From an uncultured Bacteroidales bacterium (GTDB lineage Bacteria > Bacteroidota > Bacteroidia > Bacteroidales > F082): 57,739 nucleotides of DNA. The notes under the pieces are model-generated. The model worked only from the letters and a program-made list of their open reading frames with translations, was not told the origin of the DNA and ran no database searches. The stretch is from NCBI GenBank assembly GCA_900318085.1, contig ONJF01000010.1:1-57739 (forward strand). Direction: 5' to 3'. The translations under genes were made by a program, and so were the position numbers. This document shows, piece by piece, positions 1 through 57,739 of this stretch. The stretch's first letter is position 1, and each line of letters opens with the position of its first letter.

Positions 1-48
1 CTACTATGTGACTCAATGTTTTCACGGCGGCAAAATTAATATTTTACC

Positions 49-2139
49 TCATTCCACTTCTATCTCATCCACAAAAATCCAAGCAGGATTGCCAAATCCA
101 CTATGGTCTTCAGGCAGGTCGTAGCCTGAAATCACAACCTCGACAAACTTTGCCGTGACAGGTTCAAAGTCCACTTCGTAGGCGAAGATGCCGTCTCTGT
201 CCTCCCAAGTGGAAATCGGGATGTCCTTCTGCGCCACCTCGCGGAAGGTCTCGCCGTCATCAGAGACCAGCACCTTGAATTGGCTCGGGTTGTAAATCCA
301 AGCACCTTTGTTCACCAAGGCATGGAAACGGACATGTTGCATCTCAGCAGGTTGTTCCAAATCGATAATGGCATCCAGAGGATAGCCGCAGAAGCCCAGC
401 CAACGTCCTGAGTTATAGGCTCCCCTACCCAAATTGCCGTCGTTGAGCAACGGTGCTCCTTCGTAGGTGTATTTCTCTGCAGGCTGCTGGCGCAGCGTGA
501 TGGGTTTGTGGGTGGCCAGATTGGCTTCCACCGTGTCGGCCCAGACCTGCGGGTTGAAAATGTGGTCAGCGTAGGTGTAATGATAGAGGTCGTAGAGTTG
601 CGCCATGTGACGGCAACGCTCCACAAAAGCGTCAAAGTCACGCTCCCGTGGATTGTTCCACTGTATTTCCGTCAAGGCCTCCATGCGCGGCAAGGCCATG
701 TACTGCACATGCCAGAAATGGGCGATGTATTCCGTCCAGATGTTGGCTTGCACGCCAATGATGTGCTTCTGCTGTTCGGGTGTCAGCTCCTCAGGCAGGG
801 GCTGGAACTCATACACACGCTCCACGGGCAGATAGCCACCGATGCACATAGGCTCGCTGGCGATGTCCTCGCTCTGGTAGTAGTCGAAATAAAGATGCGA
901 CGACGGTGCCATAATCACATCGTGACCTTTGCGTGCCGCCTCGATGCCGCCTTCAGTGCCACGCCAACTCATGATGATGGCGGTCTCTGAGACGTTGCCT
1001 TCCAGAATCTCGTCCCAGCCGATGACGCGTCTTCCACGGGCCTCCACCACCTTGGCCATGCGGTTCATCACGTAGCTTTGCAGGTAGTCTTCGGCGGAGA
1101 ACTTGTCGTCTTTCTTGATGCCCAATTCCTTGATTTTGGCTTGGCACTTGGGGCACTTTTCCCAACGCACCTTGGGACATTCATCGCCACCAATGTGGAT
1201 ATAGGGCGAAGGAAACACATCCATCACCTCGTTCAGCACATCCTCCACAAACAACATGGTCTCCTCGTTGCCTGCACAAAGCACGTCTTCCGACACGCCC
1301 CAGCGCTTCCACACCTCGTAGGGACCGCCCGTGCAGCCCAACTGCGGATAGCAAGCCAAAGCCGCCTGCATGTGACCCGGCAAATCGATTTCGGGGATAA
1401 TGTTGATGTGACGCTCGGCAGCATACTCGATGAGGTCGCGGAGTTCGTCTTGGGTATAGAAACCACCATGGCGGATGGTGTCGTAGAGGTTCCCGTTATG
1501 CCCGATGACCGTGCCGTTACGGTAGGCACCAATCTCAGTCAGTTCAGGGTATTTCTTGATTTCGATGCGCCAGCCTTGGTCGTCGCTGAGATGAAAGTGG
1601 AACTGGTTCATATTGTGCATGGCCAGCATGTCGATATAGACTTTCACCGAGTCCAAGGGGATAAAAGAGTTTAGAGTTGAGAGTTTAGAGTTGAGAGTCA
1701 GTTGAGAGTTTGAAGTTGAGAGTTGAGAGATGGGCAAGCTCTTGCGGAGGGTTTGGATGCCATAGAACACACCGGCAGCATCGGCGCCTTTGATGGTGAC
1801 TTGCTTAGTGGTAATGTTGATTTCGTAAGCCTCGGATTGGTCGAAATCCTCGGGAACCACTTTCAGCACAATGCCGTCGGGCTGGCTTTGGTATTCCTGC
1901 GTCTTCATCGCATAGCCCATGATATCGTTCACGTATTCGCTAAGGAACTGTGCCTCGCGTTGAAGTCCCGATTCGAAATAGACAATAGTCTTTGGGCCTA
2001 GTTCGAATGGCTTCTCTTCATTCAGTTGAACCTCTTTGGGCTGCGGGATAATGTCGTAATTGGCGACAGGGAGTTGCTCTTTTGTGCAAGCCGACAGTAA
2101 GAGTGTGGCGAGGCAAAGGAATAGGATAGACTTTTTCAT
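49..2139 (-). CDS. GH20 beta-N-acetylhexosaminidase lipoprotein with a repeat-replaced catalytic-domain start
   Basis: Hydrolyses terminal beta-linked GlcNAc/GalNAc from glycans if active. The 696-residue product starts with a lipoprotein signal (LLLSAC, Cys18), has an N-terminal GH20b-like domain (about 25-135), a TIM-barrel with HLSDDQGW (about 183-190) and the catalytic pair in HIGGDE (D319, E320), and a C-terminal F5/8-type galactose-binding-like domain (about 550-696). The start at 2139 is chosen because a TATTTTTG promoter at 2167-2174 lies inside a longer open frame and a signal peptide begins here. Residues about 137-158 (S, Q, L, T, N only) are translated from an intergenic-type repeat at 1667-1730. 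They stand where the family has its DxPRFxYRGxxLDxxRHF block, including the substrate-binding arginine. Activity is therefore doubtful: seen directly for the repeat, inferred for the loss of function. Confidence 0.88.
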   Translation of the reverse strand: MKKSILFLCLATLLLSACTKEQLPVANYDIIPQPKEVQLNEEKPFELGPKTIVYFESGLQREAQFLSEYVNDIMGYAMKTQEYQSQPDGIVLKVVPEDFDQSEAYEINITTKQVTIKGADAAGVFYGIQTLRKSLPISQLSTSNSQLTLNSKLSTLNSFIPLDSVKVYIDMLAMHNMNQFHFHLSDDQGWRIEIKKYPELTEIGAYRNGTVIGHNGNLYDTIRHGGFYTQDELRDLIEYAAERHINIIPEIDLPGHMQAALACYPQLGCTGGPYEVWKRWGVSEDVLCAGNEETMLFVEDVLNEVMDVFPSPYIHIGGDECPKVRWEKCPKCQAKIKELGIKKDDKFSAEDYLQSYVMNRMAKVVEARGRRVIGWDEILEGNVSETAIIMSWRGTEGGIEAARKGHDVIMAPSSHLYFDYYQSEDIASEPMCIGGYLPVERVYEFQPLPEELTPEQQKHIIGVQANIWTEYIAHFWHVQYMALPRMEALTEIQWNNPRERDFDAFVERCRHMAQLYDLYHYTYADHIFNPQVWADTVEANLATHKPITLRQQPAEKYTYEGAPLLNDGNLGRGAYNSGRWLGFCGYPLDAIIDLEQPAEMQHVRFHALVNKGAWIYNPSQFKVLVSDDGETFREVAQKDIPISTWEDRDGIFAYEVDFEPVTAKFVEVVISGYDLPEDHSGFGNPAWIFVDEIEVE
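1667..1730. repeat. AGAGTTGAGAGT-type repeat inside the GH20 gene
   Basis: Imperfect tandem copies of GAGAGTTTAGAGTT and GAGAGTTGAGAGT. The same repeat lies between genes at 9199-9258. Here it is read in frame on the minus strand as a Ser/Gln/Leu/Asn/Thr-only stretch. Confidence 0.9.
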
Positions 2140-2166
2140 GTAGGTTCTAGTGTTGATTTGAAAAAG

Positions 2167-2174
2167 CAAAAATA
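2167..2174 (-). promoter_or_regulatory. -7 promoter element of the GH20 gene
   Basis: TATTTTTG on the minus strand matches the Bacteroidetes TAnnTTTG element. It predicts transcription from about 2160, so the 2139 start is the first usable ATG. Confidence 0.6.
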
Positions 2175-2204
2175 AAAAAAGGACGGCTTTCACCGTCCTT
2201 TTTT
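2174..2204 (-). terminator. Intrinsic terminator after tsf
   Basis: GGACGG and CCGTCC (2181-2186 and 2193-2198) form a short stem with a 6-nt loop, flanked by A- and T-runs. On the minus strand it ends the rplM-rpsI-rpsB-tsf transcript. Confidence 0.8.
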
Positions 2205-2226
2205 GTTGATTTTGTGAAAATCAGGC

Positions 2227-3219
2227 TTATTCGCCCAACTTGATACGCACAAAGTTCACCACAGTGGCTTCCTTGTCGGCAGCCTGGATGTATTCGGCGA
2301 CGGTCTTCGGGTCGGCGACCAGAGAGACTTGGTTGAGCAGGCAGCTCTCCTTGAAGAACTTGTTCAGACGGCCTTTGGCGATGTTCTGAATCATGCCTTC
2401 GTTGAGGTTCACCGTACCGGGGACGGTAGCCTTGATCTCACGAGCCTGAGCACCTTGCTCGGCGGTGATGTAACCCTTGGTGATGTTGGAGTCGATGTGA
2501 TCATCGCTGTCGACATGGTTGGGGTTGATGCCAGCCTTGCGGAGGGCTTTCTCGACTTCCTTGCCGATGAGCTCTTCCTTGGTCTTGTCGACGGCAACGG
2601 CGAACTCGCGGTCCTTCACCTCTTGCGGGATGGAGGCTTCGCTCACCGACAGCGGGTTCATGGCGGCGACGTGCATGCACACCTCGTGGCTCACTTCTTC
2701 AACACCGGCGAAATTCTTGTTCATTTCGACGATGGTGGCGAGGCGGTTGCCAGGGTGGTTGTAGTTGGCCACATATTCACCTTCAAGGACTTTGAAGGCA
2801 CCGAGTTCGGTCTTCTCACCGGTGACGGCGCTCTGGTTGGCGACGAGGGCTTCAACGGTCTGACCGTCGAGCGTCATGGCCTTCAGGGCTTCGATGTCCT
2901 TCACGCGGTTGGCAACGGCCATGTCAAGCACATCCTTCGTGAACTTCACGAAGTCGGCGTTGTTGGCCACGAAGTCGGTCTCGCAGTTCACCATGATGAT
3001 GGCGGCGTACTTGTGGTCTTCGGTAGCCTTCGACAGCACGCAGCCTTCGCTGGCGTTACGGTCGGCGCGCTTGGCAGCCTTGGCCATACCCTTCTTGCGA
3101 AGGATGTCGATAGCGGCCTGGATGTCGCCATCGGTCTCGACGAGGGCCTTCTTGCAGTCCATCATGCCGGCGCCCGTCATTTGTCTCAGTTCATTGACTT
3201 GAGAAGCGGTAATATTCAT
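2227..3219 (-). CDS. tsf: Translation elongation factor EF-Ts
   Basis: Guanine-nucleotide exchange factor for EF-Tu in the cytoplasm. The 330-residue protein opens with the UBA-like domain (QVNELRQMTGAGMMDCKKAL) and continues into the TDF-containing exchange region (CETDFVANN, about 79-87). The length suits Bacteroidales EF-Ts, which are longer than the roughly 283-residue E. coli protein. It is the last gene of the rplM-rpsI-rpsB-tsf operon, 178 bp after rpsB. That gap is filled by a palindromic element rather than a visible promoter. The start is the only ATG that gives the family N-terminus. Confidence 0.97.
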   Translation of the reverse strand: MNITASQVNELRQMTGAGMMDCKKALVETDGDIQAAIDILRKKGMAKAAKRADRNASEGCVLSKATEDHKYAAIIMVNCETDFVANNADFVKFTKDVLDMAVANRVKDIEALKAMTLDGQTVEALVANQSAVTGEKTELGAFKVLEGEYVANYNHPGNRLATIVEMNKNFAGVEEVSHEVCMHVAAMNPLSVSEASIPQEVKDREFAVAVDKTKEELIGKEVEKALRKAGINPNHVDSDDHIDSNITKGYITAEQGAQAREIKATVPGTVNLNEGMIQNIAKGRLNKFFKESCLLNQVSLVADPKTVAEYIQAADKEATVVNFVRIKLGE

Positions 3220-3259
3220 TGTTGTGTGTTGTTTTTAAGGTGATTATAATATAATAACT

Positions 3260-3393
3260 CTGGCTACTGGCTGCTGGCTATTGGCAGTCCCTCAGTGTTC
3301 AGGAGATTGCGGTTCCCTCATTCCGCGAATGCGGAACCGCAATGAGGCTTTAAGGGAGGATCTGCCAGAAGCCAAAGGCCAGAAGCCAGAAGC
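3260..3393. repeat. Nested palindromic element between rpsB and tsf
   Basis: Outer arms: CTGGCTACTGGCTGCTGGC (from 3260) against AGCCAAAGGCCAGAAGCCAG (to about 3390). Inner arms: ATTGCGGTTCC (3306-3316) against GGAACCGCAAT (3333-3343), perfect over 11 bp. The loop itself contains CATTC/GAATG. It would fold as a long hairpin in the ribosomal operon mRNA. Confidence 0.8.
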
Positions 3394-3397
3394 AAAT

Positions 3398-4222
3398 TTA
3401 GTTCTTAGCGACGGGGCGACGAGGACGACGGTTGTTGCGCGGACGGCGTTCGTCCTTGTTTTCCTCTTCCTCGCTGCTGTCTCTCATCTCTTCAACTTCT
3501 TCCTCTTCCTCTTCTTGGACGAGGTCCTTGTTGTTCTTGCGCTCGGTGATGCCTTCCTCGATGGCGTCGACCATCTTGCCGACGATGAGGGCGATGCTCT
3601 TCGAAGCGTCGTCATTGGCCGGGATGGGGAAGTCGATGAGGTTGGGGTTGGTGTTGGTGTCGACGATAGCGAAGGTCGGGATGTTGAGCTTGCGGGCTTC
3701 AGCAACGGCGATGTGTTCCTTCATGATGTCGACGACGAACAAGGCCGAAGGCAGACGGCTCAGGTCGGCGATGGAACCGAGGTTCTTCTCGAGTTTCTCG
3801 CGCTCACGCTCGATCTGCAGCTTCTCACGCTTGGAGAGGCTCTTGTAGGCATCGCTGCTCATCATCTTGTCGATGCTCGTCATCTTCTTGACGGCCTTGC
3901 GGATGGTGGCGAAGTTGGTGAGCATACCGCCGGGCCAACGTTCAGTCACGTAAGGCATGTTGACTTTCTGGGCGAGTTCGGCGACGACGTCCTTGGCCTG
4001 TTTCTTGGTGGCCACAAAGAGGATGCGCTTGCCCGATTTGGCCAGTTGGCAGAGGGCGTTGGCAGCCTCGTCCATCTTGGCTTGTGTCTTATAAAGGTCT
4101 ATGATGTGAATGCCATTGCGCTCCATGAAAATATAGGGAGCCATGTTCGGATTCCATTTTCTCTTCAGATGTCCGAAATGACAACCGGCATCCAGTAATT
4201 CTTCAAATGTTACTTGTGTCAT
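3398..4222 (-). CDS. rpsB: 30S ribosomal protein S2
   Basis: Small-subunit protein near the mRNA exit side of the ribosome. The 274-residue product carries the S2 signatures TFEELLDAGCHFGHLKRKWN at the start, GKRILFVATKKQA (about 63-75) and AIVDTNTNPNLIDFPIPAND (about 185-204). After about residue 227 it has a tail not in E. coli S2: first a Glu-rich run, then an Arg/Pro/Asn-rich end. Such low-complexity tails are common in Bacteroidetes S2. It lies 109 bp after rpsI and 178 bp before tsf, consistent with one operon. Confidence 0.97.
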   Translation of the reverse strand: MTQVTFEELLDAGCHFGHLKRKWNPNMAPYIFMERNGIHIIDLYKTQAKMDEAANALCQLAKSGKRILFVATKKQAKDVVAELAQKVNMPYVTERWPGGMLTNFATIRKAVKKMTSIDKMMSSDAYKSLSKREKLQIEREREKLEKNLGSIADLSRLPSALFVVDIMKEHIAVAEARKLNIPTFAIVDTNTNPNLIDFPIPANDDASKSIALIVGKMVDAIEEGITERKNNKDLVQEEEEEEVEEMRDSSEEEENKDERRPRNNRRPRRPVAKN

Positions 4223-4331
4223 GAGTTTTCTTTTTAATGTTTACATTCGCTAAATACAATCGCCGAGTAGTCTTAACAATAAGAATCTCAGCAATTTGGA
4301 TACTAAACAAAATCGCTTTGCTTCTGAGGGC

Positions 4332-4718
4332 TTAACGTTTGCTGAATTGGAACTTCTTACGGGCACCGGGCTGACCGGGTTTCTTACGCTCGACCATACG
4401 CGGGTCGCGGCGCATCAAACCTTTAGCCTTCAGGGTGGGACGATACTCGGGGTTGATCTCGCAGAGAGCGCGGCTGATGGCGAGACGCAAAGCCTCGGCC
4501 TGGCCGTTGATGCCACCACCGTCGAGGTTGACCTTGATGTCGTATTGGCCGAGGGTCTCGGTCAGCATCATAGGCTGTTCAACCACATAGTGGAGGATGC
4601 TCGTCGGGAAGTACTCCTTGTAGTCGCGCTTGTTCACCGTAATGTTACCACTGCCGGCCTTCATATAGATACGGGCAACGGCGGTCTTTCTTCTACCTAA
4701 AGCGTTGATAACTTCCAT
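4332..4718 (-). CDS. rpsI: 30S ribosomal protein S9
   Basis: Small-subunit protein whose C-terminal Lys/Arg tail reaches the P-site tRNA. The 128-residue product has the family start INALGRRKTAVARIY, the GGGINGQAEALRLAISRAL core and the end KKFQFSKR. It starts 2 bp after the rplM stop, the usual L13-S9 pair, so the two are surely cotranscribed. Confidence 0.98.
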   Translation of the reverse strand: MEVINALGRRKTAVARIYMKAGSGNITVNKRDYKEYFPTSILHYVVEQPMMLTETLGQYDIKVNLDGGGINGQAEALRLAISRALCEINPEYRPTLKAKGLMRRDPRMVERKKPGQPGARKKFQFSKR

Positions 4719-4720
4719 GA

Positions 4721-5188
4721 TTACTTGTTGTATTGCTTATGAGTGTTGATTTTAAGTTCTTGGGGCTGTTGTGCCTCGTGCTTGTGCTCAGGTCCCTCGT
4801 AAACGAAGAGGTTCTTGAAGATGGCATCACCAAGACGGTTCTTCGGGAGCATGCCGCGCACGGCGTGTTCGATGACGAACGTGGGCTTGCGCTTCATTTG
4901 ATCCGCAACGGTCCTGATACGCTGGCCACCCGGGTAGCCCGTGTAGCGCATGTAGTACTTCTGGGTCATTTTGTTTCCTGTCAGCACGACTTTCTCTGCA
5001 TTGATGATGATGACATTATCACCACAATCACTGTGGGGAGTAAAGCATGCCTTCCTTTTGCCACGCAGAATCATGGCAACCTCGCTTGCCAAACGGCCGA
5101 GGATTTGTCCTTCAGCGTCCACCACATACCACTTCTTGTTGGCATTCTCTTTGTTGACGCTTACTGTCTTGTAACTTAAGTAGTTCAT
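4721..5188 (-). CDS. rplM: 50S ribosomal protein L13
   Basis: Early-assembly large-subunit protein. The 155-residue product shows WYVVDAEGQILGRLAS, ILRGK, GDNVIIINAEK and the signature RMLPKNRLG-like AVRGMLPKNRLGD. It is the first gene of the rplM-rpsI-rpsB-tsf operon, with a TACTTTTG promoter at 5244-5251. The roughly 48-nt leader holds a small CCCTA/TAGGG hairpin (5228-5240), which could be a ribosomal-protein leader, although no specific motif is recognised. Confidence 0.98.
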   Translation of the reverse strand: MNYLSYKTVSVNKENANKKWYVVDAEGQILGRLASEVAMILRGKRKACFTPHSDCGDNVIIINAEKVVLTGNKMTQKYYMRYTGYPGGQRIRTVADQMKRKPTFVIEHAVRGMLPKNRLGDAIFKNLFVYEGPEHKHEAQQPQELKINTHKQYNK

Positions 5189-5243
5189 TTTGTGTTTAAT
5201 ATGTTATCCAATTCTATAAGACACTACCCTATTTTAGGGCGTG

Positions 5244-5251
5244 CAAAAGTA
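5244..5251 (-). promoter_or_regulatory. -7 promoter element of the rplM operon
   Basis: TACTTTTG on the minus strand about 56 nt upstream of rplM. A second identical TACTTTTG lies at 5355-5362 and may give a longer transcript with a roughly 160-nt leader. Confidence 0.6.
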
Positions 5252-5416
5252 CAACTTTCTTCTTTACGCTCCAACTTTTTTTAATTCATGTTCGCCCATA
5301 AATCAATGCGTTAGCGCGTTCAGAAGACAGACTTTGGATGATTGAACGAGGCGGCAAAAGTACTACTTTTTTATTTACCGACAACACATTAATTGATTTT
5401 TTTGACTGTGAGTCGT

Positions 5417-5549
5417 GGAGATTCCCTGCGGGAATGGAGAAACTGTCGTCTGGAAATCGCGGCGGCGGATGGTGTCTACGTACAGTCAGCATTACCTGCC
5501 GCCGCATTATTAATACGACTCACCTATTCCATTCCCTGAGGGAATCTCC
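5417..5549. repeat. Nested palindromic element, copy A
   Basis: Terminal perfect inverted repeat GGAGATTCCC (5417-5426) and GGGAATCTCC (5540-5549). Each end contains its own small hairpin (TTCCCTGCGGGAA; TTCCCTGAGGGAA). Inner arms are GCGGCGGCGG (5459-5468) and CTGCCGCCGC (5496-5505). Same plan and spacing as copy B at 26159-26297. It fills most of the 408-bp divergent gap between rplM and the gldA-like gene, which holds no protein gene. Confidence 0.85.
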
Positions 5550-5569
5550 TCCCCATTCAATTTTTTTCC

Positions 5570-5577
5570 TAATTTTG
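5570..5577 (+). promoter_or_regulatory. -7 promoter element of the gldA-like gene
   Basis: TAATTTTG, 19 nt before the ATG, just outside palindromic copy A. It predicts a leader of roughly 14 nt. Confidence 0.6.
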
Positions 5578-5596
5578 CAGCCAAAATCTAAAGCAA

Positions 5597-6505
5597 ATGT
5601 CCATCCAAATCAACCATATCACCAAGCGTTACGGCGAACAACTCGCCCTCAACGACGTGACACTCACTATTAATAAAGGTATCGTCGGACTGCTCGGCCC
5701 CAACGGTGCGGGCAAGTCGACGCTGATGAAAATCATCACCTGTTTCATCCCGCCCACCTCGGGCACGGTGAGCGTCGAAGGACACGACGTCATCGACGAT
5801 CCGATGGCCGTCAAGCGCATCGTGGGCTACCTGCCGGAACATAATCCGCTCTATCTCGACATGTATGTCCGCGAATACCTTGAATTCGTCGCCGGCGTCC
5901 ACCAACTGAAAGGCGAAGCAGCCCACAAGCGCATTAATGAGATGATTGATGAAACGGGACTGGGTCTTGAGGCACACAAGAAAATCGGGGCTTTGTCGAA
6001 GGGCTACCGCCAGCGCGTTGGCCTCGCCCAAGCCATGATGCACGACCCACAAGTGCTCATCCTCGACGAGCCCACCTCAGGCCTCGACCCCAACCAACTT
6101 ATCGACATTCGCAACCTCATCTCTAGCCTCGGCAAGGAAAAGACCGTGCTGCTCTCCACCCACATCATGCAGGAGGTGGAAGCCATCTGCGAACGCGCCA
6201 TTATTATTAATAAAGGTGTGGTAGTGGCCGACGACAAGATCGAGAACCTGAAACAGGACAACGCCACAAGTAATGTGGTCATCGTCGAGTTCGAGAGTGA
6301 AGTGAGCGAAGAACTGCTCCGAAGCATCCCGCAAGTAGGTCGCGTGCAACATGTGAAGGACAATCACTGGATCCTCGAACCCCAAGACGACACCGACATC
6401 CGCGCCAACCTAATGAAGTGGTCGGTGGACCGTGACCTTATCATCAAGACCTTGCAGAAAGAGGATTTAAGCATTGAGGAAGCTTTCCAAAAACTGACAA
6501 AATAA
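5597..6505 (+). CDS. gldA: GldA-like ABC transporter ATP-binding protein
   Basis: Cytoplasmic ATPase of an ABC-2-type exporter. The 302-residue protein has Walker A GPNGAGKST (about 34-42), Q-loop region YLPEHNPLY, ABC signature LSKGYRQRVGLAQAM (about 136-150), Walker B LILDEPTSGLDP (about 156-167) and the H-loop STHIMQEVE. The C-terminal 80 residues follow the GldA pattern rather than short exporters. GldA is known as part of the gliding/T9SS-associated gene set of Bacteroidetes, but many non-gliding Bacteroidales keep this homologue. No partner permease (GldF/GldG) follows; metK does. It could equally be a general ABC-2 ATPase. Confidence 0.8.
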   Translation: MSIQINHITKRYGEQLALNDVTLTINKGIVGLLGPNGAGKSTLMKIITCFIPPTSGTVSVEGHDVIDDPMAVKRIVGYLPEHNPLYLDMYVREYLEFVAGVHQLKGEAAHKRINEMIDETGLGLEAHKKIGALSKGYRQRVGLAQAMMHDPQVLILDEPTSGLDPNQLIDIRNLISSLGKEKTVLLSTHIMQEVEAICERAIIINKGVVVADDKIENLKQDNATSNVVIVEFESEVSEELLRSIPQVGRVQHVKDNHWILEPQDDTDIRANLMKWSVDRDLIIKTLQKEDLSIEEAFQKLTK

Positions 6506-6570
6506 TGCTGAATGTGGAATGCTAAATGCGGAATGCAAAAATAATTCAGCATTCAGCATTCAGCATTCAT
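6504..6570. repeat. GAATG heptad repeat forming a hairpin
   Basis: ATGCTGAATGTGGAATGC on the left and ATTCAGCATTCAGCATTCAT on the right form an inverted repeat directly after the gldA-like stop. It may act as a transcript end. Relatives are at 9260-9299, 11212-11282, 16165-16213 and 48222-48255. Confidence 0.85.
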
Positions 6571-6580
6571 AATTTATTCG

Positions 6581-6588
6581 TACTTTTG
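6581..6588 (+). promoter_or_regulatory. -7 promoter element of metK
   Basis: TACTTTTG, placing transcription start near 6594-6597, immediately before the riboswitch-like leader. Confidence 0.65.
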
Positions 6589-6597
6589 CACCCGCAA

Positions 6598-6650
6598 ACG
6601 TGGAAAGATTTGATTTGATTGCAACCACAAGAAAAAATGCTAAACCAATG
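6598..6650 (+). promoter_or_regulatory. Candidate SAM-II-type riboswitch in the metK leader
   Basis: The metK leader is about 125 nt long. Its first 50 nt carry, in order, CGTGG (5' side of stem P1, 6599-6603), a GATTTGATTTGATTGCA loop, CCAC (3' side of P1, 6625-6628), an A-rich linker and GCTAAA (6639-6644). This order (short stem, GAUUU, UUGCA, stem, A-rich, GCUAAA) is that of the SAM-II class, which binds S-adenosylmethionine in a pseudoknot and lowers expression of methionine/SAM genes. metK makes SAM, so feedback control fits. P1 is only 4-5 bp and no covariance model was run. Confidence 0.62.
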
Positions 6651-6721
6651 CTTTTTCCTTCCCTTTCAGTCAACTACTTCCCACACAAATTTCTTATTAA
6701 CTAACTAATAAACAATTTGTT

Positions 6722-7993
6722 ATGGGTTACTATTTCACTTCAGAATCCGTCTCCGAGGGTCATCCCGACAAGGTATGCGACCAAATTTCGGATGCCGTAT
6801 TGGACGAGATTCTTCGCTATGACCCCACCTCAAAGGTGGCCTGCGAAACCTTAGTTACAACCGGCCTGGTTGTCGTGGCCGGAGAAATCCGCACCAACGC
6901 TTACGTTGAAATCCAAGACGTGGCACGCCGTGTCATCGACCGCATCGGTTACAACAAGTCGGAATACCAATTCGACGCACAGTCGTGTGGTGTGTTGTCC
7001 GCTCTCCACGGACAGTCGAACGACATCTTCCAAGGTGTCAAGCGCGAAGCCGACGAGAACCAAGGCGCCGGCGACCAAGGCATGATGTTCGGCTTCGCAT
7101 GCAAGGAGACCGAGAACTACATGCCACTCACCATCGACCTCGCTCACATGCTCTTGCAAGAACTGGCCAAGATCCGTCGCGAAGGCAAGAAAATGACTTA
7201 CCTCCGTCCCGACGCCAAGTCGCAGGTGACAGTAGAATACGGCGAAGGTTGGAAGCCTTTGCGCATCGACACCATCGTCATCAGCACACAGCATGACGAG
7301 TTTGCCGACGACGCAACCATGCAGAAGAAGATCGAAGCCGACGTGCGCGACATCCTTATCCCAAGGGTGAAAAAGCAACTGCCTGCCCGCGTGAAGAAAC
7401 TCTTCGGCGACGACATGAAACTCTACGTGAACCCGACGGGCAAGTTCGTCATTGGCGGACCTCACGGTGACACAGGCGTGACGGGTCGTAAGATCATCGT
7501 CGACACCTATGGTGGTCGCGGTGCCCACGGTGGCGGTGCCTTCTCGGGCAAGGACAGCTCGAAGGTGGACCGCTCGGCTGCGTATGCCGCACGCCACATC
7601 GCCAAGAACCTCGTGGCAGCAGGAGTCTGCGACCAAGCCTTGGTACAGATTGCCTACGCCATCGGCAAGGCCGAACCTGTTGGCTTCTACATCAACACCG
7701 AAGGCACCTCACACGTCAAGATGAACGACGCTGAGATTGCCTTGAAGGTAAAGGAATTGGTTGACTTAAGACCATATTTCATCGTGAAGCGCTTCGGCCT
7801 CACCAACCCCATCTTCGAGGAGACGGCTTCCTACGGCCACTTCGGTCGCAAGCCCGAAAACAAGCCTGTCGAGGTCTACTACGAAGACAAGGACACCTAC
7901 GTCAAAGACGGCAAGATCTACAAAGACGTGGAGTTCTTCGGCTGGGAGAAACTCGACCTTGTAGAAAAAATCAAGAAAGCTTTCGGCTGCTAA
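6722..7993 (+). CDS. metK: S-adenosylmethionine synthase
   Basis: Makes SAM from methionine and ATP in the cytosol. The 423-residue protein has all family signatures: [18 protein letters not shown] (about 10-27), [10 protein letters not shown] (about 116-125), the [12 protein letters not shown] stretch (about 248-259) and the P-loop-like [19 protein letters not shown] (about 271-289). It is longer than E. coli MetK (384) but usual for Bacteroidales. It is expressed from the TACTTTTG promoter through the candidate SAM-II leader and is followed by a strong terminator. Confidence 0.98.
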
Positions 7994-8010
7994 AACAACC
8001 ACCTCTTGAA

Positions 8011-8054
8011 AACGAAAAAAAAACCTGCAAGGATTTGCAGGTTTTTTCGTTTTA
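8011..8054 (+). terminator. Intrinsic terminator after metK, bidirectional
   Basis: CCTGCAA (8024-8030), loop GGAT, TTGCAGG (8035-8041), flanked by nine A and six T. It also suits the minus-strand lipoprotein gene ending at 8079. Confidence 0.9.
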
Positions 8055-8078
8055 TATTCTCATCCAAGAAAATGCTTT

Positions 8079-8621
8079 CTAGTCCTCCTCTTCCATCTGC
8101 GACATCAGTATCATGTTCAGTTTCTCTTCGTCGGTCAAGCCCAAACACTTAATCAGGACTTCTGCATCACTGACCAAATGGTGATTAGGATATTCGTCAA
8201 TGAGTCTCTGATAGGCCTTATGTGCCAATGCCGTATCTTGAAGCTGATCCTCGTACACATAGGAGCCAAGAAGTATCAGCGACCTAGGCGACCAATCTGA
8301 TTCTGGATACTTGTCAATCAACTGATTACACAGTTCTGCACACTTGTCTGCGTTTTTCAAGTTCACATTGATCTCCATGGCATGAAATAGCCAAGTCGGG
8401 GCAGTAGAGTCATTAGGATTCTGCTCGACAAACTTACAATAGGTTTCGGCCACTTGGGATGCCTTATCCATATTCATGGTCCAATTTTCATCCATCAGCG
8501 TTTTTTCGGCCGCCTTCACATCGTCTAATGTAAGTTTCTTTTCTGTTTCACTACAAGCAAACGAGCCCAATGCCAGTAGGATGACAAACAACAGTTTGAA
8601 AGATTGTTTCATTGTATTCAT
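8079..8621 (-). CDS. TPR-like lipoprotein
   Basis: Function unknown. The 180-residue product has a lipoprotein signal (LALGSFACSE, Cys about 23) and two or three helical tetratricopeptide-like repeats (residues about 45-150, e.g. AETYCKFVEQNPNDSTA, LCNQLIDKYPESDWSPR, YQRLIDEYPNHHLVSDAEV). The pattern resembles the outer-membrane-anchored BamD/TolA-associated TPR lipoproteins but is short. It follows def by 2 bp and lies in the ruvX-def-lipoprotein transcript. An alternative ATG three codons in (8612) is equally plausible. Confidence 0.8.
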   Translation of the reverse strand: MNTMKQSFKLLFVILLALGSFACSETEKKLTLDDVKAAEKTLMDENWTMNMDKASQVAETYCKFVEQNPNDSTAPTWLFHAMEINVNLKNADKCAELCNQLIDKYPESDWSPRSLILLGSYVYEDQLQDTALAHKAYQRLIDEYPNHHLVSDAEVLIKCLGLTDEEKLNMILMSQMEEED

Positions 8622-8623
8622 AT

Positions 8624-9193
8624 TTATCTGTGTTTCTTCTTATGAGGAAAGATCATGCGATAGTCGACATCACATTTGCCTTCGGAGATGGCCCGAAGCT
8701 TACCTTGCAATAAGGTCTTGCGCAACGGGGCAATGCGGTCGACATGAACATGGCCCTCCAGATGGTCGTACTCATGCTGGATAATGCGCGAGCGGATGCC
8801 CTCGAAGACCTCCTCGTGTTCTTGGAAGTTCTCGTCAAGATAGCGTAGACGGATCTTGTCTTTACGGACCACTTCCTCATAGATATTGGGCAGGCTGAGG
8901 CATCCTTCCTTAAATGTGACATCGTCGCCGAAGGCCTCGAGGAGTTCGGCGTTGATGAACACTTGTTTGAAGCCCTTCGCGTCAGGATAGTCGGGATAGA
9001 ACGGGTTGCCGTCGGTGATGAAGAGACGGATGCTCTTGTTGACTTGTGGTGCAGCCAAGCCGACGCCCTCGGAATGGGCCAATGTCTCCCACATGTCAGC
9101 CAGCAGCTTTTCAAGCTCGGGATAGTCGGGCGTGATGGGCTGGGCTATGGCCTTTAGGGTGGGATGACCGTATGCTACGATGGGTAATATCAT
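8624..9193 (-). CDS. def: Peptide deformylase
   Basis: Removes the formyl group from N-terminal methionine of new proteins; Fe/Zn enzyme. The 189-residue product has motif 1 GVGLAAPQ (about 42-49), motif 2 EGCLSLP (about 95-101, metal Cys) and motif 3 QHEYDHLEG (about 142-150, two metal His and catalytic Glu). The start at 9193 (MILPIVAYGHP) is the family N-terminus. The longer frame to 9262 is only translation of the intergenic AGAGTTGAGAGT repeat. It sits between ruvX and a TPR lipoprotein, all on the minus strand. Confidence 0.96.
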   Translation of the reverse strand: MILPIVAYGHPTLKAIAQPITPDYPELEKLLADMWETLAHSEGVGLAAPQVNKSIRLFITDGNPFYPDYPDAKGFKQVFINAELLEAFGDDVTFKEGCLSLPNIYEEVVRKDKIRLRYLDENFQEHEEVFEGIRSRIIQHEYDHLEGHVHVDRIAPLRKTLLQGKLRAISEGKCDVDYRMIFPHKKKHR

Positions 9194-9198
9194 TTTTA

Positions 9199-9299
9199 GT
9201 TGAGAGTTTAGAGTTGAGAGTTGAGAGTAGTTGAAAGTTTGTAGTTTAGAGTTGTTAGTCATTCAGCATTCCGCATTCATCATTCATCATTCATCATTT
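9199..9299. repeat. AGAGTTGAGAGT repeat followed by ATTCATC heptads
   Basis: 9199-9258 is the same repeat family that sits inside the GH20 gene. 9260-9299 is a run of ATTCATC/ATTCAGC units. They fill the ruvX-def gap. Confidence 0.85.
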
Positions 9300-9725
9300 T
9301 TGCTTACTTCCGCATTTCAGGGATTCCATAAAGGATTGCAAGATGATGGTGGCGGCGATGGTGTCGACGAGTTCCTTATCCTGACGACGTGATTTGCTGA
9401 GACCCGCATCAATCATGGTCTGATGTGCCATCACCGAAGTGAAGCGCTCGTCATAACGGACAATCTTCATGTTGGGAAGCACCTTCTTCAAACGGTTGAC
9501 GATAGGCTCAATGTACTTGGAGCAGTCGGAAGGGTTATTCTTCATGTCTTTGGGTTCACCGATGACAATTTGCTCGACCTCTTCCTGCTCCACATAGTTG
9601 AGCACGAAGTCGACGAGTTTATGCGACTCCACGGTCGTCAACCCATTCGCGATGATCTGCAAAGGGTCGGTGACAGCGATGCCGCTGCGCTTGCGTCCAA
9701 GGTCTATTGCCATTATCCTTGCCAT
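9294..9725 (-). CDS. ruvX: Putative pre-16S rRNA nuclease / Holliday-junction resolvase-like YqgF
   Basis: RNase H-fold protein of the YqgF/RuvX family, implicated in 16S rRNA 5'-end maturation. The 143-residue product has IMAIDLGRKRSGIAVTD (first acidic residue), IVIGEPKDM (about 76-84), YDERFTSVMA (about 111-120) and the terminal DTIAATIILQSFM with its Asp. The start at 9725 is preceded by a TACTTTTG promoter at 9744-9751. The longer frame reads through the tRNA-His gene and is spurious. It is first in ruvX-def-lipoprotein. Confidence 0.93.
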   Translation of the reverse strand: MARIMAIDLGRKRSGIAVTDPLQIIANGLTTVESHKLVDFVLNYVEQEEVEQIVIGEPKDMKNNPSDCSKYIEPIVNRLKKVLPNMKIVRYDERFTSVMAHQTMIDAGLSKSRRQDKELVDTIAATIILQSFMESLKCGSKQK

Positions 9726-9743
9726 GTCCTTCAATTTGAGGTG

Positions 9744-9751
9744 CAAAAGTA
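9744..9751 (-). promoter_or_regulatory. -7 promoter element of ruvX
   Basis: TACTTTTG on the minus strand, 19 nt before the ruvX ATG. Confidence 0.6.
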
Positions 9752-9782
9752 CACATTTTTCCGCAAATCGCGGGAACCAACA

Positions 9783-9808
9783 AAAAAAGAGGCTCTCACA
9801 AGCCTCTC
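9783..9808 (-). terminator. Intrinsic terminator after tRNA-His
   Basis: On the minus strand AGAGGCT, a short loop and AGCCTCT followed by seven T, just 3' of the tRNA. Confidence 0.85.
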
Positions 9809-9816
9809 TTGCTTTG

Positions 9817-9890
9817 GGTGGGAGATGGGATTCGAACCCACGACCCTCGGAACCACAATCCGGTACTCTAACCAGCTGAGCTACACCCAC
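9817..9890 (-). tRNA. tRNA-His (anticodon GTG)
   Basis: 74-nt cloverleaf: acceptor GTGGGTG, D-arm GCTC...GAGT, anticodon loop TTGTGGT (GTG at 9854-9856), T-arm GTGGGTTCGAATCCCAT, discriminator C73. The base before position 1 is G (9891), the hallmark G-1 of histidine tRNA. CCA is not encoded. Two stem positions are unpaired (T6-T67 and C27-A43). It has its own promoter at 9920-9927 and terminator. Confidence 0.95.
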
Positions 9891-9919
9891 CATCTGTTCC
9901 GTTTCACGGAAATCGGCTG

Positions 9920-9927
9920 CAAAAATA
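9920..9927 (-). promoter_or_regulatory. -7 promoter element of tRNA-His
   Basis: TATTTTTG on the minus strand, about 30 nt before the mature 5' end. Confidence 0.6.
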
Positions 9928-10010
9928 GTACATTTTTCTGAATTGGTGATGCTTTTTGTACAAAAAAATCATTTTTTATCATTTTACCACGAAATCAAGG
10001 GTGAATTCCG

Positions 10011-10018
10011 TATTTTTG
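10011..10018 (+). promoter_or_regulatory. -7 promoter element of the oppC-like gene
   Basis: TATTTTTG, 24 nt before the ATG at 10042. It excludes the upstream in-frame ATG codons as starts. Confidence 0.6.
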
Positions 10019-10041
10019 ACGGCGCAAACAACAGGTCGCAC

Positions 10042-11211
10042 ATGGACAAAACAAAGCCACAGAACCAATCCCCTAAAGCGCTGGCGTGGAAGCGATTCCG
10101 AAGCAATAAGCTCGGAATGGTCTCCTGCGGTTTCGTGCTGCTTTGGGCATTGTTGGCCTTGTTTGCATACCTTGTCATTCCCGACAAGACCCCAAACGCC
10201 AATCGGCAGATTCTCGAAATCAGCACGAAGAAACCTGGCTTCGAAGTCGACATGCTGATGGTGCCGAAAGAGACACCACCTGCAAAGATATCTTTTTTCC
10301 AGTTCCTCTTTAACGGGCGTCCCGACGATTGCATATACTTGCCTTTTGACAGTCTGCAAATTAATAAAGAGACGACGACGGTATTTCTTTATCAGGCAGA
10401 AGGGGCATCAAGTGTAAGGACAGAGGTTATTGATAATACAGAACTATTGGCAAGCGGCGTTTCGACAGGCTCAACGACCGCGGGTTTCAACTCTACTGAG
10501 GAGGCGGATAACTATATCAGAAGCCACTGCGTGAAGCATCGCAAATTCATATTAGGCACTGACCAATTCGGGCGCGACTTTCTCAGCCGTCTGGTGTTGG
10601 GCAGCCGCATCAGCCTGATGGTGGGCTTCATCGCCGTGCTGCTCAGCCTGATGATCGGCATCGTGGTGGGCAGTTTAGGCGGCTTCTTCAGAGGCAAAGT
10701 CGACGATGCGGTGGTATGGTTCATTAATGTGGTATGGTCTATCCCCACCCTGCTCTTGGTCATCGCCATCACCTTTGCTTTGGGCAAGGGCATTGCCCAA
10801 GTGTTCATCGCCGTTGGTTTGACCATGTGGGTCGAGGTGGCGCGCATCGTGCGCGGTCAAATCCTCAGCATCCGCGAGACCACCTTTGTGGAAGCTGGCA
10901 GGGCCTTGGGATTCAAAGACCTGCGCATCATCTTCAGGCACATCCTGCCCAATATCCTCAACCCCATCATCGTTGTGTCGGCGGCCAACTTCGCTTCCGC
11001 CATCCTGCTTGAAGCTGGCTTGAGTTTCTTGGGCATTGGTGTGCAGCCGCCCATGCCTTCGTGGGGCAGCATGATCAAAGAAAACTATGCTTTCATCATT
11101 CTTGACGCGGCTTACCTTGCCATCTTGCCTGGAATCGCCATTATGCTATTGGTTTTGGCGTTTATGCTTATCGGCAACGCGTTACGCGAAGCGCTTGATG
11201 TGAAGAATTAA
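10042..11211 (+). CDS. Peptide/nickel-type ABC transporter permease (OppC/DppC family)
   Basis: Inner-membrane subunit of an oligopeptide/dipeptide importer. The 389-residue protein has an OppC-type cytoplasmic lead and first membrane segment (SNKLGMVSCGFVLLWALLALF, about 22-42), a long periplasmic stretch (about 50-175), then LGTDQFGRDFLSRLV and five hydrophobic segments. The EAA-loop equivalent EAGRALGFKDLRIIFRHILPN contacts the ATPase. Residues about 139-146 (GVSTGSTT) come from an in-frame CTTCGACnnGCTCA-type repeat at 10459-10480, in the variable periplasmic part. No partner permease or binding protein is adjacent. The fused two-domain ATPase at 22672 is a possible partner, but this is inference. 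Confidence 0.9.
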   Translation: MDKTKPQNQSPKALAWKRFRSNKLGMVSCGFVLLWALLALFAYLVIPDKTPNANRQILEISTKKPGFEVDMLMVPKETPPAKISFFQFLFNGRPDDCIYLPFDSLQINKETTTVFLYQAEGASSVRTEVIDNTELLASGVSTGSTTAGFNSTEEADNYIRSHCVKHRKFILGTDQFGRDFLSRLVLGSRISLMVGFIAVLLSLMIGIVVGSLGGFFRGKVDDAVVWFINVVWSIPTLLLVIAITFALGKGIAQVFIAVGLTMWVEVARIVRGQILSIRETTFVEAGRALGFKDLRIIFRHILPNILNPIIVVSAANFASAILLEAGLSFLGIGVQPPMPSWGSMIKENYAFIILDAAYLAILPGIAIMLLVLAFMLIGNALREALDVKN

Positions 11212-11282
11212 TGCTGAATGTGGAATGCTGAATGAGGAATGAGGAATGACATTCATAATTCCACATTCAGCATTCAGCATTA
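11212..11282. repeat. GAATG heptad repeat forming a hairpin
   Basis: TGCTGAATGTGGAATGCTGA on the left, ATTCCACATTCAGCATTCAG on the right, then eight A. The inverted repeat directly follows the oppC-like stop and may terminate it. Confidence 0.85.
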
Positions 11283-11294
11283 AAAAAAATGTTG

Positions 11295-11302
11295 TATCTT
11301 TG
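11295..11302 (+). promoter_or_regulatory. -7 promoter element of tRNA-Leu (and probably tig-clpP-clpX)
   Basis: TATCTTTG, 23 nt before the tRNA. No further promoter element is seen before tig. Confidence 0.6.
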
Positions 11303-11325
11303 CGCCCTCAAAAGCCGACCTGTAT

Positions 11326-11407
11326 GCGGGTGTGGCGGAATTGGTAGACGCGCTAGACTTAGGATCTAGTTTCTCACGAAGTAAGGGTTCGAGTCCCTTC
11401 ATCCGCA
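11326..11407 (+). tRNA. tRNA-Leu (anticodon TAG)
   Basis: 82-nt class II tRNA: acceptor GCGGGTG/CATCCGC, anticodon stem CTAGA/TCTAG with loop CTTAGGA (TAG at 11360-11362), a long variable arm (TTTCTCACGAAGTAA) and T-arm GGGTTCGAGTCCC. A73 is present and CCA is not encoded. tig starts only 28 nt downstream with no terminator between. Confidence 0.96.
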
Positions 11408-11435
11408 CAAGTTTAAGAAAATCAATCACATAGAA

Positions 11436-12794
11436 ATGAACATCACACAAAGCACAAAAGGAGAGAATCTTATCTCCATCAAGATTAGTGTCGTAAAAGC
11501 CGACTACGAAGAGAATGTTGAAAAGACTTTGAAGCAAATGCGCCAGCGTGCCAATGTGCCTGGATTCCGTCCCGGTATGGTGCCCATGGGCATGATTAAG
11601 AAGATGTATGGCGCCAGTGCCAAGATGGAAGCCCTGAACACCATCGTCTCCGACAGCCTCAACAAGCATATCATGGAAAACAAGCTCGACCTCATCGGAT
11701 ACCCGCTTAGCGACAACGAAATGCAACAGCCCGCCGACCTTGAGAACCAGGATGACATCGACTTCTACTTTGAAGCCGCTCTGCGTCCCGAAATCAACGT
11801 TGATTTCACCAACACCATGGTCGACTTCTATCATATCGTCCCCACCGAAGAGGAAGTGGACAAGGTCGTCGCCGACCTGCAGGAGCGCTATCCCAACACC
11901 AGCCATCCTGAGACCGTGGGCGAAAACGACCGTCTGGAAATCAAGATCCGCGAAGCCAAAAACGGTAAAGAAGTTGAAGGTGGCTTTGAGAAAGACGGAC
12001 TTTACTTCAACATGAGCCAAATCAAGAACAAGACCCAACGCAAGAAATTCCTTGATAAGGAAGTGGGCTCCGAGTTCATCGTCAACTTCGCCAAGGTGTT
12101 TGGTTCGGAAGAGGATGCCGCCAAGATTTTGGGTGAAGGCGCTCCCGCTGGCAGCGACTTCAACATCATCATCGACGACGCCATCCGCGACGAGAAACCC
12201 GAACTCGACGAGGACTTCTTCAAGAAGATTTTCCCCGACAAGGAAATCAAGGATCTGGACGCCTTCAAGCAAGCCGTGAAAGCCGAGATGGAGAAGCAGC
12301 ATGAGGCCGAGACCGACCCCATCCTCTTCAACAAGATGGTTGACGAGTTGGTGGCAGCCGTCAAATTCGACCTGCCCGACGCCTTCCTGAAGCGTTGGCT
12401 CGTTGAAAACAGCCGTGGCCAACTGACCGCCGAAGACATGGAGAAGAACTACGAGAAAGACTATGTGAAGGGTCTGCGCTGGCAACTCATCGAAGACGCC
12501 ATCGTGAAAGCTAACCCTGAACTTATCATCAACGACGAGGAGGTTAAGGACTTCGTGTTAAAACAGATCTTCCCCGGCATCGACTATGCCTCTCTTGAGG
12601 ATGACATGAAAGCCAACCTCGACAAGATTGCCGCCAACTACCTCAAGGACGAACGCCAAGTCGAGCAGATCAAGAACCAACTGGCCGACGTCAAGATGAC
12701 CCGTTTCCTGAAAGGCAAGATGAACATCAACTTCGCCGAGACCACTGCAGCCGATTTCATGAAGAAGCTGGAGGAAGAGCGGAAAGCCAAGTAA
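11436..12794 (+). CDS. tig: Trigger factor
   Basis: Ribosome-bound chaperone that meets nascent chains. The 452-residue protein has the N-terminal ribosome-binding signature GFRPGMVP (about 43-50) in its usual helix-loop, a middle domain that is diverged from the FKBP-type PPIase, and a long helical C-terminal chaperone region ending in EEERKAK. It is the first protein gene of tig-clpP-clpX. It lies 28 nt after tRNA-Leu, and its own promoter is not apparent. Confidence 0.95.
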   Translation: MNITQSTKGENLISIKISVVKADYEENVEKTLKQMRQRANVPGFRPGMVPMGMIKKMYGASAKMEALNTIVSDSLNKHIMENKLDLIGYPLSDNEMQQPADLENQDDIDFYFEAALRPEINVDFTNTMVDFYHIVPTEEEVDKVVADLQERYPNTSHPETVGENDRLEIKIREAKNGKEVEGGFEKDGLYFNMSQIKNKTQRKKFLDKEVGSEFIVNFAKVFGSEEDAAKILGEGAPAGSDFNIIIDDAIRDEKPELDEDFFKKIFPDKEIKDLDAFKQAVKAEMEKQHEAETDPILFNKMVDELVAAVKFDLPDAFLKRWLVENSRGQLTAEDMEKNYEKDYVKGLRWQLIEDAIVKANPELIINDEEVKDFVLKQIFPGIDYASLEDDMKANLDKIAANYLKDERQVEQIKNQLADVKMTRFLKGKMNINFAETTAADFMKKLEEERKAK

Positions 12795-12821
12795 ACCATA
12801 ACTCAAAACTACTCAACCAAC

Positions 12822-13496
12822 ATGAATAACGAATTCTTCAAGTATGCAACCAAGCACGTAGGCTTGAACACCCTTGGGCTTGAACAGTACATCTCCAAAA
12901 TCAACAACAGCGGATACATCAGCCCCACCGTCATCGAGGAGCGTCAGCTCAACGTGGCCCAAATGGACGTGTTCAGCCGCTTGATGATGGACCGCATCAT
13001 CTTCCTTGGTACCGCCATCGATGACTACGTGGCCAACATCATCCAAGCCCAACTTCTGTTCCTTGAGTCGACCGACTCGAAGCGCGACATCCAAATCTAC
13101 CTCAACTCACCTGGCGGCAGTGTGTACGCCGGTTTGGGAATATATGACACCATGCAGTTCATCAGCCCCGACGTGGCCACCATCTGCACCGGCATGGCCG
13201 CTTCGATGGCCGCAGTGCTGATGTGTGCTGGCACCAAAGGCAAACGTTCAGCCCTGCCCCACTCGCGCATCATGATCCACCAGCCCATGGGCGGCGTGGA
13301 AGGTCAAGCTACCGAGATTGAAATCACGGCCCGCGAGATTCAGAAGCTGAAGAAGGAACTGTACGAAATCATCGCCCTACATTCGGGTCAGACCTACGAC
13401 AAGGTGTGGGCCGACAGCGACCGCGACTATTGGATGACCGCTGCCGAAGCCAAGGAATATGGCATGATCGACGAGGTGCTCATCAAAAAGGCTTAA
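12822..13496 (+). CDS. clpP: ATP-dependent Clp protease proteolytic subunit
   Basis: Serine peptidase that forms the tetradecameric barrel fed by ClpX. The 224-residue product has the oxyanion stretch NSPGGSVYAGL (about 95-105), catalytic Ser128 in GMAASM, His153 in MIHQP and Asp202 in DRDYWM. It starts 27 bp after tig and ends 3 bp before clpX, a normal translationally linked order. Confidence 0.97.
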   Translation: MNNEFFKYATKHVGLNTLGLEQYISKINNSGYISPTVIEERQLNVAQMDVFSRLMMDRIIFLGTAIDDYVANIIQAQLLFLESTDSKRDIQIYLNSPGGSVYAGLGIYDTMQFISPDVATICTGMAASMAAVLMCAGTKGKRSALPHSRIMIHQPMGGVEGQATEIEITAREIQKLKKELYEIIALHSGQTYDKVWADSDRDYWMTAAEAKEYGMIDEVLIKKA

Positions 13497-13499
13497 TCG

Positions 13500-14732
13500 A
13501 TGGCAAAAAAGACAGGTGTTTGCGCGTTTTGCGGACGGAAAGCCTCGGAAGTGAGACTACTCATCCAAGGTATCGACGCCGAGATTTGCGACAGCTGCGC
13601 CGAACAGGCCCATCTCATCGTCAAAGAACAGTTTGACAATGGGCGAAAGGAATACACTCCATCAGGGATGACCCTGAAGAAGCCTGCAGAGATCAAGGCC
13701 TTTTTGGACCAATACGTCATTGGACAAGACGACGCCAAGCGTACCTTGGCAGTGGCCGTTTACAACCACTACAAGCGCATCAGTCAGCGGGTGGAAGCCG
13801 ACGAGGTGGAGATTGAGAAGTCAAATATCATCCTCGTGGGCGAGACAGGCACGGGCAAGACCCTTTTGGCCCGCACCATCGCCAAGATGCTCCATGTGCC
13901 CTTCGCCATCGCCGATGCCACGGTACTCACCGAGGCCGGCTATGTGGGCGAAGACGTGGAGAACATCCTCGTCAAGTTGTTGCAAGCTGCCGACTATGAC
14001 GTGGCTGCCACCGAGCGTGGCATTGTCTTCATCGATGAAATTGACAAGATTGCGCGAAAGAGCGACAACCCCAGCATCACCCGTGATGTTTCTGGCGAAG
14101 GCGTGCAACAGGCCATGCTGAAGCTCTTGGAAGGTTCAGTCGTCAACGTGCCTCCCCAAGGGGGGCGCAAACACCCCGAGCAAAAGATGATTGCCGTCAA
14201 CACGAAAGACATCCTCTTCATCGCAGGAGGTGCCTTTGATGGCATCGACCGCATCATTGCATCTCGCAAACGTACCAACGTCATCGGCTACGGCAACGGA
14301 GGCAACGAGACCATCGACAAGGACAACATGCTTCAATACCTCTCGCCTGCCGACCTCAAGAAATTCGGTCTCATCCCTGAAATTGTAGGCCGTCTTCCTG
14401 TCATCACACACCTCAATCCCCTGGACAAAGAGGCTTTGAGACGTATCCTCGTCGAACCCAAGAATGCCTTGGTGAAACAGTTCCAAAAACTCTTCGCCAT
14501 GGACAAGATCAACTTGGTCATCAAAGACGAGGTGCTCGACTTCGTGGTGGAGAAAGCCATCGAGTTCAAGGTGGGTGCACGCGGACTTCGTTCCATCATG
14601 GAGGCCATCCTTAACGACGCCATGTTTGAACTGCCCTCCGACATCAACGTGACGGAGTTCGTCGTCGACCGAGCCTATGCCGAACAGAAACTCGAAAAAT
14701 CGGGGCTACAAAAACTGCATGTCGGCGATTAA
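13500..14732 (+). CDS. clpX: ATP-dependent Clp protease ATP-binding subunit ClpX
   Basis: AAA+ unfoldase that recognises substrates and feeds ClpP. The 410-residue protein has an N-terminal zinc-binding domain (C8, C11, C30, C33), Walker A GETGTGKT (about 117-124), Walker [12 protein letters not shown] (about 174-184), the arginine-finger region and a C-terminal small domain with [13 protein letters not shown] (about 358-370). It is the last gene of the tig operon; a terminator follows. Confidence 0.98.
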
Positions 14733-14748
14733 TTGCACTAATGACTGT

Positions 14749-14784
14749 AAAAAAGCATCGGGTTTGAACTCGATGCTTTTTTTT
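14749..14784 (+). terminator. Intrinsic terminator after clpX
   Basis: AAGCATCG (14753-14760), 10-nt loop, CGATGCTT (14771-14778), then a run of T. Confidence 0.9.
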
Positions 14785-14837
14785 GGCACAATACTTGCAT
14801 ATCCCCAAGCGTTAAACAAAAGAAAAAAGTAAACGCC

Positions 14838-15518
14838 ATGAAAAGGATAGTTTTAGTTGCGCTAATGGTTTTGATGGGCTTTTCCGCATCAGCCCAATTG
14901 GTTCCCAAGAGAGGTCTCGGCTCGGGAACCGTAATCAAGAAGCAAGAACCACAATCGGCAGTGATTGACTTTTCGACCCCCGCCGAGCCGACCCAAAGCA
15001 GTGTGGTATACGCTCGTATCGAAGAAAACGGTGATACCACGCTGATGGTCTTCCTGCCCGAAGTCGACATCGACTTGATGCAGCGCTACCTGCAAATCAC
15101 CGACACTTGGCAGGGTCGTCGTCTGGCCTCAAACGTGAGGAAAGTGTTTCCCTATGCCAAACTAGCCGGTGCCAAGATGCAGGAATACGACTCCATCATT
15201 GCCAACACGCCCAACAAGGCCGAGCGCAAACGCTTGATGGAACAAGCCGAAGATGAACTCACAGCGCAATACACCGAGGAGCTGAAACATCTCACCATCT
15301 CGCAAGGCCTTATCCTCGTGCGCCTCATCGACCGCGAGACAGGTCACACAACCTACAAAGTGCTGCAAGAATTTCGCGGTAAGTTCAGGGCCTTCTTCTA
15401 CCAAGGCTTTGCAAGACTATGGGGCTATAACCTGAAGACGGAATTCGACCCGCACAACAACCCGGAAGACGACGAGATCGATACGATCATGACTCTGTTG
15501 GAACGTGGGGCGATTTAA
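14838..15518 (+). CDS. DUF4294 family exported protein
   Basis: Function unknown. The 226-residue protein has a signal peptide (VLMGFSASAQ, cleavage about 20) and the conserved DUF4294 body: NVRKVFPYAKLAGAKMQEYD (about 100-119), ERKRLMEQAEDEL, LKHLTISQGLILVRLIDRET (about 150-169) and the aromatic end GFARLWGYNLKTEFDP. The family is confined mainly to Bacteroidetes and is periplasmic. It is a single gene between the clpX terminator and its own terminator; only a weak promoter-like TACTTGCA is seen upstream at about 14793. Confidence 0.85.
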   Translation: MKRIVLVALMVLMGFSASAQLVPKRGLGSGTVIKKQEPQSAVIDFSTPAEPTQSSVVYARIEENGDTTLMVFLPEVDIDLMQRYLQITDTWQGRRLASNVRKVFPYAKLAGAKMQEYDSIIANTPNKAERKRLMEQAEDELTAQYTEELKHLTISQGLILVRLIDRETGHTTYKVLQEFRGKFRAFFYQGFARLWGYNLKTEFDPHNNPEDDEIDTIMTLLERGAI

Positions 15519-15567
15519 GAACACTGTCCTATTACGAACACAGATTGACACGGATTAGCACAGAAAG

Positions 15568-15598
15568 AAAGAGCGACGCTTAGGCGTCGCTCTTTTTG
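15568..15598 (+). terminator. Intrinsic terminator, bidirectional
   Basis: AGAGCGACGC, loop TTAG, GCGTCGCTCT, then TTTTT. It lies between the convergent DUF4294 and cvpA genes. Confidence 0.9.
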
Positions 15599-15600
15599 GT

Positions 15601-16155
15601 TTAGAATGCTACCGAGGTAGTTTTGGGCGATTCGGTGCTTTCCTCTTGCTCGGGGAGCATCTCTTGGGTATAACCTTTCACCAGGTCGAAGCCTCTGTAT
15701 AGATACGGTACGGTCTTCTCCACATAGGGATAAAGGAAAGACTTCTGCCTCACCTCTTCCTTAATGATACCCGTCCACTGCAGGTTGTTGAACACCAGCA
15801 CAAACGTGCTGCACAGTAAAACACCTTTAAGCGCACCAAAAAGAAATCCACCCAATTTATCGAAAAAGCCCAAATTCAAGGATTTAATGGCTTTAGAGAC
15901 AAGATACCCGATGAGGTTAACCACAACCACCAAAATGATAAAAGTCAACACAAAAGCGATGGTATTGAGATATTCGGGCTTGATTTCCATGAAGTCTTGC
16001 AAATGCTCTGCAGTGAAGTCAGAAAAACGCATGGCGCCATAGATGCCGGCGCCAAAGGCGAGCAAAGCCACTACCTCTCGGATGAGACCCTTACGCAAAC
16101 CCCTCCAGCCGAAGATGAAGAGAATGATGGCAATGATGATGTCCAAATAGTTCAT
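15601..16155 (-). CDS. CvpA family membrane protein
   Basis: Inner-membrane protein of the CvpA (colicin V production) family, linked elsewhere to envelope homeostasis. The 184-residue product starts with the family pattern MNYLDIIIAIILFIFGWRGL and LRKGLIREVV and has four hydrophobic segments (about 4-18, 28-44, 65-90, 103-123) followed by a soluble tail. No partner genes are next to it. GAATG repeats lie upstream. Confidence 0.88.
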   Translation of the reverse strand: MNYLDIIIAIILFIFGWRGLRKGLIREVVALLAFGAGIYGAMRFSDFTAEHLQDFMEIKPEYLNTIAFVLTFIILVVVVNLIGYLVSKAIKSLNLGFFDKLGGFLFGALKGVLLCSTFVLVFNNLQWTGIIKEEVRQKSFLYPYVEKTVPYLYRGFDLVKGYTQEMLPEQEESTESPKTTSVAF

Positions 16156-16164
16156 AGCTAATAA

Positions 16165-16213
16165 TTATGAATGAGGAATGTGGAATGTGGAATGAGGAAT
16201 GAGGAATGAATGA
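16165..16213. repeat. GAATG heptad repeat
   Basis: Runs of GGAATGT/GGAATGA (e.g. GAGGAATGTGGAATGTGG) in the gap between the M64 peptidase and cvpA. Confidence 0.85.
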
Positions 16214-16222
16214 CAGGGTTCA

Positions 16223-17515
16223 TCATTTGGAATAATAAAGGATCATCCGTTCGATGGCGCGTTGGCATACGGGACAGAACTCGTGACCTTTAAATGTCTT
16301 CATCAAGCAGTCCATGTGTGGGCTGTACATGCCTTTGGGTTCATAGCCGCCACCTTCAAACACACCGATGGTCTGTTCGTATTTCTTCTCACGAGGTGTG
16401 GGCACAGGCGTTTTCTTGTCGAGCATGTCGCCCCACTTGTTACTGAAGTCGACGAGCGAGGTGATGTTGGGTTCCCAAGGCTCCACTTCGAGGTTGTACA
16501 TGTGGTCATAGCCCGTCTCGTCGTTATAATATTCATCGGCGAGGCCTGCAAAGCCGTGACCGAACTCATGGATGATGACATCACCCGAGAAGCTGTTGCT
16601 GCTCGCACTTGAGCAATAGAAGTTGTAGATGCCTCCTCCTCCGTATTTGTCAGTGTTGACGAGGATATAGATCTGGTCGTAGGGCACCTGACCCGCCAAG
16701 TCGCGGATGTCGCGGTTGTCAGTGCTCATACAGTAGCGTTCCGAGTCGAAGGTCCAGAAGCTGAAGCGCATGGCCGTGTTCTTGTAGATATGGTCGCCGG
16801 GCATGGTACACCCGCTCTCCTCGGAAGGCACCATCACACCTCTCACATTGAAGCTCTCACGGTAGCGGTCATAAGGCGCATAGTCGAAAAGACTTTTCAC
16901 GAAGAAGTCACAGTCCTTGATGAACTTGCCCATCTCGGCCTGCGTGTAGCCTTCAGGCAGGATGACAATGTCGACGGCATGGGTAATGTCCTTGTTGCCA
17001 ATCCAAGCGTCGTAGACAGGCAGGTCAAGCTTGTCGTACTCGCGGATGAAATAGTCGCTGGGGTTGACGGTGAGGCGCATCCCCTCTACCAATTCACCTT
17101 CCCAAGTCTTCCGGTACAAGGCAATGTCGATCTTCACCTTGGGGAAAGGCAAGACGACCGATTCCTCAAAACTCTTGGTGAGTTTCAAGGCTTCGGGCGT
17201 ACTGGTCCACTCGCCGTAGAGGTTCTGATAACCTTTGGAGAACAGGAGATGGTCAGTGCCCGACTCAAACACCTTGACGATGTAGTTGCCAAACTCCAAA
17301 TCATCAATGAGGTTGGTCTTCGAGCCGCTCCAATAAGGCTCATGGATGAGTTCCTTGAGCGAGAAGGTGGTCGTCTTGTTGTTGCCTGTCAAGACGTAGT
17401 CGACTCGCAGTGACGACTCGGTGAAATACTGGTCAAATTGAGCCCAAGCCGTCATCGGTAGCCAAGCCTGCAGACCCAAAAGCACCAACATGAGAAGCGT
17501 TTTTTGTTTCATCAT
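16223..17515 (-). CDS. M64 family metallopeptidase (IgA peptidase-like), secreted
   Basis: Zinc endopeptidase of family M64, whose founding member is a Clostridium ramosum IgA protease. The 430-residue protein has a signal peptide (cleavage near AWAQ, residue 26), an N-terminal beta domain (M64_N, about 35-160), then the catalytic domain with DIVILPEGYT (about 182-191) and the zinc site HEFGHGFAGLADEY (H316, E317, H320, D327). No sorting domain is visible, so it is periplasmic or outer-surface by another route. IgA as substrate is not implied. A promoter lies at 17542-17549, divergent from the lipoprotein gene at 17599. Confidence 0.92.
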   Translation of the reverse strand: MMKQKTLLMLVLLGLQAWLPMTAWAQFDQYFTESSLRVDYVLTGNNKTTTFSLKELIHEPYWSGSKTNLIDDLEFGNYIVKVFESGTDHLLFSKGYQNLYGEWTSTPEALKLTKSFEESVVLPFPKVKIDIALYRKTWEGELVEGMRLTVNPSDYFIREYDKLDLPVYDAWIGNKDITHAVDIVILPEGYTQAEMGKFIKDCDFFVKSLFDYAPYDRYRESFNVRGVMVPSEESGCTMPGDHIYKNTAMRFSFWTFDSERYCMSTDNRDIRDLAGQVPYDQIYILVNTDKYGGGGIYNFYCSSASSNSFSGDVIIHEFGHGFAGLADEYYNDETGYDHMYNLEVEPWEPNITSLVDFSNKWGDMLDKKTPVPTPREKKYEQTIGVFEGGGYEPKGMYSPHMDCLMKTFKGHEFCPVCQRAIERMILYYSK

Positions 17516-17541
17516 TGGATAATTTGTTGGTTAGTATTACG

Positions 17542-17549
17542 CAAAAGTA
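17542..17549 (-). promoter_or_regulatory. -7 promoter element of the M64 peptidase gene
   Basis: TACTTTTG on the minus strand, 27 nt before the start. Confidence 0.6.
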
Positions 17550-17569
17550 GGCATTTTTCAAGAAATTCG

Positions 17570-17577
17570 TATCTTTG
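17570..17577 (+). promoter_or_regulatory. -7 promoter element of the lipoprotein at 17599
   Basis: TATCTTTG. It overlaps the upstream ATG at 17575, so that codon cannot be the start. Confidence 0.65.
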
Positions 17578-17598
17578 CCATGCAAAAAACACCAAATT

Positions 17599-18219
17599 AT
17601 GAAGGCAAAAGCATTATTCTTTGCGATGGCCGTGGCATTGGCGGCCTGCAACAACGGCAATCCACAGGACCAAAAAGCTATAGAGCCCGAATCAACAACC
17701 ATCCAGGCGACAAATGGCAATCTCCCCAAAAAAGACATTATCACCAATGAAGGCCTTGGGGAATTCAAGATTGGCGACACCATTCCCGACTCGCACCCCG
17801 ATTACGACATCAAACCAGTCGTTTCGGTCGATGAGGAAGAGATGGAGGAAGTCACCGTCGAGTTCAGCAAGGACGGCGTGGTACAGTTTATCATCTACCC
17901 CTCCTATATTGATGAGACCGACGCCCAGACGAACGAAATCGGTGGCATCATGGTGGTGTCGGACCAATTCACCCACAAAGGCATAGGTGTCGGCAGCAAT
18001 GTCAATGACATCTTGAAAGCCAACCCTAACTTGGAAGTCACTTTCTATGATGACCAATTTTTCCGGATCAACAACGGTGGCATCACTTATCTCATCAGCA
18101 GCGAAGCCTACGATGGCCCACTGCCGGAAGTGCCTTTCGACATCCCTGCGCCCGTCGAGAATCCCACTTTCAAACCTGACGCCAAGGTGTCGTCCATCTG
18201 GATCTCACCGATGTTCTAG
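17599..18219 (+). CDS. Uncharacterised lipoprotein
   Basis: Not recognised. The 206-residue product has a lipoprotein signal (VALAACNNG, Cys about 17) and a soluble body beginning with GLGEFKIGDTIPDSHPDYDI, followed by GIGVGSNVNDILKANPNLEV. The 'IG.S..DV...NP' pattern is seen in periplasmic lipoproteins that use paired short repeats, each with a glycine turn and a helix. The start is fixed by the promoter at 17570-17577. It is a single gene, convergent with the lipoprotein operon that ends at 18262. Confidence 0.8.
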   Translation: MKAKALFFAMAVALAACNNGNPQDQKAIEPESTTIQATNGNLPKKDIITNEGLGEFKIGDTIPDSHPDYDIKPVVSVDEEEMEEVTVEFSKDGVVQFIIYPSYIDETDAQTNEIGGIMVVSDQFTHKGIGVGSNVNDILKANPNLEVTFYDDQFFRINNGGITYLISSEAYDGPLPEVPFDIPAPVENPTFKPDAKVSSIWISPMF

Positions 18220-18261
18220 CAGCAACGCCATCGTAGCAAGTCTTTTCATGGTTTTGTCTTT

Positions 18262-18909
18262 TTATTGGTAATACTCAATATTGCGAGTTTCTTCAACGGT
18301 ATCGATGTAATCAATAATGGCGTCTATACTCTTCACATTTCTACGGGTCCAGTTACCGTGGTTGTCGAAGTCAAGATAGGTGTATTCCATCGTAGAAAAA
18401 AGTTCCAGATCCGCATCGTCTTCGGCATCCTCATCTCCGTTATATTCACTCCGTTTTGCCAAGTGCCCATTGGAGTCATATTCTAATACGGATTTCCACA
18501 ACTGACCTTCATAGTAACCTAGGATGGTCTCCACCCGACCATTGTTCCAGGTCATTTCCTCATAACTCTCAAAGCAAGTAATGGAGAAAATCCTCCCTTG
18601 CTCGTCGCGAGTCCATTGGCAAAGATCACTAAACATACCCGTCACTGTGTCATAGTCCCGGCTAGGAGCCTCCAAAACAAAGGGGTCATAATTGTCAAGT
18701 CGTACCATCTTGCCTTCGCGGTCGAATTCGACATAATCGCAACGCTTCACAGGACCTTGCAAGTCCCAATAGGCCAAGTCGGGCGATACAGTCACTGAGT
18801 TTGCTTTCTTGTTTTCATTTTCCTTCTCATTTTGGTTTTGGCCATTGCCACATGCAGCGAAAACGAGAAACGACGCACAGGCGACCAATAAGAGTTTAAT
18901 GCCTTTCAT
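18262..18909 (-). CDS. Uncharacterised lipoprotein with RHS/YD-like strand repeats
   Basis: Function unknown. The 215-residue product has a lipoprotein signal (FLVFAACGNG, Cys about 20), an Asn/Glu/Lys linker, then strand-rich units of the YD/RHS-like kind: GPVKRCDYVEFDREGKMVRL, DEQGRIFSITCFES, YDSNGHLAKRSEYN and DNHGNWTRRNV. Such short 'toxin-like YD repeat' lipoproteins are frequent in Bacteroidetes without known role. It is the last of four cotranscribed lipoprotein genes, 28 bp after its neighbour. Confidence 0.8.
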   Translation of the reverse strand: MKGIKLLLVACASFLVFAACGNGQNQNEKENENKKANSVTVSPDLAYWDLQGPVKRCDYVEFDREGKMVRLDNYDPFVLEAPSRDYDTVTGMFSDLCQWTRDEQGRIFSITCFESYEEMTWNNGRVETILGYYEGQLWKSVLEYDSNGHLAKRSEYNGDEDAEDDADLELFSTMEYTYLDFDNHGNWTRRNVKSIDAIIDYIDTVEETRNIEYYQ

Positions 18910-18937
18910 GATGTTATATTTTATTTGTTAATGATAA

Positions 18938-20563
18938 TCAATTCTCAAAAGTACCTTCGTAGGTCTTGCGCATCGTAGTGCCGTCCCAAGTAAACTCCAC
19001 GCCTTGCATCTTGCCGTTTTCAGCAAAACCAGTGGACACCGTCATCGTACGGTCATAGAAATAGATGTTAGAAACCGTAGAGAAATGATAACTGTCTTCT
19101 TTCAAGGGAAAGTCGTTCAACTCGGGTTCGGGTTCCACCTCGGTCAGTTGGCCATTCTTATAAATATAGGCACTTATCTTGGAGAAACCACTATCGGAGT
19201 CCTCCTCTTCCCAACCGGGTTGCCAATTGGCTGTCTCATACACCTTAAAGCCACCGCTCTTCAGTGGATAGCAGTGCAAGTAGTAATTGTACGAATCGCA
19301 CCAACCCTGACAGCTATCGTTGTACATCTCGCGATAATACTCGAAATGGTTGATTCCGTAGATGGGGTTGCCTTGGTCAAGCATGGCATCTTCCAGTGCT
19401 TCCCTCAACGCTCTCATGTCGCAGGTGTCTTTTTCCCATTCATTGAGTTTGTAGATTCTGACAAACTGCACCGTGGCATCAGACTTAAACTTGGGGTTTT
19501 CAATAGGCCCTTCCACGAAGGCTCCATCGATGGCGTCTTTCGGTCCAACATAGTCGATGCCATGACCGCTATCGTTCAACGATTCCGACACAACGAAGTT
19601 GCCGTCTTTGAAGTAAGCATTGTTTTCAGCAGCGCCCTTATAGAGCAACCTGTTGAGTGTGTCTCCAACCTTGCCTCTATAATAGACCAAATCCTTGGCA
19701 TAGACATCGATAGCTTGTATTTTGCCCTCTCCATCAGAGTGAAGCTTGAAAAATGGCTCTCCATCTCGGCTGAAGGCAACGAGTTCGCCTTCCATGCGTT
19801 TGTTAAGTCCAGGTAATTCTTGGGGTATGGTATCATCCAAATGGAGTCCACCCAAACCATCGCGATCGATCAGGTGATAAGAATGCGCCTCATTGTTGTG
19901 GATCGGGACAAAATCCTCACCATTCCACACATACATCCTCGTCGAGAGCACCGACAAAAACTGTTCTTCGTAGTTGAGGGTTTCAACATTCACGCATAGT
20001 GTATCATCACCCATGACAGCATAGAGCAACCGATCGTTCCACTCCGACTTGAACTCACTGATTTGTTCATCACTAATGCCATAAATGAGGAATGGGTAGG
20101 CCACCATCTCTTCCATGACAGGCATGGGCAACATACCCTTCGCAAAGTTCAAGATACCATCCTTGTAGACATAAGTCTTCACATTCTGTTCGCAGCCGTC
20201 AAAGCAGCCCTCGTTGACTAGCATCGCCAACCAACCACCACCTTTGAGCGGGAAGCAGTCGACGGTAAACATGCGGTTGCCTCCGTTTTCCAGATACAAT
20301 TCCGCGTTAGCGTCATTGCCCTCGCTGTCGCCAAAATGGCGGTAACAGTCGTCTGGGCAGGTGTAGGTTTTCTCCCTAAAAAGCACATCAAGGTCTTCTT
20401 TGGGAATACGTTGGAACACTTCGAAGGCGATGCCTTTATCATCAATCTGTTGCGTTTCCTCGGTGGAAATTGTTCCTGTGAGGTTTTTCTTTTTACCATT
20501 GCAACCATTGCCAAGGAGTAACAAGGCTACCGCCAAAAGTGTAGTCTTCCAAAGGTTCTTCAT
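18938..20563 (-). CDS. Uncharacterised lipoprotein, large paralogue of the protein at 20594
   Basis: Function unknown. The 541-residue product has a lipoprotein signal (LLLLGNGCNG, Cys about 21). Residues about 44-215 match the next gene's N-terminal domain (GIAFEVFQRIPKEDLD, TYTCPDDCYRHFGD, VDCFPLKGGGWLAM, YVYKDGIL). Residues about 390-500 match its C-terminal domain (CDMRALREAL, HCYPLKSGGFKVY, AYIYKNGQLTE). The middle, about 225-385, is unique and resembles secreted lipoprotein ligand-type modules. Paired cysteines in CPDDC and GCFDGC suggest disulfides in the periplasm. It is the third of four genes, 30 bp after its paralogue. Confidence 0.8.
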   Translation of the reverse strand: MKNLWKTTLLAVALLLLGNGCNGKKKNLTGTISTEETQQIDDKGIAFEVFQRIPKEDLDVLFREKTYTCPDDCYRHFGDSEGNDANAELYLENGGNRMFTVDCFPLKGGGWLAMLVNEGCFDGCEQNVKTYVYKDGILNFAKGMLPMPVMEEMVAYPFLIYGISDEQISEFKSEWNDRLLYAVMGDDTLCVNVETLNYEEQFLSVLSTRMYVWNGEDFVPIHNNEAHSYHLIDRDGLGGLHLDDTIPQELPGLNKRMEGELVAFSRDGEPFFKLHSDGEGKIQAIDVYAKDLVYYRGKVGDTLNRLLYKGAAENNAYFKDGNFVVSESLNDSGHGIDYVGPKDAIDGAFVEGPIENPKFKSDATVQFVRIYKLNEWEKDTCDMRALREALEDAMLDQGNPIYGINHFEYYREMYNDSCQGWCDSYNYYLHCYPLKSGGFKVYETANWQPGWEEEDSDSGFSKISAYIYKNGQLTEVEPEPELNDFPLKEDSYHFSTVSNIYFYDRTMTVSTGFAENGKMQGVEFTWDGTTMRKTYEGTFEN

Positions 20564-20593
20564 AATTATTCTATTTATTTACTGTTTTGTATT

Positions 20594-21571
20594 TCATTCA
20601 TCGTCATCATACTCAAACAACACACCGTCTTTATACCAATAGATTTCAGTATAAGATGATTCCTCACCATCTTCGATTGACTTCACCGTTACCACCACCT
20701 TGAAGACTCCTTTGGAAAAGGGTGTGCATGACACATCCAAAGATGCCGAGTAAGCGTCCATTCTCGAAAAAGTCCAGCCATGCAGGCTATTTCCAGCATA
20801 AGTCACCTGAGATTCATAGTCTCTGTACATCTCATCCTTATCGCACAGCGCCATATACAAAGCCTCCATGTCGCAGATGGGGTCCTGCCTGATTACGGGA
20901 GCGACTTTCTCTTCCTCATTGTCATCGCCATCAGCGACGCCCTCCGCATCGACAGCGGGATGAGTATCACCTACAGTGTCGGTAGTTTCGTTTTTGTATT
21001 GTTCGGTGGACAATTCCACAAAACGCTTTCCATCCCATTTGTAGGTCGTCTCCTGGGAGATAATCTCCTCACCCCACTCATCGGTTTCGAAGCCAGCGAC
21101 AGCGACATACATCTTATCCTTATCGCAATGCCGTCGGTAGAAATCTTGCGCCAATTCCTCTCCTTCGTAAAGCGGCACAGGTAGCATATCGGGGGCTCCG
21201 TTGAGAACACCATCCTTATAGATATAGGCCTTGCCTTGTCCGTAACTGCAATAATCGAAGCAGCCATACTGGCTGAGCACGGCTAACCAACCGCCGCCAT
21301 CCATCGGGAAACAGTCGACGGCAAAACTCTCCATACCATGGTTGCCATAGTCATTATACTCGACCTCGTCGCCAAAATGTCGTGTACAGTCCTTGGGACA
21401 AGTGTAGTCCTTGCCATGGAAATGAAAGTCGAGGTCTCCTTCGGGAATGAGTTGGAAAACCACAAAGGCAATGCCCTGCTCTGAGGTAATGGCCGCATTG
21501 CCGCCACACGATAACAGCATAAATGCCAGCGAAACATATACTATTACAATCAAAAACCTTCTAACACTCAT
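20594..21571 (-). CDS. Uncharacterised lipoprotein, short paralogue
   Basis: Function unknown. The 325-residue product has a signal with lipobox FMLLSCGG (Cys about 22). The N-terminal domain (about 30-190: GIAFVVFQLIPEGDLDF, YTCPKDCTRHFGD, VDCFPMDGGGWLAVL, GCFDYC, YIYKDGVL) and C-terminal domain (about 235-325: ICDMEALYMAL, FSKGVFKVVV, YWYKDGVLFEYD) mirror the two ends of the 541-residue neighbour. The central linker is acidic. The family is cysteine- and aromatic-rich. The motif 'CP.DC.RHFGD' is a usable search tag. It is the second gene of the operon. Confidence 0.8.
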   Translation of the reverse strand: MSVRRFLIVIVYVSLAFMLLSCGGNAAITSEQGIAFVVFQLIPEGDLDFHFHGKDYTCPKDCTRHFGDEVEYNDYGNHGMESFAVDCFPMDGGGWLAVLSQYGCFDYCSYGQGKAYIYKDGVLNGAPDMLPVPLYEGEELAQDFYRRHCDKDKMYVAVAGFETDEWGEEIISQETTYKWDGKRFVELSTEQYKNETTDTVGDTHPAVDAEGVADGDDNEEEKVAPVIRQDPICDMEALYMALCDKDEMYRDYESQVTYAGNSLHGWTFSRMDAYSASLDVSCTPFSKGVFKVVVTVKSIEDGEESSYTEIYWYKDGVLFEYDDDE

Positions 21572-21609
21572 AGCTATTCTCCTTGTATTCGAATTAGTTT
21601 AAATAATGA

Positions 21610-22578
21610 TTATCCTCCGTATGCGCCAGCAGGATTAAACGGAATGGGGACATTCATGCCTTTGTTGACAAAGTCGATGCCCTCGAGAGGAACAACAATG
21701 TGCGTCTCGACATCGAAGTTAGGACGCTGGATCTCAAAGACACCTGTATGGTTGATTTCCTTGGTTTGGACATCTTCTCCCGTATAGCCAATGTCAGTGG
21801 TCAGTTCGTATCCAAATGTGAAGATCATCTTGTCCCAATCCTCCTTAATGGGCCAGAAACGGCCTTGCATCTCCTCCACCTTCTCGCCGAGGTAGTAACC
21901 TACCACATATTGCATTTTCCATGCATCACTGAGATGAAGTTGGTATACCACATCACTACCATTGACATTTTCAACAAACTCCAGGTCGTTGTCAAGCAGA
22001 TACAGGGGGATTTCGTGCTCGACACCTTTGGAGTCAATGCCATAGATGGTGGTGTATTCATAGTAGGTGGTGCCATCTTCGTCCTCCCAAGGACCGCCAG
22101 GAGCAGCCTTGAAGCCAATGATGTCGTCCATGGGTAATTCCGCGACCTCAATATCGCCAGTGGAAACGGTATTCCACAGGTTCAATATCTGCACCTTTCC
22201 CTCGGAGGTGAGTACGCAGAGAATAGGGTTGTAATCTTGACCGATGTCTGCAATAATGAAGCTTTTGGGTACGCCTATCAGTCCCTCCATCTGGATGGGT
22301 CCATCAGCCAGACGATACGAGTCCTCGTCGACAATGCCAACGGCCAGAATCTGGTCCTTATGAAAGGTCAGCCATAAGCTTCCGTCTTTGATTTCCCCCG
22401 TAATAGCTGGTTGTTCATCCTCCATGGTGTAATAATCCTGCAACAACTGAGGCTTAATGTTGGTCGATGGATTTTCAACAGTTTGCCCCTCTGGGGTTTC
22501 TTTCTTGCCGAGCACTCCATTACATGCCGTGAAAAGCAGAAGCAAGGAGAATGCTAACGCGAAGCAACTATGTTTCAT
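21610..22578 (-). CDS. Uncharacterised lipoprotein
   Basis: Not recognised. The 322-residue product has a lipoprotein signal (LLLFTACNG, Cys about 19) and a beta-rich body with MEDEQPAITGEIKDGSLWLT, ILCVLTSEGKVQILNLWN and a C-terminal stretch containing GIDFVNKGMNVPIPF. It is not clearly related to its operon neighbours. It is the first of the four lipoprotein genes and carries the only visible promoter (22608-22615) of the group. Confidence 0.78.
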   Translation of the reverse strand: MKHSCFALAFSLLLLFTACNGVLGKKETPEGQTVENPSTNIKPQLLQDYYTMEDEQPAITGEIKDGSLWLTFHKDQILAVGIVDEDSYRLADGPIQMEGLIGVPKSFIIADIGQDYNPILCVLTSEGKVQILNLWNTVSTGDIEVAELPMDDIIGFKAAPGGPWEDEDGTTYYEYTTIYGIDSKGVEHEIPLYLLDNDLEFVENVNGSDVVYQLHLSDAWKMQYVVGYYLGEKVEEMQGRFWPIKEDWDKMIFTFGYELTTDIGYTGEDVQTKEINHTGVFEIQRPNFDVETHIVVPLEGIDFVNKGMNVPIPFNPAGAYGG

Positions 22579-22607
22579 AATGTGGCGTTTTTAAGAATTT
22601 GATACTA

Positions 22608-22615
22608 CAAAAGTA
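22608..22615 (-). promoter_or_regulatory. -7 promoter element of the four-lipoprotein operon
   Basis: TACTTTTG on the minus strand, 30 nt before the first gene. The small inverted repeat ACTAC/GTAGT overlaps it. Confidence 0.6.
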
Positions 22616-22647
22616 GTAAAAACCCATAAAGCCCACAAAAAAAACGC

Positions 22648-22655
22648 TATTTTTG
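22648..22655 (+). promoter_or_regulatory. -7 promoter element of the two-domain ABC ATPase gene
   Basis: TATTTTTG, 17 nt before the ATG. It predicts a leader of about 10 nt. Confidence 0.6.
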
Positions 22656-22671
22656 CAGCAAATCTTCTGTT

Positions 22672-24456
22672 ATGTCTGAGCCTCTGCTGACGATAAGAAA
22701 CCTCAAAGTCTCCTTCAAACACGAGAACCAATGGTTGGAAGCTATCCATGGTATTGACCTTGACGTGATGGCGGGTCGTACCTTGGGCCTCGTGGGAGAA
22801 TCGGGATCGGGCAAGTCGGTGAGTTCGTTGGCAGTGATGCACCTGCTCAATGAGCGGGTGAGCCGTATCAAGGCCGACAGCATCTGCATCGAAGGTGAGG
22901 AAATCAAAGGCTACTCCGAGAGCCAGATGGCCGAGGTGCGCGGCAAGCGCATCGCTATGATCTTCCAGGAGCCGATGACTTCTCTCAATCCCGTTTACAA
23001 GTGCGGGTTTCAGGTAAGTGAGATGATAATGCAACACGAAGGAAGGACGGCCCTTCGACCCTTCGACGAGCTCAAGGCTCATGGACCTGGTTTTGTGGGC
23101 AAGAAAGAAGCCAAAGAACGCGTCATCGAACTCTTCAAACAGGTGATGCTTCCCCGACCAGAGGCCATATATGACAGTTATCCGCACGAACTCTCGGGCG
23201 GACAGAAACAACGAGTGATGATTGCCATGGCCATTGCCTGCCATCCCCAACTGCTCATCGCCGATGAGCCGACCACTGCCTTGGACGTCACCGTCCAACT
23301 CGAAATCCTGAAACTGCTACGCAAACTGCAAAATGAGACCGGCATGGGCATGATCTTTATCACCCACGACCTCGGGGTAGTGGCCGAGATTGCCGACGAC
23401 GTGGCAGTGATGCACAATGGTGAGATCCTTGAACGCGGCACTGTACAAGAGATCTTGAATCATCCGCAACACCCCTATACCCAAGGCCTCCTCGCCTGCC
23501 GTCCCCCCATGGACATTCGTCTCAAGCGGTTGCCCATTGTCAAGGAATTTCTTGACGGACAGTGGCAAGGCGGAAAGGCACAAATCCTGCACGACCTACA
23601 AATCACCGAAGAGGAGCGTAAGGCACACCTTGAACAACTTTACAGCAAGCAACCGCTCCTGAAAGTGGAGCACCTACAAACATGGTATCCTCTGCGCAAA
23701 GGCGTATTCAACCGCGTGTACGGCCATGTGAAAGCCGTCGACGATGTCACAATCGATGTCTATGAAGGCGAGACCCTTGGTCTGGTGGGCGAGTCGGGTT
23801 GTGGCAAGACCACGCTAGGGCGCAGCATCTTACGCCTAGCCGAGCCCACTGGCGGCAAGGTTTGGTTCGATGGCATCGAGGTGACCGCCTTGAAGGGGCA
23901 GGCCTTGCGTGACTTCCGCAAGCAGGCGCAGATTGTCTTCCAAGACCCCTACTCTTCCCTCAATCCCCGCATCACCATTGGCGAGGCCATAGCCGAACCG
24001 ATGCGGGTGCACGGCATTGAAAAAGACGGCAGCAAACTGCGCGACACAGTTTGCGACTTGTTGGAGCAAGTGGGCCTCAAGGCCGAGCATTACGACCGCT
24101 ATCCGCACGAGTTCTCGGGCGGCCAGCGTCAACGTATCTGCATCGCCCGCGCCTTGGCTGTTAACCCAAGGATAGTCATCTGCGACGAGTCGGTGTCGGC
24201 TTTGGATGTAAGTGTGCAGGCCCAGGTACTCAACCTGCTCAACCGACTAAAGGCAGAACGTAACCTTACCTACATCTTCATCTCCCACGACTTGAGTGTG
24301 GTGCGTTTCATGAGCGATCGTGTCGTCGTGATGTATAATGGCAAGCCCGTAGAAACGAACGAAGCGGATGCTCTATTTGAGCACCCGCTTAACGCTTATA
24401 CCAAGAAACTGATTGATGCCCTACCAGGCAGAGAGCATCACTTCAGCAACACTTGA
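22672..24456 (+). CDS. Peptide-type ABC transporter ATP-binding protein, two fused ATPase domains
   Basis: Energises a DppD/DppF- or YejF-type oligopeptide importer. The 594-residue protein carries two complete ATPase domains. The first has Walker A GESGSGKS (about 43-50), signature LSGGQKQRV (about 174-182), Walker [13 protein letters not shown]. The second has Walker A GESGCGKT (about 375-382), signature FSGGQRQRI (about 483-491), Walker [13 protein letters not shown]. Both C-terminal oligopeptide extensions ([20 protein letters not shown]) are present. Residues about 124-143 include RPFDELK, encoded by a CTTCGACnnGCTCA-type repeat at 23051-23080 in a region variable in the family. Its stop overlaps the convergent M49 gene by 19 bp. 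No permease is adjacent. Confidence 0.94.
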
Positions 24457-26081
24457 GGACCCATGTTGAAATAAATGTCGGTGGGGATGCCAGCAGCATT
24501 CACTTTGTCGAGGTCAGCCTGAAGCGTGGGTTGGATGACGGTCATCTCACCCATCCAGGTCTTGGTGGCTTCATAATCGCCATCACCTTGGTGCTTGAGG
24601 ATGTCGCCTGCCAGTTTCTCGACAGCCACTTTCATCTTTTCAAAGTCGATGGCATATTTTCCTTCTTCGTTGCGCACGAAGGCGCCTTCATTTTGGAAAT
24701 AGTTGAAGGTAAGCATATTGGCTTTGCCATGAGCGCTAGCAGCACCAAAACGCACTGAGCGGAAGATACCTGCCATGAAGGTTGTATAGTTGTCTTCCAT
24801 GGTGGTGTTGGTGTACTCGCCCATCTCAGCCAACTTGGTGACGAGATAGAGACCGAGCACATCGGCTTTGGCTTCTTCGAGGGCATTATATTGGTTGCCG
24901 AGGGCCTCGCGGACGGTGCCTTTGCCCGTGATGGTGTTCTTGATGCCCATGCCGTGAGCGGTCTCGTGGAACATGACATTGGCGAAGAAGGCGTCAAACT
25001 TGATGTGTTCCATCGATTCGGGGGTCATCAGTTCCTTGGAGATAGGTTCAAGAATCTTGTCGAACTTGGCTTGCATGGCGTTTTTGAGTTGGAGCTTGCG
25101 GGTGCCGCGTTGCAACTGCACACGCTCATCGTTGGGCAGGTTAATGGCGATGGTCTTGCTGTTGGCGTTGCAGTCACCGGCATAGTACACCACATCGTAA
25201 GCGGCCAAATCGACATCGCTACCAGGCACTTCCTTCTTATATTCTGCGGGCACGGGCAATTGTTTTTGCAGTTCAGGCACGAAGGCTGCATAACGGGCCA
25301 GTTGTTTGGTCCATTCTTGGTCTTTGACAAGGATGAAGGCTTCATGTGAGGCCTTGATGCCGTAGCGAGCGTCAGTGTAGTTCTCAATGGGGCCAATCAC
25401 CATATCGATGTTGTTGTTGCGGACATCCATCCACTGCATGTCGCTCTCAAGGTAGTCATCGGTACGGAGGGCTTTGGCACGGAGGCGGAGATATTCAGCG
25501 AACTCCTCATCGCCAGCAAGTTCAGAAGCGTCATCGAGTAACGAGGCGGCTTTCTTGATCTGTTGTTCGAAGTAGTCATGATACCACACGCACTTCAAGG
25601 CTCCATTCTCGTCACGGACAATCATGGTGTATTGGCTGTTCTTGTCGGGGTCGGCAAAGGCATTCCATTCCTCCTCGGTCATATCGGCTGGGTAGAACTG
25701 TGCACCGGCAGGTTTTTCACCAATGCCTTCCACAAAGGGTTTGTTGCCGTCGAGACCATCCCAGGGGCCGTAGGCGATGGTGGCCAGTTTCTTGATGTCG
25801 GCGTTGTCGCCAATGCGGTTCATGAGCTCTTCCTTGTCACCGTAGTTCTCTTGCCAGAAGAGGTTGTCCATGATGTCGGCAGCTTCAAAGAGCAGGCCGA
25901 GCATCTCGAGCTCGCCCTCGCTGAGGTGGTCGATGCTGGTGGTGAGGGTGTACTCGGCGTATTTGTCCGAGAGGTTAGTAGTTTGCTGAACTGGCTCTTG
26001 GGGTTGTTCAGGCTTGGGAGTGTCGCAGGCAGTGGCGATGAGGGCCACGATGGCGACTAATGGTAAAAGTTTGATTTTCAT
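24438..26081 (-). CDS. Dipeptidyl-peptidase III-like (M49) lipoprotein with an HExxH zinc site
   Basis: Zinc exopeptidase fold that releases dipeptides. The 547-residue product has a lipoprotein signal (LIATACD, Cys19). The metal-binding helix reads FHETAHGMGI (H372, E373, H376) and the second motif reads LEEAKADVLG (E402, E403, D407). Family M49 normally has a six-residue HExxGH motif and EExRAE. A five-residue HExxH form is known for the Caldithrix abyssi enzyme, so this gene belongs to that minority type or a related family. The membrane anchor puts it in the periplasm or on the surface. Promoter TATCTTTG lies at 26132-26139. Confidence 0.87.
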   Translation of the reverse strand: MKIKLLPLVAIVALIATACDTPKPEQPQEPVQQTTNLSDKYAEYTLTTSIDHLSEGELEMLGLLFEAADIMDNLFWQENYGDKEELMNRIGDNADIKKLATIAYGPWDGLDGNKPFVEGIGEKPAGAQFYPADMTEEEWNAFADPDKNSQYTMIVRDENGALKCVWYHDYFEQQIKKAASLLDDASELAGDEEFAEYLRLRAKALRTDDYLESDMQWMDVRNNNIDMVIGPIENYTDARYGIKASHEAFILVKDQEWTKQLARYAAFVPELQKQLPVPAEYKKEVPGSDVDLAAYDVVYYAGDCNANSKTIAINLPNDERVQLQRGTRKLQLKNAMQAKFDKILEPISKELMTPESMEHIKFDAFFANVMFHETAHGMGIKNTITGKGTVREALGNQYNALEEAKADVLGLYLVTKLAEMGEYTNTTMEDNYTTFMAGIFRSVRFGAASAHGKANMLTFNYFQNEGAFVRNEEGKYAIDFEKMKVAVEKLAGDILKHQGDGDYEATKTWMGEMTVIQPTLQADLDKVNAAGIPTDIYFNMGPQVLLK

Positions 26082-26131
26082 GATTATAAGAATTATAATT
26101 GGATAATCTGATTATAGGGTTTAACAGTTTG

Positions 26132-26139
26132 CAAAGATA
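26132..26139 (-). promoter_or_regulatory. -7 promoter element of the M49 gene
   Basis: TATCTTTG on the minus strand, about 51 nt before the start. Confidence 0.6.
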
Positions 26140-26158
26140 GGTTTTTTTTTAAATAATT

Positions 26159-26297
26159 GGGGATTCCCGCTATGCGGGAATGGAGTGTGCTTTGTGCCTA
26201 ATTATTGCGGCGGCATCGGGAACCTACATTCAGTAAGTACCTACTGCCGCCGCTATTTAAATCTCGCATAAACTCCATTCCCAAAAGGGGAATCCCC
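26159..26297. repeat. Nested palindromic element, copy B
   Basis: Ends GGGGATTCCC (26159-26168) and GGGAATCCCC (26288-26297), inner arms GCGGCGGCA (26207-26215) and CTGCCGCCGC (26244-26253). GGGAATGGAG near the left end pairs with CTCCATTCCC near the right. Same layout as copy A at 5417-5549. It fills the 223-bp gap between the M49 gene and the acyl-CoA dehydrogenase gene. Confidence 0.85.
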
Positions 26298-26304
26298 TTT
26301 TTCA

Positions 26305-27447
26305 TCAGCATCCGATGGCGCGTGAGATCACCAAACGGAGAATTTCGGAGGTGCCTTCACCGATTTGGAGGATTCTCTGGTCACGATAGAAGCGTTCCAT
26401 GTCGAACTCCTTCAGCAGTCCGTGACCACCCATTACCTGAACGGCATTGTCGCACACTTCGGCTGCCACTTCCGAGCAATAAAGCTTGGCCATGGCGGCT
26501 TCCTTGCCGAAGGGGCGGTGTTGGTCCTTGAGCCAGCAAGCATGGTAGAGCAGGTTACGCGCTGCTTCAATCTTCACGGCCATGTCCGCCAACTTGAAGC
26601 TGACAGCCTGAAACTTGCACACTGGCTTGCCAAACTGCACACGCTTCTTGGAGTAGGCCAAAGCCATCTCATAGGCGCCTTGCGCACAACCCAGGCCCAT
26701 GGCGGCGATGGAGAGTCGGCCAGAGTCGAGGGTGGCGAGCATAATATGAGAACCTTCACCTGGCTTGCCAAGGATACAATCATCGGAAAGGCGGACATCA
26801 TTGAAGACGAGTTTGCCCGTGTTGGAGGCGCGCCACATCATCTTGTCGTGCATGGGCGTTTGGGTGAAGCCTTCCTTTTTGTTCTCAACCAACAAGGCTG
26901 TGAACTCGGGTTTTCCGTCCTTCTCGCCCGACACGGCCTGCACCGTGGTGCCCAGGCTGATGGGTGTTGCGCTATTGGTGATGAAGATCTTGGAACCATT
27001 GAGATGCCAGAAGGTGCCGTCGTATTGGGCGGTGGTCTTTGTCCCTCGTGAGTCGCTGCCAGCATCCTCCTCGGTTAGACCGAAGCCCCAGAGACGGTCC
27101 TTGCAGAGTTGAGGCAGGTATCTGCGTTTCTGTTCCTCGGTGCCGTAATCCTTGATAGGCCCAATGCCTAACGAATTGTCGGCAGCGATAGTGGCGGCGG
27201 TGGAGCCGTCAACTCTTGCCAGCTCCTCAACGGCGATGATATAGCTCAAGTTGTCGAGCCCTTGACCGCCATAGTCTTTCGGCACTGTCATGCCCAATAG
27301 GCCAAGTTCGGCCATTTTCAGTGTCAGGCCGACATCAAAATGTTGGTCTTCATCATTCTCGCGGGCAACGGGTTTCACTTCCTGTTCGGCGAAGTCGCGC
27401 ACACGCTGGCGGAGGACTTCCTGATCGGTTGTTAGGTCGAAATTCAT
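26305..27447 (-). CDS. Acyl-CoA dehydrogenase
   Basis: FAD enzyme that oxidises an acyl-CoA to the 2-enoyl-CoA. The 380-residue protein shows GFGLTEEDAGSDSRGTKTTA (FAD/substrate loop, about 118-137), VQFGKPVCKFQAVSFKLADM (about 270-289) and, near the C-terminus, RDQRILQIGEGTSEILRLVI with the catalytic Glu in GEGTSEI. The start at 27447 (MNFDLTTDQ) is the family N-terminus; upstream in-frame codons are repeat sequence. It follows the biotin carboxylase gene by 98 bp on the same strand. The pairing suggests short or branched acyl-CoA metabolism (butyryl- or isovaleryl-CoA), which the sequence alone does not settle. Confidence 0.94.
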   Translation of the reverse strand: MNFDLTTDQEVLRQRVRDFAEQEVKPVARENDEDQHFDVGLTLKMAELGLLGMTVPKDYGGQGLDNLSYIIAVEELARVDGSTAATIAADNSLGIGPIKDYGTEEQKRRYLPQLCKDRLWGFGLTEEDAGSDSRGTKTTAQYDGTFWHLNGSKIFITNSATPISLGTTVQAVSGEKDGKPEFTALLVENKKEGFTQTPMHDKMMWRASNTGKLVFNDVRLSDDCILGKPGEGSHIMLATLDSGRLSIAAMGLGCAQGAYEMALAYSKKRVQFGKPVCKFQAVSFKLADMAVKIEAARNLLYHACWLKDQHRPFGKEAAMAKLYCSEVAAEVCDNAVQVMGGHGLLKEFDMERFYRDQRILQIGEGTSEILRLVISRAIGC

Positions 27448-27464
27448 GTTTGTATTTATTATGA

Positions 27465-27540
27465 GACGCATGCGATGCGTCATTGTTATTCGGACGCATG
27501 CGATGCGTCATTGTTATTCGGACGCATGCGATGCGTCCCT
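27465..27540. repeat. Three tandem copies of a 28-bp hairpin unit
   Basis: GACGCAT-GCG-ATGCGTC hairpins at 27465-27481, 27493-27509 and 27521-27537, separated by ATTGTTATTCG. They lie between the biotin carboxylase and acyl-CoA dehydrogenase genes. The flank CGGACGCA...TGCGTCCCTAC links them to the repeat at 41341-41366. Confidence 0.92.
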
Positions 27541-27545
27541 ACAGG

Positions 27546-29537
27546 TTATTCTAACTCGATTAACTGCATTTTATTGTCTACCATCTGTCCTTCGGCGACA
27601 AGAATTTTCTTCACTCTTGCCACGCCCGAGACCACGATGTTGTTCTCCATCTTCATGGCTTCCACCACCATCATAATCTGTCCTTCCTTCACCTCATCAC
27701 CTTCCTTCACGTTGATCTTCACTACCTTGCCAGGCATGGGTGACACAAGACGTGACTTGTCATTGACCTGTTCCTTGCAGGCATAGTCGAGGGTATCATT
27801 GAGTTGGTCGGTGCGGTAACAGGTAAAATTGAGACCGTGGAAATTGACGATGGTCTTCTGCTCATCATTGACGGAGCAATAGACCGTCTCGGTACGGCCA
27901 TTGAGCATGACTTTCATCTGTTTGTTTTCGTAATGGATCATCTCCACCGCAAATGGCTTGTCTCCAATTATGCCACTTGCCTTACCTGCCTCGGCATTGT
28001 GGATGCTCACTGGCACATGGACACCTTCCACATCAACTGTTAACTGCATATGATAGCGCCAATAGCCTATCTCTTCCCAAACGTTGTCGGGATGTTGTTC
28101 GATATGTTTCTTCGCAAAATCGAACATCAAGAACGCAGCTACGATGTCGTTGACACTTTGGCTACTGCGACTCTCTTCCATGGCTTTCAGCAGGGTCTCT
28201 TGGTGGGTGGCACAAAACGAGGTGTCAATCTTGTTGTTAATGAAATCATCATTCTTTATCACTTCCCAAAGATACGCCTTATTCGTAGTGAGCCCTTGTA
28301 TGATGAAATCCTTAAGGGCATGGCGTGCCGTCTCAATGGCACTTTGACGGTCTTTGGCGTGACAAGTCAGTTTGGCGACCATAGGGTCATAGGCTTCAGA
28401 GATGAGGCAAGGCCCATCTATGCTACTGTCAACACGGGCACCGCGCACCTGGGGCTCATGATAGGCTGTCACCTTGCCCGGTGTGGGCAGGAATCCATTA
28501 GCAGGGTCTTCGGCATAGATGCGTAGTTCTATGGCATGACCTTGCGGTTGTATCATGTCTTGAGTCCAGCCCATCTCCTTCCCTCGAGCGATGCGAATCT
28601 GTTCCTCCACGATGTCAATGCCTGTACGCATCTCGGTGACAGGATGCTCCACCTGAATGCGGGTATTCATCTCCAAAAAATAGAAGGCCATATTCTTGTC
28701 GACAAGGAACTCGACCGTTCCCGCGTTGTGATATCCAATGGCTTGACATAACTTGACAGCAGTGTCGCAAATCTGTTGGCGTTTCTCCTCTGTCAATGTC
28801 GGCGAGGGCGACTCCTCGATAATTTTCTGATAACGCCGCTGAATGGTGCATTCACGCTCATGCAAATGAATCACATGCCCATGAAGGTCGGCAAGCACCT
28901 GCACTTCAATATGGCGCGGGTTCTCAATGTATTGTTCGACAAAGACGGTACCATCGCCGAAGTATTTTTCTGCCTCGCGAGAAGCACGTTGCAACTCGTC
29001 CTTAAGGTCGGATTTATCCCAAACGATGTGCATGCCCTTTCCTCCTCCACCGGCCGCTGCCTTAATCAATACAGGATAAGGCAATGTGTCTGCCATCTGC
29101 AGGATCTCTTCATGGCTTCCCATCGTGCCGAATGCGACGGGGATGCCGTGTTCGACAGCGGCCTTACGGGCTGCTATCTTATTGCCCATAAGACGCATCG
29201 TGTCGGCATCGGGGCCGATGAAGATGAGATTGTTGGCCTGGCATGCTTCGACCAGTTCAGGACTCTCAGAGAGAAATCCATAGCCGGGATGTATGGCATC
29301 CACACCAGCATCCAAGGCAGCATCGATAATCTTACAGACATTGAGATAGGTGTCTTTTAGCGTGCCGTTGCCCAAGGGATAGGCTTCGTCGGCCATGCGT
29401 CGGTGGAGTGCGTTGGCGTCGTTGTCGGCGAAGACGGCCACAGAATCTATGTGTAGCTTCTTGAGGGTCTTGATGACGCGCACGGCAATCTCACCACGAT
29501 TCGCTATCAGCACCTTATTGATTCTTCTTGTATTCAT
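27546..29537 (-). CDS. Biotin carboxylase / biotin carrier fusion of an acyl-CoA carboxylase (alpha subunit)
   Basis: Carboxylates its own biotin with ATP and bicarbonate for an acyl-CoA carboxylase (acetyl-, propionyl- or methylcrotonyl-type). The 663-residue protein has KVLIANRGEIAVRVIKT (about 8-24), HPGYGFLSE, the ATP-grasp loop KAAAGGGGKGMH (about 161-172), EMNTRIQVEHPVTE (about 289-302), a beta-rich BT linker (about 470-590) and a C-terminal biotinyl domain with VVEAMKMEN, Lys being the biotin site. The start at 29537 lies 18 nt after promoter TATTTTTG; the longer frame is excluded. The beta (carboxyltransferase) subunit is not in the window. Confidence 0.93.
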   Translation of the reverse strand: MNTRRINKVLIANRGEIAVRVIKTLKKLHIDSVAVFADNDANALHRRMADEAYPLGNGTLKDTYLNVCKIIDAALDAGVDAIHPGYGFLSESPELVEACQANNLIFIGPDADTMRLMGNKIAARKAAVEHGIPVAFGTMGSHEEILQMADTLPYPVLIKAAAGGGGKGMHIVWDKSDLKDELQRASREAEKYFGDGTVFVEQYIENPRHIEVQVLADLHGHVIHLHERECTIQRRYQKIIEESPSPTLTEEKRQQICDTAVKLCQAIGYHNAGTVEFLVDKNMAFYFLEMNTRIQVEHPVTEMRTGIDIVEEQIRIARGKEMGWTQDMIQPQGHAIELRIYAEDPANGFLPTPGKVTAYHEPQVRGARVDSSIDGPCLISEAYDPMVAKLTCHAKDRQSAIETARHALKDFIIQGLTTNKAYLWEVIKNDDFINNKIDTSFCATHQETLLKAMEESRSSQSVNDIVAAFLMFDFAKKHIEQHPDNVWEEIGYWRYHMQLTVDVEGVHVPVSIHNAEAGKASGIIGDKPFAVEMIHYENKQMKVMLNGRTETVYCSVNDEQKTIVNFHGLNFTCYRTDQLNDTLDYACKEQVNDKSRLVSPMPGKVVKINVKEGDEVKEGQIMMVVEAMKMENNIVVSGVARVKKILVAEGQMVDNKMQLIELE

Positions 29538-29555
29538 AGGGTCGTTATAATACCG

Positions 29556-29563
29556 CAAAAATA
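29556..29563 (-). promoter_or_regulatory. -7 promoter element of the biotin carboxylase gene
   Basis: TATTTTTG on the minus strand, 18 nt upstream of the ATG. Confidence 0.6.
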
Positions 29564-29602
29564 CAAAAAGAAAGACAACCTTTGCAGATTGTCTTTCCTT
29601 TT
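29564..29602 (-). terminator. Intrinsic terminator after the T9SS beta-propeller gene
   Basis: AAAGACAA (29571-29578) and TTGTCTTT (29589-29596) form the stem. On the minus strand it is followed by CTTTTTG. Confidence 0.8.
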
Positions 29603-29614
29603 TTGCGATTGACC

Positions 29615-29642
29615 ATAGAGACGTGCCTTGGCGCGCCTCTAT
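29615..29642. repeat. 28-bp palindrome (GTAGAGACG family), degenerate copy
   Basis: ATAGAGACGTGCC against GGCGCGCCTCTAT. Same 28-bp length as the copies at 40367, 50922 and 53050. Here it is intergenic. Confidence 0.75.
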
Positions 29643-29650
29643 AGAAGAAA

Positions 29651-32518
29651 TCAATAGACCAGGAACTTCACGCTGGCATTGTTGGCACCTTGGTTGAGGC
29701 GCAGGATGTAGTTGCCAGTGCTCAGGTTTTCAGTGTTGAAGTTCACTTGGTGTTCGCCAGCATTGAGGCGGCCCATGTTCTGGTTCATCACCATGCGGCC
29801 AGTCATGTCGAACACTTGGTAGCTGACATTGGTGCTCTCTTCGACATTGAAGCTAATCGTGGCTTGGCTAGCAACCGGGTTAGGATACATGCTGACAGTG
29901 ATGGCGTTGACTTCTTCGTTCTCGGGAACGTTATCAAAGTCTTTCTTATAGTTCTCGCAGCGGAACACGCCCCTGCCATAGGTAGCGGCATAGATGACGC
30001 CCGTGTTATGGACACCGGGATAGTTGGTGTAGAATGTGCCTTCTTCCGTCACATTAATGGTTTGTTCGTCCTCATGGAACAACAGCTGTTGCTTGAGATC
30101 CAAGACAGGCACTTCACCAAGAATGTGACTATTGGCAGTCCATTCAGGATTCGATGAACTGATGCGCTTGGTTCTGTAGATGCCGCGCTCGGTACCAAGG
30201 ATGACATCGCCAGTCTCCATTTCAATCAGCGAAGCGTAGACGGGCATAGCAGGCAGGTTGCCTTGTTTGGCAGTGAAGGTGGGTTCAGCAGCCGTGGCAT
30301 TAGTGGAATAGAACACATAGTTGGTGTTGCCATAGTTACCGAGGGTAACAACAACCTTGTTGGCATCTTGAGGATCGACAGCGACGGAGGTCACGCACTG
30401 ACCACTGACTTCAGGAAGGATAATCTCGGTGGTGGTGACAGCGAACGTCGAGTCGGTGATGGTACCAGAAGCTTGGTCGAGGACGGTCTTCAGGTTAGAC
30501 ACGCGGAAGAATCTTCCTTCCTTGGTGCCGACGAACAGGTGGTCACCATCGGCTGAAACGGCCATGCCGAGAGGCTCGCCAGCGAAACCAGCGTGGCTCT
30601 TGTCGGCCACTTTGTACCAATAGGTCTCCACAGCGAAATCAAGCGGAGTAAGAGTCATATAAATAGCATCCTTGAAGCCCACGAACAACTTGGCGCTGAT
30701 CGGGTCGTGAACGAGGATGGAGTCACCAGCGTGCAGTGAGTGTTCCAATGTGTAATTGAAGGGGAACTTGTTGTGGCTCATCACTTGAAGGACTTCGCCA
30801 GCTGCCAAGTTATGGCCAGTTTCGTTATAGCCCCACACTTCAACGGGATTCAGGTCATCATTGTAGTTTTCAAGAAGGATGATGGGGGTGCGGAAGGACG
30901 AAGTGCTGAGGCTGATGCTCGAGCTGGAGGTGAAGTTGGTCGACACCCAGTCTTCGCCAGCAGTTTGTGTACGGGCTAAGCCGCCTGCCTTATAGGTCAC
31001 GATGAAGGTATTGGGGTTGATGGTGGAAATGACGCTGGGGCCACCATGTGAGTCATCGTTGAAGAGACCCATATTGTTGCCATTGGGGTTAATCCACACA
31101 CCGGTATTGGTGCTCAAAGCATTCTCGTTGCCTTCAATCTTCACAATGCCGTGATCGAGGCCAGAGGCGAGAACGCGGGTGTCCTTGCCAGAAGGAGCCA
31201 CGCTGAACATGCGAGTGGTGACATAGTTTCTATTGCAGTTGGCAAATGAGAATCTATCGGTGCCTTTATAGACGCCACCATCGGTACCCACATAGCACTC
31301 GTTGGCGTTCTTGGGGTTGAAGACCATGGTGTGGAGACCGCAGTGCAGGTAGTCGTTGAAATAAATCATAGATTCTGCAGACAACTTGACGCAGATGTAA
31401 TAACCATGTCCTGATTCGGGTTTCTGGAGTTGCCAGAGGTTGTAACCCAAAACGTAGACGATGCCCTCATTGCTGGGGTCGACAACAAGACCATGGTTGT
31501 TAAGGCCAAAGCCTTCGAACACGTTGTGACCTTGGAGAGCACTGATGGCGGGCAACACCACCGTCCAAGTCTCACCCTTGTTTTCGGAGACATAGATGCC
31601 AGTGTGGACACCGCTAGCATCAATGCAAGCGGCATAGACGACATTGGGGTTGGAAGGGGCGATACCGACTTCGAGAAGACCAGCGGCAGCCGGCAGCAAA
31701 GTGTCAGCAGTCGCATTAGTGTCTTCGCTCGAGTGGCAAGTCAAGTGGTTGGCGTTTTTGCCAATGTAAAGCATACCGTCGACAGAAGCGAAGATGGTTT
31801 TGTCGCTACCGACTTTCACCACATCAGCTCTGCCTGCGACAGCTTCGTGCCAAGTCTCACCTTTATCGGAAGAATACTTCAGACCGTTATTGGTGGCTGC
31901 AAGGATAACATCACCAGCCAAGGCGATGTCGTTGACATAGAGCCAATCGTCACCATCGGGGGTGACAACGGGAGTAAAGACATCGTTGACGAGCTTGTAA
32001 ACGCCCGTACCGACGAAGCTGTTATCGTAACCTTGTTGGCTCAAACCATTGTAAGTAGCAGCGCGGCCACCGTCGCCGGTACCCACATAAATGACACCGT
32101 CGGCATCCTGGGCCATGCAACTGACCATCAGGTTCATATCACCCACTTGATGCCAAGTGACACCAAAGTTGTACGACTTGTAGACACCGCCGCCCTTGGC
32201 GCCGATGTACACTTCATTCGACTTGTTGTCGAAAACGACAGCTGTCGTTTGACCACCCATATTGTCGGGGCCCATGCTAATCCAATACAACGGGTCATTG
32301 GCTGCATTTCTCATGGCAGGAGTTTGCATTGCCTTGAGCATGTCAGCAGGGTCGACCAATCCAGTGTGTTGGTTCGCGCGGAGGCTGCCCATGAAGGCTT
32401 CCGCGTTGTTGGTTTGCTTGCGAGGGACATAATGTCCACCTTGGTCAGCGATTGCCATCGTTTGACCTAAGACCATGATTACCAGAAGTAAACTGAAAGG
32501 TAAAAATCTCTTTTTCAT
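29651..32518 (-). CDS. T9SS-secreted BNR/sortilin-type beta-propeller protein
   Basis: Function unknown; exported and attached to the surface by the type IX system. The 955-residue product has a signal peptide (cleavage near GQTMAIA, about 25), then repeated Asp-box (BNR) blades such as KSYNFGVTWHQV, SSDKGETWHEAV and SENKGETWTVVL spread over residues about 85-860, as in VPS10/sortilin-like propellers. A type A sorting domain follows (VSMYPNPVASQATISF...YQVFDMTGRMV...LSTGNYILRL, about 880-955). No catalytic sialidase residues are evident. Promoter TATATTTG lies at 32587-32594. It probably binds or processes glycans or peptides, but that is inference only. Confidence 0.88.
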   Translation of the reverse strand: MKKRFLPFSLLLVIMVLGQTMAIADQGGHYVPRKQTNNAEAFMGSLRANQHTGLVDPADMLKAMQTPAMRNAANDPLYWISMGPDNMGGQTTAVVFDNKSNEVYIGAKGGGVYKSYNFGVTWHQVGDMNLMVSCMAQDADGVIYVGTGDGGRAATYNGLSQQGYDNSFVGTGVYKLVNDVFTPVVTPDGDDWLYVNDIALAGDVILAATNNGLKYSSDKGETWHEAVAGRADVVKVGSDKTIFASVDGMLYIGKNANHLTCHSSEDTNATADTLLPAAAGLLEVGIAPSNPNVVYAACIDASGVHTGIYVSENKGETWTVVLPAISALQGHNVFEGFGLNNHGLVVDPSNEGIVYVLGYNLWQLQKPESGHGYYICVKLSAESMIYFNDYLHCGLHTMVFNPKNANECYVGTDGGVYKGTDRFSFANCNRNYVTTRMFSVAPSGKDTRVLASGLDHGIVKIEGNENALSTNTGVWINPNGNNMGLFNDDSHGGPSVISTINPNTFIVTYKAGGLARTQTAGEDWVSTNFTSSSSISLSTSSFRTPIILLENYNDDLNPVEVWGYNETGHNLAAGEVLQVMSHNKFPFNYTLEHSLHAGDSILVHDPISAKLFVGFKDAIYMTLTPLDFAVETYWYKVADKSHAGFAGEPLGMAVSADGDHLFVGTKEGRFFRVSNLKTVLDQASGTITDSTFAVTTTEIILPEVSGQCVTSVAVDPQDANKVVVTLGNYGNTNYVFYSTNATAAEPTFTAKQGNLPAMPVYASLIEMETGDVILGTERGIYRTKRISSSNPEWTANSHILGEVPVLDLKQQLLFHEDEQTINVTEEGTFYTNYPGVHNTGVIYAATYGRGVFRCENYKKDFDNVPENEEVNAITVSMYPNPVASQATISFNVEESTNVSYQVFDMTGRMVMNQNMGRLNAGEHQVNFNTENLSTGNYILRLNQGANNASVKFLVY

Positions 32519-32586
32519 ATTGTGAAATTTTAATTAATTATCTTTTTATGCGTAATTTGACAATTTTTCACTTTAAATATGGTCTG

Positions 32587-32594
32587 CAAATATA
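32587..32594 (-). promoter_or_regulatory. -7 promoter element of the T9SS beta-propeller gene
   Basis: TATATTTG on the minus strand, about 69 nt before the start. Confidence 0.55.
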
Positions 32595-32678
32595 GGACAT
32601 TCTTTGTAAGAAAAAACATTTTTACGAAAAAAAATGAGTTTTTTTTCTCAAGATGTTCATTTTGAGGCGAAAAAAATA

Positions 32679-33440
32679 TCAAAAAATCCGCATTTCGGAC
32701 GTTTCAAGCCATCCTACGCTTCCATTGGCGATTCGGATTTGTGCCCATTCGCCTTGGGTGTCCATCACCTCAATTTTAGTGCCTTCATGGAGCACGAAAA
32801 GGTCGACGCTATTGATACTAGGTGAGCTTTTCACGGTCACAGTAGGCGTCATTACAATAGCTTGATCTTTGGTGTCGGCAATCTGTTTAAGTTGTAAAGA
32901 GAAAACCACCGACAATGCAAAAACGACAAGGAAAATCAAGCCCATGAAGAAACCCAACTTGCGCAACCCCACCTTGCGAGCACGGAAGAAGAGGAAGAGC
33001 ATAAGCAAAAGCAGGGCGAAAGCCGCTATGGAGCACCAGGCCCATTGGTTGCCCGACAAGGTCGATCGCAAACTGCGCCACCATCTCACAAAGAACGATT
33101 GGGGCATAGGCTCAATCTTGTCGACGATAGCGGCATTTGCTATGGCCAGGTTGACCTGAACGTCCTCGTCCGATGGGTCAAGTTTCAAGGCTTTCTCATA
33201 GCAGTAAATAGCCATAGGGTACTCGCGCAGCTTATAGTAGGCATTACCCATATTGTAATAGACTGGCACCGACTCCATGCCCGCATTGAGAATCTTTTCA
33301 TAGACAACGACTGCCGTATCGTAATTTCCTGAATTATAAGCAGTATTGGCCTGCTCAAACCAAGCATTTGTGTCGTCTTGGGCAAAACTCATACCCATAA
33401 AGGCAAATAGCCCTATTAATAATAAGGTGTATCTTTTCAT
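32679..33440 (-). CDS. batE: BatE: TPR and SH3-domain membrane protein
   Basis: Last gene of the Bat operon. The 253-residue product has a signal/first hydrophobic segment (GLFAFMGMSFAQ), a TPR block (about 25-110: WFEQANTAYNSGNYDTAVVV, YYNMGNAYYKLREYPMAIYC), two membrane segments (about 137-153, 163-183) and a C-terminal bacterial SH3 domain (about 190-253: VTVKSSPSINSVDLFVLHEG, GEWAQIRIANGSVGWL). This order is that of BatE in Bacteroides. The stop codon lies inside a weak TCCG/CGGA hairpin followed by T's (32680-32700), a possible operon terminator. It starts 20 bp after the batD stop. Confidence 0.92.
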   Translation of the reverse strand: MKRYTLLLIGLFAFMGMSFAQDDTNAWFEQANTAYNSGNYDTAVVVYEKILNAGMESVPVYYNMGNAYYKLREYPMAIYCYEKALKLDPSDEDVQVNLAIANAAIVDKIEPMPQSFFVRWWRSLRSTLSGNQWAWCSIAAFALLLLMLFLFFRARKVGLRKLGFFMGLIFLVVFALSVVFSLQLKQIADTKDQAIVMTPTVTVKSSPSINSVDLFVLHEGTKIEVMDTQGEWAQIRIANGSVGWLETSEMRIF

Positions 33441-33460
33441 GACATTGTTCCTTCCATTCG

Positions 33461-35341
33461 TTATAAGACTTTTTCGGCCCTCGAAATCACATCGATGCCT
33501 TTCTGGTACAAATCATCCATCTTCTCTTCCGCACTGCCGGGAGCAAAGCGGGCGAACTCACAACTATTGAGTGTGTCGACAAACTGTTGCGTCAGGTCTT
33601 CGGGAACATTTTTCTGGCGCATCGTCTCGCTCACCGTTTCCATCGAAAGTTTGGAGCGTTCGATGCCTGTCTTGTCGGCGATGTAACCCCAAAGGGCTTG
33701 CGACATCTCAACATAGAACTTCTCCTGGTCTTTGGCCTTCAGGTACTGAAGGGCTCTCTTCAGTCTGCCACGAGCCACCTTGTCGGCTTTACGGTTGCGG
33801 TTGGCAGCGGTGTCTTGTGTCAGCTGTTCGCGTTTCTTCAGCACAAGGAGCATGATGATAAAGAACAACAATAGGGCCAGAAGGGCCACATAATAGGCTG
33901 CCGAGCCGAAGAACGACGAATTTATGGGGCGTAGCTTGGCATCGTCGCGTTTAATGTGGCGAATGTCGCTACCGAGGTATTTGATGTCCTCCTGATTGGA
34001 AGTGTAGACACCGCCTCCTTGTTCAGAGTCTTTGCCTTTTTGCACATTGATGCTGTAGGCGTCAGATGTCAGAGCTTGATAAGCCCCCGTTGCAGGGTTA
34101 AAATAAGAGAACTCGGCGGCAGGAATATTGAAACTTCCAGCACGGCGCGGGATGACCAAATACTCGGCCTTCTTCGTGCCCGTGAGGCCTTGAGCGTTGT
34201 GGTCGACCGACATGGATATTTTAGGGTCATAAACCTCAAAATCAGGCGGGAGCACAGGCGAGGGCATCTGCAAGAGTTCGACATTACCTTGTCCCGACAC
34301 GGTATAGGTCAGCGTAAATGCGTCATTGGTACTTAATTCAGTCTTGTCAATCTCCGACTTGAAAGAGTAGTTGCCCACTGCACCAGCAAAAGAGTCGGGT
34401 TTGTCGGCCATGGGCAAATTCTTCACATCAATAGTGAGCGATGACGAAGTAAGCGTTTTCTGTACGTTCTTGACATTACGGTTGAAGAATGGGTCGTTGA
34501 AGAAGATATCGAAGGGGTCGTTGCTACGGCGGTTGCTCTCCGTCCTAATCTGGGCAATGCATTCAATCGACATGGGATCGAGGGAAAGGCTGCCGCTACG
34601 CTGGGGCACGATAACAATCTTGTGAATCTCTGCCACAGTGTATTCGACGCCATTGATGTATTCATTGGTCTGGCGCAACGCACCTCCGTTATTGTCAGAG
34701 ATGTCCTTCGTCCAAAAACCAGCATAAGAGGGCATCTTCTCGACCGAGAGCGAAGAGACGGGCACACGGGTATAAAGTTTGTAGGTCAGCACCACCTGCT
34801 CTCCGACATAAACCGATTTCTTGGAAGGGATGACTTTGAGGAAGAGATCCTTACCGCTGACTTCAGGGTCGCTGGTATTCTGTCGCAATTGGCCTTGTCC
34901 AGAGTCGCCACCCGAATAGCCTCCCCCACCGCCACTGCTGTTGCTACCATCGTCGGGCACCACCTTGATTTCAAATGGCTCGCTGGTAATCTTTTCGCCT
35001 TTCACAGTCAACGAGGCCGAACCAATACGAAAGGTTCCTTCCTGATAGGCCTGCAAAGCGTAGGTGTATGAGTTGCGCACAGTACGGGTCACCCCAGAGC
35101 TGGTCATCGAGATGCTCGAGCTCGATGAGGTGAGGGGGCCACCCACCACATTGAAGCCTTCAAACGAAGGCGCTGTGAAGTTCTTGCCTTCGGCATTGGC
35201 TTCAAACACCACTTGGAAACGCTCGCCCACCACGACTTGCTTCTTGGCATTGACGGTAAGCCTGGGGTCTTCGTCTTGGGCCCATAATGCCATGGGCATC
35301 AAACATGCGATGAATAATGCTAATTGAAATATTCTCTTCAT
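33461..35341 (-). CDS. batD: BatD: oxygen-tolerance protein
   Basis: Membrane-anchored periplasmic protein of the Bat complex. The 626-residue product has a signal peptide (ACLMPMALWAQ, cleavage about 23), tandem beta-sandwich BatD repeats (about 25-430; e.g. VVVGERFQVVFEANAEGKNF, SKKSVYVGEQVVLTYKLYTR, TELSTNDAFTLTYTVSGQGN), a Ser/Gly-rich linker, one membrane segment (about 465-487) and a cytoplasmic helical tail. The start at 35341 gives a proper signal peptide. The longer frame adds an unlikely charged lead. batD is separated from batC upstream by 364 bp holding the 37-bp tandem array, unusual for this tightly packed operon. Confidence 0.94.
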   Translation of the reverse strand: MKRIFQLALFIACLMPMALWAQDEDPRLTVNAKKQVVVGERFQVVFEANAEGKNFTAPSFEGFNVVGGPLTSSSSSISMTSSGVTRTVRNSYTYALQAYQEGTFRIGSASLTVKGEKITSEPFEIKVVPDDGSNSSGGGGGYSGGDSGQGQLRQNTSDPEVSGKDLFLKVIPSKKSVYVGEQVVLTYKLYTRVPVSSLSVEKMPSYAGFWTKDISDNNGGALRQTNEYINGVEYTVAEIHKIVIVPQRSGSLSLDPMSIECIAQIRTESNRRSNDPFDIFFNDPFFNRNVKNVQKTLTSSSLTIDVKNLPMADKPDSFAGAVGNYSFKSEIDKTELSTNDAFTLTYTVSGQGNVELLQMPSPVLPPDFEVYDPKISMSVDHNAQGLTGTKKAEYLVIPRRAGSFNIPAAEFSYFNPATGAYQALTSDAYSINVQKGKDSEQGGGVYTSNQEDIKYLGSDIRHIKRDDAKLRPINSSFFGSAAYYVALLALLLFFIIMLLVLKKREQLTQDTAANRNRKADKVARGRLKRALQYLKAKDQEKFYVEMSQALWGYIADKTGIERSKLSMETVSETMRQKNVPEDLTQQFVDTLNSCEFARFAPGSAEEKMDDLYQKGIDVISRAEKVL

Positions 35342-35426
35342 TGATTCGTTGTTTTCACGATGCAAAAATAACAATTCTACATTTACAATCTAACGGTTTT
35401 GGGTTACACTCCATCCGCCATTTTTC

Positions 35427-35681
35427 CGGCAGGGTTCACACCGCCGTTGCCGCTTATTTCGGCAGGGGTTTACACCGCCGTTGCCGCTTTTTTATTCGGC
35501 AGGGGTTTACACCCCCGTTGCCGCATTTTTATTCGGCAGGGGTTTACACCCCCGTTGCCGCATTTTTATTCGGCAGGGGTTTACACCCCCGTTGCCGCTT
35601 TTTTATTCGGCAGGGGTTTACACCCCCGTTGCCGCTTTTTTATTCGGCAGGGGTTTACACCGCCTGCCTACAATCTGTCGC
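35427..35681 (+). repeat. 37-bp tandem hairpin array (about 7 units) between batC and batD
   Basis: CGGCAGGGG recurs at 35460, 35497, 35534, 35571, 35608 and 35645, exactly 37 bp apart, with a diverged first unit from 35427. Each unit folds as CGGCA-GGGG / CCCC-TGCCG and is followed on the plus strand by CTTTTTTATT or CATTTTTATT, so each looks like an intrinsic terminator facing against the operon. The gap 35342-35705 contains nothing else recognisable. Confidence 0.93.
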
Positions 35682-35705
35682 CCCTACGGGGCTAGGGTTA
35701 TATGA

Positions 35706-37328
35706 TTACCAGTCTTTATCACTCCTCTTTTTAGGTTGTTGACGGACCTTCTGTTCGTTGACCTTCTCCATGGTCTTCTTTTCTTGGTTTTCAAGGGCAT
35801 CGAGCATGCGTTGGGCGTCTTCCTTCGACATCTGCTGGTTCTGCTGCTGTTGGTTTTGTTGCTGTTGTTGCTGGTCTTGGCTTTGCTGGTCCTGCTGCTG
35901 CTCTTGGTTTTGTTGATCCTGCTGGTCCTGTTGCTGGTCTTGCTGCTGTTGGTCTTCACCTTCGCTCTTTTCGAAGATGGCTGAAACCTCCACATCAAAG
36001 TCGGGCATAGTGAAGTAGTTGCCGAGCGGCTGCACCTTCACGGCGGTGTCGCCCACCTGATGGATGGCATATTCCTTGAACTGATAGCCAGGTTCGGGGG
36101 CATTATCCAGTTTCACCGTCTCGCGACGCGTAGCCTCGCTTTGTTCAAGCAGCACATGACCACCTTTCAGCGTAGTGTCGGCTGTCACCTTGTAATAATC
36201 CGTTGCCTCTACGAAGTTAGCCTTGACCGTCACATCAGTGTCGAGCATCTGGAACAAATTGTCGTCGCTGACAGGTGCCGACTCGGTTGCATCCCTATCG
36301 CTAACCACGCGCAAGTCGCCCAACTGATAGCCTTTGTCAGGTTTCACGATAATCCCCACATTGTCGCCCGGCTTCACCAAGCTATCGGTCACCGTAATCT
36401 TGCCGTTAGCGACACTGTCGACGCCGACTCGCAGCGCACTACGGAATGTGGCAGTCACCGTCACATCAAAGTTGGGCATCTTGAAGGTAGTCTTGTTGAC
36501 AGGTACCGTGTCGTTGCGATTGCCCGTGCGGTAGACGGTGAACTTATCGAGCACCCAATCGTTCTCGCCTTGTGCTTCAAGGTTCACCTGTTGGCCTTCG
36601 ACGGCTTTTTGGCGGTCGGCACGCACTGTTCCATTCTTGATGTTGGGATCTATGTCAATCCTATGCGCCTGCTTGAATTCGGCCGTCACTTTCACATCAA
36701 ACTTGGGCATGACGAAACTGCTGCCATTCACCTGCACTTGTACTTCAGGGTTGTCAGCTTTCACGACGACATATTGTGCCAAAGCATAATCCGTGTCGGG
36801 TTGTGAAGTTAGTGTGACACGTTGTCCGTTGAAGGCCTCTTTCTCCTTGGCCTCCACCCTACCATGTTCGGGTTGCACCACAATGACCTTGCTCTTGACG
36901 AGATGGGCGCGGCAATACTCGAGATTATATAGGGCATTGGCATTGTCAGGGTTCAGCTTCAGCGACACCTTATATAGATTAAAGGCGTCATAGAACCTGT
37001 CTTGGGCGAGAAGGCAATTGCCCATGTTGTATACTGCGTCAGACTTCAGTTTCGCATCAGGCGACATCTCCACGACCTTCTGAAACTCGGTGTAGGCCGT
37101 GTCGTATGACTGCTTGGCATAATAGGCATCGCCAAGGTTGAACTGCGCCTTTGCATTGTTAGGCCTAATCTCCAGTGCCTCCCTATAGCGTGCTATGGCT
37201 TGATCATAGTTTCCGCTTCTGTAGTTGCGGTTGCCGCGACGTATGGTCTTCTCGTCGCTTTGCGCCGAAACGGTCACCGCGGAAGCCAAGAACAATACGA
37301 GAATTAAATATTTACTGAACCTTTTCAT
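35706..37328 (-). CDS. batC: BatC with four inserted InlB-like repeats
   Basis: TPR protein of the Bat complex, exported (signal peptide, cleavage near VSAQ, residue 23). TPRs span about 28-140 (RGNRNYRSGNYDQAIARYRE, NLGDAYYAKQSYDTAYTEFQ, NMGNCLLAQDRFYDAFNLYK). The usual BatC then goes to a Gln-rich linker. Here four divergent InlB B-repeat/Listeria-Bacteroides-type domains intervene: about 148-218, 222-296, 299-373, 378-452, each ending in a form of F-MPxFDVxVxAxF. The Gln/Asp-rich stretch (458-498) and the conserved BatC end SKEDAQRMLDALENQEKKT follow. It overlaps the batB stop by 17 bp. The 540-residue length is about twice the family's usual. Confidence 0.9.
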   Translation of the reverse strand: MKRFSKYLILVLFLASAVTVSAQSDEKTIRRGNRNYRSGNYDQAIARYREALEIRPNNAKAQFNLGDAYYAKQSYDTAYTEFQKVVEMSPDAKLKSDAVYNMGNCLLAQDRFYDAFNLYKVSLKLNPDNANALYNLEYCRAHLVKSKVIVVQPEHGRVEAKEKEAFNGQRVTLTSQPDTDYALAQYVVVKADNPEVQVQVNGSSFVMPKFDVKVTAEFKQAHRIDIDPNIKNGTVRADRQKAVEGQQVNLEAQGENDWVLDKFTVYRTGNRNDTVPVNKTTFKMPNFDVTVTATFRSALRVGVDSVANGKITVTDSLVKPGDNVGIIVKPDKGYQLGDLRVVSDRDATESAPVSDDNLFQMLDTDVTVKANFVEATDYYKVTADTTLKGGHVLLEQSEATRRETVKLDNAPEPGYQFKEYAIHQVGDTAVKVQPLGNYFTMPDFDVEVSAIFEKSEGEDQQQQDQQQDQQDQQNQEQQQDQQSQDQQQQQQNQQQQNQQMSKEDAQRMLDALENQEKKTMEKVNEQKVRQQPKKRSDKDW

Positions 37329-38373
37329 CTTTCATCTCAAAAATGTTAAACTTCCGTTCCCATCTCCGCTTGCCCGAAGAGATAATTACTTCGATAAGCA
37401 GGAGAACGATAGCGCCACCGACGAACCATTGGAACTGGTCCTCATAGTCGGTGAAGACCTTGGCTTCGATCTCCGTCTTGTCCAGTTTATTGATGTCATC
37501 GTAGATCTTCTCCAATCCCACATTGGAATTACTGGCGCGGACATAGATGCCGTTGCCTGTCGAGGCAATCTTCTGCAACATCTGTTCATCAAGACGGGTG
37601 ATGATGGTATTGCCATTGCCGTCCTTGCGATAGCCCGTCTGCTGGCCATAGTGGTTGTATTCCGGGATAGGAGCGCCTTCGGCGAGGCCCATGCCTATGG
37701 TGTAGATATGCACGCCTTGTTTTGCGGCTTCTTGGGCTGCCTTCAAGGCAGCATCGTTTTCGTGGTCCTCACCATCGGAGATGATAACGATGGCCCGGCT
37801 GTGGGTCTCATCAGGGAACGACTTGAGAGCCAAGTTGATGGCTTCTGCTATGGCAGTACCTTGTGAAGCCACAAGGCTCGTATTGACCGTGGAGAGGAAC
37901 ATGCGGGCAGCCGAATAGTCGGTGGTAATGGGCAACTGTACAAAAGCCTTATCTGCAAAGACGATAACGCCAAGGCGGTCGCCGCGCATCTCGCTAATGA
38001 GTTTGTTGATGGCTTGTTTCGAGCGTTCCAAACGGCTCGGGACAATGTCTTCGGCATTCATGGAGTTAGAGACGTCGACAGCGATATAGAGGTCTATGCC
38101 TTCGCGTTTCACCTCCTCCATCTTACTGCCGCTTTGTAAATTGGCCAATGCCAAGATAATACAGGCAATCATCAGCAGGAAGACGATGAACTTAAAGTGA
38201 GCGCGGCGGTTGGAATGGCTCGGCACCAGACTCTCGCGCATCTCAATCTTGGCAAAACGCTCGAAACGGCGTCTTTGCGCCAGACGAAACAGGATATAAA
38301 TGATGACCAATACAGGTATGACAAGCAACCAGTAGAGGTATTCTGGATGTTCAAATCGCAATACGTTTTCCAT
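37312..38373 (-). CDS. batB: BatB: von Willebrand factor A membrane protein
   Basis: Membrane-anchored VWA protein of the aerotolerance operon. The 353-residue product has two N-terminal membrane segments (about 11-29, 60-78), a VWA domain with the metal-site motif DVSNSMNAEDI (DxSxS, about 99-109), the later TTDYS and ISDGEDHEND, and a C-terminal membrane helix (about 318-336). The gene starts 4 bp after the batA stop and overlaps batC by 17 bp. Confidence 0.95.
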   Translation of the reverse strand: MENVLRFEHPEYLYWLLVIPVLVIIYILFRLAQRRRFERFAKIEMRESLVPSHSNRRAHFKFIVFLLMIACIILALANLQSGSKMEEVKREGIDLYIAVDVSNSMNAEDIVPSRLERSKQAINKLISEMRGDRLGVIVFADKAFVQLPITTDYSAARMFLSTVNTSLVASQGTAIAEAINLALKSFPDETHSRAIVIISDGEDHENDAALKAAQEAAKQGVHIYTIGMGLAEGAPIPEYNHYGQQTGYRKDGNGNTIITRLDEQMLQKIASTGNGIYVRASNSNVGLEKIYDDINKLDKTEIEAKVFTDYEDQFQWFVGGAIVLLLIEVIISSGKRRWERKFNIFEMKDEKVQ

Positions 38374-38377
38374 GGCT

Positions 38378-39379
38378 TTAATCGGTTAAAGTTCTGAAAA
38401 TAGTCTTACGCAGGAGGAACTCAATGAGAAGCAAGGCCAGAGCCCAGGCCACCAAGGGATAGAACTCCTCGTGGAGGCGGCGGAACTCGGTCACTTCGAT
38501 CTTAGAGCGTTCCAACTTGTCGATTTCCTGATAGACTTCGTCCAACTTCTGGTTGTTGTTGGCACGGAAGTACTTACCGCCCGTCGAATTGGCGATGGTG
38601 GACAACAGTTTCTCATCGATTTCGACCTTCACTTGCTGGATAACCGTGCCACCGAATGGGCTCTGCACAGGCATAGGTGCTGTACCATAAGTGCCCACAC
38701 CGATGGTATAGACACGGATACCATAGAGTTTGGCAATTTCAGCCGCCGTATAGGGGTCGACTGAACCGGCATTGTTCATACCGTCAGTAAGCAGGATGAC
38801 CACCTTGGAGACGGCCTCGCTGTCCTTGAGTCGACTGATGGCGGTAGCCAGACCGTCACCGATAGCGGTGCCATCGTCGATAAGGCCGTTCTTCATCTCG
38901 GCCAGCATATTGAGCATCACGGCGTGGTCAGTGGTCAGCGGCACCTGAGTGAAGGTCTCGCCAGAGAAGATGACCAAACCCATGCGGTCGCCCGGACGTT
39001 CTTTGACGAAGTCGGAGGCCACTCGTTTGGCAGCCGTAAGACGGTCAGGTTTGAGGTCGCGTGCCAGCATGGAGCCCGAGACGTCCATAGCCATCACGAT
39101 ATCGATGCCCTCGATATTCGAGGTGGAGTTGGTCGACGAGCTTTGAGGACGGGCTATGGCCACAATGAGCAGCGCCAGTGCTGCCATCTTCAAGGCAAAG
39201 AGGATGTGACGCAGATAGGCTTTCCATGTCTTCGGCAGTTTGGCCATTCCCTTCAGGTCAGAGAAGTTCAACGCAGCCTCTTGCTTCTTATGGCGCAGGA
39301 TATACCATACTATTAGGGCTGGTACCAACAATAAGAGCCACAGCAGCTTGGGATTCGCAAATTCAATGTTATCAAACAT
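38378..39379 (-). CDS. batA: BatA: von Willebrand factor A membrane protein
   Basis: Partner of BatB. The 333-residue product has the same plan: two N-terminal membrane segments (about 10-28, 60-78), VWA domain with MAMDVSGSMLARDL (MIDAS DxSxS, about 95-108), a threonine in PLTTDHA, LLTDGMNNAGS, and a C-terminal membrane helix ending RKTIFRTLTD. It overlaps the preceding gene by 8 bp. Confidence 0.96.
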   Translation of the reverse strand: MFDNIEFANPKLLWLLLLVPALIVWYILRHKKQEAALNFSDLKGMAKLPKTWKAYLRHILFALKMAALALLIVAIARPQSSSTNSTSNIEGIDIVMAMDVSGSMLARDLKPDRLTAAKRVASDFVKERPGDRMGLVIFSGETFTQVPLTTDHAVMLNMLAEMKNGLIDDGTAIGDGLATAISRLKDSEAVSKVVILLTDGMNNAGSVDPYTAAEIAKLYGIRVYTIGVGTYGTAPMPVQSPFGGTVIQQVKVEIDEKLLSTIANSTGGKYFRANNNQKLDEVYQEIDKLERSKIEVTEFRRLHEEFYPLVAWALALLLIEFLLRKTIFRTLTD

Positions 39380-40439
39380 CTTTCACCTCCTTCTTCATTG
39401 TCGCTGACTGCGTCTCGCTGTCGGCATCGCCCATCTGCGGGGACGCAGATGGCGACAATGTGTTTTGATATTGCTCGTAGCTCTCCTTGACGAACTCTGT
39501 CATGCTCGTCATGGCATTCTCGCTTTCCAAACTAGAGGTCGTATACTTGGCGAACTTTACCAAGTCGGCCACTTCCATAGTCTCCTTCAACTTACTGTAG
39601 GTCTCTTGCGAGAAATGCAGCGGCTTGACTTCCTCCAGGATGTCGTCGGTGGTCATTTCAACGGCGTTAACTCCAAACTGACCTTCGATATATTCGCGGG
39701 CGATGTCGGTGAGCGAGGAAAAATATTCCTTCACCTTACCCGATTGCCAGAGCTTCTGCTGACGCAGGTTCTCCAAGTCGCTGACAGCCTTGTCGTAAGG
39801 TGGGATGACGGGACCTCGGACAATATTGCCGTTCTCATCGACCCTACGCTTGCGTCGACGCACAAGAAGCCAAATGCCCAATACGAGCAACACAAGCAGC
39901 AGGAACGCCAGAATCCAGGGGAAGACCTCCTTCATCGTAACAGGTGCAGAGATAGGATCCACAATGGGCTTAAATGCTTGTGTCGTGTCGACAGTCATTG
40001 TGGTCGAATAAAGACGGATAGGATTGGTATAAGCCTTCAAACGATTTGGGTCATCAAACGAACGAGCATAGGTAAGGCCAACAGACGGCACTTGGATTTG
40101 GCCCGTGTCGAAAGTCATCAAGGTCAACTGCTGCTTCACGATGACATTGCTGTCGGCATCGGCGGTGCGTTCCACCTCGCTGCGTTTGATGATGTCGAGT
40201 TGCTCCGACAAGGTGTCGCTGGTGAAGTCGTTCCATTCCACGAACCAGCCATAGGGCACCTTGAGGCTCAAGTCGAGCGTGAAAGGCTTGCCGACTTGCA
40301 CATCAGTGCTTTCGACCTTGCCGTCCACCTCCACATTTTGGGATAGGTTATTCCCTATTTGGATTTGTGGAGACGCAAAGCATTGCGTCTCTACAACCCA
40401 AAACAATAGGGTTAGCACAAACAAAACATATTTCTTCAT
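39372..40439 (-). CDS. Membrane protein of the Bat operon, BatD-like beta domain plus DUF4381-like tail
   Basis: Uncharacterised but usual at this operon position. The 355-residue product has a signal peptide followed by a beta-sandwich region (about 35-165: KVESTDVQVGKPFTLDLSLKV), one membrane segment (about 172-192) followed by RRRKRR, and a cytoplasmic helical part (YDKAVSDLENLRQQKLWQSG, EYIEGQFGVNAVEMTTDDIL). The end of the signal peptide, VVETQCFAS, is encoded by a 28-bp palindromic repeat at 40367-40394. It overlaps both neighbours: the DUF58 stop by 4 bp and the batA start by 8 bp. Confidence 0.85.
   Translation of the reverse strand: MKKYVLFVLTLLFWVVETQCFASPQIQIGNNLSQNVEVDGKVESTDVQVGKPFTLDLSLKVPYGWFVEWNDFTSDTLSEQLDIIKRSEVERTADADSNVIVKQQLTLMTFDTGQIQVPSVGLTYARSFDDPNRLKAYTNPIRLYSTTMTVDTTQAFKPIVDPISAPVTMKEVFPWILAFLLLVLLVLGIWLLVRRRKRRVDENGNIVRGPVIPPYDKAVSDLENLRQQKLWQSGKVKEYFSSLTDIAREYIEGQFGVNAVEMTTDDILEEVKPLHFSQETYSKLKETMEVADLVKFAKYTTSSLESENAMTSMTEFVKESYEQYQNTLSPSASPQMGDADSETQSATMKKEVKDV
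40367..40394. repeat. 28-bp palindrome read as VVETQCFAS in the signal peptide region
   Basis: GTGGAGACGCAA, 4-nt centre, TTGCGTCTCTAC: one mismatch between arms. Same length and family as the copies at 50922-50949 and 53050-53077. Confidence 0.9.
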
Positions 40440-41314
40440 CTTCTTGCCTCCCTTTTCTTAAAGAGTTGCATCAAAGGTTTCACATAGTCTTCATCGGTGT
40501 AAATCAGTGCGTTGTCGATACCGTGTTTGGTAAACTCGCGATTTAGAGACGCTGATTTATATTGGATCATCTCCTGATAGGCACGATGCCAAGCGCGACT
40601 CGAGGTGTCAACCCAGCGTTCCTTGCCCGTCTCCGAGTCGCGGAACTTCACCAGACCCACCTTGGGGATGTCCATCTCGCGGCGGTCGGTAATGCGCAAG
40701 GCGACAAGGTCATGCTTGTTAGCCGCAATCTGCATCTCTTTCTCAAAGCTCTTGTCCGTCATGAAGTCGGAGATGAGGAAGGCCGTGGTGCGGCGCTTGA
40801 TGGCCGAGGTCAGAAAACGCAGGCCCTCGCCGATGTCGGTGCCGCGTTCTGTCGGCTTGAAGTCGACAATCTCGCGGATGATGCGCAGGATGTGCGAACT
40901 GCCTTTCTTGGGCGGGATGAACTTCTCGATCTTGCTGCTGAAGAAAATGACACCCACCTTGTCGTTGTTCTGGATGGCAGAAAACGCCAAGACGGCTGCC
41001 AATTCGGCCGTCAGGTCACGCTTCGACTGGCTCTGCGAGCCGAAGTCGTTGGAACCCGACACGTCGATGAGCAGCATCACCGTCATCTCACGCTCTTCCT
41101 CGAAGATCTTGACGAAAGGCTTGTTGAAGCGGGCGGTGACGTTCCAGTCGATATTGCGGATGTCGTCGCCGTACTCGTACTCGCGCACCTCGCTGAAGGT
41201 CATACCACGCCCTTTGAAGGCGCTGTGGTACTGTCCCGAGAAGATGTGGTTCGAGAGGCCTCGCGTCTTAATCTCGATTTTGCGGACTTTCTTGAATATT
41301 TCTGTTGATTCCAT
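40436..41314 (-). CDS. DUF58 domain protein of the Bat operon
   Basis: Cytoplasmic VWA-like protein that accompanies MoxR ATPases. The 292-residue product has LSNHIFSGQYHSAFKGRGMT and FSEVREYEYGDDIRNIDWNV (the DUF58 core, about 20-58), then a VWA-like part with LLIDVSGSNDFGS (about 86-98), and RRTTAFLISDFM. It follows moxR after an 86-bp repeat-filled gap and overlaps the next gene by 4 bp. Confidence 0.94.
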   Translation of the reverse strand: MESTEIFKKVRKIEIKTRGLSNHIFSGQYHSAFKGRGMTFSEVREYEYGDDIRNIDWNVTARFNKPFVKIFEEEREMTVMLLIDVSGSNDFGSQSQSKRDLTAELAAVLAFSAIQNNDKVGVIFFSSKIEKFIPPKKGSSHILRIIREIVDFKPTERGTDIGEGLRFLTSAIKRRTTAFLISDFMTDKSFEKEMQIAANKHDLVALRITDRREMDIPKVGLVKFRDSETGKERWVDTSSRAWHRAYQEMIQYKSASLNREFTKHGIDNALIYTDEDYVKPLMQLFKKREARR

Positions 41315-41340
41315 ATATAAATCAAACCATTATAATTTTT

Positions 41341-41394
41341 GTCGGACGCACGCGGTGCGTCCCTACAGCGGCTGCCACGGTGTGACAGCCCTAC
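41341..41394. repeat. Palindrome pair between moxR and the DUF58 gene
   Basis: 41341-41366 is a GGACGCAC/GTGCGTCC-type hairpin. 41368-41394 is a 27-mer (GCGGCTGCCACGG then TGTGACAGCCCTAC) repeated exactly at 50728-50754. Confidence 0.85.
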
Positions 41395-41400
41395 AACCAA

Positions 41401-42393
41401 TTACGGAACCTCGATGGTATTTAGGATTTCGTTGATGATTTCTTCGGTGGTGATATTCTCAGCCTCTGCCTCGTAGGTCAAACCGATACGGTGGCGCAGC
41501 ACATCGGGGGCAACAGCACGGATGTCCTCGGGGATGACGTAGCCACGGTGCTTGATGAAAGCGTAGGCCTTGGCTGCCAGTGCCAGGTTGATGGTGGCAC
41601 GCGGCGAGCCGCCGTAGCTGATCATATTGGCGAACTTCTTCAGTTTGTAGTCGGAGGGATAACGTGAGGCGAAGACGATGTCGGTGATATAGTTTTCAAT
41701 CTTCTCGTCGAGATAAATCTCGCGGCACACCTCGCGGGCACGGATGATGTCTTCAGGCTTCACCACAGCGTTGATTTTCGCGCCAGTGCTGGCAATCTGC
41801 TGACGCAGAATCAATTTCTCTTCTTCTTTCTTGGGGTAGTTGATGACCACCTTCAGCATGAAACGGTCCACCTGAGCCTCAGGCAACGGATAGGTACCCT
41901 CCTGCTCGATAGGGTTTTGGGTAGCCATGACGAGGAAGGGATCCGGCAGTTTGAATGTCTCGTCGCCGATGGTCACCTGATGCTCCTGCATGGCCTCGAG
42001 CAAAGCGCTCTGCACCTTGGCAGGAGAACGGTTGATTTCGTCGGCCAGGACGAAGTTGGCGAAAATGGGGCCGCGACGCACCACGAACTCCTCCTTCTTC
42101 TGGCTGTAGATCAGCGTACCGATGAGGTCGGCAGGCAACAGGTCAGGAGTGAATTGGATACGGGCGAAGTCGGCATCGATGGCACTAGCCATCGACTTGA
42201 TGGCCAAGGTCTTGGCCAGGCCAGGCACACCTTCAAGCAGGATGTGGCCGTTGGCCAACAGGCCAATCAAAAGGCGTTCGGTCATCTGCTTCTGTCCGAC
42301 GATGACCTTGTTCATTTCGAGGTTGATGAGGTCGAGGAATTGACTCTCACGTTGGATTTTTTCGTTCAGTTCACGAATGTCAGTTTCTATCAT
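41401..42393 (-). CDS. MoxR-family AAA+ ATPase
   Basis: Chaperone-like ATPase thought to assemble or activate the VWA proteins encoded downstream. The 330-residue product has Walker A GVPGLAKT (about 55-62), Walker B FVLADEINRSPAKVQSALLE (about 112-131), sensor 1 VMATQNPIEQEGTYPLPEAQ and the arginine-finger stretch VDRFMLKV. It is first in moxR-DUF58-x-batA-batB-batC-batD-batE. Promoter TATTTTTG lies at 42527-42534, giving a leader of about 125 nt full of CTTCGAC-type repeats. Confidence 0.96.
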   Translation of the reverse strand: MIETDIRELNEKIQRESQFLDLINLEMNKVIVGQKQMTERLLIGLLANGHILLEGVPGLAKTLAIKSMASAIDADFARIQFTPDLLPADLIGTLIYSQKKEEFVVRRGPIFANFVLADEINRSPAKVQSALLEAMQEHQVTIGDETFKLPDPFLVMATQNPIEQEGTYPLPEAQVDRFMLKVVINYPKKEEEKLILRQQIASTGAKINAVVKPEDIIRAREVCREIYLDEKIENYITDIVFASRYPSDYKLKKFANMISYGGSPRATINLALAAKAYAFIKHRGYVIPEDIRAVAPDVLRHRIGLTYEAEAENITTEEIINEILNTIEVP

Positions 42394-42435
42394 TGCTTAT
42401 TTGTTTAGTTTGTTCAATTAAAGCAGGTTGTCGAG

Positions 42436-42502
42436 TGCTGAGCTTGTCGAAGTATCGAAGCACCGTCTTTCTATCTGTCGGCCCTTCGACGAGCTCAGGG
42501 GC
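42436..42502. repeat. CTTCGACnnGCTCA repeats in the moxR leader
   Basis: GTGCT...AGCAC hairpin containing TGAGCTTGTCGAAG (42436-42463) and CCCTTCGACGAGCTCAGGG (from 42481). Relatives: 10459-10480, 23051-23080, 44827-44848, 53121-53140. Confidence 0.88.
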
Positions 42503-42526
42503 CTTGGCCCCTCGTCAAAAACCGTG

Positions 42527-42534
42527 CAAAAATA
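42527..42534 (-). promoter_or_regulatory. -7 promoter element of the moxR-bat operon
   Basis: TATTTTTG on the minus strand. It is the only such element seen before moxR. Confidence 0.6.
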
Positions 42535-42610
42535 GCGGTTATTTAGCTTGAATAACTCCTATTTAATAATTTTATTGCAGGAAAAGGGTTGCGGAATCGA
42601 AAAAAAACTG

Positions 42611-42618
42611 TAATTTTG
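42611..42618 (+). promoter_or_regulatory. -7 promoter element of the candidate small RNA
   Basis: TAATTTTG with a TTG at 42589-42591, 19 nt upstream, matching the Bacteroidetes -33/-7 spacing. No long open frame follows. Confidence 0.6.
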
Positions 42619-42623
42619 CAGGC

Positions 42624-42775
42624 AGTTGGTCGCGGAAAACGGAACGAAAAACAAATGAATTATCAAGACGAGAGGGACGGGCCATTAGACACGACACCCC
42701 CCGCGATAACAGATTAAGCCCATGCTGCGGATAAGGTTAAGCTTTGCTCCTTTCAAGCGTGGGCTTTCTTTTTGT
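42624..42775 (+). ncRNA. Candidate small RNA of about 150 nt
   Basis: A promoter-terminator unit without a convincing protein gene. A long-range helix is possible between GTTGGTCGCGG (42625-42635) and CCGCGATAAC (42701-42710). A second hairpin, AGCCCATGC against GCGTGGGCT, is followed by TTCTTTTTG, a typical terminator. It could be a 6S-like or lineage-specific RNA, but no known class was recognised. A 20-codon open frame starting at 42655 (MNYQDERDGPL...) lies within it and leaves a leader-peptide reading possible. Its 3' end overlaps the last codons of the opposite-strand gene at 42753. Confidence 0.5.
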
Positions 42776-43199
42776 TGATTTCGATATTGTAATAATACTT
42801 GCCTCCTTTTTGGAATTGAACTGCCAGACGGACATTTTCTTTTTTCCCATCAATCATACACTTACATTTAAAATTCAAGTATCCAATTATGTTTGGCCCA
42901 TCAGTTTCCTTGGAATTTCCCCAATTATTGTATTCAGCGTATTTGATGAGTTCTGGTAACATAAGCGTTGCGGCGACTTTTTTGAAATAGATAGCCTCGC
43001 CAAAAGCAGTTTTCCTTGCCGAAGTCACTGAAATCGTTATTGGTAGCCCGGTATCTATGTTTATAATTGTCATTCCAGAATACTTATTCTTAATGTATTC
43101 GAAAACAAGTTTGCGTAATTGCTGTAGTTTAAGACGGGACCATTCGTTTGGCGTTTCTGCTTTTGGAATAACTGATTGTTTGTACTTATTAGATTTCAT
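42753..43199 (-). CDS. AT-rich orphan protein, possibly polyvalent-protein LPD/barnase-like
   Basis: Not firmly recognised. The 148-residue product (start chosen at MKSNKYKQSVIPK; an ATG at 43262 is possible) has no signal peptide. Its middle (KYSGMTIINIDTGLPITISV) and end (VRLAVQFQKGGKYYYNIEIN) recall domains carried by phage and conjugative-element polyvalent proteins (LPD3 or barnase/EndoU-like). Base composition is visibly more AT-rich than its neighbours, which suggests transfer. Its stop lies within the candidate RNA's terminator hairpin. No mobility gene remains next to it. Reality as a gene is likely; function is a guess. Confidence 0.55.
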   Translation of the reverse strand: MKSNKYKQSVIPKAETPNEWSRLKLQQLRKLVFEYIKNKYSGMTIINIDTGLPITISVTSARKTAFGEAIYFKKVAATLMLPELIKYAEYNNWGNSKETDGPNIIGYLNFKCKCMIDGKKENVRLAVQFQKGGKYYYNIEINKKKAHA

Positions 43200-43350
43200 A
43201 TCATTTGCATTATACGACGCAAAGGAAAACCATCTGTCAAAACCTATCCATTGATTAAACATTTGTAGTCGACAGTAGTCGTTTGCTGTCGGATATATTA
43301 TTGAATATCGGTAAAGTAATTAAAACCATTTAGCAATTCAAATTATTCGT

Positions 43351-43358
43351 TATTTTTG
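43351..43358 (+). promoter_or_regulatory. -7 promoter element of the aspartate kinase gene
   Basis: TATTTTTG, 21 nt before the ATG. Confidence 0.6.
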
Positions 43359-43378
43359 CATTTTCAAAACCAGAATCA

Positions 43379-44662
43379 ATGATCAAGAAAATCTATAAAT
43401 TCGGTGGCGCGTCGGTGAAAGATGCCGATGCCGTGCGCAACTTGGCACAAATTGTCAGTCAGCACAAGGACGAGGACATCATGTTGGTGGTCTCTGCCAT
43501 GGGCAAGACGACTAATGCCCTCGAAAAAGCTTTGGCCAACTTCCGCGAACAAGATGGCAACCTTGGCATGGATGCCCTGCACGAGGTCATCGCCTACCAC
43601 GACGGCATCATCCAAGGCCTTTTCGATGGCAACACCGACCCACGTTTCGACGAAAACATCGCCAGTCTCTTCATCGAACTTTGGGAAAAACTGCAGAAGA
43701 CCGATACACCCTATGACTACCAATACGACCAAACCGTTTGCTATGGCGAACTCATCTCGACCAGCATCATCCACGAATACCTCAGCAAGTGCGACATCCC
43801 GACACGTTGGCTCGATGCCCGAAAATATGTCATAGCCGAAGACGAGGCTCACTACCGCGCCGCCAACCCCGATTGGGACGAGACAAGACTCAAAATCAAC
43901 AAATTGAACGATGAGCATATTCGGGGCATCGTATGCCTGACGCAGGGTTTCATCGGTGGTACAGCCGACGGCAAACATAGCGTCACCCTAGGACGTGAAG
44001 GCTCTGACTTCACCGCGGCCATCTTCGCCAACTGCCTCGATGCGGAGGAGGTCACCATCTGGAAGGATGTGGACGGCCTGCTCAACGCCGACCCGAAACG
44101 CTTCGCCGACACTGTGCAACTGCCGCACATCCCCTACTCCGAGGCTATCGAGTTGGCTTTCTACGGTGCCACCATCATCCACCCCAAGACTATCAAGCCG
44201 TTGCAAAACAAAGGGATAACGCTAAAGGTGCAGTCATTCCTCCACCCCGACCACGAGCCCTCGCTCATCGACGGTGGCCATCGTAAAAACGACGAGAGCA
44301 TCCCCTCTTTTATCGTCAAGGACAACCAAACGCTAGTCTCCATCTCGCCCCGCGACTACTCGTTCATGGACGAACGCAACCTGAAGACCATCTTCGAAGT
44401 CTGTGCCGATCTGAACATCCATGCGAACATGATCCAGACCTCCGCCTTGATGCTCTCGTTCTGCTTCGACAGCAACGAACAGAAGCTGAAACAGTTGAGA
44501 GCCAACCTTAAAGACGGTTTCAGTGTCAAATACAACGACGGCCTGCAATTGTTCACCATTCGCCACTATCAAGACGGCTTGGAAAGCGAGTTCATCAAAG
44601 GGAAGAAGGTTTTGGTGAAACAAGGGAGTAGGAGTACAATGCAGTTTGTATTAAGCTGTTAA
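43379..44662 (+). CDS. lysC: Aspartate kinase
   Basis: First step of the aspartate pathway (lysine, threonine, methionine): ATP-dependent phosphorylation of aspartate. The 427-residue monofunctional protein begins with the kinase signature YKFGGASVKDADAVRNLA (usually KFGGTSV; here Ala replaces Thr), has TQGFIGG, TLGREGSDFTAAIFA (about 203-217), WKDVDGLLNADPK (about 226-238), and a C-terminal ACT pair (about 305-427: TLVSISPRDYSFMDERNLKT). No fused homoserine dehydrogenase is present. Alone on its transcript; followed by a 289-bp gap made of repeats. Confidence 0.95.
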   Translation: MIKKIYKFGGASVKDADAVRNLAQIVSQHKDEDIMLVVSAMGKTTNALEKALANFREQDGNLGMDALHEVIAYHDGIIQGLFDGNTDPRFDENIASLFIELWEKLQKTDTPYDYQYDQTVCYGELISTSIIHEYLSKCDIPTRWLDARKYVIAEDEAHYRAANPDWDETRLKINKLNDEHIRGIVCLTQGFIGGTADGKHSVTLGREGSDFTAAIFANCLDAEEVTIWKDVDGLLNADPKRFADTVQLPHIPYSEAIELAFYGATIIHPKTIKPLQNKGITLKVQSFLHPDHEPSLIDGGHRKNDESIPSFIVKDNQTLVSISPRDYSFMDERNLKTIFEVCADLNIHANMIQTSALMLSFCFDSNEQKLKQLRANLKDGFSVKYNDGLQLFTIRHYQDGLESEFIKGKKVLVKQGSRSTMQFVLSC

Positions 44663-44691
44663 CACCCAACAACACAGAAACAACTCCCCCT

Positions 44692-44782
44692 GCCGTCATG
44701 GCGGAGGGACATCCGCCATCTCCTGAACAGGAAGGAGACGCCTTAGCTTCAGGAGATCGCGGATCGAGTCCGCGATGACGGC
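44692..44782. repeat. Cruciform repeat of about 90 bp
   Basis: GCCGTCATGGCGGA at the left pairs, with one mismatch, with TCCGCGATGACGGC at the right. Inside, TCTCCTGAA pairs with TTCAGGAGA. A CTTCGACAGGCTCAGGG repeat follows at 44827-44848. The gap 44663-44951 holds these repeats and the next promoter, and no gene. Confidence 0.85.
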
Positions 44783-44909
44783 CTATGGGTCGGTGTCACC
44801 CGTAAAAGCACCGTTCCTTTTAGTTGGCCCTTCGACAGGCTCAGGGACCTTTGTTCTGACATTTTTTTCAAAAAATCAGTTAAAAGGAATAACCTTTCTT
44901 TGTTTTTCC

Positions 44910-44917
44910 TAAATTTG
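44910..44917 (+). promoter_or_regulatory. -7 promoter element of the FAD/Fe-S oxidoreductase gene
   Basis: TAAATTTG, 34 nt before the ATG at 44952. TTTG at 44899-44902 is too close to serve as -33. Confidence 0.5.
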
Positions 44918-44951
44918 CGCCCGCATTATAAGACTCAAAAACACATTCTAT

Positions 44952-47900
44952 ATGTACAAAATCGAGAAACACCCCATCTTGGACATCCCGCAGGAAGACC
45001 TTGTGGAATTCCAATATGAAGGCAAGACCGTCAAAGGTCAGCGCGGCAAGACCATCGCCGCCGCCCTTCACCAAGCCGGTTATCCCGTCCACAGCCACTC
45101 GCTCGACGGCCGCAACCGAAGCCTCAACTGCGGTATCGGCAAATGCGGTGCCTGCGAGATGCTGGTCGATGGCAAGATCCGCCGTATCTGCATCACCAAA
45201 GTCGACGGCGTCAAGGAAGTGCGCCGCATCGACAAGGAGGACACCATCCTTCCCGAGCCCAAGGAGCAGCAGCCCCGTGAGGTGAAGGTCTACAAGACCC
45301 AAGTCGCCATCATCGGTGCCGGCCCCGCGGGTCTCGCCTGCCGTGAGCAACTCAACGCCTTCGGCATCAGCAACATCGTCGTCGACAACAACGCCAACAT
45401 CGGTGGTCAGTTCAATATGCAGACCCACCAGTTCTTCTTCTTCGAGAAAGAGAAGAAATTCGGCGGCATGCGTGGCTTCGACATCGCCAAGACCTTGGCG
45501 GGCGACAACCACGAAGGCATCCTGCTGAACAACACCGTTTGGGACCTCCTTGAAGGCGGTCGCGTGGCCATCAAGAACATCGTCACTGGCGAGATTGGCT
45601 ACATCGATGCACAACATCTCGTGGTTGCCACGGGTGCCGTGCCTTTCATGCCGACCTTCGAGAACGACGACGTGCCGGGCGTTTATACCGCTGCCGTGTT
45701 CCAGAAGATGATGAACCAAGAGCACACCTTGTTGGGTAAGAAAGTCCTCACCGTGGGCGCTGGCAACATCGGCTACCTGACCTCGTATCAAGGCATGCAA
45801 GCTGGTGCCACCATCAAGGCCATCATCGAGGCCATGCCCCGCGAGGGCGGCTTCCCGGTGCAGGCCAACCGCGTGCGCCGTCTCGGCATCCCGATCATGA
45901 CCAGCTATGTCCTGGTGCGCGCCATCCCCAACGCCGACTACACTGGCATCACAGGCGCCGTCATCGCCAAGTGCGAGAACTTCAAGGCCATCCCTGGCAC
46001 TGAACAAGTCATCGACGACATCGACATCATCAACATCTGCACTGGCCTTATTCCCGACAACCAACTGTTGGTGAAAGGCCGCGAGGTCTTCGGCCTCAAC
46101 ACCTATGGTGCCGGCGATGCCATCCGCATCGGCGAAGGCACCAGCGCCGTACTGCGTGGCAAACAAGTCGCCTACGAGGTGGCCCAAGCCATTGGCGTGC
46201 GTTTCAACTACGACGATTATCTTGAGATTTCAAGACAATATATCGACTCGCAACAGCATCCTGTGCGTCTCCTTGAGAAGCCCAACCTGCCCACGCCCGA
46301 GCGCATGATGCAGAAGGCTTTCGTGCAGGCTGACTGTCTCTACGGCTTCGCCTGCAACCCCTGCTCGTTCAGCTGCCCGCAAGGCGCCATCACCAAACCT
46401 TCCACCAGCAGCACGCCGACCATCGACTACAACAAGTGCATCGGCTGTATGCTGTGTGTCTCCAGTTGCCCGGGTCTGGCCATCTTCGGCTACGATGTGC
46501 AGAAGTCGACATGCTTCCTGCCCATCGAATATGAAGCACAAGAAGGCGCAGAGGTCTATCTCGTCGACAACGACGGCCAAAAGATTGGCGAAGGCGTCAT
46601 CGAGAAAATCCTCAAGAAGTCGAACAAGACCAATGTGGCCCGCGTGAAAGCCCGTTCTTCACGTCCCTCTGGAGAGGCCAGCAGAGTGTTCGAGTTGACC
46701 GATGTCAAAGGCTTCATCCTGAAAGACCGTTACAACGCCAACAAGGAACTCACCACACCGATTTCACCCAAGAAACTGGCCGAAGGCGAAAGCGAGACCT
46801 ACGTCTGCCACTGCGAGGACATCAAACTCGACCGCGTATTGCGCGTCATCGGCAATCGCAAGACCATATCCGTGGATGAGCTGAAGCACATCACCCGTAT
46901 GGGTATGGGTCCCTGCCGTGGCAAGCGTTGTATCCCACGCGCCCGTCAGATCCTGCGTTCCTACGGCATCGAGTTGGTCGGCGACGCCACACCGCGCGCC
47001 CCGCTGTCGAACCAAGTCAGCCTTGGCGACCTCTACAACCCACACACCAAAGAGACCTTCATCTTCCCCGAAATGAACGGCGTGAAAAAAGAACAGGTCG
47101 AGGTGTTCATCGCGGGTGGCGGTATTGCAGGTAGCGCCTTGTTCCGTTACTTCTCGGAAGCCGGCAAGAAACCCGTGATGATCAACTACAGCCGTGGCGC
47201 TTCGTGGCGTTGCATCGGTGGCGGCCGTCCGGCCTTCTCCAACCCCGACATCGCCGACATCGCCGTGCACAACCACGAGATCTTCAAGAAGATGCAGGCC
47301 GAGCACAACATCAACTACCACCCGACGCATTATGTCAACTTGGTACACGATGAGGCCACCTACAACTCCTTGGATGCCTCACGCGCTTGGAGTGACGCCT
47401 ACATGATTGAACGCAAGGACTTCAAGAAGGAGATTTCGCCGCTGTGGGACGACAGCAAGGACACCTATAGCCATGCCCTCATCACCCGCGACTGCTGGCA
47501 GGCCACGCCTGGCCGCGTCATCGACTACATCCGCTGGATCGGCGTGCAGCAAGGCGGTCGCTACTTCGAGGACTGCGAGCTACTCCATGTGCAGAAGGTG
47601 GGCGGACTCTATGTCACCTTGGTGCGCACCCACGAAGGCGAATTCATCGAGTACACCTGTGACCACTTCGTCAACGCGATGGGTTGGGGTGCCGAGAAGT
47701 TCAACGACATGCTGGGCTTAGACACGGGTCTCTATCCTGTGAAGCACCAAGCCTTCATCACGCGCCGTCTGCCCATGATGGGACCCAACGGTGGCCCGCT
47801 CGACATGATCATCGACCGTCGTCACTACAAGGGCTTCAGCGCCGTCTACGGACAGCAGTGGGCCCACACTGGCCAAATCATCGGCTGTGCCAGCCCCGAC

Positions 47901-48221
47901 ACCGACGCTTACGAGGCACGCCAGAACATCAAGTACAACAGCAAGGAGTTCTTGGAGATCGTCTCCGAGGTCTTCGCCGAGTGGATCCCCAACTTGGGCG
48001 AAGTGAGCTTCTTGGCTTGCTGGGCCGGTCGTTACACCGAGCCGCGATACATCGTCGACCCGGAGGTCGGTATCCTCACCGGATTGCGCGGCCACGGCTT
48101 CATGCTCGGCCAATACCTCGCCAAGTTGTATGTGGACAAGTACCTCGGCAAGGAGGTGCCTGGCTACATGAAGGATTTGGCCTTGAGTGGCAAGGGGTTG
48201 AGTGAGAACGCGTTCAAATAA
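44952..48221 (+). CDS. Multi-cofactor FAD/iron-sulfur oxidoreductase fusion
   Basis: Probably an amino-acid or opine-type dehydrogenase; substrate unknown. The 1089-residue protein joins, in order: a [2Fe-2S] domain (C60, C65, C68, C80); an FAD/NAD(P) pyridine-nucleotide oxidoreductase (GAGPAG 122-127, GAGNIG about 269-274); a two-cluster [4Fe-4S] ferredoxin (C462, C468, C471, C475 and C496, C499, C502, C506); a BFD-type [2Fe-2S] domain (C619, C621, C655, C660); and a C-terminal DAO-type FAD domain (GGGIAG 722-727). Elsewhere these parts are separate subunits (hydrogen cyanide synthase, sarcosine oxidase or proline dehydrogenase types). No signal peptide, so cytoplasmic. Single gene with its own promoter and terminator. 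Confidence 0.9.
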   Translation: MYKIEKHPILDIPQEDLVEFQYEGKTVKGQRGKTIAAALHQAGYPVHSHSLDGRNRSLNCGIGKCGACEMLVDGKIRRICITKVDGVKEVRRIDKEDTILPEPKEQQPREVKVYKTQVAIIGAGPAGLACREQLNAFGISNIVVDNNANIGGQFNMQTHQFFFFEKEKKFGGMRGFDIAKTLAGDNHEGILLNNTVWDLLEGGRVAIKNIVTGEIGYIDAQHLVVATGAVPFMPTFENDDVPGVYTAAVFQKMMNQEHTLLGKKVLTVGAGNIGYLTSYQGMQAGATIKAIIEAMPREGGFPVQANRVRRLGIPIMTSYVLVRAIPNADYTGITGAVIAKCENFKAIPGTEQVIDDIDIINICTGLIPDNQLLVKGREVFGLNTYGAGDAIRIGEGTSAVLRGKQVAYEVAQAIGVRFNYDDYLEISRQYIDSQQHPVRLLEKPNLPTPERMMQKAFVQADCLYGFACNPCSFSCPQGAITKPSTSSTPTIDYNKCIGCMLCVSSCPGLAIFGYDVQKSTCFLPIEYEAQEGAEVYLVDNDGQKIGEGVIEKILKKSNKTNVARVKARSSRPSGEASRVFELTDVKGFILKDRYNANKELTTPISPKKLAEGESETYVCHCEDIKLDRVLRVIGNRKTISVDELKHITRMGMGPCRGKRCIPRARQILRSYGIELVGDATPRAPLSNQVSLGDLYNPHTKETFIFPEMNGVKKEQVEVFIAGGGIAGSALFRYFSEAGKKPVMINYSRGASWRCIGGGRPAFSNPDIADIAVHNHEIFKKMQAEHNINYHPTHYVNLVHDEATYNSLDASRAWSDAYMIERKDFKKEISPLWDDSKDTYSHALITRDCWQATPGRVIDYIRWIGVQQGGRYFEDCELLHVQKVGGLYVTLVRTHEGEFIEYTCDHFVNAMGWGAEKFNDMLGLDTGLYPVKHQAFITRRLPMMGPNGGPLDMIIDRRHYKGFSAVYGQQWAHTGQIIGCASPDTDAYEARQNIKYNSKEFLEIVSEVFAEWIPNLGEVSFLACWAGRYTEPRYIVDPEVGILTGLRGHGFMLGQYLAKLYVDKYLGKEVPGYMKDLALSGKGLSENAFK

Positions 48222-48255
48222 GAATGCTGAATGCTGAATTAGGAATGATGAATGA
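48222..48255. repeat. GAATG heptad repeat
   Basis: GAATGCTGAATGCTGAATT and AGGAATGATGAATGAG directly after the oxidoreductase stop. Confidence 0.8.
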
Positions 48256-48290
48256 GGCTGTCGCAGGTTTGCGGCAGCCTTATTTTATTA
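48256..48290 (+). terminator. Intrinsic terminator after the oxidoreductase gene
   Basis: GGCTGTCGCA, short loop, TGCGGCAGCC (one mismatch), then TTATTTTATT. Confidence 0.8.
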
Positions 48291-48317
48291 TATTATATTT
48301 CAATCGTTTGCAGTCAA

Positions 48318-48345
48318 GTGTTCTCTGTTCGCGAACAGAGAACAC
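48318..48345. promoter_or_regulatory. 28-bp perfect palindrome upstream of fic, possible operator
   Basis: GTGTTCTCTGTTCG followed by its exact reverse complement CGAACAGAGAACAC, about 44 bp upstream of the -7 element. A perfect 14+14 palindrome suggests a dimeric repressor site or a cruciform. It is unrelated to the GTAGAGACG family. Confidence 0.6.
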
Positions 48346-48353
48346 TAAAAAAA

Positions 48354-48384
48354 GTAGGGAGAAAATATATTGGTAGGGAGAAAA
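48354..48384 (+). repeat. Two GTAGGGAGAAAA copies in the fic promoter
   Basis: Exact 12-mers at 48354-48365 and 48373-48384, 19 bp apart. The second ends 4 bp before the -7 element. Three more copies lie in the coding region at 49202-49256. Confidence 0.9.
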
Positions 48385-48388
48385 GTTG

Positions 48389-48396
48389 TATCTTTG
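48389..48396 (+). promoter_or_regulatory. -7 promoter element of fic
   Basis: TATCTTTG, 16 nt before the ATG at 48413. It excludes the in-frame ATG at 48386. Confidence 0.65.
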
Positions 48397-48412
48397 CGGC
48401 AAAAACAACAAT

Positions 48413-49426
48413 ATGAGCATCTGGGAAGAAATAGAAAAACTGATACAAACTTACGAGAACTTGGGGATTGGGCAACAAGTGGACTACGACAAGTTCTATT
48501 TGTACTCACTTATCACCCACTCTACCGCCATTGAAGGCTCAACAATCACTGAGGTGGAGAACCAACTCTTGTTTGACGAAGGTTTAACTTCCAAAGGCAA
48601 AAACATCAATGAGTATTTGATGAACTTGGACTTGAAGGCGGCTTACGAAGCCAGTATTTCAATGGCAAAAGCCCACACTGAGATAACGACAGAATGGATA
48701 AAAAAGATGGCTTCCTTGGTGATGAAAAGCACTGGCAGCACTTATAAAACCGCTTTGGGTGAATTCTCATCCGCCAACGGAGACATAAGATTGGTGAATG
48801 TTAGTGCTGGTATCGGAGGCGCATCGTATATGGATTTCCACAAGGTACCCGATAGATTACAGAATTTCTGCAACAATCTGAATGACAAGCGAAAAAGCAT
48901 TAGCAAAGAAGACAAAAAAAGCCAATACGAAATCAGTTTTGACGCTCATTATGAATTGGTGACTATCCATCCATGGGTTGACGGTAACGGCAGAATGGCC
49001 CGACTGCTCATGAATCATCTTCAATTTGAATACGGCCTAATACCCACAAAGATCCTGAAAGAGGATAAATCTGAATACATTCAAGCGCTTATCGACACTC
49101 GAAGAGATGAAAACTTGCAGATTTTCAGAGACTTCATGTTCAAAACGCTAAGAAAAAACCTCCAGCAAGATATCCAATCCTTTGTTGATTCGCAAAACGA
49201 AGTGGGGAGAAAATCCTCAAATAGTAGGGAGAAAAACAAAGGAAGTAGGGAGAAAATCCTTGAGCTGCTGCGTGAGAACCCCAAACTCACCACGGCAGGT
49301 TTGGCACAAGCAGTGGGCATCTCATCCAAAGGTGTAGAGAAGCAACTTGCACATCTAAAGCGAGAAGGATTGCTTCGCCGCATCGGTCCCGACAAAGGAG
49401 GCCATTGGGAGGTCGTTGATTTGTAA
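48413..49426 (+). CDS. Class II Fic protein with C-terminal winged helix
   Basis: Fic enzymes transfer AMP (or related groups) from a nucleotide to target proteins. The 337-residue product has the N-terminal inhibitory motif STAIEG (S37-x3-E41-G42, class II autoinhibition), the Fic core HPWVDGNGRMAR (about 186-197; catalytic His186, anion-hole GNGR) and a C-terminal winged-helix domain (about 285-337: REKILELLRENPKLTTAGLA, GISSKGVEKQLAHLKREG). Between them, residues about 264-284 hold three (G/S)REK/GRKS units encoded by the GTAGGGAGAAAA repeat also found twice in its promoter. No antitoxin gene is adjacent. The HTH suggests autoregulation; this is inference. Confidence 0.92.
   Translation: MSIWEEIEKLIQTYENLGIGQQVDYDKFYLYSLITHSTAIEGSTITEVENQLLFDEGLTSKGKNINEYLMNLDLKAAYEASISMAKAHTEITTEWIKKMASLVMKSTGSTYKTALGEFSSANGDIRLVNVSAGIGGASYMDFHKVPDRLQNFCNNLNDKRKSISKEDKKSQYEISFDAHYELVTIHPWVDGNGRMARLLMNHLQFEYGLIPTKILKEDKSEYIQALIDTRRDENLQIFRDFMFKTLRKNLQQDIQSFVDSQNEVGRKSSNSREKNKGSREKILELLRENPKLTTAGLAQAVGISSKGVEKQLAHLKREGLLRRIGPDKGGHWEVVDL
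49202..49256 (+). repeat. Three in-frame GTAGGGAGAAAA copies within fic
   Basis: GTGGGGAGAAAA at 49202, GTAGGGAGAAAA at 49224 and 49245. Spacing is 22 and 21 bp. They encode GRK, SREK and SREK before the winged helix. Confidence 0.9.
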
Positions 49427-49429
49427 CAA

Positions 49430-49462
49430 ACAAAAAAAAGCCCAAGAATCGCTTCTCGGGCT
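49430..49462 (-). terminator. Intrinsic terminator between the convergent fic and OM-protein genes
   Basis: AGCCC.AGAA / TTCT.GGGCT with one mismatch. On the minus strand it is followed by eight T. Confidence 0.8.
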
Positions 49463-49486
49463 AAATTATTAGGCAAAAGTCGCTAA

Positions 49487-50029
49487 TTACCACTCGATGC
49501 CGATGCGCAAGGAGATGCCTGATGGGCTGATCTGTTGTATTCCATGATGATAATTATCATTCTCGTCATAGTATGAATAATCATCATCAATTTTGTCGTA
49601 GTAGGTTCCCGCGACCATCACATTGATGGCGAAGTCGCGCTTGGAGGCGAAACGCACGCCGAAGGCAAGATCGCCATAAGCACCTACCTCGTTACCGACG
49701 AAGGATCCAAGGCGCAGGCTTACGATGGGACTTACAATTTTAGTGTTGTTGAACTGGTAGCGCACATTGGTGTAGATAGGCACAAGGGCATGATCATTAT
49801 TGAAATCGATGCCGAGTCCGATACCCGCATAGATGTGGCCGTTGAAATAAAAGCCATGAGTGGTCGACAGGTTGATGGTGTTGCGCATGTTCTTGTCGAA
49901 ATGCCAGGAGTTGCCATATTCGAGGAAGCCTTGGTAGCCGTTGGGGACGCGGACCTTTCCTTCTTGTTCTTGAGCGAAGACGCTCGTTGCCATGAACAAC
50001 ATGACAAACGCTAAAACTAATTTCTTCAT
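49487..50029 (-). CDS. Small outer-membrane beta-barrel-like protein
   Basis: Function unknown. The 180-residue product has a signal peptide (MLFMATSVFAQ, cleavage about 19) and alternating hydrophobic/aromatic strands typical of an 8-stranded OmpA/OmpW-like barrel: GYQGFLEYGNSWHF, GFYFNGHIYAGIGLGIDF, VPIYTNVRYQF, GAYGDLAFGVRF, AINVMVAGTYYD. It ends in the aromatic SLRIGIEW, a common OM-protein C-terminus recognised by the BAM machinery. 164 bp of featureless sequence lies between it and the gene upstream. Confidence 0.82.
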   Translation of the reverse strand: MKKLVLAFVMLFMATSVFAQEQEGKVRVPNGYQGFLEYGNSWHFDKNMRNTINLSTTHGFYFNGHIYAGIGLGIDFNNDHALVPIYTNVRYQFNNTKIVSPIVSLRLGSFVGNEVGAYGDLAFGVRFASKRDFAINVMVAGTYYDKIDDDYSYYDENDNYHHGIQQISPSGISLRIGIEW

Positions 50030-50193
50030 GATTGATAGATTTTAAGTGTTAGTTACTCGTTTTCAATTTTGTATTATAACGCTAGGCCCTTGGTTTTATT
50101 ATGTATTGGACCTTTTCGCAACAATGGATTTGCCACAAAAATTATGCCGTTTTGCTTGTCTTGGGTCTTATTTAGTCGGTTTTCTGCGAGACC

Positions 50194-50637
50194 TCATTCC
50201 CTCACGAATCCCATGATGGAATGGACATCTTGTCCTATGTCGTTAAGTTCGGCGGGATTGAGGAAGTCGATGGTCATATTTGTTTCGGTCAAAGTTGTGA
50301 TGGTGCCAGTCATATCATATAACATCACTGTATCGTTGACCTTGTGACGAATGCCGTCTTTTATGATCATTTTGTCTCCCTTCAAGGTATAATAGCCACC
50401 GTCCTCTTCATTGTCGTCCGCGATCGCTGTTCCATCCTTCCTGAATTCGACGGTGTGACCGACCACTGCCTCGGTAAGAAACTCATCAAAGTCATCGAAA
50501 GACTCGCCACCTATGGTCATCGACACTTCGGTGATTGTCCATTTCCCATAGACCTGGGGTTGTTTGTTGCAGGATGTCATCGCTGCCATGGTTGCCGCCA
50601 CCAGCAGCAAGACCATGATTTTCAGTGTGTTTTTCAT
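50194..50637 (-). CDS. Lipocalin-like lipoprotein
   Basis: Function unknown. The 147-residue product has a lipoprotein signal (AAMTSCNKQ, Cys about 23), then the lipocalin-like opening VYGKWTITEVSMTIGG and strands VGHTVEFRKDGTAIADD, GGYYTLKGDKMIIKDG and NDTVMLYDMTGTITTLTE. The GxW and following strand pattern match the small calycin-like lipoproteins abundant in Bacteroidetes. It lies after a repeat-filled 129-bp gap downstream of the leucine-rich-repeat gene. Confidence 0.8.
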   Translation of the reverse strand: MKNTLKIMVLLLVAATMAAMTSCNKQPQVYGKWTITEVSMTIGGESFDDFDEFLTEAVVGHTVEFRKDGTAIADDNEEDGGYYTLKGDKMIIKDGIRHKVNDTVMLYDMTGTITTLTETNMTIDFLNPAELNDIGQDVHSIMGFVRE

Positions 50638-50680
50638 TGTATTGAGGTTTTGATTATTTGTTTGTTTTCCGTTTCGGTTT

Positions 50681-50754
50681 GTAGGGCTGTCGTACCACGG
50701 CAGCCGCTTATTGTCATGGCTGCACAGGCGGCTGCCACGGTGTGACAGCCCTAC
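50681..50754. repeat. Palindromic element with GTAGGGCTGTC ends
   Basis: Left arm GTAGGGCTGTC...GGCAGCCGC (50681-50707) and right arm GCGGCTGCC...GACAGCCCTAC (50728-50754). The right arm is identical over 27 bp to 41368-41394. Confidence 0.88.
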
Positions 50755-50766
50755 AGGACCGCGTTT

Positions 50767-52872
50767 TTATTTCACCACAAATTTCTGTGTCATATCGCCG
50801 ACGCTGATGAAATACACACCTTGCGGCAAAGCCGATACATCAATCTGTTGGGTTTCGGCGGTGATTTGGCCTGACATCAGGGTTTGACCCATTATGTTGG
50901 TGATGCGGTAGGTTTGGGTCGGTAGAGATGCAAAATTTTGCGTCTCTACAACGAGGACGCCATTGGTCGGATTGGGATAAACCGCAAACATTGCATCCTC
51001 ATGATCTTCGATGCCGCTGTGATATTCCTTGTAAACGGCATCGCAGTCCTCGTCGCCGTATTTAAAGAACAGTTCGCCCTCGCGCCAATAGCAGCGCATG
51101 CCTTCCACGCGGTAGTTCTTACCACGGTTCATCAGCCTTTCGGGGAAGAAGCTGGTGAGGTGGCCGATGCCGCACACAATGCTGCCACTGAAGATGTCGT
51201 TCTCATCGCTCACCTCTAACAACCTAAACGTTTGGTCTCCGTAGTGGTAATAATCCACCGCGTCCACATGCATCGTGAGGGTTTCCGTGCCGACCTTGAT
51301 AACCCAACTGTCGCCTACTTGGGCACCAAGGTCATAAAGCACGGTAAATTCCTGCAAATCCCCGTTCCACCAATACACCAAGCCGTCTTCCTCGTAAATG
51401 TATTCGCGTGTCACCTCGGAATGTCCGTCCTTATCATATAAGGTGTTGGTGCGGATGATAATCTGAACATCCTTATGGTTGACGGTGGTGTCGGCGGCAT
51501 ATTCCAGATGCTGGTAGGTGATGCTGCCATTCTCGTTCTCGATTTCATAGTACCATTCGGCGCCACTGAATCCAACCAAACCCGTGCCGCAATCTTCGAT
51601 GATGTTGGTAAAACCACTCCAGTTCTCATCGTTCTGGTAGGCTTCCAAAGTGCCACACGGCACGATGATCGGAATGCTGTCAGAAAAATGCCATACTCCA
51701 GAATACGGATTAATGAGCAAATCAGGTGGAACTATGGCTTTGATGGCAATTGAATCAAACTGCGTATTATCAAAGGCAGATTCGAAAAGTCGATTCACAG
51801 ACAATCCCAAAACCAGACGATTATACCCGACACAAGAATCAAAAGCACGCGCATCAATGGTTTCTACAAAGTCTGGAATCCTCAGTTCTCCATCTAGTCC
51901 AATGCAGTGACTAAATGCTCCAACACCAATACTCACCAAACTATCAGGGAAAACGAACTCTTGGAGATTTGAGCAATTCTCAAAAGCAACTCCTTTAATC
52001 TCTGTCAAGCCTTCAGGAATGTTAATCTCAGAAAGACTGGTGCAATTTTTGAAACAACCCGATTCTATTATCTTCAAACTCTGAGGGAGATGTACTGATG
52101 TTAAATTGGAGCACATGAAAAACATATAGTCACTTGTCTCTTCCCAGCCTTCAGGTATTTCAATGGATGAAAGGCCTGTGCATTCGGAGAAGACATAATC
52201 GCCTATCTGTTCCACAGTTTCAGGAATCATAAGATTACCAGTAAAGCCATCACAGCCTGAAAAGGCATAGTGTTCTATTTTGGTCAACGATGAGGGTAAT
52301 ATCAATTCTCCAGTGAAGCCCTTGCAACTCCTAAAAGCATCTTCCCAGATTTCCTTTAGTCCTTCGGGAAGAACAAGTTGCCCCGTAAACTCGCAACCTA
52401 AGAAACTCGAGTAGCCTATTTTTTGCAACGACTCGCCCAAAACAAGGTGCGTAAAGCCAGTGCATTCTGAGAAAACGCCTCCGTATGTGTGTTGTGTTTG
52501 ATCAGTTCCCAATTCGATTACGCTGTTGGGGATGACGAGGGTTCCCGTAAAGCCCGTGCAATAGGCGAACGCTCCAGATTGGATGGTGGTCACTGTATTG
52601 GGAATCACTAGTTCACCCGTCAATCCTTCACATGAATAGAAAGCCCTATTGGAGATGGTTGTTACTGTATATATGCCTCCATTATACTCCACTGTTTCAG
52701 GGATGACAAGTTCGCCTTGGGCGTTTTCGCCGTCAATATGACCGTTGAGGCTCACATGAGGCGGGTCGTCACTTAAAATGGTATACAGCAAGTCTCCTGA
52801 TTGGAAATCATAAGCCACGGCTTGCATGGCAAAACTGACCAAAATCACCAAGGTTAAAACTATCTTTTTCAT
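50767..52872 (-). CDS. BspA-type leucine-rich-repeat protein with T9SS sorting domain
   Basis: Surface or secreted protein; BspA-like LRR proteins are often adhesins, but no ligand is implied here. The 701-residue product has a signal peptide (SFAMQAVA, cleavage about 20), LRR_5 repeats over about 60-400 (e.g. LVIPNTVTTIQSGAFAYCTG, INIPEGLTEIKGVAFENCSN), a shared module (about 425-620: NGSITYQHLEYAADTTVNH, CGIGHLTSFFPERL, EGMRCYWREGELFFKYG) and a type A sorting domain (VYPNPTNG...YRITNIMGQTL...GVYFISVG). VVETQNFAS inside the sorting domain is encoded by a 28-bp palindrome at 50922-50949. It starts 19 bp after the related upstream gene. Confidence 0.9.
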   Translation of the reverse strand: MKKIVLTLVILVSFAMQAVAYDFQSGDLLYTILSDDPPHVSLNGHIDGENAQGELVIPETVEYNGGIYTVTTISNRAFYSCEGLTGELVIPNTVTTIQSGAFAYCTGFTGTLVIPNSVIELGTDQTQHTYGGVFSECTGFTHLVLGESLQKIGYSSFLGCEFTGQLVLPEGLKEIWEDAFRSCKGFTGELILPSSLTKIEHYAFSGCDGFTGNLMIPETVEQIGDYVFSECTGLSSIEIPEGWEETSDYMFFMCSNLTSVHLPQSLKIIESGCFKNCTSLSEINIPEGLTEIKGVAFENCSNLQEFVFPDSLVSIGVGAFSHCIGLDGELRIPDFVETIDARAFDSCVGYNRLVLGLSVNRLFESAFDNTQFDSIAIKAIVPPDLLINPYSGVWHFSDSIPIIVPCGTLEAYQNDENWSGFTNIIEDCGTGLVGFSGAEWYYEIENENGSITYQHLEYAADTTVNHKDVQIIIRTNTLYDKDGHSEVTREYIYEEDGLVYWWNGDLQEFTVLYDLGAQVGDSWVIKVGTETLTMHVDAVDYYHYGDQTFRLLEVSDENDIFSGSIVCGIGHLTSFFPERLMNRGKNYRVEGMRCYWREGELFFKYGDEDCDAVYKEYHSGIEDHEDAMFAVYPNPTNGVLVVETQNFASLPTQTYRITNIMGQTLMSGQITAETQQIDVSALPQGVYFISVGDMTQKFVVK
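50922..50949. repeat. 28-bp palindrome read as VVETQNFAS in a sorting domain
   Basis: GTAGAGATGCAAAA against TTTTGCGTCTCTAC: one mismatch. Family of 29615, 40367 and 53050. Confidence 0.92.
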
Positions 52873-52891
52873 TGTCTTATGTTTTTGATTG

Positions 52892-55800
52892 TTATTTATT
52901 CACCACAAATTTCCTTGTCACGTCGCCCACGCTGATGAAATACATGCCCTCGGGCAGGTTGGACACATCAATCTGCTGTGTCTCGGCAGTGAAGGTGCCA
53001 GATTGCAGGGTTTGGCCCATGAGGTTGATGATGCGATAGGTTTGGTTTGGTAGAGACGTTGCGCGCAACGTCTGTACAAACAAAACGCCGTCTGTTGGAT
53101 TAGGATAAACCGTTAAGATTCCTGAACCCGTCGAAGGACCGTCTTCCCCAATTCCATGGTGATATTTTTCATACATGGCATCGCAGTCCTCACTGCCATA
53201 TTTGAACACCAGCTCATCCTCGCGCCAATAGCAGCGCATGCCTTCCACACGGTAGCCTTTGCCGCGGGTCATCAGCCTTTCAGGGAAGAAACTGGTAAGA
53301 TGGCCGATGCCGCAAACAATAATGCCGCTGAAGAGGTCTTCATCATCGCTCACCTGCAGCATCCTGAACAGTTTCCCATCGTATTCGTACAACTCCACCG
53401 CGTCGACATGCATGGTGATGGATTCCGTGCCGACCTTGATGACCCAACTGTCGCCTTCTTGGGCACCAAGGTCATAAAGCACGGTGAATTCTTCCAGTTC
53501 TTGGTTCCACCAATACACTACATTATCCTCTTCATAGACATATTCACGAGTCACTTCGCTATGCTCGCCTTTGTCGTAAAGGGTATTGGTGCGGATGATG
53601 ATTGTCACATCCTTGTGATTGACGGTGGTGTCGGAGGCATATTCCAGATGCTGGTAAGTGATGCTGCCGTTCTCGCCCTGGATCTCGTAGTACCATTCGG
53701 GATTGCCTTCGCCGATGGGAAGGTATTCAAAATCAGCGACAATGGTCACATCGAAATTGGGCATGACAAAGCGGTTGTCCACCACAGGCACTTTGAGGGT
53801 CTCGTCGTCGGTCTTGTAGGCCACAATCGAATTGAGCATATAACTGGGTTCAAGCGTGACAGCACAAGTGACCTCGTCACCCATCATAACCGAAGAGACA
53901 GAAGGTATGACCTGGTTGCCGTTTTCGTTGCCTACGACATTGATATTATAATGGTTGCAGTCGTCTTCAACATTGCCAAACCATACTTGATATCCCCAAA
54001 TATTGCTATACGCCTCTGTCATTCCACATGGAACGGTCATTACTGCTTGCGTGTTGTATGGGAAAGCATTCGCGCCAACATTACTACTAGGTGTATCCCC
54101 TAAACAAGCCAGGGCCATCTCGCCAGTAGGATAGGCTTGTCGGAATGCATCTTCTCCGATGAAGACATTGGGGTTACCCAAAATGACCCATCTAAGATTG
54201 TCACACGCCATAAAAGCACGATAGTTTATCCTATCAACAGCATGACCAACATACACTGCTTCCAAACTTTGGCAACCATAAAATGCATTCCAACCTATGT
54301 CTCCCACAGGTATAGTAACAGAGTGCAGACCGTTACAGCGGTTAAATGCCGATTCTCCTATCAATGTCACGGAATTGGGAATCGTGACCTCCGTCAGATA
54401 GTTTGCTCCTGCAAATGATTGTTTCGCAATTGTATCTACAGAACTTGGAATGGCATAGGAACTCGCCCTTCTTCCTGCGGGATAAAGCATCAATATGGTT
54501 TTGGAAGGATTAAACAGCACTCCGTCCACTATCTTGAATCGATCGTTATTAGGATCCAATTCGATAGTTTCCAAACCATGGCAATAGGAGAATGCACCAT
54601 CGCCAATGATCTCAACATTTTGAGGGATATAAACAGTTTGAAGACTATCACACCCATAGAAAGCAGACTCCTCGATTGCAACAACCGACTCTGGAATAGT
54701 TATGGAAGCGAGACTATGACAAGAAGAGAACAAATATTGCGGGATGGTATCAAGTCCCTCGGGCAATGTTGCCGAAGTTAAAGAAGTACATTCGGAAAAA
54801 GCGGCATCGCCTAAATAAGTCAATGTAGCAGGAATGGAAACAGAATTCAAATTATAACAACTTTGAAAAGCCGTGCCTCCAATAGTTGTAACTGTAGCCG
54901 GAATCGACACTTCTTCCAAATTAATGCATTGATAAAAAGCGCTATTCCCTATCTTGACCAGTTGGGAAGGGATTGATACGGACCTCAAGTTGCCACAATT
55001 ATAAAACAGATGGTCATCAATGATGGTCATCGACTCGGGAAGGTGCGCTTCAACAAGATTGTTGCACAGTCCAAAGGCGGATCCCCCAACCGTCGTCACA
55101 GAATTGGGGATGTCAATAGAGGTCAAGCCGGAATTATAAAAAGCGCTGCCTTCAATGGTTTGAAGACCATCAGGTAATGCTATCGAAACCAAAGCCCCAC
55201 AACCTTCAAACGCGCGATTTCCGATGCTTGTCAAATGACTCGGAAGAGTAACAGAGGAAAGAGACGAGCAAATTCTGAAGGTTTGTTCAGGAATGCCAGT
55301 AATTGCATCTGAAAGCGTTGCCGAGACCATATCTGGGCAATGCACAAACAACCCTTCTCCAATGCTTTCCACAGAATTGGGAATGGTGATGGAAACCAGT
55401 CCAGAATTGGTAAACGCACCAACTCCAATGGAAACGACTGTTGTGGGGATGGTCACCGAGGTCAGACTTTGACAATTCCCAAAAGCCAAATCGCCTATTT
55501 CATTTACTGTATAGACTCTGCCTTGATAGGCCACGGATGAAGGGATTGTCACCTCCCCACTGTAAAAATTGTAATCGGTATCAAAATAAGTCACTTTCAC
55601 CGTGTTGTTACCTGTAACTATGAAATACAACCCGGTTTCCTCGTCCTGGAATTTCACACCTATCCAAGGATTGAATGTAGGAATGTCGTTGGCATCACAC
55701 CTGCTCTTCGAATATAGTCCACGGCATTTAAAATACAGGAAGTTGTCATATCCTTTGCAAAGGAAACCATCCGAACTACCCGGAACGGGAGGATACAATT

Positions 55801-56692
55801 CAAGTTCTTCGCCAATTTCGGTAAAGGTCTCGCCATGGTCCATCGAGTAGGCCAACACAGCGGTGTTGTTCTCGGTCTCGATGCTTTTGTACACGATGCC
55901 GTTGTCGGCAATGCCGAAGGTATTATAGGATCCAAAGGCGTAGAAACCTGGCACATGCTCGAAGCCGTCGAAATTATCGCTAACCAAAGCATTGCAAACC
56001 ACATTGCCCTCGGGGTCGAATTCCATATCGTTGATGGCAACACCCTGAAAGGCCACAAGCTCACAATTGTCCATATCGGAAAGGGTGGCATGATAGACAC
56101 CGATGTTCTGGCCGCTATCACCGCCATCATTGAGATTAAGACTGAAAAACACATCGCCATTGCCGTTGGCCAAAATATTTCCGATGTATTGGTCATCCTC
56201 GATAAAAGCCGGACGAATCGTGTCCCAAGTGGCGCCGCCGTCAGTAGTCCAAAAGACAAAATGGGAACTAGCCGAGCCTACCAATGTGTCATTATTTACA
56301 GCGCATATACGTTGAGCCTCATCTCCAGCTGTCAACGGGGCAGCTCCCGAGGTCAACTGCCAGCTATCGCCGTTGTTGTCAGAATAGAATGCCCTATAGG
56401 GATAACCTTCAAAAAGAAAGATTCTTCCTTCCGGACTAACGCTAAAACAATTCCAGTTCAAATTACAATTGAATCCCGTTTCGTAACCCAATACTACTTG
56501 CCAGGTTTCGCCTTCGTCCTGCGAACGGGTAATGGCAATGCCATTGTCAGAACTGCCATAACAATAAAGGCTTCCGTCGGGACCGGCACCCAAGAAAATG
56601 CCTTGCATTCCGATAGGTTTCCAATAGTTTTGTGCTTCAAGGCCGCCAAGGCAAGCCAGGCAAAGGAGAATGATTGATACTAACTTTTTCAT
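52892..56692 (-). CDS. Large BNR + leucine-rich-repeat protein with T9SS sorting domain
   Basis: Secreted surface protein of unknown ligand. The 1266-residue product has a signal peptide (CLACLGGLEAQ, cleavage about 21), an N-terminal Asp-box propeller (about 25-330: RSQDEGETWQVV, SDNNGDSWQL, TTDGGATWDTI, SMDHGETFTEI), many LRR_5 repeats (about 370-890), one InlB-like unit ending FVMPNFDVTIVADF (about 910-985), the shared module (about 995-1175, nearly the same as in the 701-residue neighbour) and a type A sorting domain. Two repeat-derived insertions are visible: GPSTGSG (CTTCGAC family, 53121-53140) and VQTLRATSLP (28-bp palindrome, 53050-53077). No clear promoter upstream. Confidence 0.9.
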   Translation of the reverse strand: MKKLVSIILLCLACLGGLEAQNYWKPIGMQGIFLGAGPDGSLYCYGSSDNGIAITRSQDEGETWQVVLGYETGFNCNLNWNCFSVSPEGRIFLFEGYPYRAFYSDNNGDSWQLTSGAAPLTAGDEAQRICAVNNDTLVGSASSHFVFWTTDGGATWDTIRPAFIEDDQYIGNILANGNGDVFFSLNLNDGGDSGQNIGVYHATLSDMDNCELVAFQGVAINDMEFDPEGNVVCNALVSDNFDGFEHVPGFYAFGSYNTFGIADNGIVYKSIETENNTAVLAYSMDHGETFTEIGEELELYPPVPGSSDGFLCKGYDNFLYFKCRGLYSKSRCDANDIPTFNPWIGVKFQDEETGLYFIVTGNNTVKVTYFDTDYNFYSGEVTIPSSVAYQGRVYTVNEIGDLAFGNCQSLTSVTIPTTVVSIGVGAFTNSGLVSITIPNSVESIGEGLFVHCPDMVSATLSDAITGIPEQTFRICSSLSSVTLPSHLTSIGNRAFEGCGALVSIALPDGLQTIEGSAFYNSGLTSIDIPNSVTTVGGSAFGLCNNLVEAHLPESMTIIDDHLFYNCGNLRSVSIPSQLVKIGNSAFYQCINLEEVSIPATVTTIGGTAFQSCYNLNSVSIPATLTYLGDAAFSECTSLTSATLPEGLDTIPQYLFSSCHSLASITIPESVVAIEESAFYGCDSLQTVYIPQNVEIIGDGAFSYCHGLETIELDPNNDRFKIVDGVLFNPSKTILMLYPAGRRASSYAIPSSVDTIAKQSFAGANYLTEVTIPNSVTLIGESAFNRCNGLHSVTIPVGDIGWNAFYGCQSLEAVYVGHAVDRINYRAFMACDNLRWVILGNPNVFIGEDAFRQAYPTGEMALACLGDTPSSNVGANAFPYNTQAVMTVPCGMTEAYSNIWGYQVWFGNVEDDCNHYNINVVGNENGNQVIPSVSSVMMGDEVTCAVTLEPSYMLNSIVAYKTDDETLKVPVVDNRFVMPNFDVTIVADFEYLPIGEGNPEWYYEIQGENGSITYQHLEYASDTTVNHKDVTIIIRTNTLYDKGEHSEVTREYVYEEDNVVYWWNQELEEFTVLYDLGAQEGDSWVIKVGTESITMHVDAVELYEYDGKLFRMLQVSDDEDLFSGIIVCGIGHLTSFFPERLMTRGKGYRVEGMRCYWREDELVFKYGSEDCDAMYEKYHHGIGEDGPSTGSGILTVYPNPTDGVLFVQTLRATSLPNQTYRIINLMGQTLQSGTFTAETQQIDVSNLPEGMYFISVGDVTRKFVVNK
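53050..53077. repeat. 28-bp palindrome read as VQTLRATS in a sorting domain
   Basis: GTAGAGACGTTGCG against CGCAACGTCTGTAC: one mismatch. Same frame as the copies at 40367 and 50922. Confidence 0.92.
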
Positions 56693-56881
56693 AGGTCTAA
56701 TTATTTGATTGTTAATTATTTGATTTCGACTTTATTTAACTACAGATTGTACAGATTGTACCGATTTCTTCCCGTAGAATTTATGGGTCGCAGGCTCCCG
56801 ATTGATACGAATAGACTGTCATAGGCGGAAATCTGTAATAATTGGACGCTTGCGTCCTGCAAATTTCTCGTCGTATATCTG
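56693..56881. other. 189-bp intergenic gap with short ACAGATTGT repeats
   Basis: Contains CTACAGATTGTACAGATTGT and a related TCAAATCTGTGTAATCTGTAG near the right end. No clear promoter or terminator is seen. Confidence 0.5.
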
Positions 56882-57739
56882 TCAAATCTGTGTAATCTGT
56901 AGTTTCTCAATTTCCTCAAAGGTCCTTGTGTCGTCCGTGAGGTTCATCTTCATTTGCTTGATACGGGTCTTGCGGCGGTAGTACGACTCGGTCTGGGTGT
57001 CCAAGAGGATGGAAATCACCTGGTTGGAAAATCCGTTCTTGGAGAGACAGCAGATGCGCACATCCCACTTGCCGAGTTTGGGATAGAGTTCCAAAAGGCG
57101 CTGCGAGAAGCCGTCGTACACCAAGTCGGTAAGGCTGATGAAGTCGGCCCAGTCATCGTCGCTGAGGACGAAATTCATCGTGTCGGCAGTCACCTGGTCG
57201 CCAAGGGCTTGCGCCGTGGCGTAGACCTTGTTGCGCCCCATGATCTTGCTCGTCATCAGCAGGTCTTTTTGCGAGAGCGTCTGACGGTCGCGGCGCAGGT
57301 CGTCGTTGGTGCGGATGAGGTTCTCCATGTCGCTCACCAGCTCGTGGATGCGGTTTTGGTCGCGCTCCACTTGGCTGCGGAACTGCTCCACGGCCAACTT
57401 GTGGTCGCTTACCTTCTTCCTCACAATCAGCACAATGACCAACAGGGCAATCACCGCTGCGGCAATGATGAGCCAGAGTTTGAGGCTGCGGTTGCGGAGC
57501 AGGCTCTCCATCTCGCTCTTCTGCGCCTTCAACTCGTATTCCGCCTTGAGGCGTTGCAGGTTCTCGGAGGCGTGCTCCTGGTCGCTCTGCATCATGTTTT
57601 GCGTGAAGAGGTCTTGATATTCCATGGCTTTCACCAAGTCGCCTTCGTTGTAGGCGATGGCGTAGAGCGTTTGGTACACCGACATCTTCAGTCCGGCGCG
57701 CTCGCTGCGGAGGGCGGCTTCGAGGTAAGGCTTAGCTTC
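56882..57739 (-). CDS. TPR / membrane / coiled-coil regulator, 5' end cut by the window
   Basis: Partial: the frame is open to the window edge, so the visible 285 residues are the C-terminal part of a longer protein. Seen: a TPR-like lead (EAKPYLEAALRSERAG, TLYAIAYNEGDLVKAMEYQD), one membrane segment (SLKLWLIIAAAVIALLVIVL), a coiled coil (about 115-170 of the visible part) and a terminal region with WDVRICCLSKNGFSNQVISI and YYRRKTRIKQMKM, which resembles a helix-turn-helix output. This TPR-TM-coiled-coil-HTH plan is common in Bacteroidetes membrane-tethered regulators. The internal ATG at 57685 is not its start. Confidence 0.75.
   Translation of the reverse strand, partial: EAKPYLEAALRSERAGLKMSVYQTLYAIAYNEGDLVKAMEYQDLFTQNMMQSDQEHASENLQRLKAEYELKAQKSEMESLLRNRSLKLWLIIAAAVIALLVIVLIVRKKVSDHKLAVEQFRSQVERDQNRIHELVSDMENLIRTNDDLRRDRQTLSQKDLLMTSKIMGRNKVYATAQALGDQVTADTMNFVLSDDDWADFISLTDLVYDGFSQRLLELYPKLGKWDVRICCLSKNGFSNQVISILLDTQTESYYRRKTRIKQMKMNLTDDTRTFEEIEKLQITQI

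Follow-up and report, generated by a model that had tools for sequence, protein, structure and literature searches.

Different cores of a double-foot GTAG palindrome at one position of T9SS sorting domains in the Bacteroidales

A single offset within a T9SS sorting-domain loop was unexpectedly found to carry a short palindromic repeat in many genes and in many species, the core not being the same throughout. The repeat was followed up from 57,739 nucleotides of an uncultured Bacteroidales bacterium (contig ONJF01000010.1; hereafter the window), and the analysis established a repeat family, a bias in where its copies lie, its presence or absence in frame within orthologous genes, and the fact that orthologues can have unlike cores at one and the same junction. 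Combined, these results probably reflect a double-foot GTAG REP whose copies can survive inside genes, which entered the sorting-domain loop early and whose cores were later rewritten by exchange.

Three palindromes of exactly 28 bp lie in frame inside genes of the window with the peptides that the sequence-only reading had reported, each with one arm mismatch. The double-foot GTAG palindrome at 40367-40394 falls in the signal peptide near the start of a minus-strand BatD-like gene (39372-40439) and reads VVETQCFAS; the gene is called Bat-like in line with the sequence-only reading, its only profile match being to a BatA model, below the cut-off. The same-family palindrome at 50922-50949 (core CAAAATTTTG) reads VVETQNFASLP in the sorting-domain loop of a BspA-type leucine-rich-repeat protein (50767-52872, minus strand), and the one at 53050-53077 (core TTGCGCGCAA) reads VQTLRATSLP in the homologous loop of its tandem paralogue (52892-56692, minus strand). 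Profile matches place their minus-strand TIGR04183 sorting domains at 50770-50982 and 52898-53110, respectively. Similarity between the two genes covers one block of 300 nt (81% identity, spacing 2140) and another of 166 nt (77%, spacing 2128); the T9SS copies, lying in tandem paralogues, therefore represent one insertion by descent, and the window holds two insertion events. The copy at 29615-29642 is, as previously described, degenerate and intergenic, with three arm mismatches and a position 8 nt beyond the stop of gene 29651-32518, which is a common site for the family.

Other palindromes occur nearby on the minus strand. A second GTAG family (GTAGGGCTGTCAC...) lies downstream of the first T9SS gene (50729-50754) and has another copy in the window (41369-41394); in a paralogue on contig C81, a relative of this family occupies the corresponding loop of the sorting domain. 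A palindromic CCTTCGACAGGCTCAGG-type repeat (53117-53140) reads GPSTGSG in the linker ahead of the sorting domain of the tandem paralogue.

The family consists of fixed 9-bp arms (GTAGAGACG...CGTCTCTAC) around a variable 10-bp palindromic core, for a total of 28 bp, and in the symmetric consensus the GTAG end pairs with CTAC rather than remaining unpaired. No match to the palindrome pattern arose in 100 dinucleotide shuffles, and the source genome holds 117 copies with up to three arm mismatches, compared with 2 for a reversed-pattern control. Copies are present in 69 of the 72 genomes of the genus (0-92 per genome at up to one mismatch) and in 15 of the 47 genomes of the same order outside it. 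Named relatives of the source genome are mostly ruminant-gut MAGs, for example 'bacterium F082'; the named genomes in the comparison being MAGs weighs against the preferred explanation.

These features suggest a double-foot GTAG REP, whose hairpin joins constant 9-bp arms to a palindromic core of many types. Double-foot REPs (TnpAREP subclass 2.4, RAYT group 4) form one hairpin with a GT[AG]G 5' end and a C[TC]AC 3' end, are associated with a subclass abundant in Cyanobacteria and Bacteroidetes, and occur in frame within tnpAREP genes (PMC6006769). The window family has the same ends; however, it sits in T9SS sorting domains, in a U32 peptidase, in a recombinase and in glycosidases, and among 38 Y1_Tnp loci neither a copy inside the transposase part nor an adjacent cognate transposase was found. 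The GTAG REP superfamily comprises palindromes of 20-40 bp near gene 3' ends and sometimes in genes, with GTAG unpaired at one end, in Proteobacteria, Cyanobacteria, Chloroflexi and the PVC group (PMC3733652). The family described here is likewise a high-copy short GTAG palindrome, mostly intergenic by gene 3' ends and partly intragenic, but its GTAG is paired and its host is a Bacteroidales bacterium. The Rickettsia palindromic elements, cited in that account as lying in frame within ORFs, had been proposed as the precedent and are a fair one for in-frame insertion into protein genes, which the window family shares; by description they are set apart, being CGTC-tagged or longer and from another lineage, whereas the ends here are GTAG/CTAC, and the GTAG REPs within genes (PMC3733652) and the double-foot REPs in tnpAREP (PMC6006769) are closer. 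No account of REPs in T9SS sorting domains was recognized in the open-licence literature, which was represented mostly by titles and abstract openings.

Placement was read for 88 of the 117 copies, in sequence amounting to 38% of the genome and chosen for repeats or sorting domains. In sequence that is 90% coding, 53 of the 88 copies were intergenic or lay across a gene end and 35 were within genes. Of the former, 45 had a gene 3' end no more than 25 nt away, vs. 16% of random intergenic slots. Intergenic copies lie mostly right after stop codons, and in-gene copies would survive where the protein loop is permissive and one of two stop-free frames is hit.

The shared length, orientation and frame of the window copies had been read as signs of a mobile or spreading palindrome, tolerated or selected as a peptide. 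The repeat is a palindrome, so orientation carries no information, and the minus strand is merely that of the genes. One of the three frames always reads TAG, leaving two usable coding frames (VET and RD); with the T9SS copies counted once, two events and two stop-free frames make agreement roughly a one-in-two outcome. Genome-wide, 25 of the 35 in-gene copies use VET and 10 use RD, but sorting domains supply 12 of the VET copies, and independent sites in supported genes use the two frames about equally, about 6-7 vs. 7-8. This tally leaves out a 601-aa ORF on C57 (no Pfam match), small ORFs on C37 and C43, and genes on C28 and C44 (Pfam matches below cut-off), and treats related genes on C81, C63 and C11 as one site. 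Frame bias as a sign of selection was rejected, both stop-free frames being in use.

Orthologues at occupied and empty sites show that in-frame insertion is real, since those without the repeat also lack the peptide. Among 30 BatD-like loci (the window's included) from 68 matches listed, the repeat is present in seven and a degenerate form of it in one; in the other 22 the signal peptide is plain and lacks those residues. For the U32 peptidase, with four copies in the source genome, the repeat is missing from 27 of 30 rows at site A, and at site B 28 of 30 rows lack it. For the Xer recombinase, 30 loci were taken, nine of them without a loop reading; the repeat is present in 5 and absent from 16 of the 21 readable loci. 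Thus, of the earlier proposal of a mobile or spreading palindrome that is tolerated or selected, spreading and tolerance are borne out by the repeat-free orthologues, whereas selection is not supported, because the core residues vary among orthologues. Arm-like sequence at the empty sites scored within background at nearly all loci, the exceptions being L513 and L514 (0 of 115 windows as good) and L491 (1 of 242); a pre-existing arm-like target was rejected as a general rule.

A profile search found at least 150 TIGR04183-type sorting domains in the source genome (150 of 191 candidates scored, a few of the 150 rows being on the wrong strand, e.g., C6_3617, C83_21323 and C33_42351). All 13 sorting domains of the subfamily in this genome have a loop insert: 11 of this family, one of the second GTAG family and one direct repeat. 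Of the 80 distinct subfamily domains in the fetched loci, 61 have the repeat at one identical offset, and 18 different cores occur among them. Profile A1 derives from 11 of the 13 domains, all with loop inserts, and so favours finding bearers, which counts against the preferred explanation. Core pairing is complete (5/5) in 41 of the 61 bearers, 4/5 in 17 and 3/5 in three. An early insertion into this loop probably reached many secreted proteins by gene duplication and inheritance.

Different cores were placed on a tree for a T9SS gene of ~886 aa, whose 16 orthologues in 16 genomes have five core types. The best DNA tree, built with the sorting domain excluded and with G071 and G019 partial, requires eight core changes, and no fewer than five once weakly supported branches are disregarded. 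Strongly supported sister pairs with different cores are G007/G012 (94% body identity) and G050/G065 (97%). Loop copies have probably been rewritten from other family copies, which alters the core and its residues but leaves the remaining gene as it was; the cause would be an exchange, either short-tract conversion or template switching. Gene conversion was reportedly invoked for REP evolution by Higgins in 1988, going by the title, and sequence exchange among repeat copies would be the shared element.

The alternative that mutation altered single bases, with hairpin-templated or selected compensation restoring the palindrome and no exchange among copies, is considered quite unlikely. GTGTGCACAC and TTGCGCGCAA are four core bases apart, forming two compensatory pairs, so that point mutation is possible there, and the three cores among bearers at U32 site D need a minimum of only two changes; both observations weigh against exchange. 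A precedent exists in REPs flanking orthologous rayt genes, which are separated by at most three point mutations, with the palindrome kept (PMC2817692). Those repeats likewise differ at the same orthologous place, but here whole core types differ, in transposase-unrelated proteins. In other pairs many bases change at once (9 of 28 repeat bases in G007/G012), and most cores at these sites, those of the ~886-aa gene among them, belong to types that are also frequent in the rest of the family; both points count against mutation.

A further alternative is ordinary gene conversion between paralogues over a longer stretch of the sorting domain, with the donor's core carried along, which is a serious possibility although we lean against it. 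In its favour, the source genome has at least 150 sorting domains. Downstream of the repeat, 33 nt contain 5 differences in G007/G012, 8 in G050/G065 and 7 in G000/G003 but only 1 in G021/G065, so that three of the four core-differing pairs are more divergent than the same-core pairs G004/G042 (0) and G003/G021 (3). Additionally, the GTACAG arm variant accompanies the TTGCGCGCAA core in 15 of 16 copies within sorting domains, and the CGATTAATCG orthologues differ at neighbouring codons too; the arm marker and the downstream counts also speak against the preferred explanation. However, the 33 nt upstream contain only 0-2 differences in all four core-differing pairs, and cores also vary outside sorting domains, in Xer and in U32 loops C and D. 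Since the downstream bases differ in most core-differing pairs, the exchanged tract is often not limited to the repeat and seems to extend some bases beyond it. The same counts make it less likely that exchange runs genome-wide through the 9-bp arms and little more, rewriting residues at fixed positions of unrelated proteins blind to function, a notion that we regard as unlikely.

Repeated insertion would also give different cores, if only those loops tolerate inserts and were hit independently. This is possible but rather doubtful: U32 loops C and D in other species hold the GTAGGGCTGTCAC family, a GACTGCG palindrome, a CATTGCGAGG palindrome and TCAATT-type direct repeats, the loop C inserts of the sister rows G007 and G012 belong to different families, and the 13 occupied loops of the source genome contain three kinds of insert; yet the same base would have to be hit each time to yield one exact offset in 61 of 80 domains, and G021/G065 have different cores between near-identical flanks (2 differences before and 1 after). 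Selection of a VETxxxxSL peptide for a role in T9SS sorting is very improbable. The peptide is kept at that one position, and a Trp/Cys-avoiding orientation is seen in 12 of 14 coding copies with two asymmetric core groups, the copies being related; against this, the core residues (RHGT, VCTP, LRAT, QNFA, RLIA) vary without pattern, and the residues are absent from related domains and solved sorting domains. A function of the encoded peptide is thus unsupported.

Core replacement at fixed positions, as seen here, was not encountered in the available account of double-foot REPs (PMC6006769). The mobility of the family may be owed to a REP-type transposase, present or past. A survey of 38 Y1_Tnp loci in the source genome and ten relatives (30 of the 39 matches listed in the relatives had loci, and the Y1 class was taken as a whole without separating subclass 2.4) revealed no copy directly beside a Y1 transposase and none inside the transposase part at up to four mismatches, the former counting against the preferred explanation. 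One copy lay at a distance of ~0.8 kb, 14 bp beyond another gene (L016), and four lay at ~1.2-1.4 kb; a REPtron adjoining the repeat was not found in these 11 genomes. A two-repeat element with a constant 1857-bp spacing on five viral contigs was rejected as a transposon, apparent phage structural genes flanking it in the two examined.

Transposition is the presumed means by which REP elements spread, and the fate of a copy after landing is hard to trace between genes. Within a protein, the reading frame fixes the junction and the surrounding gene fixes the orthology, so that each core change can be assigned to a branch of a tree and its tract measured. If repeat copies overwrite one another, protein sequences can be edited by non-coding repeats, and a record of this would remain in the sorting-domain loop.

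All four palindromes proposed by the sequence-only reading were recovered in a pattern search of the window: 40367-40394 in a BatD-like gene, 50922-50949 and 53050-53077 in two T9SS sorting-domain genes, and the intergenic 29615-29642. The three intragenic palindromes each have one arm mismatch and the intergenic one has three; the pattern was absent from 100 of 100 shuffles of the window sequence, and RNA folding of the four fell below shuffled controls (z = -4.9, -3.1, -6.9 and -5.4). In the 93 contigs (3.24 Mb) of the window's genome, a search allowing three mismatches gave 117 copies, versus 2 for a reversed control pattern; 92 copies have at most one mismatch and 78 are exact. Of the 117, 88 were read, in sequence that adds up to 1.22 Mb, or 38% of the genome, and was picked for holding repeats or sorting domains. 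Among the read copies the arms are near constant, whereas the cores are many and mostly palindromic (GTGTGCACAC 30, CGGCGCGCCA 10, CGCCATGGCA 7, CGATTAATCG 7, plus 23 rarer types), and core length was 10 bp in all 60 copies with exact arms. The window also carries a different palindromic repeat of the GACGCATGCGATGCGTC type (three tandem copies at 28-bp spacing at 27462-27544 and a distant one at 41342-41368), a 37-bp unit in head-to-tail copies (35421-35701), and ATTCAGCATTC/GAATGCTGAATG direct repeats (6487-6598, 9265-9322, 11193-11312, 16146-16209 and 48213-48269).

Gene calls from a simple hexamer script, with no standard caller, placed 51 of the 88 read copies between genes, 2 across gene ends and 35 within genes. 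Of the 53 intergenic or end-overlapping copies, 45 have a gene 3' end no more than 25 nt away, versus 16% of random intergenic slots. Within the genus the pattern is present in 69 of 72 genomes, and elsewhere in the order in 15 of 47; an even draw across the phylum (296 genomes, including the window's own) gave an exact match in 37, nearly all with few. Near relatives of the BatD-like protein occur in Bacteroidales MAGs, mostly from ruminant gut, including 'bacterium F082'. Additionally, 109 viral contig stretches bear the palindrome; five viral contigs (L367, L368, L369, L382 and L388) have it twice, with a spacing of exactly 1857 bp, and in the two of these that were inspected the pair is flanked by apparent phage structural genes.

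Judged by its sequence anatomy, the family is a double-foot REP. PMC6006769 describes double-foot REPs for TnpAREP subclass 2.4, to which the symmetric GTAG...CTAC ends of the family conform, and presents this subclass as abundant in Cyanobacteria and Bacteroidetes, with REPs also in frame within tnpAREP genes. Intragenic GTAG REPs were reported earlier (PMC3733652), and recognition of GTAG and hairpin by TnpAREP was demonstrated for other REPs (PMC8266576). No family copy adjoins a Y1 transposase at 8 matches in this genome and 30 loci (of 39 matches) in ten relatives; across these 38 loci the nearest copy lies ~0.8 kb away, yet 14 bp past the stop of another gene, and four more lie ~1.2-1.4 kb away. 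In genome G081, from another family of the same order, two other double-foot palindromes, GTGGCACGG...CCGTGCCAC, lie near a weak Y1 transposase match (locus L552, 1020 and 1752), a REPtron-like arrangement.

The 35 in-gene copies use the two stop-free frames, VET and RD: 25 are in VET (12 in sorting domains) and 10 in RD (1 in a listed sorting domain). The third frame contains TAG, and no copy uses it. Pfam-supported hosts are GH77, an AlkZ-like protein, two rhamnosidases, a tyrosine recombinase, a U32 peptidase and sorting-domain proteins. By our own tally, supported genes hold ~6-7 independent VET sites (BatD-like, sorting-domain main loop, GH77, AlkZ, a TPR family, U32 site B and perhaps separately the main loop on contig C39) versus ~7-8 RD sites (GH78, GH106, Xer, U32 sites A, C and D, and a late sorting-domain loop in two genes). 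Therefore, the single frame noted in the window does not extend to a general preference.

In-frame insertion, as first proposed, is borne out by orthologues, in that repeat-free relatives generally lack the peptide residues; a few short stretches are exceptions, for example VST (Xer) and TVS (U32 site C). The BatD-like protein was found in 67 of 71 genomes of the genus, and its signal peptide holds the repeat in 7 of 30 loci read, a degenerate repeat in 1 and neither in 22. The U32 gene (L142:2060-3895, contig C68) carries four in-frame palindromes in two frames; among 30 aligned rows, this genome and its nearest relative G002 bear the repeat at both A and B, G033 shares the one at A, and sites C and D bear it in several additional rows. 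Across species, loops C and D contain five repeat kinds, the palindrome family among them. For the Xer recombinase, 5 of 21 readable loci (30 examined) have the repeat and 16 have none. By our own count, U32 sites A to C and the Xer site show a net gain of 9-15 nt over repeat-free relatives, so part of the loop is replaced; the BatD-like signal peptide is the exception (34 versus 21 residues). Arm-like sequence at empty loci was at background level for most.

The genome has at least 150 sorting domains; 150 were put into an alignment, in which a few rows have the wrong strand. A subfamily of 13 has an insert in one loop in every member: 11 of the palindrome family with five cores, one second GTAG palindrome and one direct repeat. 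Three solved sorting domains in the alignment have gaps of 3-5 residues there. Among fetched loci from this genome and its relatives, a profile from insert-bearing loops found 80 distinct subfamily domains. The repeat sits at one shared nucleotide offset in 61 of them, where 18 cores occur, and at a different offset in 2; the remaining 17 have no repeat, some holding other inserts and some being plainly shorter. Of the 61 copies, 21 have the arm variant GTACAG, 15 of these with core TTGCGCGCAA; conversely, 15 of 16 TTGCGCGCAA copies have it. An out-of-subfamily domain (contig C39, 4176-4279) has two copies, one per open frame, in the corresponding loop and a later one. In a paralogue on contig C76, a repeat resembling the ATTCAGCATTC/GAATGCTGAATG direct repeats fills the sorting-domain loop as HHSAFR. 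The window's two T9SS genes are tandem paralogues, so their shared repeat position reflects descent; they differ in core.

One ~886-aa T9SS gene was traced through 16 genomes, one from another family, where the gene (L295, genome G074) is 85% identical to that of the window's genome and is, on sequence, a candidate for transfer between families. Its core is GTGTGCACAC in 4 genomes, TTGCGCGCAA or a close variant of it in 6 (the grouping is our own judgement), CGATTAATCG in 4, CGGCGCGCCA in 1 and TGCCATGGCG in 1, with body identity up to 97% between genes of differing core. On a DNA tree built without the sorting domain the fewest core changes are 8; with only the strongly supported inner branches (5 of 13) they are 5, where five states need at least 4. 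Two sister pairs with strong support, G007/G012 and G050/G065, each differ in core. These pairs, G000/G003 and G021/G065 show 0-2 differences in the 33 nt before the repeat and, respectively, 5, 8, 7 and 1 in the 33 nt after it; two more core-differing pairs are G042/G070 (4 before, 7 after) and G021/G029 (9 before, 19 after, with a length difference), and the same-core pairs G004/G042 and G003/G021 have 0 and 3 after. These downstream differences suggest that the replaced tract often extends some way past the repeat. Several points call for caution over core replacement: only two compensatory pairs separate GTGTGCACAC from TTGCGCGCAA, the GTACAG arm accompanies TTGCGCGCAA as described above, the CGATTAATCG group also differs at neighbouring codons, and three cores at U32 site D require no more than two changes among bearers. 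The sisters G007 and G012 differ in insert family at U32 site C, a pattern that favours re-insertion as the route of turnover at that loop. Exchange, domain conversion, re-insertion and mutation may jointly contribute to core differences.

A literature search returned no recognised account of such REP loop residence with varying cores, and the nearest published parallel found (PMC2817692) concerns REPs beside orthologous rayt genes. The family is unusual in its long residence in a protein loop combined with differing core types at one protein position.
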